From assembly GCA_947561715.1 (NCBI GenBank), contig OX387198.1, positions 5,580,001 through 5,644,000 on the forward strand: a stretch of DNA of 64,000 bases. Direction: 5' to 3'. Of this stretch, positions 1 through 64,000 are shown piece after piece. How positions within the stretch are numbered: the first letter of the stretch is position 1; each line of letters opens with the position of its first letter. The notes beneath the pieces are model-generated. The model did not search any database, was not told where the DNA came from, and was given only the letters and a program-made list of their open reading frames with translations. The DNA is from Ascidia mentula (Eukaryota; Chordata; Ascidiacea; Phlebobranchia; Ascidiidae). The translations under genes and the position numbers were made by a program.

Positions 1-1543
1 GCTTGTATTGTGGAAGAGGATTAGGGTGTTTGTTTACAATTAATGTTGTTGGATTGAAAGGCCAATCACGGGCGGGATCGCGATATTAGGTATTGAATCG
101 TCAGACGAATCAAATTACCTCCATCTCACCATAATAAGATAACTCCTCGTAATCGCTTTTCCTGTAATTGAACACCCAATATTTGTTTCGTTGTGAGAGT
201 TGAATTAAAGTCTAAAGTGACGGAAGCCAAAGATTTGCTTTCCATCAATATTGACCATTATCGATATGGAAGTTCAATGATCAAATGTGTTTGACCGCAT
301 TTTGACAGATTTTCAGCTGACATGCGTCATCAGTGTTTGGAAGTGATGCTTTCTGCAACAGTCATCTTATTGGCCATGCGTTGAATGTTGTAGGATTCCA
401 CTGCGTTTAATGATGTTTCGGCGCTAAAATCTAACTATCTACACATGATTGCAAAATCACGTGTCACATATATAATACAGTATATACATTTAATTTATTA
501 GACGCTTCAGTTTAAAGCTAATGAACATGGGTCAACAGTTGTCGGTGTCATTTATAGCTCATAGTTAGGTTTAAAAGTAGAACTACAATTTGTGTTACAT
601 TTCATGGCAAACGGGGGTGAAACCTTTAAATTTCACTGAATGTTCGTTCACAGGAAATCGCAATCCACTTGTTTAGTCCTTAGTCTACAGCACAGGAAAC
701 GTGTATCGACTTCCAATAATACAACATAGTTTATTCTCTCAATGGGTTATTCACTGATACAAAGCATTGTTGCTCGCAGAATCAACTTGGTTACCGGATC
801 GAGCATTGTTACGTTGATAATGGTTCTTTTGTCGCGTTTGCGCGTGGATTTAGTCACGTGAGTGGCAAGGTATTGTCGGGGCCGAGGAAAACACAGTTCC
901 ACGTACCGCAATGTTGGTAGTTGACTTAATGTTTTGTTATAATTTATCCCTAGTTATGGGTCTGTTACTACGTGACCTTTAGCGTTTTTGCTTATGCTGC
1001 AATCCCTGTTAATACCAAGTGGTTGTTAGTCGTGATTTCGGGGCCAATGCTTGTGCGCAATCCTCTTATTTGCTGCAACCATTTATCTTCCTATATTTTG
1101 TTGTATTGGTTTCGAAGGAATGTATAAACTGATTTTTTTCGTACCAGATAGTTGGAAACCCCCCATATAAGCATTGTGTGTTAAAAACATGGAACTTCCA
1201 ATACGACGATAATGAACATATAGCGTTGGTTGACAGGCACATCACGACTAGCGAATACCTTTGTAGCATAAAGCACTTGGTTCTTACCGGAGTGATACCT
1301 ATCCAATGCCAAATCCTCATTTAGATGTCCTTGTCGACTTTAATCCCTTGCGGGGTGTATTTCAATCCACACTCCGCCTGTTTAATACGAGTTGAATTGA
1401 CAGTTTATGGAAACAAAATTTTCCGTACGAAGCACACGGTTTTGCACTTCTATAAAGTTGAACAACTTATTTCCACTCATGAACTTGTATCCCACGGTAT
1501 GATGTCCTACATTGTTTTACCAACGCCAATATTTTTCTCACAG
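1..1543. other. Upstream intronic or intergenic DNA before the first nesprin exon in the window
   Basis: No exon could be supported here. The sequence is AT-rich, without a long frame that has both a credible acceptor and donor. It most likely is the intron between the exons for the second calponin-homology domain and the exon starting at 1544, because that exon begins mid-codon after a CAG acceptor. Confidence 0.5.
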
Positions 1544-4500
1544 ACGTAGACGTGGAGAGGCCTGACGAGAAGTCGATTATGACGTACGTAGCGCAGTTCG
1601 TCAAGCAGTACGGGACTGTTGGGGAGGAAGGCCACGAGACTCCTCAGGTATTAAGACTTGCATTTAACAATTCTCAATATGGCAGTCTATGCTCCCCTGA
1701 GGTTATTGCTTGTAGCATCTCTATCTAAGCTTGTTGGATTAAGGGCTGTTTGAAAAATTGCCTAGATAAACTGCCTGACGTTTTATTTTGCTCCGAATGC
1801 TTCCCCTTGCGTAACACAAACATACCACATACATAATATATGATAAGATGGCGTGTTGTTACGTGTCTTCCAGGTGGATGAAGATGTTATTCAGTTCGAA
1901 GATCTGATGTCTTGGCTCACTGATGCGGAGTCAATGTTAGTAAATGTCCACAAGACGCGTAAATACAGACAACAAGACTACCTCAACCATCGGACTTTTA
2001 AAACCGAACTGGAACATAAAAGAAATTTGGTAACCTTTTTTTAATTTTTACATTTCTGTATTCGTAAATTGACTAGAGGTTTGTCGCCGTGTAGCCTAAA
2101 TATCTCTTGTTAAATAAAAGGTTCCCGGAGAAAATCTGTTTTTTGAAAACACGTAACGCTGACCAACGTGAATTCAAAAACATAACATTTAGACCATAAA
2201 ATCGGATTATTATTTTCTGTGCCACAATGTGATCAGTTTTATGTCCACCGGCTGACTTTTTGTAACACATATACTGTATATTGTTATTTCTTCTTTCAGA
2301 TCAAAGCACTCCACGAAAAATGGTTGGCTGGAGGAGCTGCATCGGTGACGAAGGACCAGATCGACGGGATGGGTCAATTGCTTGGGAAAATTGACGATAT
2401 GTCACAGGTCGGCTATTAGTGTACAATCTGTTTCTTATACTGTTTTGGGTTTGTGACAAAATTTTCACTGCTTGGAGAACAAAAGTACCAAAAATAAGAA
2501 GAACTTGCCTATGGACTGTATTATTTTTCTGCACAATACCAACAACGTTATGGGCCATACTCGTCTAAATACAACTTCTTGCAAACCTAACCTCGTCTTT
2601 ATTAATTTTAAATTAAATTAACAAGTCTGTTGATTAATTTGACTGTTGCGTCACAACCTGCTCTTTATTGTTCTTTATCTCCATTTTGTTTCAAAAATCG
2701 TATGACGTATGTTGTGACAGAAATGGCACCGGGAGTTGGACAGCGTCCTTCCCGGCCAACTGGGTGAGGTCGGAGCGTGGCTCCATAAAGCCGAAGCCGC
2801 AGTTGCTGAGGCTGAGTACGACGATGACGTCAGCGATGACGAAACAATTGCCGACATCATTCAACAGCAGTTGGACGACCACCGGGTTGGTGTTTTTTGT
2901 AGTCTCTTTCGGTGAAAATACTTTTTAGGCCAACCTTGGTATTTTTGGCAATAACCTATAATAAACACTTCAAGAAATGTCATTTTAACGTTCTCAGGCC
3001 ATCTTCAAGGACATGAATTCGATGCTTCAGGCTTTCCAGCGGATGAGGCGAGCGCACAGATTTTCAGGTCACTCGATCCCGCTGGAACAGCTGGAAGACA
3101 TGTCAAACCGCTTCGCAGGTAATATTAAATGAGGTTTTGTATATGTAGAAAGCCTGCTTGTCTCCGCAATTTCGCCAATGCTTTCCCAATAAATATTATA
3201 ACTTCAATTGGTATCCGGAAGTTTTAGTTAGAGATTTTTTTACGGTTTTGTTTCTAGTTCATACCTGCGTGTTTTAAAGCATGTCGGAATGCAATTTTAT
3301 TTACAAAATAATGACACTATGTTTCGAACAACGATAGTTACCGGCTTCGTGACCAATCCAGACCATATTCAATATTTTCTCAAAGCGCTTACCACCGCTT
3401 CAACGCAACGTTCCGCCCAACTTGAATACGCGCAAACCAAGCACCGCCTGATGGCGCAGTTGAGCAACGCGGATCAGATGGTGGCGGAATGGACAGTGCG
3501 ATTTGGAGACCGCGAAAATGTGGACGAACTCCTTCAAAACTACGTGGTATAAATTATTTATTTGTTAATTGAATGACTTTGTGAATCAACTCAGTAGAAT
3601 GCTGTACTTTGTGCAAGGTTTTACAGAGTTGTAAACATAGAATTTATTAAAATGTTCGGTTTTGACGGTTGAGATGTGTTTTCCATCAAGTGATAATTTT
3701 TATCTTTTGTTCTTGTTTAGCTACGCGTACAGTTTCTTGCAAAAAATATATTTAAGGCACGCGAAAATAGAATGACTTTGGTCCTGCTAATGTTATTGGC
3801 CTTTTTACCAATCTTTGTGTTTGATTCCGTGATAATAATGTCGAAGCAATATATTTTACTTCGATTTTTGTGCAGGATAACGTGGAGAAGCGGAGGGTGG
3901 TCGACAAGTTGGAATACGCGATGTCGAAAGCGAAGAAACAAGGGGAAGCTTACCTCCTTTGTGACGAAGCAATGTCTGACGTAGCCAGAGAAGAAATAAG
4001 AAAATTTCTTTCTGATAAAGAGGAACAGGTGAGACTGCAATGACCTCACGAAACAAACGAACAAATAAAGTAAAAATTACATGTTTTTTGCTATGCCAGA
4101 TACTTGCTCATGTGCACATATGTTAGAGTTTCATACAGCTATTAACTTTGTTCTATCATATGTCTTTGATGAGAATCTTAACCGTACTAACGATACCAGA
4201 ATGTTTAGGGTCAAAATGTGTCTTTAATGTATACGAGATTGCAAGACTCCTTAACCCTTTCCATTTCTTCCCTTAACTATGTTTTGTTTCAGACTAAAGC
4301 AGTTTCCTCGGAGATCCTGGAAGCTCGGAAGCAGCTCGAGGAAACTGCGGAGAAATGGAGAGAATATGAGGAGAGCAAAGAGAGTTTCCAACCCTGGTTG
4401 GTGAGAGCGGAGGGAATGCTTCTTGCACCGGAACCGGAGAAAGTTGTGAGTGAATATTTCAACTAAGCATTCGACTGTAAGGCGTCTTAAGTGTTAGAAC

Positions 4501-7500
4501 CATTGATAATGATTGCGGTGCTAAGTAACCTACATTAAAAACTTATTCAGTAAAGATATCACGCTTAAATGTTAAAAATACTTTATGGGCACTCTGTTGA
4601 GGTAATAGTACCTGAAAAGAGTTACATGTACCGCAACTTCCGTTTTAAAACGTTGCTGTCGGAATTATTCCCTAAAACTCGCTAAACTTAAAAAAGAAAA
4701 CGTATACCTTCCATTTTTGCAGACCTTCTTCAAGGACTGGGAGCGTTGGAGTGAGGTCTTCAACATCTTGAACGAAAGCGGGGAATATCTTGCCGAGGTC
4801 TGCGACGACCAAGTTGCAGAAGCCGTGGATCAAGAACTCGAAATCATCGCCTCTCCCGCATCTCGCGTCCTGGATAATTGCGCGAAGCTGATGAAGAAGG
4901 AGGAAGTTTCCAAGCGAAGAAAGGACTTTGAAGCTGGAGTGGAAAATCTCCATCAGTGGTTAAACAACGTGGAAGGCGAACTGAAGCAACCTCTACCCGC
5001 TGAATTCAGTTCCATCAAGGGACATCTGCAGGACTTGGAAGTAGGGAAATTGTTTGTTATGATAATGATCTTTCGAAGCTTCAAAGATCGGTTTAAATTG
5101 TTTAATTCTCTCTGTAATATTCGTATATGTTTTAAACCTGATATATAAAGCACCTATTGCCCTTTCTTTACGTACAACAAAGTTGGAAAGTGATTCTTAA
5201 CTCTAATTAAAAATTAGAAAAATTGTAATAGTTTTGTCCATGATACACTGGTTTTTAATCGTGGTTTCATTCACGAAATGACTTCATCCATTAAACAAAT
5301 TTCCTTTCCATTGTTTAGGATATCGGAGACGAGACGACCCGCGTCGAGGATCAGTTCAAAGATTTGAGCAAAGTAGCGCAAGCTCTCGTTAAAGACACAC
5401 CTGCGGAGGATGTGGATGTGATGCTGAAAACAATGACTGACGTCAAAGATCGTCTTCTGAAGGTAAACTGATGATATGTTTGACTATTTGTGTGCGATGT
5501 TTGTATACCACCTGGCAATCGGATGGTCTTGTACCGTTTTGGTTTCTGTTAATAAAAACAACCACTAATTATTAAACGATTTATCTTTTCAACTTAATAT
5601 GTAGCTTGACTAGAAATGAACAAACTCATGTATTTTGCAAGCACATTCTCTCGGTGTATTTGCTACAAATTTGGTGCAAATTATTCGATATGTTTTGTAC
5701 TTTATCGTGAAAAAATCATAAATATCGTGTAAAAATATATAGGTCCGTCGAACGGTAACGAAGCACTCCAACAATTATACCGACATGCTGGAACCCGTGC
5801 AAAGTGTTGACGTCGATCTGGAGTCGCTCAATGATTGGTTGGATGAAGCCGACCGATTGCTGACGTCATATTCTCATCCAGATACCGACATGGAATCGCA
5901 ATTTCAATCCCATCAAGTAAGAAAACATGCGATTTTTAAATGATTACTTTGGCAATTTAACAAATGTTGTTGTTGCTACAGGTTATATGTGTTTAGAATA
6001 CGGGGGACGATATATAATGTCAAAAGTTCTGATGTGGTATAGTTTAGTATTGTTATTTATGTCAAACGTTTTTTGCAGAAATTTTTCGCCAGCAAAGACC
6101 AACAACAACAAAAGTTGAGTCGGATGAGCGAAAATCTTGGACGCATTACGAGTCTCAGCACTCCAGGTACATTTCTATTAATATATATACGGTGCAATAC
6201 GCCAAATGTAGATTCAGTATATCACATTTTAGCACTGTTTACTCTCATTAAAATCCGTTCGCACCTCAAAGGAATTATGTTTCAATGAGCATAACATGTG
6301 TCGACCATGTATTCAACCCAAGTTTGCAACGCATACAGCAGCCACCCTTTTAACATGCCCCGAGCGTTTATGTTTAAAGAAGCATATCTTTTCTTACATA
6401 ACATGCCGACTTTGTGTTCAACTCGTCATGTTTGCGAGCGACCCTTGCCAAATGCGCTGTAAGTTTCAAATACATAACAACAAATTCCTTACCTGGCAGG
6501 TCTCGCAGTCGAAGAGGTGCAGGACAAGATTACGGAGTCGACGGCCAGGTTGCAGTTGGCGACGCAGAAGGCCGAAGAATGGAAGCCCAAGCTTAAATCG
6601 GGCACCGAAGCATTGCGGAGATACAGAGCGAGTTTGGGGGCAATGCAGAGGTGGATGGAGAAGTCCAACGAAGTGATGGAGGAAAGCAAACCGGTTAAAC
6701 AACGCCTTTCTGTACACCAGGTATTGAATATGTATTTAGACCGGGGGGTTATTACTCAGGTGGTTATGCGATCCATATTTGTTGTACGCTATCTATAACA
6801 AACATTTGTGTAACCCTTTTTAGGGGTGGTACATCACCACATGTAAACGTTAGCGAGGAGTCTGAATTAACATTGTTCGATCAATAACAACATACGAATT
6901 TTTGGCAAGCATTACCTGTGTTGTACATCCATGCTTATGACGTTGTTTTTACCCGAATGCAGAAGTCAGGATTACAGGATTGTGCCACAGTGAAGGCATT
7001 TACTTTTTCTGTTATATTTCCATGAGGATTTGTTTCAAACCCGTTTTAGATTGTAGTTTGAGACGCAAATGCTTAAAAAGTGAAGCGTTTTACTGAAAAG
7101 CACTCGCCGTATACCTGAGTATGATTTAAATGCGTTTCCAAAAGCTTCGCAATTTGGATTTTGTGAAACCCTCAACAGCAACTCGTCTTTCATGCTTGCA
7201 GGATTTTTTTGCTGATCTGGAACAAACACCGATCACCGGCTTCCTCCAAGCAAGCGACCAACTACGCAAGCTACAGACGTCACAAAGCGAACGCACGTCG
7301 GTTTATGAAGTCACAAAGCAGATGCAGCAACAGTACCAGGCTGTGCTTAAAAAGGCGTCCGCCAAATTGCTTCAACTCAAGTAAGAAATGCAGATAATGA
7401 GTGCCATGCCATATTTTTTTTACTTCTGAAAGATAATGGGATATCTGACGTTGTCGTGCAACGTTTTTCTTGTAACCATATTCAGCCTTTTGGTTTTGAT

Positions 7501-10500
7501 TGGAATTTTTCGTATTTTGTGACGTAAATTTCAAAAAACTTTCGCCCCAAGGAAATTTGCATTTAAAGCATATTCCTATTTGGAAGATAAACACCTGTAA
7601 TTTGATTTCCTTTAAATGTTAACGCTTGATTCGTGCAGATACAAAGAAGCCGAACAGGAGTTTTCTGATTTGCTCGAAGAATGTCGAGGGCGACTTGCTG
7701 GTGAAGAACAACGTCTTGATGATAAATCCGTTGCTCCAGAGGATTTAGTCGAAGAACACAAGGTAAATTATAAGCAGCAAGTAAAATTTTCACAAAAAAC
7801 AACTGTGAGTTAGGCATTGTTTTTATTTTAATTTTTTTCTTTGTATGCAATAGAATAATTTATTCATTAAATTGTTGACAAAATAATTAAAACTAAAACG
7901 TACTTCAGGTCCACTTCCAAGCTCCACTCGATCGGCTTTGTGAGCTCCTCCAACAAATGGAGGAACTGAGTCCAAATTTACAGCAGGATGATGCCGACCG
8001 CCAGGTGGAGCCAGTAAGCGAGCTGAGGGAGGAATACGAGAGTTTGTTGGCGGCCGAAGAAAGAACTCACAAGTATGAAACACCAGATGTTATAGAACTA
8101 AAATATCGGGCATAATATGTTTAGCCAAAGTTACTCGTAGCGAATTATTTTAAATCACAGCAATATTAATTTTTCGTAAACGGCATTGTCAGTTTCTGCA
8201 CTGAAAAATAATCCAAGCAAGCCAGAAACATGGCTGAACGTTGAGTTCTGGTTAAGCTTCCCTGAGTACATTTTCCCTTGATTTTGTATAAGAAAAAACT
8301 TTTCAATATTGTTCAAGGTCACGTTTCATGTTAATTATGTGTCCACTTCCAGCAAACTGACCCAAGTTCCAGAAAAGCAACGTGAATTCCAACAATCACT
8401 GGCCAAAGTCCAGGACTGGGTTAAAGATGCGGAGAATGTCATCGAAGCGATTCACAAACCAATGGATCCCGATCCTGCAAGATTCAAGGTAAATCCACGA
8501 ATCTTAACTTATAATTCGGCAAAACTTCGCTGGAATGCCCTTTAGTTTTGTCAGTGTCTTTGTCATATTCTTTATAGTTCTTTTTCTCAGTATTTTCCAC
8601 GTGTATTAAGTACAATAAAACAAAGGTATGTATTGGTGGTAAGGTTGTTGCATACCATCACTATTTGCAGGAAATGGCGAACAAATTTGATGACGTCACG
8701 AAGGGTAAAGAGGGACACTTGGACGCCCTCGAGTGGCTGAGTTCGACTCTTAATCATTTGGCAAAATACTTACCGGAAGAGGAAGTACAACAGGACTTGG
8801 TATGGGATTTTATTATATTTTAAGCTTTATGTTAAGTCTGTGTAATTTGTCTATAACCCAAATTGGGTTCCGTTACATCTGTGCACATTGGTATGGTTTC
8901 CGTTTTTTTTATGTAAAATAACATTTGAAACCTGCAGGAATCACTGAAGGCTTGGAACGCAAGCAGCATGTCCATCATAAACGCATTTGATGTGACTGAA
9001 AAACGACTTGCTGCGGCTAAAAAATGTCACAAGTACCGGGAAGACATACAGGTCAGTTTCACACTTACACCATAGCTTTATACAAAGTAGGCATACTGTA
9101 TTGTTGTGGTGATTAGTTTGCTGGTGATAACCCAAACCAACATCGACAGTGTTCTGTTCTCTATGTTCGCATACTTTTGTTTTGATGTCGACGAATACTT
9201 TGTAGGAAACGAAGGATTTAATCGCTGACGAGGCGAAGGCTTTGGAGGAGTTCATTGAACAAGCGGACGCTCAACCGATAGATTCTGTGGATGACGCGAA
9301 ACAACTACTGGCATCTTGTCAGGTAACCCTGTTCCATTTCAAGCACTTTCCAAACCGGAGGTCGAGAGTTATAAGCTCACATTGAGCCAGTTAGACCGTC
9401 TTTGCAATCAACTAAAATAAAATGATAGCCGCAAATCACATTTGAAGTTGGCGGGTGTCATTTTGACCTTTTGATGCACACGAAACATAATAGACGTTAC
9501 TGCACGTTTTCAGCACCAGAAATCATTGAACATAGGTGTTAAATGTGGGTTGTACAATTTTTTTTCCTAAATGAGCTTGTCGTCGCTTCCCGAACCACAA
9601 CAGATAGAGGAAATAGCCACATGCGGCTCCAGTTTTGCGAAGAAGACGTAATGTGGTGTTGTGCCGGTCAAGTTAACTTAGATTAACTCAATGCCATACA
9701 TCTCAATACGAGAAGAGGCCTTTTGTAAGGGCTTGAATGAGTACAAATTTAAACGCCACACAATTGACGGGGGCTGGTGCCAAACCCAACAAAGTAAGTT
9801 CAGGAATTCCAGTTAACCCCATTCGCACTAATCAAGACTGGACTTTCGCCACAAACATTTTCGCATACCACACTCGCCTAATCCACACTATATAGACGCG
9901 CGACACTCCTTACGTTAACAGGCCTATCGGATCGTAGAACAACAAAACGTCAATGGTCCTCAAACTCTCAACCGACTGTGGGTAAACAAACAGTGGGCCC
10001 ACCGGACCGTTCTGTCACAGTGCCAGCATTGGCAAGTGTGTATTCCCGGTCTTACGACCGCACCAAGCACAAGTCCCTCTTAATCTCGCTTAACAGCCCT
10101 CTCCTGTACGCTGTGCGCAGAAAACTGTTTCGGCCACTTTTGCCCGTTCGCATTGACTGATGACGGCTTTGCCGGTTTAGGAGCGTGTAGGGTTTTGCTT
10201 CTGGCTTCACTTGTATTTATCCTGTGTTGTTTGCTGGCGGTTTAAAAAGCGCTTCTTACGCCGTTCGCTTTATTTGCATTTCAGCGGTTAAACGTTAGTG
10301 CGGTACTTACACCTTCGTTTTCACTTTAAATCGTTGTCTGCATGGCTTTAGCTTGAGTTAAATCAAATATCTAATAACTTGACGTATAAGGCTTCGAGTT
10401 TTGAGTATACAACCAGAAACAGAGAAGTGATTGTTATGGAAATGATATCAATGCTACCAGCAGTATTATGTTAAATGTGTTGGAGAAAGTCATTCGCAGG

Positions 10501-13500
10501 GTTACAATCACACGTGTGTTTAGTTCATTACTGAAGCTGCCTGGCATATTATTAATACAAGAAAGCCTTTCTGGTAATAATATGTATAAATATAAACGTT
10601 TAGGTTGCTATGCAGTAGCCTTCATCAGGATGTGCTATAATATAAATATGTGTGCTCATTCTGTAGCTCTACTTTATGTAGGGGGTTTTGTACAGCTCAG
10701 GAATTTTTAATATTTTTGTACTTACGAGCTTTCTGCGTTACTTTCAAACTCAAGATGTTCACAAACCCGCACGTTTACGTGAGTACTTTTGACTTTGGGA
10801 AACGTAGAGAAAGTTGCGGTTAAACAAAAGTGAAATGTCGCTAAATTTAGTCAGTAATGATCAGGTTCATTGCAATTACCGTCTGGTTCAGTGCAACATT
10901 CACCAGCTGCACTGACAAAACCTTGTAGATCGAAGCAGTACGTGTATTTCTGTGTGCACCATATGAGGTTTTAATACATTCCTACAGTACTCACACGAAG
11001 GAGCGTAAAATTCATGTGTTTAAACAATGTTATTTACTACCAGGCGACCGTGAGCGGGCTGGGACCACTTTCCCAACGAGCAGAGACCGATATTTTGGCT
11101 GGCCAGGAACTTCATGCTGACGAACAGGTTCCAGCGTTTCTCTATAGCGACGTGTCGAGTCTTGAATTGCAGTGGAATAACTTACAGCAAGCCGCGATGG
11201 ACAAATGTGACCAAATCCAAGTAAGTTTATTTGTCTGAAAAATTTTTACAGCTAAGATTTGCACAGCAACAGTCGTTGCCTTGCACTATGTCGATAAATA
11301 CAATCTTTAAAACGTCTGCTTGCAGCTAATTCAATTCGCATCTGCCCTTCAAAGATAAATTTGTAGGATGTGACACTGTGATGCCTACTAATATATTAAA
11401 GCAGTAACTGGCTGTTAAGAGTAGCAGAATGCAATTATATAAAGTATGGTTGCAACCAAGATTAGAGTTGTTATTATCTTTCATGCCTAACAGCAAAAGT
11501 TGTAAGGTTATAACCCTTTTACACGAATGGTCAACTATGTGTGGAAGCTCAGTTTAAAACAGGAGCACCTAAGAGGATCAACAAATGTTTAGTTGTGCCA
11601 AATATGAGTGAGATAGGTGCAACCAATATCTAACTTTAACAGTTCATTCTCTTATATACCGTGGCAACTACTGTAAATCCACTGAATTTTCTTCCACAGT
11701 CAACTGTTGAAGCTTGGGGCCAACATGAGTCGTCTTGTTCTGACCTCAGTGAGCTAGTTGCCAAAAGTTTACCCACGCTCGATGCCAAACTTCGCTTGAG
11801 CAACCTCAACTCCATAAACCAGGAAGTTAATTCAACAGCTGCGTTGAGAAAAAGACTCGCGCAAGGTGGTGACGACCTCGCTCAAGTTCAAGAACACGCG
11901 GCCGTGTTGTCGAAGAAATGCAGCCTAGAAGGCAGGAAATCTCTGAACGCCCAAGTGGAAAAACTGGCTGCGGATTTAGCCAAGGTGAAATAGTCTTATT
12001 AAATTATTAAACCTGTCGTATCAGTCTTTATATGTATACAAACTAAATTATCTGACGAAGCGAGGGGAACTCGCGAAAGCTAGTGTATTTTTTGTAATAC
12101 AAAAGTTAGTCTTTTACAAAACTGTGCCTAATCAAGAGTATTTAGTTTTTAGTCCTATTAAGTTTACTCTCATTGTGTGTGAATGTTTTTTATGTATATT
12201 GTACTTGTAGCTGAATCAATTACCACAAAATACAACTGTGCTGCTGCTAAGTTAAACTTTAACAAATATACATGGCATTGCAATCACGTGTGTAATTGAA
12301 GTAACTAAAAACATTGATTTATTTTGCAAGTTATGTTGTTTGTGCGAAGTTGAACTAAAAAAATGATTTACCGAACAAATCGTGACAATTGTAACTTCTC
12401 GAAGGTTTAGAGATTCAAGTTATTTAATGTTGATGTTTATGTATTTTTAGGCGCAGAAAAAAGCTGAAGCAAAACTCGCCAAAATGGAAACGATCAAGCA
12501 GGAATGGATCGATTGCGACACACAACTCACAGAAATGGATCAATGGACACAGGACATGCAAATTCAAGTAAGCACGTTGTTTTACAATTAGTGGAGGCTC
12601 GCTTTTTTTTATCTTTGGTTTAGTTTTTTTGGCAAATACTTGCTGTTTTTTTATTATGTCCAGTGTAGCTTTTGTTTTTGAATCTATAAGAGATCATGTT
12701 GGCAGAATATTAGAATAATACAACATCAAGCAATTGGAATATTTACTTACTGGGAATTTTCCTGGTGTTCATGTGACGTTTATTAAATTCTATACAAACT
12801 GTCCGGGCATAAACTCTCACGGATTACGGGAGATTTTTAATAACAACAAATTCTTTCCATAACTTATTCGCTTCAATATTTAACAAAACCGACTCCAAAT
12901 CGTAACCAACCCTTTAAGCCGAGCGAAGTTTAAATACGAGGTGCGCGATTATTAAGTGTATCGACTTGGTGGGTACTTCAGGTATTTACACAGAGAAAGG
13001 CGTGCCAACATTGAACAGGCAAACCACACACAAACAACCCCAACCAGTTTCAATGACTTCAACTATCCGGCCTGTCTTAAGAGTTGAAACACGCGCGGCG
13101 CATGTGATTAAATCTTATAGAATATTTTGTTGAGTATTTCAGTTATCAGAACAAAACCCAGTGGTTGCTGCAGGTCGAGCGAGTGGGATTGTAATTTCAG
13201 CACATTTTTCGATGTTGGATTTATTGAGTTTTACGAAGCAAATTCAGAGTCAATCATCAGAAAGTTAAAAAATACAGAAATTGCTTTCTCAGCAATATCT
13301 CAACATCTATAATAGTCAATGCAGAAAAAGTTATTCAAAATTTAGATGTCAACTTCAGCGGTAGTTATATATTTTACCAGCCTTGCACGTTTACTGGCAA
13401 TATTATCCAGCTGTTAAGGCAGCCGACACCTTACAAAATCTAGGTAGTAAACCGAACACCTTTCTGTAGGCTTGTGTTGACAAACTTACCGTCAGGCCAG

Positions 13501-16387
13501 ACAATAATCAAGGCGGTAGTGGTATGCGCCTGCGAGCACAGACTTGTTGTATCCAGTCTGCGTCGGTCAAATATTGACATGAACTTCTCGCATCTTTTCG
13601 TTTTGAGACATTTCGCGCAACCTGTTGGCCTGTCATCGAGTCGCGAGGTTGGTTTGTTACGTGTGCGGTTGAATTCCATCAATTTGCGATATCTACGCTG
13701 TAGCTGACGTATCAATTCGAAAACAGTGGTCCTGCCTGCAACTCACTCAAAAAGCAATTAATGTAGATTTATGTTACGGAAGTTTGTAACATAAATGAAA
13801 TGATTTTTTCTGATTAACTTTGCGCCAAAATCATTTGGGAACACAATCGACTCTGAAAACTTTATATTGTGTAATAGGATTAAGATTTTAGATCGAACTT
13901 ATGGTTAAAATATATCACAAAATATTCTAACCAGTGTCCGTTCTGTTTAATTTAATGATAGCAATAAAATGTTTGTGCTTCATGAAATCTACGTAACCAG
14001 CAGCACTTCTTTCACGTGACACAAGTTAACCTTCAATTCAATTTTAAGTGACTTGCATCACCTGCTCAGAGCGTCGTCCAGTATGTTAGCACCAGAGGTT
14101 TCTACTGTTCGGCCAGTTTTTATCGTTTTATCATTTTAGCATCTATGTCTTTTCTGTTTATGTTATTTGCAGAACTGAAGATGTTTTATTAAAAAGCGAA
14201 ACATGTTTTATAAAATCAGAAGCGTGGACACAAAGTTGTTCTAGTAACATTTAAAATTTAATATAATGATAATACCATTTTTATGAGGAAGCGTTATATG
14301 ACCAGCGAATTGGGGATTTTGTATTAGTTTAACCACTGTACGAAGTTTTTACTGAATTAAATTCCTTTTTAGATATCTGAAATTGAGCAATCACAAGAGA
14401 CGGCCGAAGTCCAATTCAGCAAAGCACAAGAAGCTGCAGGTATCGTACACGGAAAGGAACGGGAGTTGACCAAACTCGAGGAAAGATGTTCCGCCATAGA
14501 AGGACTGGAAAGTCCCACAACACTCGATGCCAAACTCGCAAATGTCAGAGGAAAATGGAAACAGGTTGGTAACGACAGATTTACTCTGGACATTTCTTCG
14601 TTTTTTAGCATTTATGATCGTAATGAATCAGCGTTACATACACCTGTTTAAGTGGTATTTTTTTGCAAAACTATTTCTGCAATACTTGGCTCAAACATAA
14701 ACTCCATCACCACTTACGTAATTTTTAGTTACTATCGCCGCACTTTTCATTTAAAACAACTGTTTCTTAGTGTTACTTTCGCTGACTTAAATCGAAATCT
14801 TTTGATGTTTTAGGCACATGCCCGCGTGGAGGCGCTCGTGAGCAGCCTCGGAGAACATTTGAGTCACCAAGATAAGTTTGATGCAACCAAACGCCAGGTT
14901 GAAGAATGTTTAACAGTCGCGGAGGAAGAACTTAACTCGCCACTGGAGGCGTGCGCAAGCTCAGATGACGTCATTGAGCGTAAAGAGGAGCACATGGTAA
15001 TGCGAGATTATAATGAAAAGTGTAGTGCACCCTCTTAGATGTTTGTTGTTTTTAGAAATTTTCACACGGATTGGAGCAAGTGCGTTTGGGTCTGACGTCA
15101 CTGCAGTCTGAGGCCAAGTTACTGAAAGACTCAAAATCTGCTATAACAGTTAATAAGGCCTTACAAAGGAGGTACGTTTTCAGTGCATGTATAAAAAATT
15201 GTGTGTCCGAGCAAGCTGGTTCAAGTTAGCGCGCATTAATGAAACAGTTTTGTACGATTTCTTGCCCTTTAAACAAACGTTGTGAACCATATTGCAGATA
15301 CAATGACATCATGCATCACGTAAGGTCACGTGGGAAGCTGCTTGACGAGGCGCTCAACCAATGGCAGCGATATGAGAAGGATTTCGCCGTGATCCGAAAC
15401 TTCATCGACAAGTAACGGAAAACCGCATTTAAGGTGGAACCGCCTTTTTACGAAACATTTATAATTGCAGATGCGAGAAGATTGTTAGCGAAGACAGTGG
15501 GGGATTGCCCGGCGATCAACAGAAACTGAGGAACGAGATTGAGACGGCCGACAAGCTCTGCAAAGATATACCGGTGTATCAGGTGGAATAATTGTTAACT
15601 AAACAACTTTCTCGATCCAGTTGCATTTTTGCCCATGCATCAACTGAGGGTTAAATTATAATATCAACGTTGTTGCGGCTAACGGCGTGTCTGATGGGTT
15701 TGCGTTATAAAAACTGTCTTAAATTCTTTAATATTAGAGAAAAAAGTTGCCGTACGTTTTCCTTGCACAAAGTTAAACCTAAATTTTAGCGTAGGGTCGA
15801 TTTAGGCATTGATTTCGAGTCTGTGCAAATTGTGAAACACGCGTTTGCTTTGCAGGAGTCGGCATCCGCTTTGAAAGGCCTCGTCGACGAACTTGCAGAA
15901 CTTGTTGAAGTGGACAGCGACCTTCTGCTATCACAGATCAGTGCCATGGTAAATACCAGCGGTTGTATAATGTACATAGTACCCTTGAGAGTAATAAAGT
16001 GCGGGTTTATCCAGTTCCTTACTGGATTTAGCCCATACGTACACAGTCGAAATGTGTCAGAATTTAAAAATATATTCGGAATCATTCCTTCATGAGTGTA
16101 CTTTGACCATTCATGTTAACTCCTGTCGTTTCTATAGTAACAAGTAGTACTTATTGCGCTTTCTTCATTTTCGCGTTAAATTTTTTTTCTAGGAGGTGCT
16201 TCTGAAAAATCTACCTCAACAATTTGCTGACCGGTCACGCATCGTTGCCGCCGCCCTCGGTTCCCACGTGATGTACGCCGACACGGTTGAACGATTCACC
16301 AGCTGGTTGCTCGCCTTCGAAAAGTCCCTCCGAGATACCACTGACGTATACCTCGATGACGTAGGAAGAGCAGTGACGGTGATCAAG
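1544..16387 (+). CDS. SYNE1: Nesprin (SYNE1/SYNE2-type giant spectrin-repeat protein), internal part, open at both ends
   Basis: Nesprins tether the nuclear envelope to actin through N-terminal calponin-homology (CH) domains, a long spectrin-repeat rod and a C-terminal KASH anchor. Thirty exons join in one open frame of about 1537 codons: 1544-1647, 1874-2029, 2300-2407, 2721-2885, 2998-3118, 3386-3546, 3876-4028, 4293-4445, 4723-5040, 5319-5462, 5743-5916, 6079-6166, 6500-6720, 7202-7380, 7639-7762, 7909-8072, 8353-8488, 8671-8799, 8938-9051, 9206-9322, 11044-11220, 11700-11984, 12451-12567, 14373-14564, 14814-14996, 15056-15171, 15298-15411, 15471-15582, 15856-15948, 16193-16387. The first exon encodes the end of the second CH domain (PDEKSIMTYVAQF, near identical to vertebrate nesprin from memory). 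The rest is heptad-like spectrin repeat sequence; VDELLQNYV at the end of exon 6 matches vertebrate SYNE1/2 order. By comparison with human SYNE1 this covers only roughly residues 270-1800 of nearly 8800. CH1, most of the rod and KASH are not in the window. A tunicate should have one gene for the vertebrate SYNE1/2 pair, so the symbol is by family. Confidence 0.9.
9323..11043 (+). other. Nesprin intron, 1.7 kb
   Basis: This is flanked by a clean GT donor after exon 20 and a CAG acceptor before exon 21. No coding frame is supported inside. Around 10590-10640 the minus strand carries CTGATGA followed by a short stem, similar to the repeat-associated motif described at 12052, but without the GAAAC half. 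Confidence 0.55.
12052..12080 (+). repeat. Hammerhead-core-like hairpin motif
   Basis: CTGACGA is followed by an A, a perfect 5-bp stem GCGAG/CTCGC around a GGGAA loop, then GAAAGC. This has the order of a hammerhead ribozyme core (CUGANGA, stem II, GAAA) except for an extra A before the stem, and I see no convincing stem III or cleavage site. It lies in a nesprin intron and probably marks the end of an old retroelement copy. Confidence 0.35.
12568..14372 (+). other. Nesprin intron, 1.8 kb
   Basis: This sits between exon 23 (donor GTAAGC) and exon 24 (acceptor TTTTTAG). It holds one copy of a short interspersed repeat at about 14115-14235. I see no supported gene in the rest on either strand. 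Confidence 0.55.
14115..14235 (+). repeat. Short interspersed repeat, copy 1
   Basis: The stretch shares an ordered set of blocks with 35725-35860: CGGCCAGTTTT, an AGCAT box, a T-rich run, AGAACTGAAGATG, AGCGAAACATGT, and a GACACAA tail. The middle part has hammerhead-core order (CTGAAGA, short spacer, GAAA). The family is not identified; a non-autonomous element or a truncated Penelope-like element would fit. Confidence 0.5.
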
Positions 16388-17018
16388 GTAAGACTTAACA
16401 TGATTGGTTGTTGGAACGAGTGTATTGGATTGTGATTGGTGGATGAGAATTTGAATGATGGCGGGCCTCTGTGTTATTTGCCCGATGTGTGTGATTGTAG
16501 GGTTTTAGACAGTTTAGACTGTTTTTGCGCAGAGTTAAACCACGGAACAGTTCGTGTGAAGATTTAGCGTAATATTGCATGTGTTGCCTGTTTCATGTGG
16601 TTAAGTGCGATTGGGTGATAAATGTATTGTAATATTATGATGTTTAGAAGGAGAGAATATCAGCCTCAAGTTATTAGCAGATTCATCAAACAGTTTTGCG
16701 AGGCCAGGAGTACAGAAAAAGTGAAAGAAAAGTTTGAGTCCTGTTTTGTATTTGTCATCGTCATTATGCTTATGTATAATTTTATGATCTTTTGATGTAC
16801 TTGTGTCAATGATTTATGTGCATTTTTTATGTGTAAATGCCAAGGGTATTATTATCATATAATAGTTTAGTACTGATGTTGTATTCAGTCACAATATGTC
16901 TGCATCGGAAGCTAAGTGTAATCGTTTTGCATATACTTATATGCGAGAAAAATCACACCAATGAAGATGACAATCTTGTGTATATTTGTGAGATAAAACA
17001 ATCATTCAAACTAAACTT
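16388..17018. other. Gap between nesprin and the receptor array
   Basis: The nesprin exon ending at 16387 is followed by GTAAGA, so this begins as intron. If unspliced, the frame would stop at 16433-16435 after sixteen codons, but I find no AATAAA on the plus strand downstream, so termination here is not well supported. ATTAAA on the minus strand overlaps the stop codon of array gene 1 at about 17018-17023. Confidence 0.5.
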
Positions 17019-18919
17019 TTAATCCTTTTTATAAGGTGCGTTAAGATCGAAATATTCTGGCACCGGTTGTGGTATAGGCTGCTCGTAACTGTTTTCACTC
17101 GAAGTGGAACCTCCACTGCGGTGAGGTGCATTGGTTTCACTCGAATCGTTGTGAACGCGTAGTGCAGTCTGTCTTGTTTCATCGGTCGCCTCTGCAGGTT
17201 CCGATTTTGTTCGGTGGTCTGCATTTTCCTGTAGACGCGAGTTTATTCGCTCGTACACGTGGGTCACGTGACTGTCGTCAGCTTCCCCATTGGGGGGGAG
17301 GTCGGGGATCGCGTCGCCTCCTTCTTCGATATCGGTTGCGTTCGTGTCGCTGTCGAGTCGAGTGTGCGGAGTTGAGAAAACGTTTCCATATCTGTCGGTC
17401 AAAAGCATTTTTGTGGTAACAAACTTGATAAACTACCCTTTTCTGGTATATTGTGGGTCTGTCTATGAAAAAATGTAACGGTTTCTTTTAAACAGAAGCT
17501 TTTGCGAACTTTTCTTACTTCGCAAGATGTGAAATATCATGAAATTCCCAAAGTAATTGTTGACTGGTGGCAACCTAGCTGTGTTGGCAATACGAAATAG
17601 GATTACTCGGAAAAAGTTCGTACCTTCTCCATGTCTTGACAAACAAAGCAATGGCAATTATCGGCAAAAGAACGGCGATCACAATGAGGAACGAACGCAG
17701 CGACGTCCCGGCTGAAACAATATGGAAATATTATCAACTTTATACAGCGAAGACCAAAAAACAACACTAACTTGTTGTATCCATTATTACATCAGTTTTC
17801 AATGTGTAAATCACGTTGGCTGAGGAAAGGTCGCGATTCTCCACGTAATAAAACGGGCTTTTCCAACCGCTAGATGTCGCTACTGTCACGAATCCTACTC
17901 GGCCTTCATTGTTTTTGAATGACCTGCAATAATTGAACAATTGCTCATAAAGAGTGGTTGACGATCAGCGTCAATGCGATCTTTTTTCTATTCCCGCTAA
18001 ACGATACCTAACTGTCCACATTTAAACCCAAAAGATATGCAAGTTTAATAGATGTTTTAGGCCGTTGCCTTACATACGTGAGATAACCTATAGCGGGTCC
18101 GGGCTTGGCTTTGAGAAGATATTTTGTGTTGATGCAACGATACATCATCTTGTTCGGTGTTCCTTGTGTCGACGAAAGGTCACCGAGGGACCCGAATCCT
18201 TGCGGGCATTTCATCCTCCATACTTGCAGGAAGGTGTGGGAATAAAATACACGATAGAGTTGGACCGGAACGGCTATGTCCTCACCTTCCACGCTAAGAC
18301 ACAACACGTGAAATTGTATAGTTATGGTATAGTAGGCTATTGAGGGCGACGTTCGTGAGACAAACAAAAAATCAAAGAAAAAAACTTCACATTTATTCCT
18401 TTGGGTAAGGATTTTAAAAAGCGTCACTAAAATATAAAAATAAAACCCAATACTTTAATGTTTTGCAACTTAAAAAAGGTAACCCCTAAATGAATCCCTA
18501 AAAATAGGTTATTTGGACTGAAAAGTACGTGTCAAACTATTGCAGCATGTACTCACCCAGCGACTGTAGGCAATGCAATTTTCGGGTACAGATTGTTTTC
18601 GCCCAAATGTTGACCCACGATATAGTAATGAAATGACGTCACGGGTTGCCACACGGTAAAGTGTTCATTCACAGTTTTAGTCGCATTTGAAGCTGGCCTC
18701 ATTATAACTCGCAGCGTGCATTTCGCCACGTCGATAGCTTGCAAAGAAACAACTGTTGTCAATCCATACATTCCCATAAAAATGGTATCAATTAAAATAT
18801 CAATCGTGCTATTAACAACATACTCAGCAATCAATAGCGTTTGTACTCTGTCTAAATAGTTACTTGTTAAACTCACCTGTGCATAGAAGTACTATCAAAA
18901 TGTAGCTTTTAATTGTCAT
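17019..18919 (-). CDS. Array gene 1: type I membrane protein with Vps62-like ectodomain and tyrosine tail
   Basis: Exons in transcript order: 18877-18919, 18557-18737, 18078-18293, 17772-17923, 17624-17711, 17019-17391; 350 residues. The start ATG opens a signal peptide (MTIKSYILIVLLCTG). The third exon contains VWRMKCPQGFGSLGDLSS and ends in a Cys-paired segment; W-x-P/C-x-GF-x-SLG is the hallmark of Vps62/DUF946-type domains, a family assignment from memory. One helix (SFLIVIAVLLPIIAIALFV) is followed by a 125-residue acidic tail. That tail has HVYERI, ENSYEQPI, PEYFDL and NAPYKKD and ends at TAA. Introns are phase 1, 2, 2, 1, 2. It is a paralogue of gene 2 with the same exon plan. Ligand and function are unknown. 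Confidence 0.8.
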
Positions 18920-19532
18920 GTTTTCCAACTAAGGTGACTTCTTGATCTCTGATACGACATTTGTTATGAAGCAGCACCTACACTTGTATTTAAATGGTTG
19001 CTTCCGATACGGATATACGTCGGTACAAGCCCTTGTGACGTCGTGTAGTGCAAGTGCTCGCATTGTTTAGCCCAACATGCAACTGTACGAGCGCATGGGT
19101 TTGTTTTCTTAAATAGTTGCCTGTCATTTTTGTATGTCAACATTTTGTTAACATCAAAGCAAGGGTTTTTTCGAAAAAAAACTTTCAATCGAGCACGACT
19201 CATGACGTCACGATTTCAAATAGAAAACAACGAGTACAAACCCGATTTGATTTATTGCTTGCGAAATGACGCAGCGCAAAAAGTGGACGAAAGGTTGAGT
19301 CATCGTGTCTTACGTCAGTCTTTCACGAAAGATAATAAGCCCGCTTTGTTGCACCAAGCTTAGCGATAAAAAATAATTTGCTACCGAACGGAGAGTGGTG
19401 TACCGTTTCTTATTCAATTGATATGCACAGTCACTTATTGGTTTTGATCCACTGTACAGGAAAAGTAACATGTGTCAACAAATTGACAATCTTTTAACAT
19501 TACTAGCACTAAAAATGTTATTTTCATTGTTG
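18920..19532. other. Intergenic, 5' flank of gene 1
   Basis: No coding exon is supported. Two CRE-like sites occur, TGACGTCG near 19035 and TGACGTCA near 19203. The nearest feature on the right is the 3' end of gene 2. Confidence 0.4.
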
Positions 19533-22500
19533 TCACACAGGAGTGGGCGTTGCATAAATGTTCGCATTGTGGTAATTAGCGTATGACGGACTTTCCTGCG
19601 CCTCCGGAATGCGATAAGCTGTTACTTCAGTCGCAAAGGCGTAGTCGCAGTCGCCGCCGTCCACGCCCTGATACAAAATGTTTGCACGAATTTCGCGCTC
19701 GTCTTTTCTCTGCTCGTACAAGATATTCTCGCGCACTTCCGCTTCCGGGTTCCCATACAAGTGCAGATCGCTTCCCACGCTTCGGACCATCTCGTAATCA
19801 CTTTCGTTGTTCATTGTGGTCGTGTTGGTTGTGGTGTTGGTGGATGATGGAGCCACTTTCATGATCCTCTTCTTGTGCCTGTTATGGTTTGCGCAAATTT
19901 GTAATGTTTCAATCCTTATGTTGGCAAACAAAATCATTAAAATTTGCAGCAATACTTCTGGACATTGATCGATATTTTTTAGACTGCATACCGATGGCCA
20001 TTATTTCGACATGTTGGGTCTCTTCAGTACAGATTATAGATCGAAACAATAGTCATCTGTATGTAGCTGACAAGATTCAATTTATTGACTCAACGCTTAT
20101 TTATACTGATCAATATTGTTTGCTATATTTAATTCAATCTAGTAAAAGTTCGGAGTGTTCAGACTTATTATAATCAAGGCATCACGGCTTCAGCACAAAC
20201 ACGCGCGCTCATTCCTTAAACCAAATTCGTTACTGCTGTGGTTTTCCTTTAGCAGCAGAAGTACAATTAGCACATTTGCATTGGTGTATTTGGAGGCGCG
20301 GGGTGTGAATTGTCAGACTGTCGTCCTGCACATTAGAGCTGGGTTTGTTAACATATCAAAAGGTTGTATTTTCGCATATAACTATTGAACTATAAACAAC
20401 CAGGTAACTTCCACGGAGTATACCTGATAATACATGCGTTTACCTACAGTAAACTCTTACCAGATGCAGCATGCTAATACCATGAGAGAGATCAGAGTGG
20501 ATCCGACTAGTACTCCTACGGCCACCTTTACCCCCATGCTGGATACTGCAAGCATATAAAATATATTACTATAACGCAATGTTTGAAGATAAAAGGAAAT
20601 CGTGGGGCTTTGGTACCTGAAATTTCAACAACTTGCGCAGGCGTTGAGGTTGTGGGTGCAGTGGAACTTATTCCAGACGTGTTGGTTGGGATTATCTGTA
20701 TTCGTCGCTCCAAATCCGTTTTCGTCACAACTGAATCTACACACAGGCACAAGATATAATACTTGAATCGTCACAACTTAAGTATAATAAAAAACTTGAA
20801 GGCAAATTTTCACGGATATTTATGTTCTTTACTTTTTAAAGTTACCTTTTTTGATAGCGTATGCTTTGTCGTTGTTCGAATTCTTGATCACAAAGAATGG
20901 GCTTTGAAAACCTTGCGAAGAGTTTGCACTTCCAAATATTGCACGGCCATCACCGCGGCTGCGAAAGTAACAACTATATTAAACAGTGAAACACTTCATA
21001 TCATAAGGAAATGTAATTGCCAATTACGGTTATAGCACACAGCATACCCAGCAACAACAACTATTTCAAGCAAATTTATTCTAATTAATTCAATGAGAAA
21101 CTGATGGTTTCTACCATGCTGGAAAATCGATTTTGGGGTGTTTCCAATGAAACTAGCTGAAATTAACCCGGAGCCTGTTGCTTCATACAATGTATTATCA
21201 ATCTGCGGTTTCATTGCATGTGTATTGATATATTTATCTTTAACTTACTGGAGGAAGTTTGTGGGCGTTGCGACCACTGTAGCACTCCTGTGCACACATC
21301 TGTACTTTGACTTGTCCGGCTGTGGAGGTCCCCATACACTATTTCCATGTCTAGCACCTTTCGTCGCAATGGCGCCCAGACTCACGAAACCAGTTGGGCA
21401 GACCATGGGCCAAACTCCGACGGTATCAAGAACCATCAATGGTTTTAGGAAACCGAGGGGTGGAGCCAGACTGCCGTCAACGGATCTGCACAAATATGGG
21501 TTGCTTGTAAGCATTTCGATAGGACTTATTACACTAAACCAATGCCTTAACATTAGCTTTACTTAGTAATTCCCAGGATCAGGTTCTACAAGTCACTTTC
21601 GAAGCAACAAGCCTAAGACCAAGAACACAGCATACAGTTGTCAAGTGGGAGATTTATACAGTTTACAACGATGAATTTGGATAGATAGAAAAGCAGTGCT
21701 TGGCGGCCAGAGAATGGCGTTTTCAATGCACACCAATATATATATATGTATATATACATATAACTGTTTTTTGTCAAACCTGGCAACGTAAAGTTCAGTG
21801 GACGCGGACGGTGGGTTGCCAGTGTTATGAGCGAACTGCCCCAGCACATACGAATCGTTGTACGGAGGATCCGGTTCCCATATGGAAGCACTGCTTGTCA
21901 GAATCACGTTTACGGTTTTATGCGTTTTTATGATCTCCACCTCCTTGCCGAGACACAGCCCTGCTGAAAAAAGTTACAGTGAGATTTTTCTGCTTTGTGG
22001 AGAAAGTGCTGGATTTGTTTATTGTTTGACAACACGAATCTGGAATTTTTGTTTTTTGTCAGCAATGTGTCCAAAAAACCCAAATTATGGATTTTACGAT
22101 GTATTTCAATAGGATTTTACGATGTATTTCTGGCTTGTCGGCAATAATTCAACAGACTCATGAAAGGTTTAGTACCATATATCCGGCCGTTTCCTTATTT
22201 GGAGACGGAAATAACGTATTTATGACGTATTGCAAAGCTCTTCGTTTGACACATGTGGCCTTTTTTAGAACTTTTTGCAACATTTCCAATCAATACGTGA
22301 AGTTTTAACGAGTGGATGATAGCGCAGAGGTGCCGATTCCAGGTAGTACACGACATATGCACAAATAACATGCGGGATCAACATGTGCATAATGTGCACA
22401 ACGTACGAAAATCACCCTATCATGTACATGTGGCGGTTTCGCACGAACTCAGAACTCCGTTCGTTGAAACTCGGTTCTCAAAACCGTGTTTGTTCGCATT

Positions 22501-22668
22501 GTGCAATATTTTGTTTTCTGAGAAACTCAATTCAATTATTGCACCCTTTTGGCCCTGAACATTTAAAGTTCCACTACATCCTGACACACGAAATGCTCGG
22601 ACGAAAAAGAGTTAGCAAAATTCACCTGAAATTGTAGACAGAAACAGCACAGACAACATAACGTCCAT
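19533..22668 (-). CDS. Array gene 2: type I membrane protein with Vps62-like ectodomain and NILY-rich tail
   Basis: Exons: 22626-22668, 21780-21963, 21249-21485, 20846-20958, 20617-20736, 20461-20545, 19533-19878; 375 residues. The signal peptide is MDVMLSVLFLSTISG. In exon 3, GVWPMVCPTGFVSLGAIA aligns with gene 1 exactly 25 residues after the splice acceptor, which also fixes the acceptor at 21486. Exon 4 has GFQSPFFVIKN, matching GWKSPFYYVEN in gene 1. A Thr-rich stalk exon that gene 1 lacks precedes the helix (VAVGVLVGSTLISLMVLACC). The tail has DYEMV, LYGNP, ENILYEQ, ANILYQG, TAYRIP, SYANYHN and IYATP: two copies of the NILY motif and several YxN sites for SH2 adaptors. The role is inferred to be a surface signalling receptor. 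Confidence 0.8.
21739..21765. repeat. AT microsatellite in an intron of gene 2
   Basis: This is an alternating TA run with a central TGTATATATACATA in the intron just 3' of the exon ending at 21780. It is a simple repeat and may be polymorphic. Confidence 0.7.
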
Positions 22669-24073
22669 TTCCTACACGATTCCCTACGGCACAACTTACG
22701 TCAAATTTATTTACCTCTGCAATGGAATAACACGCTGTTTCATACCTTTCAATTATTGCTATAGAATGTTTAACAGGCGTTATACTATCTTTGCTTTGCA
22801 ACACAAACCAATGAGTTGCACTAATCTGATTTCTCTCTTGGCAACGGGTGGTGAAGTGATAAACATCAACACAACTACTGTGACGTCATAACTGCGCTAC
22901 CGCGTTTCCGGTGCTACATATCCTGTTTTAAACGGGTCGAACAGGTAAGTAGAACGTTAGGAGTGTGTTCTCTTTACTACCAATGGGGGTCATTGTAGTG
23001 ACGCAAACATACATTTCTGCGAAGTTAAGTATTCCGGCTTTGTCATTTCTACACAACCTTTCTGTACTATGTTACGTGTACCCACTTTTCTCTTCTTATT
23101 ACTTAAACTAATCAACTTTGTCTCTTGCGTTGTATTTTAGTTCCTGGGCCCTGCATTTCCAAAACATAAAAGTCTGCATGTCCAGCCGGATAATACCGAA
23201 CGATTCGACCAAGGGTCACTGACCGATCAAACAACCTCTTGCATTTAGGCGCCGAGGCAGTGACGTAACGTCATCAACACAGAAATAACCTCCAGACAGC
23301 ACGCGCCTGCGAAGTATTAGCCTACTAACGAGACCTATTTTTGAGATGCTGCTGTCGTATTTGAGAGCCAAAACACACGAAATGTTACTGTGATTATTCT
23401 TGGTAAAAGGCTGTTTGGAGATTTTTGTTTGAATTAATTGAGCTCTTTCCTCATCACAGAAACTTTTACTAATTTCCATTTTTATGCGTTTGTTATTTAT
23501 TCGTATAGTTCGTTTCAAACTTGACTTATTAGTTGTGATTTTAGAAGTAAAAAGGACCCTGGTAAAAACATACATCTATCATTGTGCCCCTTCGTTGTCT
23601 CGGTAACAGTCGTTCGGAAGTATGACGTAGGTGACCGGTGACGTATGTGGTTTGACACACTGCGTTTAAGTAATAGGGGAGATTTGACTTCACCATAACC
23701 GACACTGATTTGACCATTTTTGGTACAGATTGTGGCAATCTTATTCTGAGGTATTTGCCACATGTTGTGGTTACTGGGGGTATTTTTCTGATGACAAATC
23801 ATGATTGAATCGGTGCAATATATGTGTATTTACACACACACAGTGTAAAATTTATTGTTGAATCGAATTTAAGAGTTCATTTACAATAGCACAGCGATAC
23901 ATCAACATACTGTCTAGGTCTAGCTTCAAGCATACGATAAAACAATATACAAAGAGTATGTCGTTCGATTTTGTCAAGACGGTAACACAATAGTACGAAG
24001 ATATGCCAACAGTGGATATAATATTGCACTCAAATGTATATGAAAATCCTGTAGTTTAACCAAGCGGAACCGG
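22669..24073. other. Intergenic 1.4 kb, 5' flank of gene 2 and 3' flank of gene 3
   Basis: No gene is supported on either strand; open frames here lack splice sites or family resemblance. TGACGTCA, a CRE-type palindrome, is at 22881-22888, about 210 bases upstream of the gene 2 start. Confidence 0.45.
23851..23856 (-). terminator. Candidate polyadenylation signal of gene 3
   Basis: TTTATT on the plus strand reads AATAAA on the minus strand, about 220 bases after the gene 3 stop codon. Confidence 0.4.
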
Positions 24074-26983
24074 TCACGTGTCCGCGCTCCTCTTACGAAC
24101 TTCCTTATATTTGTCGTCAACCTTCTTAAACCGGTTCAAAGCTCCACTGTCCTCGTTGACAGTTCCGATAATTTCTCCATACGGGGAATGCCCCGTCGGG
24201 TTTTCGGTAACAGCGACGAGGTCGTTGTTATTGGGTTCGATTAGACCGAATTGAGGGCTTCCTTTGTTCTCACTGCTGCTACATGCTATTTCATCAGGGG
24301 GGACTATGAGACTGTATGCAACCGCGTTTGGGTCCATTTGCTTGATCGCCACTATTTCGCTGTAGGCGCCAACCGGCTGCTGGGGTTGTGCCGCTTTAAC
24401 GGGTAACGGTGGAGCCGCGTCTTCCGCTTTATCGTAAGTCCCTTTACGCTTTGGAATGTCGGACGCGACGTCATAAAGGAAGAAGTTCTTCCTTCCAAAA
24501 GAAGTCGTCGCAGCCGCCTCGTGGCTCGTATCTTCCAGTCCTATCTCACAATACTGTCTATCCCCCGTTGCTGGGATTGGTTGTAGGTAGGGTCCTTCCT
24601 GAGTGTTTGGTGACTTTTTTCTCTTCTTGTTTCCGTCTAGGTCTATCACGTCGTACGGGGATGTTGTCAGGACGACGTTGCTGTAGTTGGACGAGATGTT
24701 GTCGTCACGCAAGGACACGTGGACTGCATATGGGTTGATGTCAGTGTTCGAGTTCGAACGTTTGCGATTTCTGCAAAAGTATGGCAGCTTTAGGAATTGG
24801 GAATGTGTTAGAAAAAATACTTGAATAGCGAACGTACACAAAATTTTGTGGAACTTTTAGTCATGCTATTGATGCCACATGCAATGTGTAAGGAAGATGT
24901 GTGGCCCTATATATTGCGGTAATAGTGCCAAAGTTCATGCAACAAATACTCTATACTGAAGGTGCGCCTAAAATTACTTTAAATTCTTTTATTCGGACAA
25001 AAAGTGTACATGCCCTTGATCACGTTTCAAGTCGCTCATCCGCAACATAAAACCTTTTCATACCTTCGACGTCGATACACAAGGTTGATCACACTTGCTG
25101 TGGCAATGGCCGTCAACGATAGAGCTATCAGGATGATCCAAACGAGCGATCCGGTCAACAGTGTCGGACCATCGGCTGTGGTAGAAGTGGTTGTTGTTGT
25201 CGTGGTCGGTTTATCGCTTGTTGCCGCTGCTGCCGCGCTGCGCGTTGCTGTAAGCAAGGACGTACTCGCCGTTTGCGCTGTGGAAAGTACGCTTTGAGAC
25301 GCAGTTAACGCTAGCGTCGCCGCGTGGCTGCTGTTTTGCATTTTACTATTGCCGCTGGTGGTCGCTGCTGCGCTGCCGCTACTGCTACTGCTGCTGCTCA
25401 GCTCTGCGCTTGCGGAAACCATGCTGCCTCGCGCATCCTCTGTTGTCGAGGATGTAACGCTTGTTTCTGACTGGCTACTGGTTGTTATGGTTGTGGTGGC
25501 GCTAGTTTCTTGCTTACCATCATCTCTGGTTGTTGCTTCTGGATTGATCAAAACCGAAACCGGCACCAGTTTGTACGTGATGTTGGCCTTAAAATGTTCC
25601 ACCAGGATCGTGATGTTGATGGTCGGGGGCCAAGATTTGGCAGGGAGCCAAGGCACGTGACACAAGCCGAGTTCGTTTGCGTCAAACAGCGTGTAATTGG
25701 TGTGGGGAACCACCCTCGGCGAATGATAGATCTTGCACATGTTCATTTTTGATGCACAAACCTTTTCGCCTGCAAAGACAAAAAACATGTGCTTGTAGGT
25801 TCTTCAAGTTCATGGATAATTGCAAATAACTAATGGTACTTTAAACGAACACATTTAGTGTTTGAAAGGTCTGCACATCATATTAACCAGCAAGTTTAGA
25901 GCAATAGCTTTCCTCTTTATAACCATATTTACAATGTAAATTGTTACTCTATAGATATAAATACCAGAGCCCTTGAGAGGAACAAAATGTGTTTTTTGGG
26001 GATTACATAACATTGCGGGGAGGACCAAGCTTACGTGGTAAAAATCCATTTGTTTCAGAGCAAACAACGACAATCACTGTCCTCTATTGGTATCCATTAT
26101 ACTTGTATGGGATCTAGTGCACTAAATTGGCTGCACTTCTGTCCCGTAGGGCTCGAAGCGTGTTGACAAAAACCGCATGCTTACCGTCGGGAAATGTGGC
26201 GTATTCGGACGAAGCCTCAGTGCAATGTGGAATATTTTGATTCGAAGCAATGTCGGCTGTTACCATCAGCACGAATGTGGCGTCCGTACCGTGCGTGGAA
26301 ATCGGCCAAGTGCAATTGATTTGGGTTTGGACCAACAAGTTACCCTCGTATTCCGCGAAGTGAGTTGCTGGACATTGTGTGTACTGGATCGCCGCTGTAC
26401 GGAGCAATTTTAATTAATGATTTGACACAACTTAAAAAAAAACATTTTTGGATTGAAATAGTGTTGCTTTAAGACTCACAAATCTATGAATAAAGTGAAA
26501 GGGTAACAATTACACCAAAGCTCTCTTGAAGATCATTTTCATTTATTTCGTGGTTTCAAAACATCACCCATCGGTAATAGTCTGATGTGTTGTCATACAA
26601 GGGGGTACAGACGAGTTTTGTCATCAATCAAGCCTTCAAGTTGGGTTCAGGCGGTGACGGACGACCGTGCGATTCTGCGAACCTTGGCTCACCCTTATCT
26701 TACCCGGGATATACACGAGTCCGGAAACGGGCATGTGTTGAGCCAGTCAGTGAGGGTGTCCAGTATATCCAAACAACCCGTGGCTTCCGGCCATGCCCAC
26801 TGACCCAAGACACGTACGCTGCGCGTTTCCGCACTATTTGTCTCGGATATGAAACTATATGGGATACCAGTAGTGTTTTTTAAACCGGCAAACCTGCAGG
26901 GTTAATATTTGATATGGATTACCTTGTGACGTTCCCACACACAGCGCAATGAGTGACGTCAGAATGATTCCGCTGCCGTTCAT
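24074..26983 (-). CDS. Array gene 3: large mucin-stalk receptor with scaffold-like tyrosine tail
   Basis: Exons: 26923-26983, 26185-26394, 25064-25769, 24074-24770; 557 residues, the longest of the array. The signal peptide is MNGSGIILTSLIALCVGTSQ. The second exon and the start of the third form a divergent CUB-like region (NCTWPIS in the first half, VEHFKANITYKLVPV at the end). The rest of the 706-base third exon encodes a Ser/Ala/Thr mucin stalk and the helix LVWIILIALSLTAIATASVI, with stop-transfer arginines. The 232-residue tail holds about twelve tyrosines: PYAVHV, NYSNVV, PYDVIDL, PYLQPI, QYCEIGL, LYDVASD, TYDKAED, AYSEIVAI, AYSLIV, PYGEII and KYKEV, plus PPLPVK, an SH3-type proline motif. 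That density is typical of membrane scaffolds that recruit several SH2/SH3 proteins. It has no DNxLY motif, unlike most neighbours. The function is inferred. Confidence 0.8.
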
Positions 26984-28533
26984 TTTCGCTTTCAGGTTAT
27001 TCTGTTCATTCTTATACCAGAACGTTTACCAGCTATTATTCTGCATGGATATCACAGTATTATTCTAACGATTAACTCAATACCAATAATATGTTTGACA
27101 ACAAATTCGGTTACATTGTTATATCTTCCTCATCACCTCAAATCAACACACTATATTTTTCCTATATTTCCTCTATAGTGCGTGCTGCACATAAACAACT
27201 GTAAACCTATGCTATTTACTATCAACAACTTAATTCATCTATCTAAGAAAGTCGCCTTTCTTCGTATCTCCGACGTTGTTAGGTTTACCTCTCATCACTT
27301 TAATCCTATATCATAGGTAACGTGAGTACGGCTGTTTATTATTGTTACTCAGTGCATCGACCTGATGCAATGGTTTAAACCCCACGCTGATAATAACACA
27401 ACTCCTATCATGCGGCTTGGTTCTGCGTGGTTCATTCACACGCAATCATAGCCCAGCTACAACCACGTGACCGGAAATTGCGCTTGGTTACGCTCCTTCC
27501 GCTTTCGCATTGCGTCATTTTTGTGTTGATTTGTTTAGAGCTCTTGGGCGACATCGTGTAAACAGTTTATATTCATCTATTTGGAAAATGCCAAGAAATG
27601 CCAGCACTTTCTACTTGCGCCTTCTTAAGATTGTTTTATAAATTTGTGAGTAATTATTTTTCATGTTATTCCATTAAAAACCTCGGTACTGAATGGTAAA
27701 CGCACTATTCATATTTTTCTCTCCCACATATAGTTTATTGTTAAGGACAGCGATGCAGTTTATTAGTTCCTCTTTGCACAATTTCATTATTCTCCTTTTT
27801 CTTGTGAAATCTGAATTGAGATATTTTTTTATATTCCGTGTCGAAAACTAAATTGTGAAAAAAAGCTACGACCGACATGTGCAAATATAGTTTCGAACAC
27901 TGCTTAGATGGTGATAAACACGCGTCTAACTAGGCAAGTCTTTCAAGAGCAATATTATAGCCTTGGATTTTATATTCCGATTGAGTCACCGCAGGGTGTT
28001 TGCGTCTAAAACTAAAGTAAGCGGACACATTTCGAAATATACAGCCGATTAAGTGTCGCTAAACCTTACTCTAAGTCTGACCCTGATAGTAAGGCGATAA
28101 CTAACTTAATACGAGATGTACCTTTCACAATAGTTTTATCGTGGGTGTCGTTACCTCATTTATACTTTTCTGTGGTCTAATTTATTGGCACGGAACCACC
28201 TCAACCAGCGTGTCACACGTTTTTGCGTAGGTTAGGTTGATTTCGTAACACAGGCGTAATTTCCTATGGGGACATTTTGGTATGTGGGTGGGCTGCATGC
28301 TAGGTGTGCGCACGGAGTTTTAGTTTGTGACGCGTTTGGTACAAAAATGAATTTCGGCTTGTCATCGGTAATAAAATATACGTAACCACTATATTTGCGA
28401 TCTATTAGTTTGAACAGGGCACTGGATTGAAAACTTGTTACCTCACGCGTCCACATTTTTAACAACTGAATAAAACACTTTAATGACAAAATATATCGTT
28501 CATTTGTTTATTCGACGCACATTACCACAATAT
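26984..28533. other. Intergenic 1.5 kb, 5' flank of gene 3
   Basis: No supported gene. A minus-strand frame at 28232-28489 lacks splice sites, a signal peptide and family resemblance. TGCGTCA at 27511-27517 resembles the bZIP-type site found upstream of several array genes. Confidence 0.45.
28507..28512 (-). terminator. Polyadenylation signal of gene 4
   Basis: AATAAA on the minus strand starts 21 bases after the stop codon of gene 4, giving a very short 3' untranslated region. Confidence 0.6.
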
Positions 28534-29660
28534 TTATGTGTTTGTTTGCTTGGGGTCGGTCGCCAAGCTGTACAAAAGTTCTCCAGCTAAAGGTTCGGTT
28601 GTAACGCCCGGATTGTTGTATATTTCGTTAACAACTGTTTGTGCCTCCGTATTTCCATCCTCAACCGCTTCGTAAACGTCCGTGGAAAGAAAATCCGCTG
28701 GTTCTTGTTTGATATTTTCATGCTCGGCATATTCATTATCTCGAACTTGGTGTCTTGCTATGATGTCCGCCTTTGCCCGCTCAAGTCTAACCGTCCTCCT
28801 TCTGGCAATCACAGTTTTTCGGTATGTAAACAACATACTGACATAAAACAACAACTAAACTTACCTGTAAATAAGAAATAAAAATACGGCTGCCGCTATT
28901 AGAAGCACTACCCCAAGCACGGTCAGGCCAATGTATATGCCGTTGTCGGGTGCAAAATCGGTAACCCAAAGTTCCCGATTGAAGCCGGTGATTGTTTGGT
29001 TTTTGATCAAAACCGAGGTGATAATTGTTGGCATAATTGCAGTGGATTCCGATTTAGAATTCCCAACATATGTGATTGGTTTTGTGCTGGTTGATTTCTT
29101 TTCCGTTATGATCGTCTGTGTTTTCGTCACTAGTGTGGTGGTCTCCTTGGCAGCTGCATTACACAAGCTTAGCTTATAATTAATATGGACGGTGAACTAT
29201 GTAACGAAATATACCTGGCATGTGCGCAAAAACAGTAACTACACTTTTTCCGCCAGTGAAATCATTGGTAAATTTTATGTTTTCCCAATCTGGGGGTTCG
29301 ATCACAAGACAGTCTTCATTTTCGTATGGAACGTGATGGTCAGCATCTGGGTACAGTTTAAAACACTCCGGTAATATGTTGGTGTTGTCTCCATAAAATG
29401 TCAACTGTCCGTTCGTTACGGTCACTTTTATGTAGCTATATCCTGCACCGTTGAAGTGTATGCACCTTTTGTTTTCAAGCCTCACTTCTCCAGCTAATAT
29501 CAGTTTATGACATCCTGAAATAGGCAAAAAAAAGTGTGATTGAATTTGCCTTTATGAATAACTTCAAGTTTATAGTGTTTAAGAATTTCAATTACTTACC
29601 TGTAGAAACGCCTTGGCCCAAGAAGCAGCCTAATAAAACCACAAGAATGTACACATCCAT
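28534..29660 (-). CDS. Array gene 4: short-intron receptor with single-exon ectodomain
   Basis: Exons: 29600-29660, 29215-29514, 28865-29153, 28534-28801; 305 residues. The signal peptide (MDVYILVVLLGCFLG) is followed by one 300-base ectodomain exon with four or five cysteines (GCHKLIL, KRCIHF, PECFKLY, EDCLVIE). It has beta-rich alternation and could be a remote CUB relative, but I do not recognise the fold. The acceptor before the stalk exon is taken after ATGCAG because only that one keeps phase 1. The helix is IGLTVLGVVLLIAAAVFLFL. The tail has NEYAEHENI, DVYEAV, VVNEIYNNP and ELLYSLA. VVNEIYNNP closely matches VINELYNNP in gene 5, linking the two tails although the ectodomains differ. 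Confidence 0.8.
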
Positions 29661-30455
29661 CGTTTCTTGTTTAATTTCTTAGTTAATTGTAGTGTTATTG
29701 TTGGAACTGGCTGCCTTTACTTCCGACATCAACTTAGGCGCTTCCTCAACTAGCCCACGCACAATGCATCATGAGTTAATCATCATGGAAGCTCTATAGT
29801 ATGGCATCTACCGTCATACTAGTGCGTATTGTGTATTGCATTCCAGTTACATGCTGCGTATGATGCACTGCCTAAATGTTTACTGGCGTGGTGGAGTTGC
29901 ATGAAATGGGTGACTATTTTATTAAGTCAGTATGGTGCACGTGTTTGTGTCTGAGGCATGCTTTGATAAACAAAAAAATAGACCATACAACTTGACGCAC
30001 TTGTCTGGTTACTCAGCACGGGGGAGCGTTGCGTAAAATCAAATTCGTGACTGTGAATGACGGACCAAAATATCGTTCGTGGATCAACGTTTGTTGAATG
30101 TTGACGCCGACTGAAAACGCCCATATTTCGAAATAAGTGCAAATGAAACTGCTGCCAACCACAAAATCACATGAAACGGTATTACGTCATATCCTTGCGT
30201 CATTGCGGAATATGTTTTGCTTCCTTTGCGCGAATTATTTTATGTTTTATAGGATATATTTTTTATCCATCCGTGCCGGTGGATACAAAAATGAAAGATG
30301 TTTTTGTTCAAAATACAAAACTCTCCGATTTTTGACAAATGTTATAATTTGAACAGTGCAGCACACCGAAGGCACTCAGATTTTAAATTTGTTTGACGTA
30401 ATTTGTTACCATGCAAGCCCAAACAAACACATTTGTCATTATACGTCAATCGACT
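29661..30455. other. Intergenic, 5' flank of gene 4
   Basis: No coding exon. TTACGTCAT (30182-30190) followed by TGCGTCA (30196-30202) forms a paired bZIP-like element about 520 bases upstream of the gene 4 start; the same pair occurs upstream of gene 5. Confidence 0.45.
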
Positions 30456-32124
30456 TTAAAATGAAGGCTGGTGTGTTTTGTACAGTATGTTCACGACCAT
30501 TTCCTTCTCGCTCTGATCGACTCCACCTCCAATTTCTCCGGCCATTGTGTATGTTACACCACTTGTATGTGCTGGATTGTTGTACAGTTCGTTGATGACA
30601 GTCATGCGTTCGCTAGTGGACTGTTCATCTTGGATTAGTTCGTATGTGTGGTCCCTGGATGGCTTTCTTTCCGTTTCCGCGCAACCAACGGTTGTAGTTT
30701 TTTTGCGGTTCCTGAACCTGCAGAATGTAGAAAAACAATTGAACGTTTCCTCATGCTACAGTGTTTTATCAAGTATATACTTTTTCAATAAAAATATAAA
30801 CATTTTTCCGCATTAGGGTATCCTGTCTACTGCTGATGCAACGTGTCTAAATGTTAATGCAAATGCGCAGAAGAGAAAATGTTTTCCGAGATATGAAATG
30901 CTCGCGCTCTGTTTTGTAGTTGTTTATGGTTCCATCGCATTAAGTTTTCATATCTTACAGCTACTGTTTAGAAGGCTCGATAAGCACAGGGTTTAAACCG
31001 CATGAAAGGGCAAAGTAGCTCATTTTCGTGAAAAAAGTGGTTGCAATGCTTACCTGTAGAGGAAAATGGCAGCAACAAGGAGAACGATGATCACCAGTAC
31101 CACTCCTGCTATTATGAATCCCATTTGAAGGTTATCCAAGGCACCTAGAATAAAATTAAAACTAAATTAAAACATATTCTGTCAACTTTATGTCACTTAA
31201 GTTTACATTATTGCGGAAAAAAAACTTCTTGCCGTATTTCGTACAACTGCTGCACCTACGTTTAAAAAGCGTCTTAAACCCTGTCATAATGACAAAATGT
31301 AGACACAGCTATCAACGCTGCCCTAAAGTTTTGGTTGTGAAGAGGTCACAACACTCACCAGACTTCAGTGGTGTTCCAACAGACAAGTGCGTAGACATGT
31401 AAGTTGATGTGTCACGTTTCGATGATTTCTGCATTGCAGTTTGTGTAACTTCAGCAGCCGAGGTTTGCAATTGCTCAACGGTGGTGGTAACTGTGGTCGT
31501 TGTTGCCGCGGTCGTGCTTATATCTTGAATAACATCAAAGAACAATAGCTTTAAATAAAGGGTGTAAGCTTTGTACAGTTACCTCCAGCGCACGGAAAAT
31601 ATTCAATCGAAAAGCCATCGTTGTTTATATGAGCGAAAGCTGTTGGGTTTCTCCATGTTCGAGGAACGATAGGATCACAAGTTTGATTGCAAAACCCTCT
31701 GACATCTACGCTTTCTTTGATAACCAGACATGAACCTTGAACGAATATATTAACATTGGTTGCACTTGGATTTTTAAAATTTAAATCTTACAAACCTGCA
31801 TGAAACGTTGGGTCTGTAACCGATCCAATCGAACCCTTCAGGATGTTAATTTGAATGGCACTAAATCTTTTTTCACCTGTAACAATTATCATTTTGCATT
31901 GACTAATTTTATTCTGCGCCGTACGTTGGATGTAAAGATTGTAAACTTGTTTTTGATCGGTGATGTTCAGTTCACCTTTAGGACAAATACTGTCAGCATT
32001 GGTTTCTGCAAAATTGGTTCTCGCGTTTAATCACTCGTCGCCATTAACAAATCAATTTTTACTCTCAACAATGCAGCGTACCTTTAACGACAAGCACCAA
32101 TAACAAGATACAACCAAGCTTCAT
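30456..32124 (-). CDS. Array gene 5: receptor of the 5/6 pair
   Basis: Exons: 32082-32124, 31796-32005, 31583-31735, 31359-31523, 31054-31144, 30456-30717; 307 residues. The signal peptide is MKLGCILLLVLVVKG. The two ectodomain exons (with GSIGSVTDPTFHAG at the junction and FCNQTCDPIVPRTWR in the second) are nearly the same as in gene 6, but I recognise no family. A Thr-rich stalk and the helix MGFIIAGVVLVIIVLLVAAI follow. The tail has HTYELI, INELYNNP, VTYTMA and VVNILYKT. Ectodomain exon lengths (210, 153) and the helix exon (91) are identical to gene 6, while the tails are unrelated apart from short tyrosine motifs. This points to tandem duplication followed by tail exchange or fast tail change. 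Confidence 0.85.
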
Positions 32125-33597
32125 CTTCTTGTTCGATTTGTTTTCGTACATACACTGCTATACTGCCTTACAAACAACAACAACATACGAAGAGGATTGC
32201 TGAAAAACAACAACACATATACTCTGCTATCATTTGACGCAATGAATCACCGACGTTTGTTGCGCTACGTAACGTCAACGCCTGTTAAAGACACCGCGTT
32301 TGCACCTAAATATATAGCACTAATTCCAATAAAGATGATTTGCAATGTCAACGCCCAAATATTTTTCATTTCCAGGTTGATGCTGTACCAGATTCTCAAT
32401 GAGTAACTTTTGACACCGCTTTTGTCACGACAAACTTTCCCTGCTATGCGCTTCCTGGTAAAACTGGCACCCATATTGTTTAAATAATAAAGCTGCTAAT
32501 TTGTAGCCAGTACAGACTTTTCAGGACATGCCCTTTAAAGCCACGTTTCAAATCACAGAGTCCGGCCTGTCGCGTTCGTTTGGATATTTTCGCTAACAAA
32601 CGTGTGATTACGATTTTGCACACGCTTTTGAAGTCGGATTAAAATGACGCTGCCAAAAAAACTTACAGAAACTAGCTTTGAGATTATTCACGGTTAGTAA
32701 TTGGAAAAATCTGTTCATGTGAAAATGCAAAATTTATTTGAGTTGTTGACACCATACTGTAAACACATTCCTCGACTTTTGGTCGACTATGCCGTACTTC
32801 TTAGATTTTTACCTTACCGAAAGTAGCGCCATCTGCCACGTTATATGTGCACCCCTCTTAGTAGATGATATTTTCCATAGCAGAGTTCTTACAACCGATT
32901 TGTGTTTGCTGAAGACAGGCAAATATAAAGTTATCCCCCAATATAAGAAAATAGTCAAAGTTGTAAATTCACACGCCCATACGTTTTCTTCTCCACCATT
33001 CAGCTGACAACATTGGTTACGTTTCTTACTACGTGGGAAAAAACATTCGATTTTCGACCCTAGTGGCTAAAAGCACATTAATATTGTTTAAATTCGGGAT
33101 GCGCTCTGACCTATTCGGGCTAACTTTTCAGAGATTGTCGCAAAGCTTATACGGTAAAAGTCGCACAAGCCGTCGCGCCAGCCAAATGGTAAAGGAGCCA
33201 TCCAAGAGACCACATGACATAGTGTTACGTCATAGTATTGCGTCATCGCACTTCTACTTTTTCTCATTGTTTGCTGTATGTATGCATCCCCAGTTTGACT
33301 TGTTGGAACACGAGAAGCAAAAAGCACATTTGTGCTGTGTGCGGTTCTGTGAGTGTGAAAACACAAACTTTGATGTTAAAAGAAAACTGTCTGTAGAAAC
33401 TACGTCACCCATTTTAATGTTAGCATGCGAAAAACGCAACACTGAAACCAAAGACACACGTTAAATTTGGGTAACAGTTAAAATCAAGTTGCAGCTCAAA
33501 TACTTCACGTTCAGATAAAACGCTGTTTAAATAAAACTGATGTTCGATGCTTCTGAAACCATTCTCACAGAGCCTTTACGAATTCACCAATTCCATT
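32125..33597. other. Intergenic 1.5 kb with a duplicated flank block
   Basis: This holds the 5' flank of gene 5, including the duplicated block at 32985-33265, and the 3' flank of gene 6. TTTAAATAATAAAG near 32478-32491 resembles TTTAAATACTAAAG upstream of gene 6 and may be a core-promoter element. No gene is supported. Confidence 0.5.
32985..33265. repeat. Duplicated 5' flank block, copy upstream of gene 5
   Basis: About 280 bases are highly similar (roughly 90 percent by eye) to 35865-36150, including GCTAAAAGCACATTAA, TTCGGGATGCGCTCTGAC and GTTACGTCATAGTATT. Each copy lies about 0.8-1.1 kb upstream of the start of gene 5 or gene 6, so gene and flank were duplicated as one unit of about 2.9 kb. 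Confidence 0.8.
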
Positions 33598-35104
33598 TTA
33601 CGGCACATTTACATACGGCGCATTGACATATGGCACATTGACATACGTCACGTTGTTAGTAACCTCGTTTAAAATCATTGCACGCTCGATGGTCGTGATG
33701 CCATCTTTGACCAGTTCGTATTGATATTCGATGTTTTCTTGTTCGTCTCCCGCTTGGTAAACCGTTCCAGTTTTTTTGGCTTTTCTGCGCCTACAGAAAA
33801 ATGTCCTTTACAGTAAAACATTTTATTGGGCTGTTTAATGCAGTTTGGAAACCTCATATAGAGTATGAGGTGAAGATTGGACACCTTTACATGAATATAG
33901 TCTGCAATACTTACATTTTCACACAACGCACAGCGACGAGGGAAATGACTATCACCAGAATCGCTGCGGCTGTTATGAATCCAACCTGGAGACTACTTAA
34001 GCCACCTTCATGAAAAAAAATTATCTTCAAGTTGAACAACTTAGCTTGTGCAAAGTCATGTTAGATTATTAACGCCACTTCGAAATGTATCTGCTTCACA
34101 CTGCAGATGTTTGTAACGGTTATTTACAATGAAAAATATGCTTAAAACACATCTAAAATCTAACCAGATTCATGTGTTAAAGAAATGCTTTTCGCCTGAA
34201 ATAAATGTGGTCGTCACAGAGTTTTCACCAAAGTCTTAAAATGTAACCTTGAACTGCAACAAACGTTGAACTAAGGTGTGGGTTTGGTCACTTCTTACCT
34301 GGATTTAGTGGTGTTACAAGTGGCTGGTGTGTGGACATACGTGCTGTCACGTTTGCTTTGGGTGACTTCGATATTTCGTCCACAGTTTGTTTAACCTCTG
34401 CGGACAAGGTTTGCAAAAGTCTAACTCCGGTGGTAATAGTGGTCGATGTTACCGCGGCGATGCTCAAATCTTCATCCACGTCATTGATAAAAACAAAACA
34501 AATTTTTATGTAAAAAAAATTTCAATATATTTACCTTCAGCGCACGGAAAGTATTCAATCGTAAAGCCATCGTTGTTTATATAAGCGAAAGCTGTTGGTT
34601 TTCTCCATGTTCGGGGGACTATAGGATCACAAGTTTGGTTGCAAAATCCTTTGACATCACTGTTTTTTTTGATAACCAGACATGAACCTTTAACGAATAT
34701 ACTAACATTAATTGCACTTGGATTTTAAATACGATTTTAAATAAATCCTACAAACCTGCATGAAACGTTGGGTCTGTAACCGATCCAATCGAACCCTTCA
34801 GGATGTTAATTTGAATGGCATTAAATCTTTTTTCACTTGTAGCAATTATCATTTTGCATTGACTTAATTTATTCTGTGCCGTAGGTTTGATGTAAAGATT
34901 GTAAACTTGTTTTTGATCGGTGATGTTGAGTTCACCTTTAGGACAAATGCTGTCAGCATTGGTTTCTGCAAAGTTTGTTCGCGTGTTAGTTTTTTTTTTC
35001 ATTGCCACTTGAAATTGTGTTCGGAAAAATATCTACTTACAAATATAAGATTTACCTTCAAAAATCAGTGCTATTGATAATACAAAACCTAACTTCATAT
35101 CCAT
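33598..35104 (-). CDS. Array gene 6: receptor with triple YVNV tail
   Basis: Exons: 35056-35104, 34756-34965, 34535-34687, 34299-34469, 33915-34005, 33598-33790; 288 residues. The signal peptide is MDMKLGFVLSIALIFEG. The ectodomain is a near copy of gene 5. The helix is VGFITAAAILVIVISLVAV. The short tail has TVYQAG, IEYQYELV, then a C-terminal run TYVNVPYVNAPYVNVP made by three 15-base repeat units (33607-33651). YVNV is a textbook Grb2 SH2-binding site (pY-x-N), and VTYVNV also fits the ITIM pattern V-x-Y-x-x-V. Gene 5 lacks this run. The last tail unit ends directly at TAA. The tail intron donor falls as AAAAT/GTAAGT, keeping phase 2. Confidence 0.85.
33607..33651 (-). repeat. Three 15-base tandem units encoding YVN motifs
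   Basis: The units on the minus strand begin GTGACG, GTGCCA and GCGCCG, each followed by TATGT and AAT. They keep the reading frame and each adds one Tyr-Val-Asn site to the end of the gene 6 tail. Confidence 0.85.
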
Positions 35105-35329
35105 CTTTAAAGCTGATTCTGGTTTGTTGCAATAGCAACGCTTGTTAAAGTTCCAAACAAACAAATCTAGTTCATATATATTTTTTTACCTATTGTGCAA
35201 CATTTGTAAGCATTTGGATCAAGTTAGACAACATTTGTAATGCTTCCTGTTAAACTGGCATTGCATTTTGTTTAAATACTAAAGTCGCCAACATACTTTT
35301 CAAGGAAATGTTTTCAGAGAACGCGTAAG

Positions 35330-35600
35330 GTGCAAACGTGACTTTTCGGTTACGTTTGGATATTTTTTCCTACTAACGTGTTGTTACGAGGTTTGCCCTG
35401 AGACATTTTATGCCAAATTGTCCTAAAGATTTTCCCGCAGTTTTCCAGTCCCATGCATTTCCCATTGTTTTCGTCTTTTTTTCCCGGTTTTATGTACGAT
35501 ATGTTTGATTTAACAAGACAACTTGTCTCTTCGCAGGCTTTTTACCATAGTAAAGTTGTACTGATTTACAGTAGCAACATTTAATATTGTCATTCCGAAA
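35330..35600. repeat. Flank block shared with 37730-38000
   Basis: The two stretches share GTTTGGATATTTTTT, CTACTAACGT, a TTGTTTTCGTCTTT box, ATATGTTTGATTTAACAA and CCATAGTAAAG-type ends in the same order. A weaker copy of the first part lies near 32570 upstream of gene 5. These are probably remnants of a common 5' region of genes 5, 6 and 7. Confidence 0.65.
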
Positions 35601-35724
35601 TCGACCTTATCTAACGCCACTTGTTGTGCGTGACACAGGTGAAAACTTTACGTTTGCAAAATTACAATATAAAAAAACCCTCTACTATCATGATTGGCTG
35701 ATGATTGGCCCACCAGCAGCTTAT

Positions 35725-35860
35725 TTTCTCGGCCAGTTTTAGCATTTCTTATTTACCTTTTTATTTTTCGTTTTCCGTTTTATTTTAGAACTGAAGATGC
35801 TTAGTTATAGCGAAACATGTATTCTTTACAATAAATGCGTTTGACACAAGGTTATTTTAC
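35725..35860 (+). repeat. Short interspersed repeat, copy 2
   Basis: This matches 14115-14235 in block order: CGGCCAGTTTT, AGCAT, T-rich run, AGAACTGAAGATG, AGCGAAACATGT, GACACAAGGTT. CTGAAGA at 35791-35797 and GAAA at 35812-35815 flank a short GCT/AGC stem. Confidence 0.5.
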
Positions 35861-35864
35861 GTTT

Positions 35865-36150
35865 TCTTCTCCACTATTCAGCCGATAACATTGGTTAAGT
35901 TTCTTACGGCGTGGGGAAAACCAGTCGATTTTCGACCGTAGTGGCTAAAAGCACATTAACATTGTTTAAATTCGGGATGCGCTCTGACTATTTGGGCTAA
36001 CTTTTCAGAGATTGTCGCAAAGCTTAAACGGTAAAAGTCGTACAACCCGTCGCACCAGCCAAGTGGTAAAGGAGCCATCCAAGAGACCACATGACATAGT
36101 GTTACGTCATAGTATTTCGTCATCGCACTTGTAGTTTCATTTTGTTTGCT
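35865..36150. repeat. Duplicated 5' flank block, copy upstream of gene 6
   Basis: This is the second copy of the block described at 32985-33265. The TGCGTCA site of copy 1 reads TTCGTCA here. Confidence 0.8.
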
Positions 36151-36261
36151 GTATGGGACCTTACAGGTCGAAACAGTGCGTGTACAGACCCTGTCTGCAG
36201 CACGCCAATATTATGGCTTTTTTGCACATATGTTTCTGTTTGGTTTGTGTAATTTCGTCGG

Positions 36262-37366
36262 TTATGGAAATGCTCTTCGCCAGAAAAGTAAACCACATTT
36301 TATGTGAAGTCCAACAATATATACAAGAACATTTTGTATGTCACCTGCTTTAGAGATTTGTTGTGGTTGCGAATTGGTGGAAGTTTCTGCATTTTCTGAA
36401 TACGTCAGCCAGTCTATCCAAAATCCTGGGAAACTTAAAACACGTTGTTTGTGAAGTTCAAACATTACGGTGAATCATAAAGAAGCTTACCAGTCGTATT
36501 GATTATCCAATAGTCAAACAAAAACCTTCCACTGGCGTTTTGAGAAAGAAAAAAGTAAAATTGATTGTTCACTGATTGATTCTTTAAAATGTGGAAAGAT
36601 TCGCTGCAGTTATAGTTGTCCTTCCAATACCCATGAAATGAAATTTTAGTTGGGAAATTGTTTGTATAAATGTAACACTTGGTATTGTAGCTTGTTCCAC
36701 AAAGATACTGCATTTTTTGTCCATGTCCTGCAATTTGTAAATGCATTTAAAAACATCGCGAAATTTTTTAAAAGTTTGTACCTCCTGGTAGAGTCAGCAT
36801 ATCTACGCAGTTGCAGTGCTTGCTGCTTCCGTTGCAAAACGCAACATCGTCCGACACCTTCTTTTCCATTCGTAAATATCTAACTGCAATAACCATGACC
36901 TCGTTGGCGAAGTTGACGTTGAATTTAAACGTGCAAAAACGGTTGGTTGAATTATGTTCGCTCCCGTCAAAATTCGGCGACATTATCCTTCCCGACTTGT
37001 AAGTTGTTGTATTTAGGTCGCAGCAAAACACTGCAATAATGATAGTTTCTTTCAGTTTTACAATAAAATGCCACCGAAAAACTAAAACTGGGACAAACCA
37101 AAAAATACATAATATTGATTCGCAGGCAGTGAACAGGAGTTGAACTCAAAGCTACATGTTAGCAATTATACCCACTAGTAGGTTTAGTACTCCACCAAAG
37201 CGTTCGGTGAATTTTTTTATTAACGTTGACATGTATGCTGGCAAGTTCTTGGTTTCAGAAATAGTTTCTCTTGAAGAAAAAAAAGTTTTGTCAATCGAGA
37301 CAAATTGAACTTACCAGAACATACGATGGATGCCATTATTGCTATAAGCAAATCAATCCTTGCCAT
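36262..37366 (-). pseudogene. Array gene 7: 3'-truncated copy of gene 18
   Basis: Exons 37315-37366, 36782-37030, 36491-36727 and 36345-36425 match gene 18 exon for exon (lengths 52, 249, 237, 81 against 52, 246, 237, 81) with about 90 percent or more identical residues, for example NFANEVMVIAVRYLRMEKK and FFLSQNASGRFLFDYW. The ectodomain is CUB-like. The stalk-plus-helix exon and the tail exon present in gene 18 are missing here; homology stops near 36200. If the last donor is not used, the frame runs to a stop at 36262-36264, adding a hydrophobic stretch NVLVYIVGLHIKCGLLFW and two arginines (233 residues in all). It could therefore be a dead copy, a secreted form, or a protein anchored by retained intron sequence. 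All upstream splice sites are intact. Confidence 0.7.
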
Positions 37367-38074
37367 TGTATCTCCGCTTATAAATAAAAATGAGAAAAAG
37401 ATATGATGCAAACAATGGTGAGCTTAATATAAGTCTAAAACACTATTATCCAAGCTTTATCTGTTTCCAAACCACGATTGTTTACTTATACTGTACGTAG
37501 TACGACATCACTTTTTCTTCACGCTATCCATTACTGTTAACTCTGCGTAATAAAGCCAGCCAATACCTTTAATGGTGAGTTAAAAAAAGAAACAAATTTC
37601 TTGTTGAAGGAAATGATGCCACAACTGGCTTTTTTTGCAATGCTCCTTGTCCAACTGGCATAAACTTTTGATTAAATGCTGAAGATGCCAACCAACAGAA
37701 GAAAATACCTTCAAAGCGCTTCCAAATTTACACCCGCCACATTTCGGTTTCGTTTGGATATTTTTTTCTACTAACGTATTGTTGCGAGGTTTCCCACAAG
37801 ACTTTTGTAATAAATAATCATATTTAAAACTGTTTTAAAGAATTCAGCTTTCCAATCCCATATATTACCTGTTGTTTTCGTCTTTGTTTCCCAGTTTTAT
37901 TCACGATATGTTTGATTTAACAACACAACTGGTCCGCAAGTTCTTAGGTAACTTTGGTCGCTTTTCACCATAGCAAAGTGGAACTGTGTTACAGAAGATC
38001 ACGTAAGTTCGCACAGCAGCAATCACAAAAACAGTCACTATTTTGTCGAGCCACGAAAACGTCACGTTTCAAAC
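37367..38074. other. Intergenic, 5' flank of gene 7
   Basis: The first 200-300 bases match the flank of gene 18 (63125-63420), for example AAAACACTATTATCCAAG and TTTTTCTTCACGCT. The part 37730-38000 matches 35330-35600. No gene is supported. Confidence 0.55.
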
Positions 38075-40075
38075 TCATCGTCTGACATTTCCTTGTTCAA
38101 GCGATGCCCTTTGCCTCAGTTGTGCTGCTGGTACTGGGTCGTACAAGATGTTCTTAACCATCGTGCTTTCTCCAGATGACCCCGTAGGAGGTGGCGAGTG
38201 CTCGTATAGTCGGTTATCTACCACGCCATATTCGTGGGCCGCTGGACCGCATTCAGCATACGTGTCTTCCTGCGCAATGCCGTTGCCTTGCCTCACACCA
38301 AAGGCAACGACGTCATCAGCTACGGCGTACACCCCCTCTTGGTGGTTTCCCTTTGGTTTTGTGTTTTGCGTGTTTGCGGTTGTTTTTCGCCTGCGTGAGA
38401 AAGTCCTTGTTATTCATAAATATTTAGGCACTTAGGTGCAAAAAATTTAACCAGTTTAAATATAAAAGCCAAAGCTAACAGGCTACTCATTAGGCAGACG
38501 TTTCAGACATAAGTAAGAATGAGTTACTCAGCACTGATGATGAACATAGTGATGTTTGCAACGTCTGCATAATTTAGACACTACTGTACAGCTTTGCGAA
38601 ACCGTGAACAAACAACATCCCTTCCCTTCGAAAACTTACCGCTTATAAAGGAGGCAGCCAACCGCTACCGCAAGAATGATCACAACGACAAGCACACACA
38701 CCAGTGGGATGATTAAGTCCATGTTACTTGGCTGCTGCAGGTTGCCTTTTGTTGTTAGTGAGGATGGCACGTTTTTTTTGGTGGTTGATGCTTTTGGAAA
38801 CAAAACTTGTTTGTGGTTTGTGGCATAACTATTGTGATGGAAATGTGGTGATAACGCATCAAGCTGGTTGCTAAGCGTGATCACACAAAAAGCTCTGTAA
38901 TGCTTTTTTTTCTTTTTTCTTACTTGAAATCGTTTGTTGTGACGTCAGACCGGAGTTGACGTGGTTTAAAGCGGTTGTCTCCAGTCCCGTCGTTGTGTCG
39001 TTAGGTGGCGCTATGGTTGCGGGCGCTGCACAATACAACTTTGTTTTTTGCGCATTTGCTTTCAAAATAAAATGAAACAATATAAAGCCTGAAAATTGGT
39101 TTTGGTACCTCCTATTTATCTACATATCCATAGGCAAGATGAAATCATACCTACATACATACAGTCAACCACGTGATAGTAAAATCCAATCCCTGTGCCC
39201 TCTTTTGCTTGATTAGACACGAAAGTCATGCTTGGCTTCACCCACTTACTCACAGTGCTAAAGTTTACAGCGATAAGGTGACAGAGGGCATCCAGTTGAA
39301 GACATATAGTTGTGGTCGGACCATGATACCCGTAACACTGCAACGGCAACTCTTCGCCACATAACTGTTTTCCTGGAACATGCGACAAAAAACACATTCA
39401 GTGCAAGCAAGAAGCTTGATGGATGGGCATATATTTGTCATTTAAATGCAAAGAATTTTAAGGTACATTTGATAATTGCAGCGTTTATGTCAAAAACAGC
39501 GTTTACTGCACGAGATTTCAAAACCCCAATGTAACTGGTGTTAGCAAATGTTGTTTATTATTTGACTTATTATTGACGTCTCTGTTCTACAACGTGTCTC
39601 ACGGTTGTACGCACAGATTGCTCAAAACGTTCATAAAATAGTTTGAAAAATGCTATTTCAGGAAAAGGTTTGGTTGCCATCTAACTCTATGGGTATATAC
39701 GCAATATCATACCGTCGGGCATAAGCAGGAAATCATCGCAGACCTTTCCTCGCTTCATAACATTTAGCTTAAAAAACTCTATCAGCAACCCTTGTTCTCC
39801 ACTGATTGGAAAACTCCATGTACAGTGTTGGTTTTTCTTGTATTTCCCTGGAGGAGCTGGGTACGTGACGTTGCCGTGGGTGTCGGTGAGCAAAAACAAA
39901 CATGGTGGCGTTTCGGTGGATCTGACTTTACGCTTTCTGCTTTCAGCCAGAAGTGCGGCCGACAATGCTTGTGGAGCAAAAAATACACATGTTATACAAG
40001 CAATGTTTTTTTCCGTTCCGGCGCAAAATCGTACTTACCCAACGTCAAAGCAAAAGCAACCACATGCGTCTTCAT
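38075..40075 (-). CDS. Array gene 8: CUB-like receptor
   Basis: Exons: 40039-40075, 39713-39967, 39163-39372, 38924-39025, 38640-38892, 38075-38390; 390 residues. The signal peptide is MKTHVVAFALTLG. Exon 2 has the CUB core HGNVTYPAPPG, then HCTWSFPISGEQGLLIEFF and CDDFLLMPDG; exon 3 completes the domain with paired cysteines and GFYYHVV. Thr-rich stalk and the helix LIIPLVCVLVVVIILAVAVG follow. The acceptor before the helix exon is uncertain: phase 1 requires the second AG of ACAGAG (exon from 38892) or one further in. The tail has GVYAVA, DTYAECG, HEYGVV, VVDNRLYEH and MVKNILYDP, so two copies of the array-wide NxLY motif. Confidence 0.75.
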
Positions 40076-40655
40076 TTAGGAAATATATATTGCTACGCCT
40101 GAGCGGACATTCGAAATTTGAAAACACGTTATATTTTGTAATTCTGAAACACAAACCGGTTGCTGGGATCACTGTTCATTATTACCCTGATATTTGCAAA
40201 TGAATTGCCACAAGCCTCGTTTTCAACCGTAGGATGCGACACCTGAGCCAAGCAACGCTCCTTCTAACCCCTGGCCCTCATCTATCACGCGGACTATTCA
40301 TCTGCTTCCTGTACTCGTGCGCGGCGTAAGTTTTCATCCAGTCCAGTCGACCCCATTCATGCCAGGAAACGTTTGACAACGTGATCACCGGTTTTATGCA
40401 CTAGAAGTTGCATTAAGTTTTCAACTGATTGGGACTTTGCGTTTTCTTTTCGTTGTATTTCGACGCTGTAATGTAAGCGATTACCAAAAGTCCTTGCAGA
40501 CATCAATTTGGCAAAACAAAAATCAATAAGGCACGCAATTGAAACGAAGTTTCAGCTACTGAAAACGGTTTCGTTTACAGCTGAAAAGAAGGCAAATATC
40601 TTTGTTTCAAGCCAGTGCATTGCAGGTGCAACCATTTTCCAATCCCGGTGAATGA
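40076..40655. other. Intergenic, 5' flank of gene 8
   Basis: No coding exon or clear repeat is seen. Confidence 0.4.
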
Positions 40656-42407
40656 TTACATTCTGTACAGTATGTTATCTTTCATGTCTGGACCCCCGTT
40701 GCTTTTGTGTGTAGCATGTTGGTCTGGGGCTGCGTTATAAAGCACGTTGTCCACCATTCCTGATGTTCCGTGAACAAAGTTCAAATCTTCCGCTTGAGCA
40801 TATGGACTGGGCGTGCATTCTTCGTAGGCGTGATCAAAACCGTTTGGCGGGGAGGCAACAGAGGGGGAATAAGCTTGGTTGGCTTCACCTTCAGTGTTGT
40901 TTGTTTTGGTCTTGGCCTTGTTGTGTCTGAAGCAAAAAATTTAAAATTTGAATTTCGAATATCTTTTTTAGCCATCATACGGGCGGTCAGGCAATCTATA
41001 GGTTGTTGTTTTGGGCTGTGACATACAAGGTCCAATTTTTTTTACAAATCTTATTGTATTGCCACTTAAAGAAATGCTTTTTAAAGGTCCAATAAAAAGA
41101 TGGTGGAATATGACTTGCGAATAGTGTTACATGACTCTTTCAGAAACTTTCATCAAACGTCACATATCGATACAACGTATTTAGCGGAACTTGCCTTCTA
41201 TAAAGGAAGAAGGCCATTAGTACACATAGGAGCACCATGAGAAATCCAACCGCTATTGCCAGTGCGGTGACCAAAACATTGGACATTGCTGGCTGAACAA
41301 TCCCATTCCCTCCTGCACAAAATGTTACGTTCGTTCAGGTGGCTTACCCTGTTTTTTGTGGCATGAACTTGTTTCAAATAGGTTCTGGTTAAATTATGTA
41401 ATATGAGTTTACGTATACCTGTGCCAGTTGTGGTGTTTGTAAGCGACTGTGGCTCTGTCACGACGTTAGTTGGAACAGATATTGCCAATGTATTTGCTGT
41501 AGAGGCAAATGTGCGAAACTGAATACGTTTTCTACTACTGCAAGGAATATACATGTAAAACACTTACTTGATGCAGCCTTGGTGCAGTTTTTGGTGCTGA
41601 AGGTAAATAGTTGCAAGCGTGCCGGTGGTTTTGGTGGAGGTGGTGTGTGTTTATATGCTACGACAACACTCGATGCGTTAGTTGTGCCACGTCCATTTCC
41701 AATGCAATTGACAGAATGGGCAAATAAGTATTGGCCGTTCGGTTGGGGATTTCTATCTGTTGTACGTGCAAAGGTTGCTTTTTTTCCGCTCAAATCGTGC
41801 ACGGAAATTTTCTTACCGTTTCCATTGACTTTGATTGTGGTGTCTTTTACCCCAGCGGAAAATGACATGCTTAGAACCTGCGAGGTTTGTATTGTAAAAA
41901 TCCACTTGCATCCGTCTTTACACACAGCTTTGGTCTCTTCTATGGTACCCGATGGTTGTGTAATGGTTACGATTCGTGGAGCAATAATTTTTGTCATTGG
42001 CTTTCCATGCGATTTGCCTTTAAATGTATTGATGCATTATTTGTTGACACACGTAGGCAGTACTTCTTAATAGTATCAGAATTTTACAGTTATCCAAGTA
42101 CACCAATTATATTTTACTCAAATGTTCTGTTTTACGCGCAAAGCAACCTGCGTATGTAAATAAAATCTTGATGTAAACTTTGTTTTGTTTTCTTTAAAAA
42201 AGTTCTACGTTGTTGACAGTGTTATTCATGTTGGCGACTGAGCACATGTCTGAGGATTGTCATCAGGTTGTATTGGCGCAAGACAAGCTAACCTGTTGTT
42301 ATTTAGTTCGTATTGCTAAAACACGTTTATTTGGTTAGGCTTTCCTTTTAATGCTACTCACCTTGCTCGTTGAAAACAAATAACAACACCAGACTTGATA
42401 GAAGCAT
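40656..42407 (-). CDS. Array gene 9: receptor with one large ectodomain exon and a GC-AG intron
   Basis: Exons: 42362-42407, 41568-42017, 41419-41496, 41195-41312, 40656-40926; 320 residues. The signal peptide is MLLSSLVLLFVFNEQ. The ectodomain is a single 450-base exon with TITQPSGTIEE, CKDGCKWIFTI and a C-terminal Pro-rich HTPPPPKPPARL. Its first half has a CUB-like rhythm but I do not assign it. The helix is VTALAIAVGFLMVLLCVLMA. The intron before the tail starts with GC (AG/GCAAGT at 41195/41194); no nearby GT gives the phase 2 needed by the tail exon. The tail has AYEECTPSPYAQAEDL, MVDNVLYNA and, at the very end, MKDNILYRM. Confidence 0.75.
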
Positions 42408-42655
42408 GTTGCTGAGACTGTTGTTCTACCTGTCTTTGGTACACAAGCATTTAAATTATGCACATAATAGTGTTTCCCCCACTTCCTTGAGTGCGCTGAC
42501 GCTCGCTAGTTTGATTTACATTAATCATGTGTCACTCACCGTCCTACGTGCTTACAAGTTGACATTCTGTTTCAAAATGTCCGTAATACTTAACATGCAA
42601 ACTACAGTCGTGAATCATGCTTCATGGAGACAACGATAAGTTGATTGTGTTCAGG

Positions 42656-42661
42656 TTTATT
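42656..42661 (-). terminator. Polyadenylation signal of gene 10
   Basis: AATAAA on the minus strand, about 50 bases after the gene 10 stop codon. Confidence 0.55.
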
Positions 42662-42711
42662 GTTAATATACAAAGAAACAACAACAAAAAGTGAATAAAC
42701 AGAAACTTCCT

Positions 42712-45072
42712 TTACATGTTGTACAAAACATTGTCTTTCATTTCGGGTGTTACGTCATCCATTGACTTGTACACTTCGTTGTATACCATCACTGCGTCGT
42801 TCCCGTTGACGTCACCACTTGCAAATATCTTCTGATCATGTATGCGTGACGTGGTGTCACGTTTTGTTGAAACGGCGTACATGTCGACGTCAGTTGCCAC
42901 CGTGTAAACGTCATCACCATAAGTTACGTCATCTCCTGTTTCGTAGATGATCACCGAATCGATATGAGGACTTGAGGATTGTTTCTCGTTTCTGTAAAAT
43001 TTATTAAGTTATATTCTTCACTTTTACGTAAGCTAGGTTTTGGTTTGAAGATCGATGTCAGTTTTACCTACTCCTTGTTGAAGCAGAATTTACTGTAACT
43101 TTTAGAATTTACACTGACAGGCCAACGTTGGTTACACGTGATTTTAAAATATTTGTAATAGACAGCAAAGAAGGGGTCATATAATGTAAAATACACCTTT
43201 TATCTTTTGATTCTTTTTTGTTACGATAAATCTTGGCAAAGAGCAGCAGGATAAAAAGTAGAATCAATATAACTCCAACCACAACCCCGGCTATAACTTC
43301 TCCACCCACGCCTTGTTGGCTTCCTTTTCCTAAAAAGGACATAATCGCTTGAAACATTTATTGCTTTTTCCAATCAATAGCTTTTTAATTTTCGTCCATG
43401 ATCTATCGGGACTTCTTTCCTAACTTTAACTTAAGTGCCAGAAGAGCAATTCCTATTAATTACTATGACTGCTGGCATCAATAATAGCACAACAATAACT
43501 TTTTGTATGAGAGATTTACCTGGCATTACTGTGCTGGTTGCTGACGAATTCTTTGTCGCCCACAGCGTGTTGTTGCTTTGTAAATAAGTTGTTGTGGACT
43601 CATTCACGCTTTTTAATGTTAGTGCTGGTTTTGCTGTTGTTGGAGGTACAGTTGTTGTTGTAGTTGTTGCTGTTGCTGTTGTAGTAGTAGTTGGCGTTGT
43701 TTTAACTGAAGTTGTCTGTGCTACATTTGCTGTTGTGGTTGTTGATGTGGTCACTGGAAGAGCAAAATTCAAAAAATAAGGTTATGCAATTTTTTTTCGT
43801 CCATGTGTATTCAAAATAAAATTCAAAAGTAATTGTATTAATAAGCGAAATAAAGAATTTAAGTTCAATGTTTCTGTTGCTGCCAGACATATTGTAATTT
43901 CATAGTCTGTTCTTCTGGCACATTAAAAACGCATTCTTGGTGTTGGTTGTATGCTGTACCAATACCATTACCCTGAGGAAGCCTTGTTGGATAACAGGCG
44001 AAACCTCGGTGAATACAGCTACGTTTTAAAAAATTTAATTAAAGAATTTAAGATAAAGCTAAGAATTTATTAATATCATTCAGCTTAGAAATCTACGTAA
44101 ATCTTACGTAATTTCTCTCACCTGGACAATCTACCAAGTCATACGATGCTGTTAACTTGTGTTTTTTACCCTGGGCTTCATACAGCAACGTTGGATTTAA
44201 GCTGGTGAAAATTTTGAACGAGCATCCTAATGCCGTAGCTTTGGACTGGCAGATGTTACTTCCGTATGAATAACAAGTCGCGTCATGACCAGTTTGTGTT
44301 TTCCGTGTACCTATAGTAACATATAAAAAAAATAAAAACAATTTTGCACCGCTTTATTATTAGAGATTACTGACACCTGGTCATGTAGATACTGTGGGTT
44401 TGCCACAAACCAAGTTTTCTAACAATTAATGCCAAAATATGGTACACAAAAGTATTTACACTATATGATAAAGGTTGCAATTCAATAAATCACACCAATT
44501 ATAATCATTACAGTAACACTGCAAGCGAAATGCTTGAATGTGTTTCTGGAAACTTCAGTTTATCAAAGTAATTACAAAGCGCGAAGTTTAAGTCGCACTT
44601 TTTGTGCGAAGTTTTAAATCGCACTCATTTTTACAGGACAAAGAATTTTGATTCTTCTTCCGTGAACAATTTATTTTGCTTCCAGTCGAAAATTAATTTT
44701 ATGTTTCAAGTTTTAAACAAACCCAATAAATTAAAAATTCCTAATCATTTCAACTCCTACCAGTGGAGAACCACAGTGTTAGTTTATACTCACCGTCTGG
44801 AAGAACAACTACTCCTTCTTTCGCTGCATCGGACTTGCTGTTGAATATGGCAACATCTTTGATGACGAGTAGTTTGTTTGGGCTCAGAGCGAATTCGTAA
44901 TTGCATGTAGTGTCACAATTCGTCAAAGTAATACTTTGCCCTTGTACTGGTAGTAACACTGTAAATAGGCATTGTGGTCATTTCAAACGTTAAACCTTAC
45001 CGTGAAGAAATGCTTGACATTACCTGACAAATTCGCAAGGACGTAAAAGGTTTTCCACATATCTTTCCACAT
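42712..45072 (-). CDS. Array gene 10: receptor of the 10/11 pair with poly-Thr stalk
   Basis: Exons: 45024-45072, 44794-44958, 44122-44310, 43520-43753, 43197-43329, 42712-42991; 349 residues. The first exon (MWKDMWKTFYVLANLS) and start of the second form the signal peptide, as in gene 11. Two ectodomain exons have SNKLLVIKD-type strands and four or more cysteines (DTTCNYEF, ATCYSYGSNICQS); the family is not recognised. The stalk exon is almost all Thr from an ACA-rich repeat. The helix exon (VIAGVVVGVILILLFILLLF, then KIYRNKK) is nearly the same as in gene 11. The tail has IIYET, VTYGDD, DVYTVA, MYAVS, MVYNEVYKSM and KDNVLYNM at the end. YNEV and YKSM are adjacent tyrosine sites. Confidence 0.8.
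43620..43720 (-). repeat. ACA/ACT-rich coding microsatellite in the gene 10 stalk
   Basis: Runs of threonine codons mixed with GCA and GTA codons give a stretch that is mostly Thr. Gene 11 has a shorter and more mixed stalk at the same place, so length here is probably variable. Confidence 0.7.
43973..44008 (+). repeat. Hammerhead-core-like hairpin motif
   Basis: CTGAGGA, A, perfect stem GCCT/AGGC, then GAAACC. It lies in an intron of gene 10. The base after the possible stem III is G at the expected cleavage site, which would not cleave, so this is at best a relic. Confidence 0.35.
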
Positions 45073-46134
45073 GTTCTCGCGTCTGTATTTATATCTTTTA
45101 TCACCTTGTGCTTCAGTGAATGTTGCGTCTACTGCGATGTTTAAAAAATGTTTACATGCACCGGAATTCAGGCTGACGTGGTTTTAGGTTCCTGAACTTT
45201 ACGTCACGTTTCCGTTGGTTAGGTCCGCTGAGGTCATCTTAAAATTGGCAATTTGCTTTTGATGGATAAATTGTCACTGTGCACATGCCGCAATGTGTGT
45301 AGATTTATGCCTATACGATGTATACGATCTATATCACATGAACTAAGGTGGCCTGTATAATCTTGATGTACTGTTTTATGGCGGACCAAATATATTTGAT
45401 CAGATATTCGAACTGGCCTTGTCTCTTGCGTGATAACGAAAAGATTTTGCGCTGCGTTAAAAACCCAACGTCGCAGTTGCAAAGTACAATGTTAAGTGTG
45501 ACGCCTTTCGGTTGCATGTTTTATGTAATGCTAATGAATGCCTGTACGTGACTTGGTGTCACGCACCGCTCTATGCAACGGAACTTACGTCACGGACGTA
45601 CGGCGTATTTAACACTTATTTTCTGTGGAATTCGCACGCCATTGTTTGCCTTTGATCTTTGATCCTGATATTCATGGTTTTAATTTGCGAGCTTCCTCTG
45701 AAAGTCTGACAATGGGCCGGTTTTTCTATTTCTACACTGAAAAAGCAGCAGCTAACTTCAATGTATTGTTTGGAGCTATGAGTCTGCGCAGAAGGTATCT
45801 CAAAAAAAATTCTTTGTTGAGATAAGTGCAATGCAAATATCAACAAGAGAACTACTATCATTACACACTCACACGGTTTCGTGTCTCATACCACAAGAAG
45901 AAAATATAGCCATGTATTTCACTCCGTACGTTAATTTTTGTGTTTGACAACAAATCGTGTTGTGTTACGTCGATTTTTGAATGTTTTTTTGTACCATCTG
46001 TCCCAATATCTCCAGATGCGTAAATGCAATTGTCCACCAGATCTATACTAACTGAGAAATTACTATCCCGAACCTCGGGTAGTGTTGGACATTCGTTATT
46101 TGACACAAAGTGTTTTAAATTTCGAAAAGGTACT
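45073..46134. other. Intergenic, 5' flank of gene 10, with a relic tail exon
   Basis: Apart from the relic at 45880-46090, no coding sequence is supported. TTACGTCAC at 45585-45593 lies about 510 bases upstream of gene 10, at nearly the same distance as the matching site of gene 11. Confidence 0.5.
45880..46090 (-). pseudogene. Relic tail exon related to gene 12
   Basis: The minus strand encodes TLPEVRDSNFS, then LVDNCIYASG and KHSKIDVTQ, matching TLHEVQG, MVDNCIYVSG and SHAKINVTK in the gene 12 tail, and similarity continues into the 3' flank (CTCATACCACAAG... beside CTGATACCACAAA...). No usable acceptor with phase 2 is seen upstream and the final Tyr and stop of gene 12 are not kept. It is a left-over from duplication of a gene 12-like locus, not a working exon. 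Confidence 0.6.
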
Positions 46135-47857
46135 TTACATATTATACAAAACATTGTCTCTAATTTCAGGTGTTTCGTCATCCATTGACTTGTACACTTC
46201 GTTGTAAACCATGGCTGAGTCATTCCTGTTGACGTCAGTACTCCCGCTGACCTTTTGGTTACGCATGCGTGACGTGGGGTCACGATTTGTTGAGACGGCG
46301 TATATGTCGACGTCAGTTGCCACTGTGTAAACGTCATCGCCAGCATTTATGTCATCGTAGATGATCACTGATTCCATCTGGGGACTTGGGAGTTGTTCGT
46401 TTCTGTCAAAATATTAAAATATATTCTCCAAATTTACATTAGCAACACATAGTTAAAGTTTGGGTTCAATTTTGCCAACTTGTGAATAAGTATCTATTTT
46501 TACTGTCATTTTGAGATTTTACGCTGTTAGGCAAACGATTGTCAAGCTCACCTAGTTTGGAGACTGTATTTTTAATATACTGTCATACCTATTGTCCTTT
46601 GATCCTTTCTTGTTACGATAAATCTTGGCAAAGAGCAACAGGGTAAGAAGTAGAATCAGTATAACTACAACCACAACCCCGGCTATAACTTCTCCACCCA
46701 CGCCTTGTTGGCTTCTTTGATCTGTGGAAAATATATTCGCACATATCATTGCGCTGCTTTTTTTCAAACCGGTGGTTGTGTTACATCACCCGTGTCCTAC
46801 CTAAGGCTCCCGTACTGCTTACAGAAGAATTGTTAATCGGTAACTGCGTATGGTTGCTTGGAATATAAGTCACAGTTGTCTCGTTTGTGCTTGTTGCCCT
46901 TGTCTCTGTGACTGATATAGGTGTAACTGTTGCAGCTGATGTAACAGTGTTTGTCGTTGGTTTAATTGCACTTGTTCCGATTGCTGTTGTGACTTCTGGC
47001 GTGATCACTGCAAAACACCAAAAAAATCGTTGCTTGAAAATTACAACCGTCTTCAACCTTGTAAGTCAAAGGATTTTATTTGTAAGTCCTTGTTGACAGC
47101 GAACAGGAACGTCGGATAAACTTTCATCTAAGTTTTAACATCAATACAAGTGCCTTCACACAAACGTTGTTTACAAGGTTGATGTGGAATGTTGGCAACT
47201 TTACACACCAGGACAATATATCACATCGTATGATGCTGTTAACTTGTGTGCTTTACGGGTGGCTTGAAACGACAGCTTTGGAATCAAACCGGTGAAAACT
47301 TTAAAAGAACATCCTGGTGCTATTGCTGCCGAATTACAGTTCTCGCTTCCGTATGAATAACAAGTTGAGTCTCCGCCGGTTTGTGTTTTCCGTGTACCTA
47401 TAATGCATTACAGGCGCTTAAATATGGTGGACAGTGTACGTAACAAATATTCTATCCTCCTTTTTGTTCTCCATTGGAAATGTCAAACATGCAAAAATGT
47501 GTTTGCACAGAAGGGAAATTAGTTTGTATATTATGAACGTAACAGAATATAGTGACTTAGTTTTAACTTACCATCGGGAAGGATGACTATCCCTTCTTTT
47601 GTTCGGTTTCTTCTGTTAAGTATGGTAATGTCTTTGATGACAAGTAGTTGGTTGGAGGTTAAAACAAAATCATAACTGCATGGAGTGACACAACTCATCA
47701 GAAGCAAATTTTCGCATTCCACTTGCAGGGGGAGTAACGCTGTGACAATAAACAGTGCGGTAATTTTAAACAATAAACCTTGTTATAAAGAAACGCTTGA
47801 CATTATACCTGACAAAGTCGCAATGATGCAAAACGTTTTCCATATATTTTTCCACAT
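46135..47857 (-). CDS. Array gene 11: receptor of the 10/11 pair
   Basis: Exons: 47809-47857, 47572-47739, 47209-47397, 46801-47007, 46589-46721, 46135-46402; 337 residues. The signal region is MWKNIWKTFCIIATLS. The ectodomain matches gene 10 (SNQLLVIKDITILN; TRKTQTGGDSTCYSYGSENC). The helix is VIAGVVVVVILILLLTLLLF, followed by KIYRNKKGSKDN. The tail has IIYDDI, which fits the ITIM pattern I-x-Y-x-x-I, then DVYTVA, DIYAVS, MVYNEVYKSM and RDNVLYNM at the end. Tail order matches gene 10 closely, with small gaps. All five introns are phase 1 except the last, which is phase 2. Confidence 0.85.
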
Positions 47858-48577
47858 ATTCTCGCGTCTGCTGTGTGAACTTATTCGCCCACTTTTAAAA
47901 TAAACCTTGCTGTAGGTATGATGTTGCCTCCACTGCGTTAATTTTTTACTGTGTACATAAACCGAAATACAGTCTGTAGGCGTGTATTTTATTTCCTTGA
48001 CATCAGGCGTCATTAACTGGCGAGTCATGGTTTCTGTACGGCGACGTAATCTTTAAATAAGCTGCTTAGTGTTAGTGTATTTACTGTCACTAAGCTCCTG
48101 CTGCTATGGATACAAGTTAATTTCTCAAACCCTTAGTTTATTTCATTCGTTACATTCATAGCGGTATGAACTAAAATGTGTGTTTTACAATATTTAGAAA
48201 ACAAACTGCCTCTGCCCCTGACTGGTATCCCAAACCTTAGCGTCGTGAAATATATTTTGCATTCGTATTATGGTGAGCGTGTAACTTGTTGTGTTATGTA
48301 CGATACACTTGTATGCAATGGTAAGATGATGTACACGTTTAACTTGTCATGCCAGGTTTCAGGCAATGCGTATTACGTCACAAATGTATGGCGTGCTTAG
48401 TACACCCAGGGACTTTTACGTCTTTTCCTTCGAGGCATTGCATTGCGCTATTACTCCGCTAACCACAGAAGTTATGTTACAGAACAGTGTCATCAAGGAA
48501 ACTGTACATTTTCTATTATCATCTCCAAAACGTTTTTGTGTCTGATACCACAAACGAAAAAACATAGCCACGGGTTT
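47858..48577. other. Intergenic, 5' flank of gene 11
   Basis: No gene is supported. TTACGTCAC at 48373-48381 lies about 520 bases upstream of the gene 11 start and shares the following ATGGCGT-like bases with the gene 10 flank. Confidence 0.45.
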
Positions 48578-49964
48578 TCACACATTATACAGTACATTGG
48601 CTTTTGTCTCTGGCAAAACAGCTTCTTTCGTCACGTTGATTTTTGCATGGCTATCGCGTCCATCCGCTCCATTGTTGCCAGATACGTAAATGCAATTATC
48701 CACCATAACTCTGCTTCCTGGGGAGACACTACCCTGAACCTCATGTAGTGTTGCGCTGTTATTACGTGCTCCTTCGTGTGACGCAGTCCTTTTCCTGTAA
48801 TGCATTGGTTCAAAGTGATTGCCTTTAGGATAACACAAACGTACATGCAGAAGTAATTCTATAGTGAAACGCAATGCATCGCTTTGCGATACATTTTACT
48901 ATTATTATAGTTACGCTTTGGGAAACTAAGTTTCCCGACCCACCGTTTGTAAAAATAAAACAGCAGAGCCAATGCTATGAGAAGAAAAACCAGGACTCCC
49001 ACCACCAATCCAACTAGCAGAGATGTGTTGTTGCCCTCGTTTGAATTTGCTACATCTGTAACACAAATCCACGGTTTTATTTCTTTTCCACGAAACCGAT
49101 TCCTCACCTGATCCAGTAGTAGCCGATTGACTCAAAGTGGAGAGTAAGGTACCAGATCCAGTGTTTGCAGCTGTTGTTTGCGTTGAAACGACCGTTGATG
49201 CTTCGGTAACTGCACAAGAAATTACACGCTTGTTATCTGTTTGCTCCCTTTTGTCGTTGAATCTTGTTGCGGGTTTTTATTCCAACGATTTTGGAGTGAT
49301 CATTAAAGGCGAAAATATCTTTCAAATAGACTCAACGAAAATGATACCAAGTTTGTTGGAAGTAAGTCGAATGTTCGAAGCTTATAAACAGAACTTGCCT
49401 TGGTTATTTGTGCAGTCTCTTCTGAGGTATTTGGCTTCAAAGGTTTCTTCTGGTTGTGAAGAATAGAACTTAAATTTTTGGGATGTGTGTGCACACTCTA
49501 AAAGTGTGCAATTCTCGGGAACTGGCGTTGAGCATCCGTTGTTAGAATTGCGTACTGTAAAGCACTTGTTGGTCACGTCAATCTCTATTTCTGCAAACAA
49601 AGCAGCAAAATACTTTGTTTTTGTTTGCTTTAGATTAACTGTTCAGTGTGACGTAGATGAGTGATAACTGATTCTACAACTTGGGTAGGTAAATTGTTCT
49701 AGATATCAAAAAGAATTGTCATACTGTTGTTTTATACTTTAGTTGTTTACTGCTGCTTATACCTCCGTAGCATGGCTTCAAAAAATGCCCGTTATTCTTT
49801 GGAAATCTAAGTGTCAAGTTACTCAACACAAACTCTTCTTCGTCACGTAGAATAAACTCCCAAAGGCATGATTTCCTGCAGTTACTTCCATTCGCCTCTA
49901 CAAAATCGGTTGTATTGGTGAGGTTGTACACCGTCGCCTGGATTTGTGTCTGAATCAACTGCAT
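48578..49964 (-). CDS. Array gene 12: receptor with uncertain 5' end and a GC-AG intron
   Basis: Exons: 49763-49964 (first one as far as seen), 49399-49590, 49108-49209, 48944-49055, 48578-48794; 274 residues if the ATG at 49964 is used. That start gives no signal peptide, unlike every other complete array gene, so an upstream exon may be missing or unrecognised; an in-frame TGA lies just upstream. The first exon is related to exon 2 of genes 10 and 11. The second intron starts with GC (AAG/GCAAGT at 49399/49398). The helix is SLLVGLVVGVLVFLLIALAL, then FYFYKR. The tail has MVDNCIYVSG and ends KANVLYNV; it is closest to the tail of gene 13 and to the relic at 45880-46090. Confidence 0.65.
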
Positions 49965-50064
49965 TTGGGCGAATCTCCTTCAGCCACTCAAAATAAAATG
50001 CAAGGACAAACTGCCTCGGAATGTTGGCTAACTTCCCGCTACCCTATGCCAACGCTTGAGTCAT

Positions 50065-50074
50065 CTTTATATAG
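50065..50074 (-). promoter_or_regulatory. Possible TATA box of gene 12
   Basis: The minus strand reads CTATATAAAG about 100 bases upstream of the ATG at 49964. If used, transcription would start close to that ATG and leave no room for an upstream signal-peptide exon. Confidence 0.3.
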
Positions 50075-50314
50075 ATAACTTAAACGTCATTAAACGCACG
50101 CGCTCGCCGCCTGTTTCGGCGTGGAATGAGAACAAATAAACTTGGTAGTAACAAAATGCTAAACAAGCTGGTCGAAATACACTATGTGGTTGTTTGGCAA
50201 TTGCTTGCGCAAACATATATTTGGGCATAAATGGTATGTATCCAGTAGTACCAAGCAAACAACTGTGCGAAGAACGAATTCAAGTGGAAATGTCTCCAAA
50301 CTCTTTTATATTCG

Positions 50315-50320
50315 TTTATT
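50315..50320 (-). terminator. Candidate polyadenylation signal of gene 13
   Basis: AATAAA on the minus strand, about 80 bases after the gene 13 stop codon. Confidence 0.45.
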
Positions 50321-50402
50321 TGGCAACATTGGAACTTTGCAACGGAAAAGTGCAGTGTCGTTATTAGGAACTTAGAATCGCTACTCTATAATCAAATTTC
50401 TT

Positions 50403-52399
50403 TCACATGTGATAGATAATATTGTCCCGCATTTCTCGTTCGCCTCCAACTCCCGTGTAAAGCTCATTGTCCACCATAACGGGTCCTTCATCTACGCCAA
50501 CCTGACTCAAATCGGCGCAGTTCTGACCGGTTGGATCCGGAATTTGTGCGTCGTTCCCGCTTACGTAAATGCAGTTTTCCACCATTTCACGTTCGTTACT
50601 TGTTCCATGGGCGCTGACGAAATCGGTATAATCCGATGCTGCAGTGTATATTGCATTTGGATTTTCAGATTCGTATATGTTCTTGTTTCTGTCGATGTGT
50701 GTTGCCGGAGGTGTTTTTCCTTTGTGTTTTCTACAAAGCAAAGTGCAACAGTTGTATCTTCAACGTTGGACACAACAAATAGACTTCTTTAAAGCACGCA
50801 GTTAAGCATGCCTAAAAACACGTTCAAATCAACTGCTAAAAGCAGTGGAAAGGGTATTTGCTGTGCGCTGAATGCACGAAAAATGGGCAATGGAACGTCC
50901 TTACACACGGTCTAATGTTTACCGTTAACGATTGTGACGCAGTTTTAGAAAACCTATTATAAGTCAACTAACATTCGCACAGAAACGAAGCGAGGACGTA
51001 ATATCCTGCCTTAGAATAGAACCTTTCGTTAGCCCGAACCAACCTTTTGTACAAGTAAACTCCCGCCAGTAGTAGTATGAGTAACAGCATGCCCGCTGCA
51101 ACTAAACCCGCTACCAAACCAACGTTAGCCGCTGCGCCGATAGCTCCATGCTCCGTTACTATCAAGAAAATGATTTGACCACAGTCACATATTATTAAAC
51201 TTTCTTAACTATGTTCATGTACTTGCGGTAGTCGGGGTTGATTGTTGTGTATCATTGTAAAGGGTTGAATAAACAGAGACTGTTTCCGTTATGGGAGGTA
51301 TGGTTGTGACGTTGCTGTAGCCAGTGGAAGTGATGACGTAATTCGCCGTTTTGCTTTGCGTTGCGATTGCGGTCGTTCCGGCTAATTCTGATCAACATGC
51401 ATAAAAACTGTTAGCATCCAAAACTTTTGTGAATATTTGAATGATAATACTGATGATGCCGTATAGGCGAAATATATATATTGTGTAAACCAGTATCTTG
51501 GATGATTATGTGATAATCTGGGTCAGTCCTAGTAATCACTTTTAGTGAATATGTTGGGACTTACCTGATGTAGCAAGCGATGAAGTTTGTTGTATTGGCA
51601 GAACTGTGGTTGATGGCACCTCTATTAAGCAAATGTTTGTGAATACAGTTGCGTGGCCGTTATATTAATTTATTCATAACCGCCAACGATTAAATATTTC
51701 GTCACTGCTTTCCAAACTTACCTCTGTCGCAGCTGTATACAATAAAGTTCATCTGAAAATTCTTTCCTTTTGTCTTTGAAGGCCTTTACGTGTATAAAAA
51801 AAGAGGGATTTATGCAGAAATAAAATATATAAGTGTGTACAGTTGAACTTTGGTATTTGCCTCTGACAGTTCCAGTGAAACAATTTACTCACTTTAATTA
51901 TATACTCCAAGCTTACCTGTACGCAACTGGAATACTGTTCCAGTAGGTTGAATATATTTGGACATTATTTCCGCAAATGTTGGCAATTGGATGATCGCAC
52001 GGTGTCAATTCAGCATGGGTGTCCATATATATGATGCAATCCTTCTGTTTCGGTTCTCTTCCCACTGTGAAACGAGTTAAGTTAATCTGCATCTTTTGAC
52101 GAGTTCATATATTGCTACTAACAGACAGGTATGACGACATTGTCATCCTTCGAAGACTTTGTAATTTCATATAACATCATTCTTGTGCCATTGTACGGCA
52201 TCAGGTTCCACGTGCATTCATCTTGGCATTCTCCAGGGGAGGCGCTGATTTGCCCACTGCCTGTGATCTCCACTTGAGAATGTTTCGAACAGAATTCGAC
52301 TGCGAATTAAGGATATATGGACTGCATGTACTCGACTGCCAAAACAAAATACTCACCATAACACCAAAAAAGAAATTTTCTGCGACATTGGCAAGACAT
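50403..52399 (-). CDS. Array gene 13: CUB-like receptor of the 13/14 pair
   Basis: Exons: 52357-52399, 52123-52299, 51917-52064, 51722-51783, 51565-51621, 51223-51381, 51044-51158, 50403-50730; 362 residues. The start is the ATG at 52399 (MSCQCRRKFLFWCYG), not the longer frame from 52410, because only the former gives phase 1 and matches gene 14. The CUB-like domain has GSGQISASPGECQDECTWNL, CDHPIANICGN and FQMNFIVYSCD. It has an extra 57-base stalk exon (51565-51621) absent from gene 14. The helix is VGLVAGLVAAGMLLLILLLA. The tail has AIYTAAS, MVENCIYVSG, MVDNELYTGV and RDNIIYHM at the end. The last sixty residues are almost identical to gene 14, more so than the ectodomain. Confidence 0.85.
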
Positions 52400-52597
52400 T
52401 GTTTGGGCATATATACAAAATTCTGACACTATTATAGTGAAACTGTACTTTTTTGTACCAGAGCGACTGATCTTACTTCTGAGCTATTGTATTACATGAG
52501 TGTAACAACCCTGTTCCTTCTGGGGTGTTAACCGTTTGCCGCTTCCTGCCGCTAAGATGACGCACATAACGCCCATATAGAAGCTCACGTGCCGTCC

Positions 52598-52603
52598 TTT
52601 ATT
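52598..52603 (-). terminator. Polyadenylation signal of gene 14
   Basis: AATAAA on the minus strand, about 58 bases after the gene 14 stop codon. Confidence 0.5.
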
Positions 52604-52660
52604 AATAATTCTGCGAAAAAAACATTCGCACCCACTTGGGATTTATGGCGCATTTTACGT

Positions 52661-54500
52661 TCACATGTGATAGATAATATTATCCCGCATTTCACGTTCG
52701 CCTCCAACTCCCGTGTAAAGCTCATTGTCCACCATAACGGGTCCTTCTTCCACGCCAACTTGACTTGAATCGGCGCAGTTCTGACCGGTTGGATCCGGAA
52801 TTTGGGCCTCGCTCCCTCTTACGTATATGCGGTTGTCGACCATTTCACGTTCGTTACTTGTTCTATGAGCGACCTCGGAATCAGAATGATCCAGTACTGC
52901 TGTATAAGTTACATTGGGGTCGTGGATATCATTGGAAGATCCGTATAGATTGTCGTTTCTCTCTGTGTAATTGACAGGAGTCGTCTCTCCACCTCCACTG
53001 CGTTTTCTGCATAACAACGTTCAACAGTAGTATAGCCTAAACGCCTTTTTGCCAATTTCACAAATTTACATCGACTAACAAGTCGCACGTGCCCCAATGC
53101 AACATAATACCATTTGTTCAAGAGTGACGTTAATATACAGTGTGCGCTGATTTGACATGGAAACGAGCAATAAACATCCTAGCAAGATTTTAAAGTGTGT
53201 TGTTAACCCCATAAAGTTGTATGCTTTCTGCAATCTATCATAAGTTTGCTTCCATTTGCAAGGAAACAACGGGCGGTAACTTAATATCGTGCCTGAAAAT
53301 ACCTTTTGTTCCTGTACAAGGAAATTCCTGCCAGTAAAAGCACGAATAAAAGAACGCACGCTGCAACCAAACCCGCTACCAGACCCACGTTAACAACCAT
53401 TCCGATAGCACCTTGCTCCGTTGTGTTGGAAACTGGATAAATAACAAAATACGATTTCACCCACAGTTACTCTCTTCCAGTCTCCAAATAATTACTTGTA
53501 ACCTACTTGCGGTAAACGGAGACGGTTGCTGTGTATGGGTATCGTTGTAAATGGTTGAATAATCCGGGACAGTTTCCGTTGTGACGTATTCCGTTTTACT
53601 TTGAATTGTGGTAACAGTCGTGCTAGCTGAAAAACAATATTCATATTACAAGAAATCTTTGTATGGGGCATTAGTGGCTGTGTCTCTAAAAAACATATAT
53701 TTGTGAATATAAATAGGTTGCCGATATAACTTAGTCATAAATGCCAACAAACAAATATTTTGTCATGCACTAAATCGGAAACGTACGTCTGTCGCAGCTG
53801 TATACGGTAAAGTTCATTTTAAAATTCGTCCCAGTTGCCATGGAAGGCCTGCATATATAATAAAAAAGTAACTTTTATGATACGTGTAAACAAAAAAGGC
53901 AAATGGTGCAAAGAAAAAGATATTTAGATAAATCATTGTACCTGTATACTACGCTGGACCTATATTGAAATGTTATTTTTCCAGAGAGCAATTTGATTTT
54001 AGCAATTACCTTACCTGTACGTTATCGGAATACTGTTCCAATCAGTTGGATATGTCTGAACGTTATTTCCACAAATGTTTGCATTTGGATGATCGCACGG
54101 TGTTAAATTAGCGAAGTTGTCCATATATATAACGCAATCATCCTTTTTCAGTTCTTCTTCCACTGCGAAAGGATTTAAGTTAACTTCATTTTGCTTGTAT
54201 AAAGTTTATATTTGGACACTAACAGCCAGGTATGATAACTGTGTCGTCGTTTGAAGACTTTGTAAATCCATATAACATTAGTCTTGTGCCATTGTAAGGT
54301 GACAAAGTCCATGTGCATTCATCTTGGCAGTCTCCTGGGGAGGCCCTGATTTGACCACTCTCTGTGATTTGTACATTAGAATGTTTGGAACAGAACTTAA
54401 CTGCGTAATAAAAGTAAATGTACGTTATGTGCTCGGTTGCACAAACCAAATACTTACCAATACACCAAAAAAACAATTTGCTGTGGCATTCACAAGCCAT
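52661..54500 (-). CDS. Array gene 14: CUB-like receptor of the 13/14 pair
   Basis: Exons: 54458-54500, 54224-54400, 54015-54162, 53787-53848, 53507-53626, 53303-53432, 52661-53006; 341 residues. The first exon is MACECHSKLFFWCIG. The CUB-like domain has ESGQIRASPGDCQDECTWTL, CDHPNANICGN and FKMNFTVYSCD. Exon 2 uses the donor GTTAGT as in gene 13. The helix is VGLVAGLVAACVLLFVLLLA. The tail has NVTYTAVL, which fits the ITIM pattern V-x-Y-x-x-V, then DNLYGS, MVDNRIYVRG, MVDNELYTGV and RDNIIYHM at the end. The corresponding first site in gene 13 is AIYTAAS and does not fit an ITIM, so the two paralogues may signal differently. Confidence 0.85.
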
Positions 54501-54831
54501 CTTTTGGAAAAGTAAGAAGAAATGCTGACACTAACTATATTTTCTCCTACAGCAAATGATCATCCTGCTGTTTAACACAAGCGTAACAACTTTTCTTCCT
54601 GGTTGGTTTAACTATTCCCCTCTTCCTTGTTTTAAGATGACGCAGTGAACGCCTACTAAAGCCCACGTATGGAGGCATGCATAGTATTATGACATCTGCA
54701 GGAAGAATATTCATGCCTGCTTACGCTTATAGTGTTGTAATTGTCCACGCAAAGGTCGAAAAACGAATTTCTTTGACCGATAATGTATTGGAACAATGCA
54801 AGCTAATCAGATTGCCAGAAGTTTCATTAAC

Positions 54832-56355
54832 TCAAGGCGTAACGTTAACACCTAACAACAGGTGTTTCACCATTTCTCGTTTCCCTTCCCACGAATCTGG
54901 GATGTTTCTCTCTTGTTCCAGCTCTTCCACACTCCCGGATTGTGTGGAATAACACGTGTCATCATGGGCAGTTACAGGTTGCGCACATCTGTGGTCTCCC
55001 ACACCAGTTCCGTCGCCGTGTGTAATGGCAAAAACCCCGGCTTGATCTCGTATCGCAGTGCTAATATTAACGCCTGGTGGTGCGACCTTCTTTTCTATCA
55101 TGGTGCTGCTGTCCTGAATTTTGCGACGTTGTGTATGGATTTCTCGTTTCCTTATCACAGTATAATTAAGGTTCTTTTGCTTAAACCATTGTGACGTGCG
55201 GCTTACCTGTATAAGCTTGCTATGATCAGAAGTAACAGAAAGAGAGCAAAGCACCCTGCACCTCCACCAATAGCCGCTCTAAAAACCATGGAATTCTCCT
55301 TTGGTGTTCCCAATCGTCGTATTTTCGTTAGACTCGACGTTATTAAAAGTGACGAAGTTTTTGGCTTTGTTGTGGTGAACTTGGCCTTGGTGCTGGTAGG
55401 CATCACAGTAAAAGGAATTAGATCTGAAATTATTATAAAAATCCCCTTGCAAGTGCGAATTCACACACATGATAACTTCACCAACCTTTTATTGGAGCAG
55501 CAAGTGTTGTAGGTAATGGCAAAGAAGTGGTACTTGATGCGGCTGCAAGCTCTATACAGAATTGCTTCAGTTTCTGGCTTTCGAAGTGCATGCATATTTT
55601 AGTTGATTTACAAACATTTTTAATTGCGCCACTTTCAATTGGAACTTCCATGCAATATTTATTACGCTCACCTGTCAAATTCATTATGGCTAAACTCAAG
55701 CTGAATCCTCGTTGTTCCGTAATACTGTTGGAATAAAAGTGCATCTTGTATGGTTGCTTGTTGGATGTTAAAACCCTGATATGTTGACAGCTTAATTGTT
55801 GTGCGATCTCTAAAATCTCCTTTGAGGCGAGGGTCACATTTCCAAACACGTAACACCGTTTCTCATCCGTGAATCCGCATAGATAAAGTGATGCGTGGCT
55901 TCCTGTGGATTTGTAGGTTTGCACACCGTGACGTCAACGTGCACACTAATTCCAACGCTTACCATCCAGTAATGTCAAGTGATCGAAGCAGTTTGACACG
56001 TCGCCTTCACAGTAAACATTGCTACACGTGCCTTGCTTCTGTATCTCGAGAAAATCCAGTGCGATAACTGCGACCTCATCCCTAACCGATATCCGTGGTA
56101 GGTTCCAAGTACATCCCTGCAGTGGCGGATACATGCGATCACCTCCGAAATTTGGGGATTTTATTATTCCTGTTCTTCCCTGTATATTCCCACCCGCCGT
56201 ACTGCACACTAAGCGGGTTCTTTGCGCTGTTGCTGAATTTAGTGACTTTGATTAAGTCTTACATAGGCCTTTTATTCAAGCCTCCACTTACCAACCATCA
56301 AGCAATGCAACACCAACATGAGCGCCAGATTTCGTTGCCTGATTCGCGATATCAT
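54832..56355 (-). CDS. Array gene 15: CUB receptor with a decayed tyrosine tail
   Basis: Exons: 56292-56355, 55963-56208, 55672-55902, 55486-55542, 55207-55423, 54832-55150; 377 residues (four more if an in-frame upstream ATG at 56367 is used). The CUB domain is clear: GIIKSPNFGGD, CTWNLPRI, VAVIALDFLEIQK, CFDHLTLLDG and QPYKMHFYSNS. The stalk exon and helix (AAIGGGAGCFALFLLLLIIA) follow. The helix and tail exon lengths (217, 319) equal those of gene 17. The tail has a single tyrosine (CYSTQS) and ends MVKHLLLGVNVTP, where related tails have MVDN-x-[LI]-Y; the key Asn and Tyr are lost. Either it no longer signals through tyrosine or it acts as a decoy. Confidence 0.85.
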
Positions 56356-56549
56356 TTCTATGAGCATCAAAACTGTGCTTCGTATGACAAGCTATAGAAT
56401 GATTATTTCTAGCAACACGAGTACAACTGTCGGACGACGACTGACAACTCACAAAATTAAACACATGTTCCTACACAGAGCAGACAGGTCAAAACTATTG
56501 TAATTCGTTTGTAACCCTAAGCGTTTTCTCTCTAATTTTTGTGTGGCTC

Positions 56550-58151
56550 TCAAATGTAAACTAACTTCGACCAGTCATAATTAGAGGAACGATAGTGGCG
56601 TTCGCTTTCCTCTTTCTCCTGCCAGAAAAACGATATCACGCAAAGTTTTGAAAGTCTGCTGAAAATTTCTTTCTTTATTAAATTTCCACATGCCACGCCT
56701 TCGGACATAAATGTACATGTACTACGATATTCAAAGATTCCAATAAAGTTTGTAAATATTTTTTTCCTTTTCGTCACTCGTCCAAACACCACATTTGATA
56801 AGAGGTCACTTTTAAGTGCGCGAACGGATGCGGAAACGTTTTACCTGTTGGCGTTTCCTCCTGCAAACAGTTTGTAGTTGTAACAAGTGTGACGTATTAA
56901 ACAAACCGAACGCTCACCTGATTAAAAGCAGAGCAGCAATAATAAGGACAACCGAAATGAATGCTGCAATTACACCTCCGATTATTGCGGCATTGTCTGC
57001 TTGTACTGACGGCGCGTTGCTAGGACTTAAGTTTTTGGTGGACGAGGTCGATGTTGTCATGTGCGAAAATAAACCTAAAGCAACGTTATGTAAATTGATT
57101 GTTATTCTTATATTTATAAAAACGGTGTACTTGACGTCGTCACGGTTGAGGTGACAAGTTTTCCTGTCGTGCCAGACTGAGAAGAAGTCGTGGGAATCAC
57201 AGTACTTGTTGTTGGAACTACTGTCGTTGGCCCTTTGTATAAAACAAAACTAAGTAAATACTCAGATTAGGTCACGACAATTGCTTTTTTTACCATACCC
57301 ATAATGTCAGTTATTTCGTACAGCAAGCTGAACCCGCGCTGATTGATGATTTCGTCAGAGTAGAACAAAATCTGGTATGGCATCTTTCCGCTCCTGAGCG
57401 TCGTGAAATCCCCGCATCCATACTTGGTCTTCATATTTCTCTCCTGTTCCATCCCGATTGTGTTGTTCGTTAAGAAGAAGCACTTTTTGCTACTTGTCAA
57501 TCCGCAAAGGTAGACTTCCGAAGGACTTTCTGTAATTTGATATCACAGAGCTTTTATTAGGTTGTATAATTGACAACCTTTTTTCGCCGTGCTAACAATC
57601 AATATCTAGAAGGCAATTTCGACCACTATGCAAAACCGTGCGTAGTTTTCAGCCAAGAGTGCTAAAAATAGTTGAGCAATATGGTCGAAACTAAACGGTA
57701 ACAATTAAATCGCTGCATACAGCTCAAGCTTATTTGTAATAGACTAGGATTTTGCAACTAACCGTTTAGCAGCGTAAGGTGGTCGTAACAGAGGGAAGCA
57801 TTGCCTTCGCAATACGACCCTGCACAATGTTTAATTTTCTGCAGCTCGAGAAAGTCGATGACAACCACTATAAACTGTTCGGTTGAAATTTGTGGCAGAT
57901 ACCACGTGCACGCTTGTTGGGACGGGTATGTTTGGTTATTCCCGTAATTTGGTGTCGTTATGTTTCCCTTCGTGTTCCTTATAGTTCCGAAAGTTGTGTT
58001 GCATGACAAGTCGTTGCACCTGGCCTTGCCTAAAACGTAGAATTAGTTATGCTAAAGTAGCTCGCATACCAGCAGATTGTACACACTTACCGATCAAACA
58101 GCAAAACACGAATATATAGACGATCCGGAGATACGGCTTCACTGTGATCAT
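56550..58151 (-). CDS. Array gene 16: CUB receptor with short tail and a 16-base micro-exon
   Basis: Exons: 58091-58151, 57763-58029, 57299-57529, 57131-57232, 56918-57074, 56845-56860, 56550-56618; 300 residues. The signal peptide is MITVKPYLRIVYIFVFCCLI. The CUB domain has GNITTPNYGNNQTYPSQQAC, VVVIDFLELQK, CYDHLTLLNG and QILFYSDE. The helix is IIGGVIAAFISVVLIIAALL. A 16-base exon (RRKRQQ) moves the reading phase from 2 to 0, and a last 69-base exon gives a tail of only 22 residues with HYRSSNYDWSKLVYI. If the micro-exon is not spliced onward, the frame ends after ten more residues. No ITIM or DNxLY motif is left. Confidence 0.75.
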
Positions 58152-58873
58152 TTTTTAGTAAGAACGACGTTGTTTAAAAATAAATCTGACATTCAAGATG
58201 ATATAAAATACAACGATAAAACTTGCCAAACAATTATGGCATCTGTCTGCCTAAAACTTGTAACCAATGCCAACGTAAAGATTAAGTTTTTGCGGTCTAA
58301 CTACTTTTCAACAGTCTATAGCTGTTTGCAACAGCAGTGGTTGGTGCCCTAAACGCAACGGGGGTAATGGTCATTCATTTGTTGGCAAATGTGACGACAT
58401 CTTTTCCAATCGAATTCATCCATATAAGTTTATTACACCTGAATGACTAAGAAGAGCATCCGGCACGTAGGTTGTTGCTGGTTTGTCTGAATCAGCGGTA
58501 TGACAACAAGTGTGTTTAGTCTGTCTCTGATTAAGGGCGCTTTGCTTTGTTGAACCTTATGGTGGTCGAGATTGTGCACTTTTATAGCCTTCACCAATAA
58601 ACACTGGACCTTAGCAGGTCACAACAACGTTCGCATTTCATAAAACTTCATCATAAATCTGTCGTAATTGTGGGCGACCTTGTAATATTCAGTTACTGGT
58701 GTACCAAATATAAGTTGTATATTATGTTTTATTCGATAACTTTAGTTTGATCGTTAAGATTGATTTCACATTGATAGCAAGAAACGTGCACTTAATTGAA
58801 ACAATAATATATTTAAATTCTTTCAAAAAAAACATAAATAACTCTCAAGGCATTTACAGCACGTTGTCAACCG
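58152..58873. other. Intergenic, 5' flank of gene 16
   Basis: No supported coding exon or recognisable repeat. Confidence 0.4.
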
Positions 58874-58879
58874 TTTATT
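58874..58879 (-). terminator. Polyadenylation signal of gene 17
   Basis: AATAAA on the minus strand begins three bases after the gene 17 stop codon, so the 3' untranslated region must be only a few dozen bases. Confidence 0.6.
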
Positions 58880-58881
58880 TT

Positions 58882-60513
58882 TCATTTCGGTGGTTTATGG
58901 ACCACGCTGTACGTTACGTCATCTTGCGGCCCATTTTCAACGTCAACTTCCATAGAGTTGTATAACTCGTTGTCGACGATCTTCTTTTCTCCTTTGTTTA
59001 CAACTGCGTAGACTACGTTGATTTGTGACGTAGTGTCGGATGTATTTTGGCGTGCTGGACCCTCAGCTACTGGAAAATTTTCCGTGTCTCCATGATTCTC
59101 TGGGTTGTTTTTGAAAGCCACCGTTATGGGTGAACCGTGTGTGTTGGCTGTCGTCTCATTAAATGGCTTGCGAAGGTGCTGTCGCTTCAGATATTTTCGC
59201 CTGTAAGAAGGTGGACTCGACGTTGGATGTTTTTAACTTTCGCTGGCGCAATTCATACCTCACACAAACCGCAAACAGGACAAGCAGAAAGATTCCAGCA
59301 ATTGCTCCGATTACACCACCGATCCAATCAGAGTTTGTTTCCTCTGTATTTGTGGTCACGTCTGTTGAGGTGATAGGGGTTACGTTTGTTGAAGTGAAAA
59401 AGTTTATGCCTGCTGCGGTGATAGGGATTATGTATGTTGCGGTGCTAGGTACACCTGATGTATTGAGGGTTAGAGCTGTAAAATACATACGATGCAACGT
59501 TATTTTATGACGTAACGGTTTTCCCCTCTGTCCAGTGTGTAAAATTTACAGGCGTTTCTGCATGCCGCTGCTAACACGAGCAAGAATGATTGCTGATTCT
59601 GTCAGGAATATTGCTAGTGGCAAGTGTTCTTTCAGAATCATTTTCTTCGCCGTTTCGGACGCAAGTTAACAGTTATATACTGACCAGGAGAGTGTGTAGT
59701 GATGGCTGTCGTTCTTTGGGTTGAAGCCGATGTGGTGGATATCAACGCTATAATGTACAATTATATTGTTATCATTAAACCAAGCATCGTTTCACTGCAC
59801 AGTATCAGTATCGATGTACCTGTTATGTGATAATGCAGGTCAAAACCCCGATAATTGATGTTGTCGTCTGAATAAAAATGCAGTCTGTGCGGCTGTTTAG
59901 TGGAATGTAGAACATTTTTGATGTTGCATGAAAAGTTCTGCATCAAATCATCCGCTGTTTCTTTTAGGACTGTATTGTTTCCAATGACATAACAGAGTTT
60001 ACTGCTTGTGTTTCCACATATGTGAAGCTCTGTAGAATTACCTACAAATTTTATGAAAAAACATAAAATTCGCCACCATTACATTGTCTTTTACCTGGCA
60101 GTAAGGTTAGATGGTCGACACAAACCGTGGCATTTCCTTCGCACAAAGTTTTCTTGCACGATTCGGGTTTTTGTATCTCCAGAAAACTAGTCACAATTAC
60201 CACAATCTGGTCTAAATTGATTGTTGGTAACTCCCATATACATGATTGGTTTGGGGGATAGACTTTATTGCTTCCGTAGTTCGGGGAAGTTATTCTACCA
60301 AACGCGTCTGTAAGTTTTCCACTTTGTGTTGCGCTGCATGTTAAATTCACTCCTTTGACTTCCACTGTAAACAATAGTTTCATTAAATTAGAAAACATAA
60401 GTTATCGAGAAGTCACAACATATTTACTTTGTTCACTTACCCATAGCAAAACTTGACAATACTAACATCGTTAACATTTTTCTTGACTGAAACACTGGCG
60501 TTAAACAATGCAT
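58882..60513 (-). CDS. Array gene 17: CUB receptor with two canonical ITIMs
   Basis: Exons: 60441-60513, 60095-60364, 59820-60041, 59685-59747, 59259-59475, 58882-59200; 387 residues. The start at 60513 gives a plausible signal peptide (hydrophobic MLTMLVLSSFAMG after a basic stretch); the internal ATG at 60477 is an alternative. The CUB domain is classical: GRITSPNYGSNKVYPPNQSC, IWELPTI, VVIVTSFLEIQK, CVDHLTLLPG and HRLHFYSDD with RGFDLHY. Thr-rich stalk and the helix WIGGVIGAIAGIFLLVLFAV follow. The tail has VVYAVV and VTYSVV, both matching the ITIM pattern V-x-Y-x-x-V, with IVDNELYNSM between them. Two ITIMs are the classic layout for recruiting SHP-type phosphatases in vertebrate inhibitory receptors; here this is inference. 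Confidence 0.85.
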
Positions 60514-61278
60514 GATATAACAGCATTACATGTAAGCTTTAATTAGACGAGGACGCTGTATTGGGCTCCTTCACTCTGATTTTGTACCCTAATACTGTGA
60601 AAATGCAAATAATATTTGTACAACATTTTTTGAGCCTACACCGACAGTGCTTTCTAAGCACTTCTTCGCTTGTGTTGCCTGAGTCATACAATGTTAAATG
60701 CGGTTACATGTGACGTATAATATGATTCACCAGGTAATATGTAGGCGGTCAAAACATTTGACAACAAGACCCTATAGTAGCCATGGGCGAAATAATCCCC
60801 ATGAATAGCTATGTTCTGTCTCGATTGAAGGACTTTAGTGCAATGTTTTTTTGTTTTTTTTATGGGAGGGATTGGTTCGCGTTTTTTAAAGAGGCAAAGT
60901 AGTTTTCCAGTTTATTGTACGACGTGAATGCTAATCATTTATGGTTGTTCATGCTCCTGTCGTACCAATAAAAGATTGTTACATCAAACGTTACTTTCAA
61001 CTAGTCAGTTAAAGGTTGACTTCGGCACTGCAACATGACGCATAAGTTTAAATGAGTAAAATTCGACAGTCATGCAGGGACGAGGTAGTGTTTAAAATAA
61101 GTTGATTGATACTTGGTGACGTCACGCAAAGTGAAATAAAAGTAAGTATGTGGCCCTTTAGGAAACAACAGGACTGTAAACAAATTCTCAACGACAAGAA
61201 AAATTAAATAAAAACGTCCTTTTGAATGTAAGATTTGAGTTTTCACGTAAAAATAAAGAAATTTTTTGAATTCTCCCT
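60514..61278. other. Intergenic, 5' flank of gene 17
   Basis: No supported gene. TGACGTCA at 61117-61124 is a CRE-type palindrome about 600 bases upstream of gene 17. Confidence 0.4.
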
Positions 61279-63124
61279 TTACTTGGGATTCTCGTCGCCA
61301 CTGTCGGTCGCCCAAGAGCTCGCATAACTCACAGCGTCAATTTCGATGCGGGTGTACAACTCGTTTGTTTCTTGTTTCTTCGGCTTGCGGACTTGGGCAT
61401 ACTGGGGGATCTTTTTTTGCGTTGGCGCGGGCGATTCAGCAGTTGCGTTTTCGGAAAGCTTGGTGTCCGTATAGTTGGTCGTGGAAACGACTTGTCGTAA
61501 CGGATTTTCCTGTTTCTGATTCTGGCGTCTCTTCCTAAAAGTATCAGGCGATCATGGGCATCAAAACATATACTTTGATGTTCAAATAATCAACATGATT
61601 ACATTCACATTGTGGCTAACTACATACGTATTCTTGTGTCACAGTAAATTTCTCAACACTTTGTATATCAGGCAAAAGTTTCAACCACAGTTATGCTCAT
61701 CATCACTGAAGCCTGCTTACTATGTCAAGAATCTTGGCTTTGGTTTTCTTATTAAGAGTATAGTGCTTGCTGGTGCACTGTCATTAAGAGTAGTCAGCTC
61801 CAAACTCTTTGCTCCTAATATGGTTTATCTTAGTTGCTTTGAATGAGGTTTATAGGTTGATATTTTTCAACATTGGATTTGTGTTGAGCATTGGAATGTA
61901 ATAGCTATGACTAAGTGTGATATCTCTTCATATTCACAAACCTGCATAGAAGGATGACAACAAGGATGGTGGCAAACCAAACTATTGCTCCTATTGCAAC
62001 TCCCAATCCTATGACAGTGGTTTTGACGCCTAAGGCAGCTTTTGATGTTGAATATGACGTTGTTTCCAAAGTGGTCAAATTCATCGAGACTTTCGTCGTG
62101 GCTGTTGTGACTTCCGTGGAGTTTGGTTGTTCTGTAGCTAAGAAAACAAGAATATGTTTACGCGCTTTTGTTCAGACAGCATTTTATATACAGAGCATAT
62201 TTTTTGTCACCTGCTGTTGAGATTTGTTGTAGTTGCGAATTGGTGGAAGTTCTTGCATTTTCTGAATACGTCAGCCAATCTATCCAAAATCCTGAAGAAA
62301 GAAAAACACGTTGTTTGTGAAGTTCAAACATTACGGTTATTCATAAAGAAGCTTACCAGTCGTATTAATTATCCAATAGTCAAACAAAAACCTTCCACTG
62401 GCGTTTTGAGAAAGAAAAAAGTAAAAATGATCGTTCACTGATTGATTCTTTGAAATGTGGAAAGTTTCGCTGCAGTTATACTTGTCTTTCCAATACCCAT
62501 GAAATGAAATTTTGGTTGGGAAATTGTTTGTATAAATGTAACACTTGGTATTGTGGCTTGTTCCACAAAGATACTGTTGTTTTTGTCCATATCCTGCATT
62601 TTGTAAATGCAATTAAAAACATAAGAAAATATTTTATTAATTTGTACCTCCAGGTAGTGTCAGCATATCTACGCAGTTGCAGTGCTTGCTGCTTCCGTTG
62701 CAAAACGCAACATCGTCCGACACCTTCTTTTCCATTCGTAAATATCTAACTGCAATAACCATGACCTCGTTGGCGAAGTTGACGTTGAATTTAAACGTGC
62801 AAAAAATGGTTGAATTATGTTCGCTGCCGTCAAAATTCGGCGACATTATCCTCCCTGACTTGTAAGTTGTTGTATTTGGGTCACAGCAAAACCCTGCAAC
62901 AAAGATGTTAAACAATTAAATTAATAAAAAACTTAAACTGGGGTTTAACATCGTTAGGCTTACATTTAGCCAATGTTATTCCCACTAAGGATCATTATAA
63001 AAACGCTTCGCCCGCAATAAACGTACATTCTGCGGGCTGGGGCATTTTGTCAATCAAGACAATTGAACTTACCGTAACATACGATGGATGCCATGACTGT
63101 CGTAAGTAAGTGAATCCTTGCCAT
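61279..63124 (-). CDS. Array gene 18: CUB-like receptor with ITAM-like tail, parent-type of gene 7
   Basis: Exons: 63073-63124, 62648-62893, 62357-62593, 62211-62291, 61942-62137, 61279-61534; 355 residues. The signal peptide is MARIHLLTTVMASIVCYG. The CUB-like domain has GRIMSPNFDGSEHNSTIFC, ANEVMVIAVRYLRMEKK and YCYIYTNNF-type strands. The helix is VIGLGVAIGAIVWFATILVV. The tail has NYTDTKL, then PQYAQV and ELYTRI eleven residues apart: YxxV-x11-YxxI, very close to an ITAM (YxxL/I-x6-12-YxxL/I). VSYASSW lies near the end. Its first four exons are duplicated almost unchanged in gene 7, about 26 kb away. Confidence 0.85.
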
Positions 63125-63907
63125 TGTATCTACAAAAATCTAGAAAAATATGTAATGCAAATAATGGTGAGCTAAATACAAGTGTAAAACACTATTATCC
63201 AAGTTCTATCTGTTTCCAAACAACAATTGTTCACATACTGTACGTACTAAAACATGACTTTTTCTTCACGCTTTTCAACATTGTTAACTCTGCCACAGAA
63301 AGGTTTATTTAATTATTGTAGATTATGTACAAAAACTGCATTCAGTCTGCCCACTCTTCACTGAAGATACCAACTGATACCTTTAATGCTGAGTTTAAAG
63401 AGTGGCGAATTTCTTGTCAAAGGAAATGGCGTCACAACTTACTTTTCCCGGTAACGAAACTATGGGCGTGTTGTGTGTAACAAAAGGCGGCCCTGTTGGT
63501 GTCTGCCAGAGGTCGGGTCTGCTTATTAGGCATAAATAGTGGTCAGAGTGACGTTTATTTTTGAGCGTAAGTAGAGAAAAAACGATTTTTACACTGTCTA
63601 AAGAAGATGTCAATTTTTTTATTGCACTTCTTTTTTCGACTGATATTTGAAATAGTTTCGTCACAAAACAAAACAAAATGTACAAAGTATTAAAGAGATG
63701 CCAATGAGCAAGATACGACTGACAATAAGAAGCAGAAATATTTAAGCTCAATTGGGGATTTTCTGCAATTTGCACTTCAAAAGTAAAACAACTCGCATGT
63801 TACAGTAACAGCGTAGCAAGCGTTTCTCAGTTAAACAATTTTGCCGTTGGTTAAAGCAAGACAGCAATTAAAAAAGAATCTCTACGTAATTTTCAGCTCA
63901 TCTTTAT
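63125..63907. other. Intergenic, 5' flank of gene 18
   Basis: The first 300 bases match the flank of gene 7 (37367-37640), showing that gene and promoter region were duplicated together. No gene is supported; the long minus-strand frame at 63395-63775 lacks splice sites and family resemblance. Confidence 0.5.
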
Positions 63908-63908
63908 T
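63903..63908 (-). terminator. Polyadenylation signal of gene 19
   Basis: AATAAA on the minus strand overlaps the TAA stop codon of gene 19. Confidence 0.5.
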
Positions 63909-64000
63909 TAATCTAAGTTCATATACACGTGCTTCTGTAGCTGCATCGGTTTCTCGTACGGATTTTCTTGACTTGTTTCCGCATTCGTGTAAGATTGTGC
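63908..64000 (-). CDS. Array gene 19: last exon of a further receptor, cut by the window edge
   Basis: The minus strand gives thirty codons ending at TAA (63908-63910) with AQSYTNAE, ENPYEKPMQ and HVYMNLD. ENPYEKP resembles ENSYEQP in the gene 1 tail. YTNA and YMNL are both pY-x-N sites for Grb2-type SH2 domains; YMNL also resembles the CD28-type YMNM site. Only the tail is visible, so the receptor type is inferred from strand, position and motif content. Confidence 0.6.
   Translation of the reverse strand, partial: AQSYTNAETSQENPYEKPMQLQKHVYMNLD

Follow-up and report, generated by a model that had tools for sequence, protein, structure and literature searches.

A tandem array of modular, tyrosine-tailed genes in Ascidia mentula that looks like an undescribed recognition-receptor system

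Clustered tyrosine-tailed receptors are the basis of natural killer recognition in vertebrates and of allorecognition in Botryllus and Hydractinia, and the KIR, LILR and fish NITR genes stand in tight tandem clusters, each encoding a single-pass receptor with a variable ectodomain and a tyrosine tail. The Alr proteins of Hydractinia have Ig-like ectodomains and, to our knowledge, the clustered tyrosine-tailed recognition receptors known so far use Ig domains. PMC12065747 describes large, diverse families of type I receptors (FF and FcoR) within gene-content-variable haplotypes of Botryllus, with FcoR tails that carry tyrosine motifs, some of them ITIM and core YxxI/L/V, and cites the Alr genes as invertebrate receptors reported with ITIM/ITAM motifs. 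On chromosome 2 of Ascidia mentula (kaAscMent1.1), we describe an array that, judging from its predicted genes, looks like an undescribed recognition-receptor system whose function we infer. The sequence-only reading of the window (the whole 64,000-nucleotide stretch analyzed) had known of no description of such a CUB-based clustered receptor family, and none was found in the literature and protein searches run. A CUB-built tunicate family of a size similar to the known ones, held together by a tail motif and with visible shuffling of its binding and signaling exons, would show that recognition systems can arise anew from a different scaffold.

Within the window, 18 loci (G1–G18) were modeled, all on the minus strand as that reading had proposed, one fewer than its nineteen; gaps between neighboring loci were 0.26–1.55 kb in our own models, agreeing with its 0.2–1.5 kb. 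The receptor family does not end at the window edge but extends to ~ 114.3 kb in window coordinates, with 19 further loci (R labels below) past the right edge, giving a total of 37 across 97 kb. The same procedure and score applied to the plus strand produced no gene within the array, save one nesprin model reaching 18,859. Nesprin, previously noted as a neighbor, is supported more strongly than that: the exon at 16193–16387 is the last before a proposed giant intron, the next predicted exon lies at ~ 128.5 kb, outside the window, and the array appears to be nested antisense within this single ~ 112 kb intron. This location connects a rapidly changing array with a large conserved gene and offers a landmark for finding the array in other ascidians. 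A recent block duplication relates G1–G3 to R16–R18, and truncated copies are also present.

The models bear out a common plan in which a signal exon is followed by the exons of the ectodomain, a stalk rich in Thr, and a single hydrophobic helix, and the last exon is separate and rich in tyrosine; G12 is reduced to signal and ectodomain. All splice models are predictions, hand-assembled from automatic output, with twelve adjusted further. The tail exon was resolved in 30 of the 37 models, including 16 of the 18 in the window. Among 164 introns in the 37 loci, 128 are in phase 1, 36 in phase 2, and none in phase 0, and the intron between helix and tail is in phase 2 in all 29 cases; an automatic pass without a phase prior gave 119, 43, and 14 introns in phases 1, 2, and 0, respectively (n = 176). 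In our reading of the models, the CUB domain of most loci is split by an intron close to a [LMF]P[DNG]|G position. This plan of intron phases explains how ectodomains could be exchanged without loss of the tail.

Table 1 Predicted features in the window, with locus-specific comparisons
Feature	Position	Strand	Ectodomain and plan	Tail	Matches and remarks
Nesprin (SYNE) spectrin-repeat exons	1325..16387	+			Pfam SYNE1 spectrin E 1.8e-9
G18	17019..18919	-	Vps62-like	YEQPIPQPVPEYFDLN	
G17	19533..22554	-	Vps62-like	EVRENILY, EIRANILY	5′ end of model open
G16	24074..26983	-	CUB-derived; very long Ser/Thr stalk	232-aa exon, four ITIM-like motifs	hhalign vs G11/R6/R7 E 3.3e-6
G15	28534..29660	-	One exon	TVVNEIYNNPG, related to G14 tail	Tail vs G14 tail 45% identity, 38 residues, E 3.6e-6; homologue looked for, none found
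G14	30456..32151	-	G13 paralogue	VINELYNNP, EKEMVVNILY (differs from G13)	
G13	33598..35104	-	Second type, common to G14 and R12	VTYVNV repeats	G13/G14 vs R12 hhalign E 1.1e-6
G12	36491..37366	-	Truncated G1 copy, signal + ectodomain		Ectodomain exons 96%/90% identical to G1; neither helix nor tail found
G11	38075..40075	-	CUB	VVDNRLY, MVKNILY	Pfam CUB 22.3 bits (cut-off 21.4)
G10	40656..42407	-	One exon	MVDNVLYN, MKDNILYRM; GC-AG intron before tail	Structure prediction uninformative (pLDDT 34.7)
G9	42712..45072	-	G8 paralogue		Genome search matched G8 and G9 only
G8	46135..47857	-	CUB-derived; Thr-rich stalk	MVYNEVYKSM, EIRDNVLYNM	G8/G9 vs G11/R6/R7 hhalign E 1.3e-7
G7	48578..49964	-		MVDNCIY, ANVLYNV	No Pfam match; one GC-AG intron; 5′ end of model open
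G6	50403..52399	-	G5 paralogue	Motifs as G5	
G5	52661..54500	-	Diverged CUB-like	NVTYTAV, EREMVDNRIY, MVDNELYTGV, EREMRDNIIYHM	G5/G6 vs combined (mid) profile hhalign E 3.9e-5, probability 70
G4	54832..56367	-	CUB	One tyrosine, without N-x-[LIV]-Y	CUB 21.9 bits (cut-off 21.4)
G3	56918..58151	-	CUB	Unresolved exon(s), either short or absent	Pfam CUB E 5.4e-7
G2	58882..60477	-	CUB	VVYAVV, VDNELYNSM, VTYSVV	Pfam CUB E 4.9e-9
G1	61279..63124	-	CUB-derived, two exons; signal exon, stalk/helix exon	NELYTRI, YAQV	vs CUB-positive set hhalign E 2.5e-24; recent duplicate R16 (outside window)

A Pfam scan of 30 of the 37 loci (leaving out R3, R11, R13b, R17, R18, G12, and G14) placed CUB above the curated cut-off in eight, G2, G3, G4, G11, R6, R9, R10, and R15, and in none of the remaining loci scanned, with CUB matches below the cut-off in R7, R13, and R14 and a match to another CUB model, also below it, in G6. 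Profile comparison with hhalign extended the relationship from the CUB-positive set to G11/R6/R7 (E 1.2e-17) and from these to R1/R4/R5 (5e-9), R2 (1e-6), and R8 (7.4e-5), against a best E of 0.05 when one query was run on five shuffled control targets. Compared directly with classical CUBs, G8/G9, R2, R8, G16, and G5/G6 gave no significant score and are linked via intermediates only, and no profile similarity to the CUB set above the controls was seen for G7, G10, G13/G14, R12, G15, or G17/G18. By these profiles, many ectodomains, including several that had been called unrecognized, form one CUB-derived continuum, so that the earlier description of several kinds is overstated. For the Vps62-like pair, G17/G18, the assignment is supported indirectly through repeats on contig C69, which G17/G18 match in profile–profile comparison (E 1.1e-13; best of six shuffled controls, 0.09) and one of which matches PF06101 (E 7.9e-4, 24.0 bits, cut-off 22.1); G17/G18 gave no direct Pfam match to PF06101. 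Neither Ig families nor sushi exceeded the Pfam cut-off in the 30 loci scanned, several of them as ectodomain only or part, with weak matches below it to two Ig-like models: R1 matched FN3_IL27B_N (E 0.07) and R8 matched Transglut_C (E 0.05).

Tails share short motifs, as the sequence-only reading had claimed, at counts far above those of shuffled tails. Over-representation is strongest for N-x-[LIV]-Y, which occurs 36 times in 21 of the 30 resolved tails (2.0 expected from shuffles) and 25 times in 24 less redundant tails (1.7 expected), with ExEMVxNx[LIV]Y as its fullest form. This motif differs from a canonical ITIM. Plain YxxI/L/V sites exceed N-x-[LIV]-Y in number (52, spread over 26 tails; 25.9 expected), ITIM-like sites number 17 in 11 of the 30 tails (6.0 expected) or 14 in the less redundant 24 (4.7 expected), and eight ITAM-spaced YxxI/L/V pairs occur in seven tails (1.1 expected). 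Given this enrichment, some signaling through such sites may occur. A locus of the KIR/LILR/NITR kind, in which inhibitory receptors with ITIMs are paired with activating ones that have a charged helix and couple to adaptors, would account for tandem receptors with variable tails, for these ITIM-like and ITAM-spaced sites, and for G3 and R18 if they are short-tailed. However, the 30 models with resolved tails all lack a charged residue (K/R/D/E/H) in their best 19-residue helix window, the hemITAM count in those tails was zero, the most enriched motif is another one, and no Ig domain exceeded the cut-off in the loci scanned, which makes such a locus very unlikely and gives no support to the activating/inhibitory pairing proposed earlier. 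A single E was present in the helix window of R15, which has no resolved tail.

The N-x-[LIV]-Y motif also bears on whether these are endocytic, scavenger, or engulfment receptors of the cubilin and NPxY-receptor kind, in which CUB domains would bind soluble or particulate cargo and N-x-[LIV]-Y would recruit clathrin or GULP-like PTB adaptors. The best match of the ectodomain profile among solved structures is a cubilin CUB (E 4.4e-26), and the tails of CED-1/Draper/MEGF10 pair NPxY with YxxL or ITAM, according to PMC8092387. The motif, however, is not NPxY: of 37 listed sites that fit N-x-[LIVM]-Y, proline follows N only in the NPIY of R13 and R14. Many tails also carry ITIM-like or YxN sites that endocytosis would not need, and the ectodomain diversity of this array exceeds that of the cargo receptors known to us, so that we consider this explanation somewhat unlikely. 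Since the motif lacks the NPxY proline and carries its hydrophobic residue at -6 about as frequently as at -5, docking of PTB domains is a guess. The motif is a concrete candidate for adaptor binding.

Used as a DNA pattern, the tail motif gave 22 matches in the genome, compared to one for the control; 16 were in receptor places, 10 of them outside the array from which the pattern was designed, and six were scattered. These matches exposed a second array 0.2 Mb from the first, with 32 ectodomain places, and a satellite on chromosome 1. It is possible, though short of probable, that ~ 70 candidate loci, which lie in at least three places, make up a chordate recognition system not known before, defined by a new and conserved motif for phosphotyrosine docking, ExEMVxNx[LIV]Y, and not by its ectodomain, with CUB-derived, Vps62-like, and other modules repeatedly shuffled on and one array antisense in a nesprin intron. 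If so, it would be a CUB-based tunicate counterpart to Ig-based allo- or pathogen recognition.

Exon shuffling is indicated by near-identical tails and helices on non-matching ectodomains and by synonymous divergence that varies by exon. The tail exons of R1 and R2 are 89% identical, with no match between the ectodomains at E 1e-3; R12 and R13b match at 79% in the stalk and 90% in the helix and have ectodomains of two types. Between G13 and G14, dS is 0.14 in the ectodomain and 1.66 in the tail (Fisher p = 1e-9), and R13/R14 is discordant in the opposite direction (p = 1e-5). Between duplicates, dN/dS was 0.18–0.68 for ectodomains in 11 of 12 pairs, with R2/R3 at 1.15, and 0.22–0.58 for tails in all seven pairs. 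Judged by these ratios, most of the compared ectodomains and tails are under purifying selection, and the loci, therefore, look like real coding sequence. That most are non-functional remnants or gene-prediction artifacts is extremely improbable: seven models without a resolved tail and the truncated G12 would fit, but strand asymmetry, regular intron phases, dN/dS values under 1 for most of the ectodomain pairs and every tail pair compared, and the further loci predicted by the tail motif argue against it. Because amino-acid change is not in general excess among the ectodomains, an arms race is weakly supported. The same ratios, mostly below 1, weigh against a locus for allorecognition or for gamete self-incompatibility whose receptors would be expressed by eggs, sperm, or blood cells, as do the lack of an Ig or sushi match and the solitary habit of Ascidia mentula, in which there is no colony fusion. 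Such loci do exist in ascidians, and the gene number comparable to that of Botryllus, the recent block duplication, and the truncated copies would be consistent with one, which we nevertheless regard as unlikely.

We consider it moderately probable, on the strength of sequence features, that the array encodes germline-diversified, modular, single-pass surface receptors that may act in recognition through phosphotyrosine/PTB-type tails. Each locus would combine variable ligand-binding exons, mostly CUB-derived and sometimes Vps62-like or other, with a mucin-like stalk, an uncharged helix, and a tyrosine-bearing tail, and would diversify by tandem duplication and by recombination in phase-1 and phase-2 introns, for which there is sequence evidence and which keeps swaps of ectodomain and tail in frame. 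The receptors may then be clustered by a ligand that a microbe, a damaged cell, or a cell of another individual presents, and their tail tyrosines would be phosphorylated by Src-family kinases; PTB- or SH2-domain adaptors could dock on the N-x-[LIV]-Y sites, with inhibitory or activating partners added through extra YxxI/L/V sites. Such signaling would lead to uptake, adhesion, or the control of effectors, probably in haemocytes or the surface epithelium.

Among known systems, the array differs from KIR, LILR, and NITR in that neither Ig domains above the cut-off nor charged-helix partners were found. Of the CUB proteins, such as cubilin, neuropilin, and C1s/MASP, solved CUB domains match the ectodomain profile, whereas the Ascidia array has a single, strongly diverged CUB, mostly split by an intron and fused to a tyrosine tail. 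The Hydractinia Alr genes belong to a different phylum and are compared here by description. CED-1, Draper, and MEGF10 have EMI/EGF-type ectodomains and a true NPxY and are not known to lie in arrays. As described in PMC8092387, they are single-pass, with N-x-x-Y-type and YxxL/ITAM tail sites and a modular ectodomain and tail, in which they resemble the Ascidia array. The FF and FcoR families of the Botryllus fuhc locus are alike in being large, clustered tunicate families whose members are type I membrane receptors of diverse sequence. In contrast to those families, which have Ig and sushi ectodomains, ITIM, hemITAM, or core motifs in the FcoR tails, and mostly FF/FcoR pairs, the Ascidia array shows no pairing and combines CUB-derived or Vps62-like ectodomains with N-x-[LIV]-Y tails, apparently nested in nesprin.

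The receptor loci follow a common plan of signal exon, ectodomain, Thr-rich stalk, one helix and a separate tyrosine-rich tail exon, share a tail motif, have swapped modules among themselves and are under purifying selection. The genome searched comprised 195.8 Mb in 79 contigs, with 19,883,144 bases in C2 (chromosome 2) and 27,920,005 in C1; the window covers C2:5,580,001-5,644,000. Poly-A RNA reads of the same specimen (ERR10378036) and an alternate haplotype (GCA_947561685.1) are named in PMC11109543. Gene prediction used an exon-chain model whose training set was the long open frames of the window itself; it was extended to the flanks and retrained before final assembly by hand; early splicing passes fused adjacent genes or broke frames, and those models were redone. 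A total of 37 minus-strand receptor loci was predicted. The window contains 18 of them, named G1-G18, and the other 19, R1-R18 plus R13b, continue past its right-hand end; models within the window are 0.26-1.55 kb apart. The tail stop codon was reached in 30 of the 37 models, the seven without a resolved tail being G3, G12, R3, R5, R12, R15 and R18; the G7 and G17 models have open 5′ ends and the R11 model has nearly no ectodomain. On the plus strand inside the array, no gene was predicted above the same score save one nesprin model reaching 18,859, and an Rfam search at the gathering threshold gave no match. A repeat is present in two copies between G12, G13 and G14 (35959-36210 and 33091-33375), whose open frames share 82% identity across 50 residues.

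Features of the receptor array and related places (window coordinates unless a contig is named)
Feature	Position	Strand	Character
Receptor array, G1-G18, R1-R18 and R13b	17.0-114.3 kb	minus	predicted loci
G1-G2-G3 block	56.9-63.1 kb	minus	repeated as R16-R17-R18
R16-R17-R18 block	64.2-70.4 kb	minus	repeat of G1-G2-G3
Membrane genes right of the window	116.4-126.1 kb	minus	one tested: fibronectin type II domains, Thr-rich stalk, one helix; two alike by eye
KASH match, sole one in the genome	C2:5,768,498 (window coordinate 188,498)	plus	
Second array and chromosome-1 satellite, genome pieces L045-L050	C2:5.295-5.387 Mb; C1:22.894-22.902 Mb		motif pattern, receptor plan

The array is flanked by nesprin-type sequence on the opposite strand. 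A manual join of two plus-strand predictions to the left of the window matched CH domains (E 8.9e-33), plus-strand spectrin repeats extend to 16,387, and spectrin-type exons restart at ~128.5 kb, with no plus-strand gene predicted at the score threshold between 18.9 and 128.5 kb. The exon chain across this gap keeps frame (phase 0), although the single spectrin-like domain over the junction scores weakly (E 0.006) and does not reach its cut-off. All 37 loci and the fibronectin type II membrane genes are therefore concluded to lie, probably, antisense within one nesprin intron of ~112 kb, two separate genes being the less likely reading.

The 164 introns of the final models, 12 of which were hand-adjusted with the phase plan in mind (R13, R13b, R15, R16, R17, G6, G7, G10, G13, G14, G16 and G17), comprise 128 of phase 1, 36 of phase 2 and none of phase 0. 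The helix-to-tail intron is in phase 2 in all 29 resolved-tail models having one, R11 being without such an intron. The automatic pass, run with no phase prior, gave 119 introns of phase 1, 43 of phase 2 and 14 of phase 0 (n = 176), and since the same skew was present before the prior, the phase bias belongs to the data. Two introns, in G7 and G10, are GC-AG.

Modules are combined differently from locus to locus. R1 and R2 have tail exons 89% identical and ectodomains without a match at E 1e-3. The tails of G14 and G15 are related (45%), with no match between their ectodomains. R12 and R13b have stalk (79%) and helix (90%) in common, with ectodomains of the G13 type and CUB, respectively; the CUB exon of R13b is 79-84% identical to those of G2, R15 and R17, and its tail is of another type. 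Synonymous divergence between G13 and G14 was 0.14 in the ectodomain and 1.66 in the tail (Fisher p 1e-9), and that between R13 and R14 ran in the opposite direction, with 1.16 in the ectodomain and 0.20 in the tail (Fisher p 1e-5). These mismatched modules and discordant divergences are explained by recombination in same-phase introns. Whole loci are also repeated, as G1-G2-G3 recurs as R16-R17-R18 with a dS of 0.04-0.17, uneven between exons; tandem duplication or a retained haplotype are both possible origins.

The dN/dS between duplicates indicates that the loci are coding sequence under purifying selection. Values for ectodomain exons were 0.18-0.68 in 11 of 12 pairs, with 1.15 for R2/R3, which counts against strong diversifying selection on the ectodomains taken whole. 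Tails gave 0.22-0.58 in all seven pairs, and stalk and helix exons were less constrained (0.35-1.73, 8 comparisons).

In the 30 resolved tails, N-x-[ILV]-Y was found at 36 sites in 21 tails, compared to a mean of 2.0 and a maximum of 7 in 500 shuffles, a count that includes a G16 site which adjoins the helix and may not count. With six close copies removed (R2, R14, R16, R17, G6 and G9), the 24 other tails held 25 sites versus 1.7, and 13 of the 16 window tails, including G16, carry the motif. Taking the commonest residues at each position, the fuller motif reads E-[RK]-[EK]-[MIV]-[VRK]-[DA]-N-x-[LIV]-Y. Over the same 30 tails, enrichment was also observed for ITIM-like sites (17 in 11 tails versus 6.0 expected), YxxI/L/V (52 in 26 tails versus 25.9), YxN (22 versus 12.5) and ITAM-spaced pairs (8 in 7 tails versus 1.1); no hemITAM was found in these tails, and none of the 30 models has a charged residue in the helix. 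A second tail type, in R6, R13b, G18 and relatives, has YExP followed by Y[VILF][DE][ILF] near the end, of which R7 has only the latter part.

The motif was used as a probe of the genome. Back-translated ExEMxxNx[LIVMF]Y gave 22 exact matches compared to one in a reversed control, six of them in the main array from which the pattern was derived. Ten were new, two on C1 (22.896 and 22.901 Mb) and eight on C2 (5.311-5.363 Mb), and the remaining six were scattered, two with an in-frame stop. A tighter motif, drawn up after seeing these matches, gave 14 with one mismatch allowed, all within the three receptor places, and none in the control. The receptor plan is encoded in all six pieces examined there, completely in L047, with introns of phase 1-1-1-2 and a tail with EREMVDNQIY, and partially in the other five. 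The ectodomains of four pieces matched R1/R4/R5 (E 2.3e-16) and gave no match to classical CUBs (E 0.15). A search with the C1 protein (L045) returned 61 matches and, by row count, 32 separate ectodomain-exon places in the second array, all on the minus strand and some containing stops, a count that does not fix gene number. Restriction of the family to the main locus, where 24 of 25 matches to the R15 ectodomain fell, was rejected once the motif and L045 searches exposed the second array and the satellite. Beside the chromosome-1 receptors, an open frame C-type lectin-like by eye begins at 2599 in L045 and 2594 in L046.

A Pfam scan covered 30 of the 37 loci, some of them represented by the ectodomain alone or by a partial sequence, and left out R3, R11, R13b, R17, R18, G12 and G14. 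CUB was above cut-off in G2, G3, G4, G11, R6, R9, R10 and R15 of those scanned, and below it in R7, R13 and R14. In profile-profile comparisons, the CUB-positive set matched classical CUBs of the same genome (E 2e-12), the G1 type (2.5e-24) and G11/R6/R7 (1.2e-17), and a 12-sequence profile including CUB-positive members matched CUB domains of known structure, with cubilin as the top hit (E 4.4e-26). The G11/R6/R7 profile in turn reached R1/R4/R5 (5e-9), G8/G9 (1.3e-7), R2 (1e-6), G16 (3e-6) and R8 (7e-5, probability 62), and a combined profile reached G5/G6 (3.9e-5, probability 70); column-shuffled controls, made for five targets against G11/R6/R7 only, gave a best E of 0.05. Classical CUBs compared directly to G8/G9, R2, R8, G16 and G5/G6 gave nothing significant, and the CUB links of these loci therefore depend on a chain of intermediates. 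Several CUB domains are also encoded together in single long open frames, 673-914 residues in length, at C69:1.314-1.329 Mb (G000) and at C1:4.684 and 4.837 Mb.

By profile comparison, G13, G14 and R12 form a second ectodomain type (1.1e-6). The sequence-only reading had listed Vps62-like among the ectodomain kinds; for G17/G18 a direct Pfam test gave no match, and the assignment was recovered by profile comparison to repeats of a C69 cluster (E 1.1e-13, best of six controls 0.09), one of which matches PF06101 and where weak G18 matches also land. G17 and G18 are thus classed as Vps62-like by way of the C69 repeats. In the cluster (C69:5.366-5.406 Mb, L040-L043), which is a possible source of this ectodomain, large genes lie in tandem and contain Vps62-like domains in repeated copies, in some cases along with Ser/Gly-rich repeats. 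These comparisons gave no fold assignment for G7, G10 and G15. A single-sequence structure model of the G10 ectodomain was discarded (pLDDT 34.7). No weight was given to sub-threshold Pfam hits such as RIFIN, Stevor and holins, which lie on helix or low-complexity stretches. No relative of G2 or G15 was found at E 0.001 in a large protein collection; because G2, a clear CUB, also matched nothing, the collection is probably without close animals and this result says little.

In the proposed mechanism, the receptors would recognize ligands, tail tyrosines would be phosphorylated and adaptors would dock at the tails. N-x-x-Y is a docking site of PTB proteins, which the N-x-[LIV]-Y sites of the receptors resemble, without proline. 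Among the matches listed in a search of open-licence literature, there was no earlier description of the family. NPxY is paired with YxxL/ITAM sites in the engulfment receptors CED-1, Draper and MEGF10 (PMC8092387), whereas the ascidian motif does not have that proline. The nearest tunicate system is that of the fester and fester co-receptor families (FF/FcoR) of the Botryllus fuhc locus, which differs from the Ascidia array in ectodomain and in motifs (PMC12065747).
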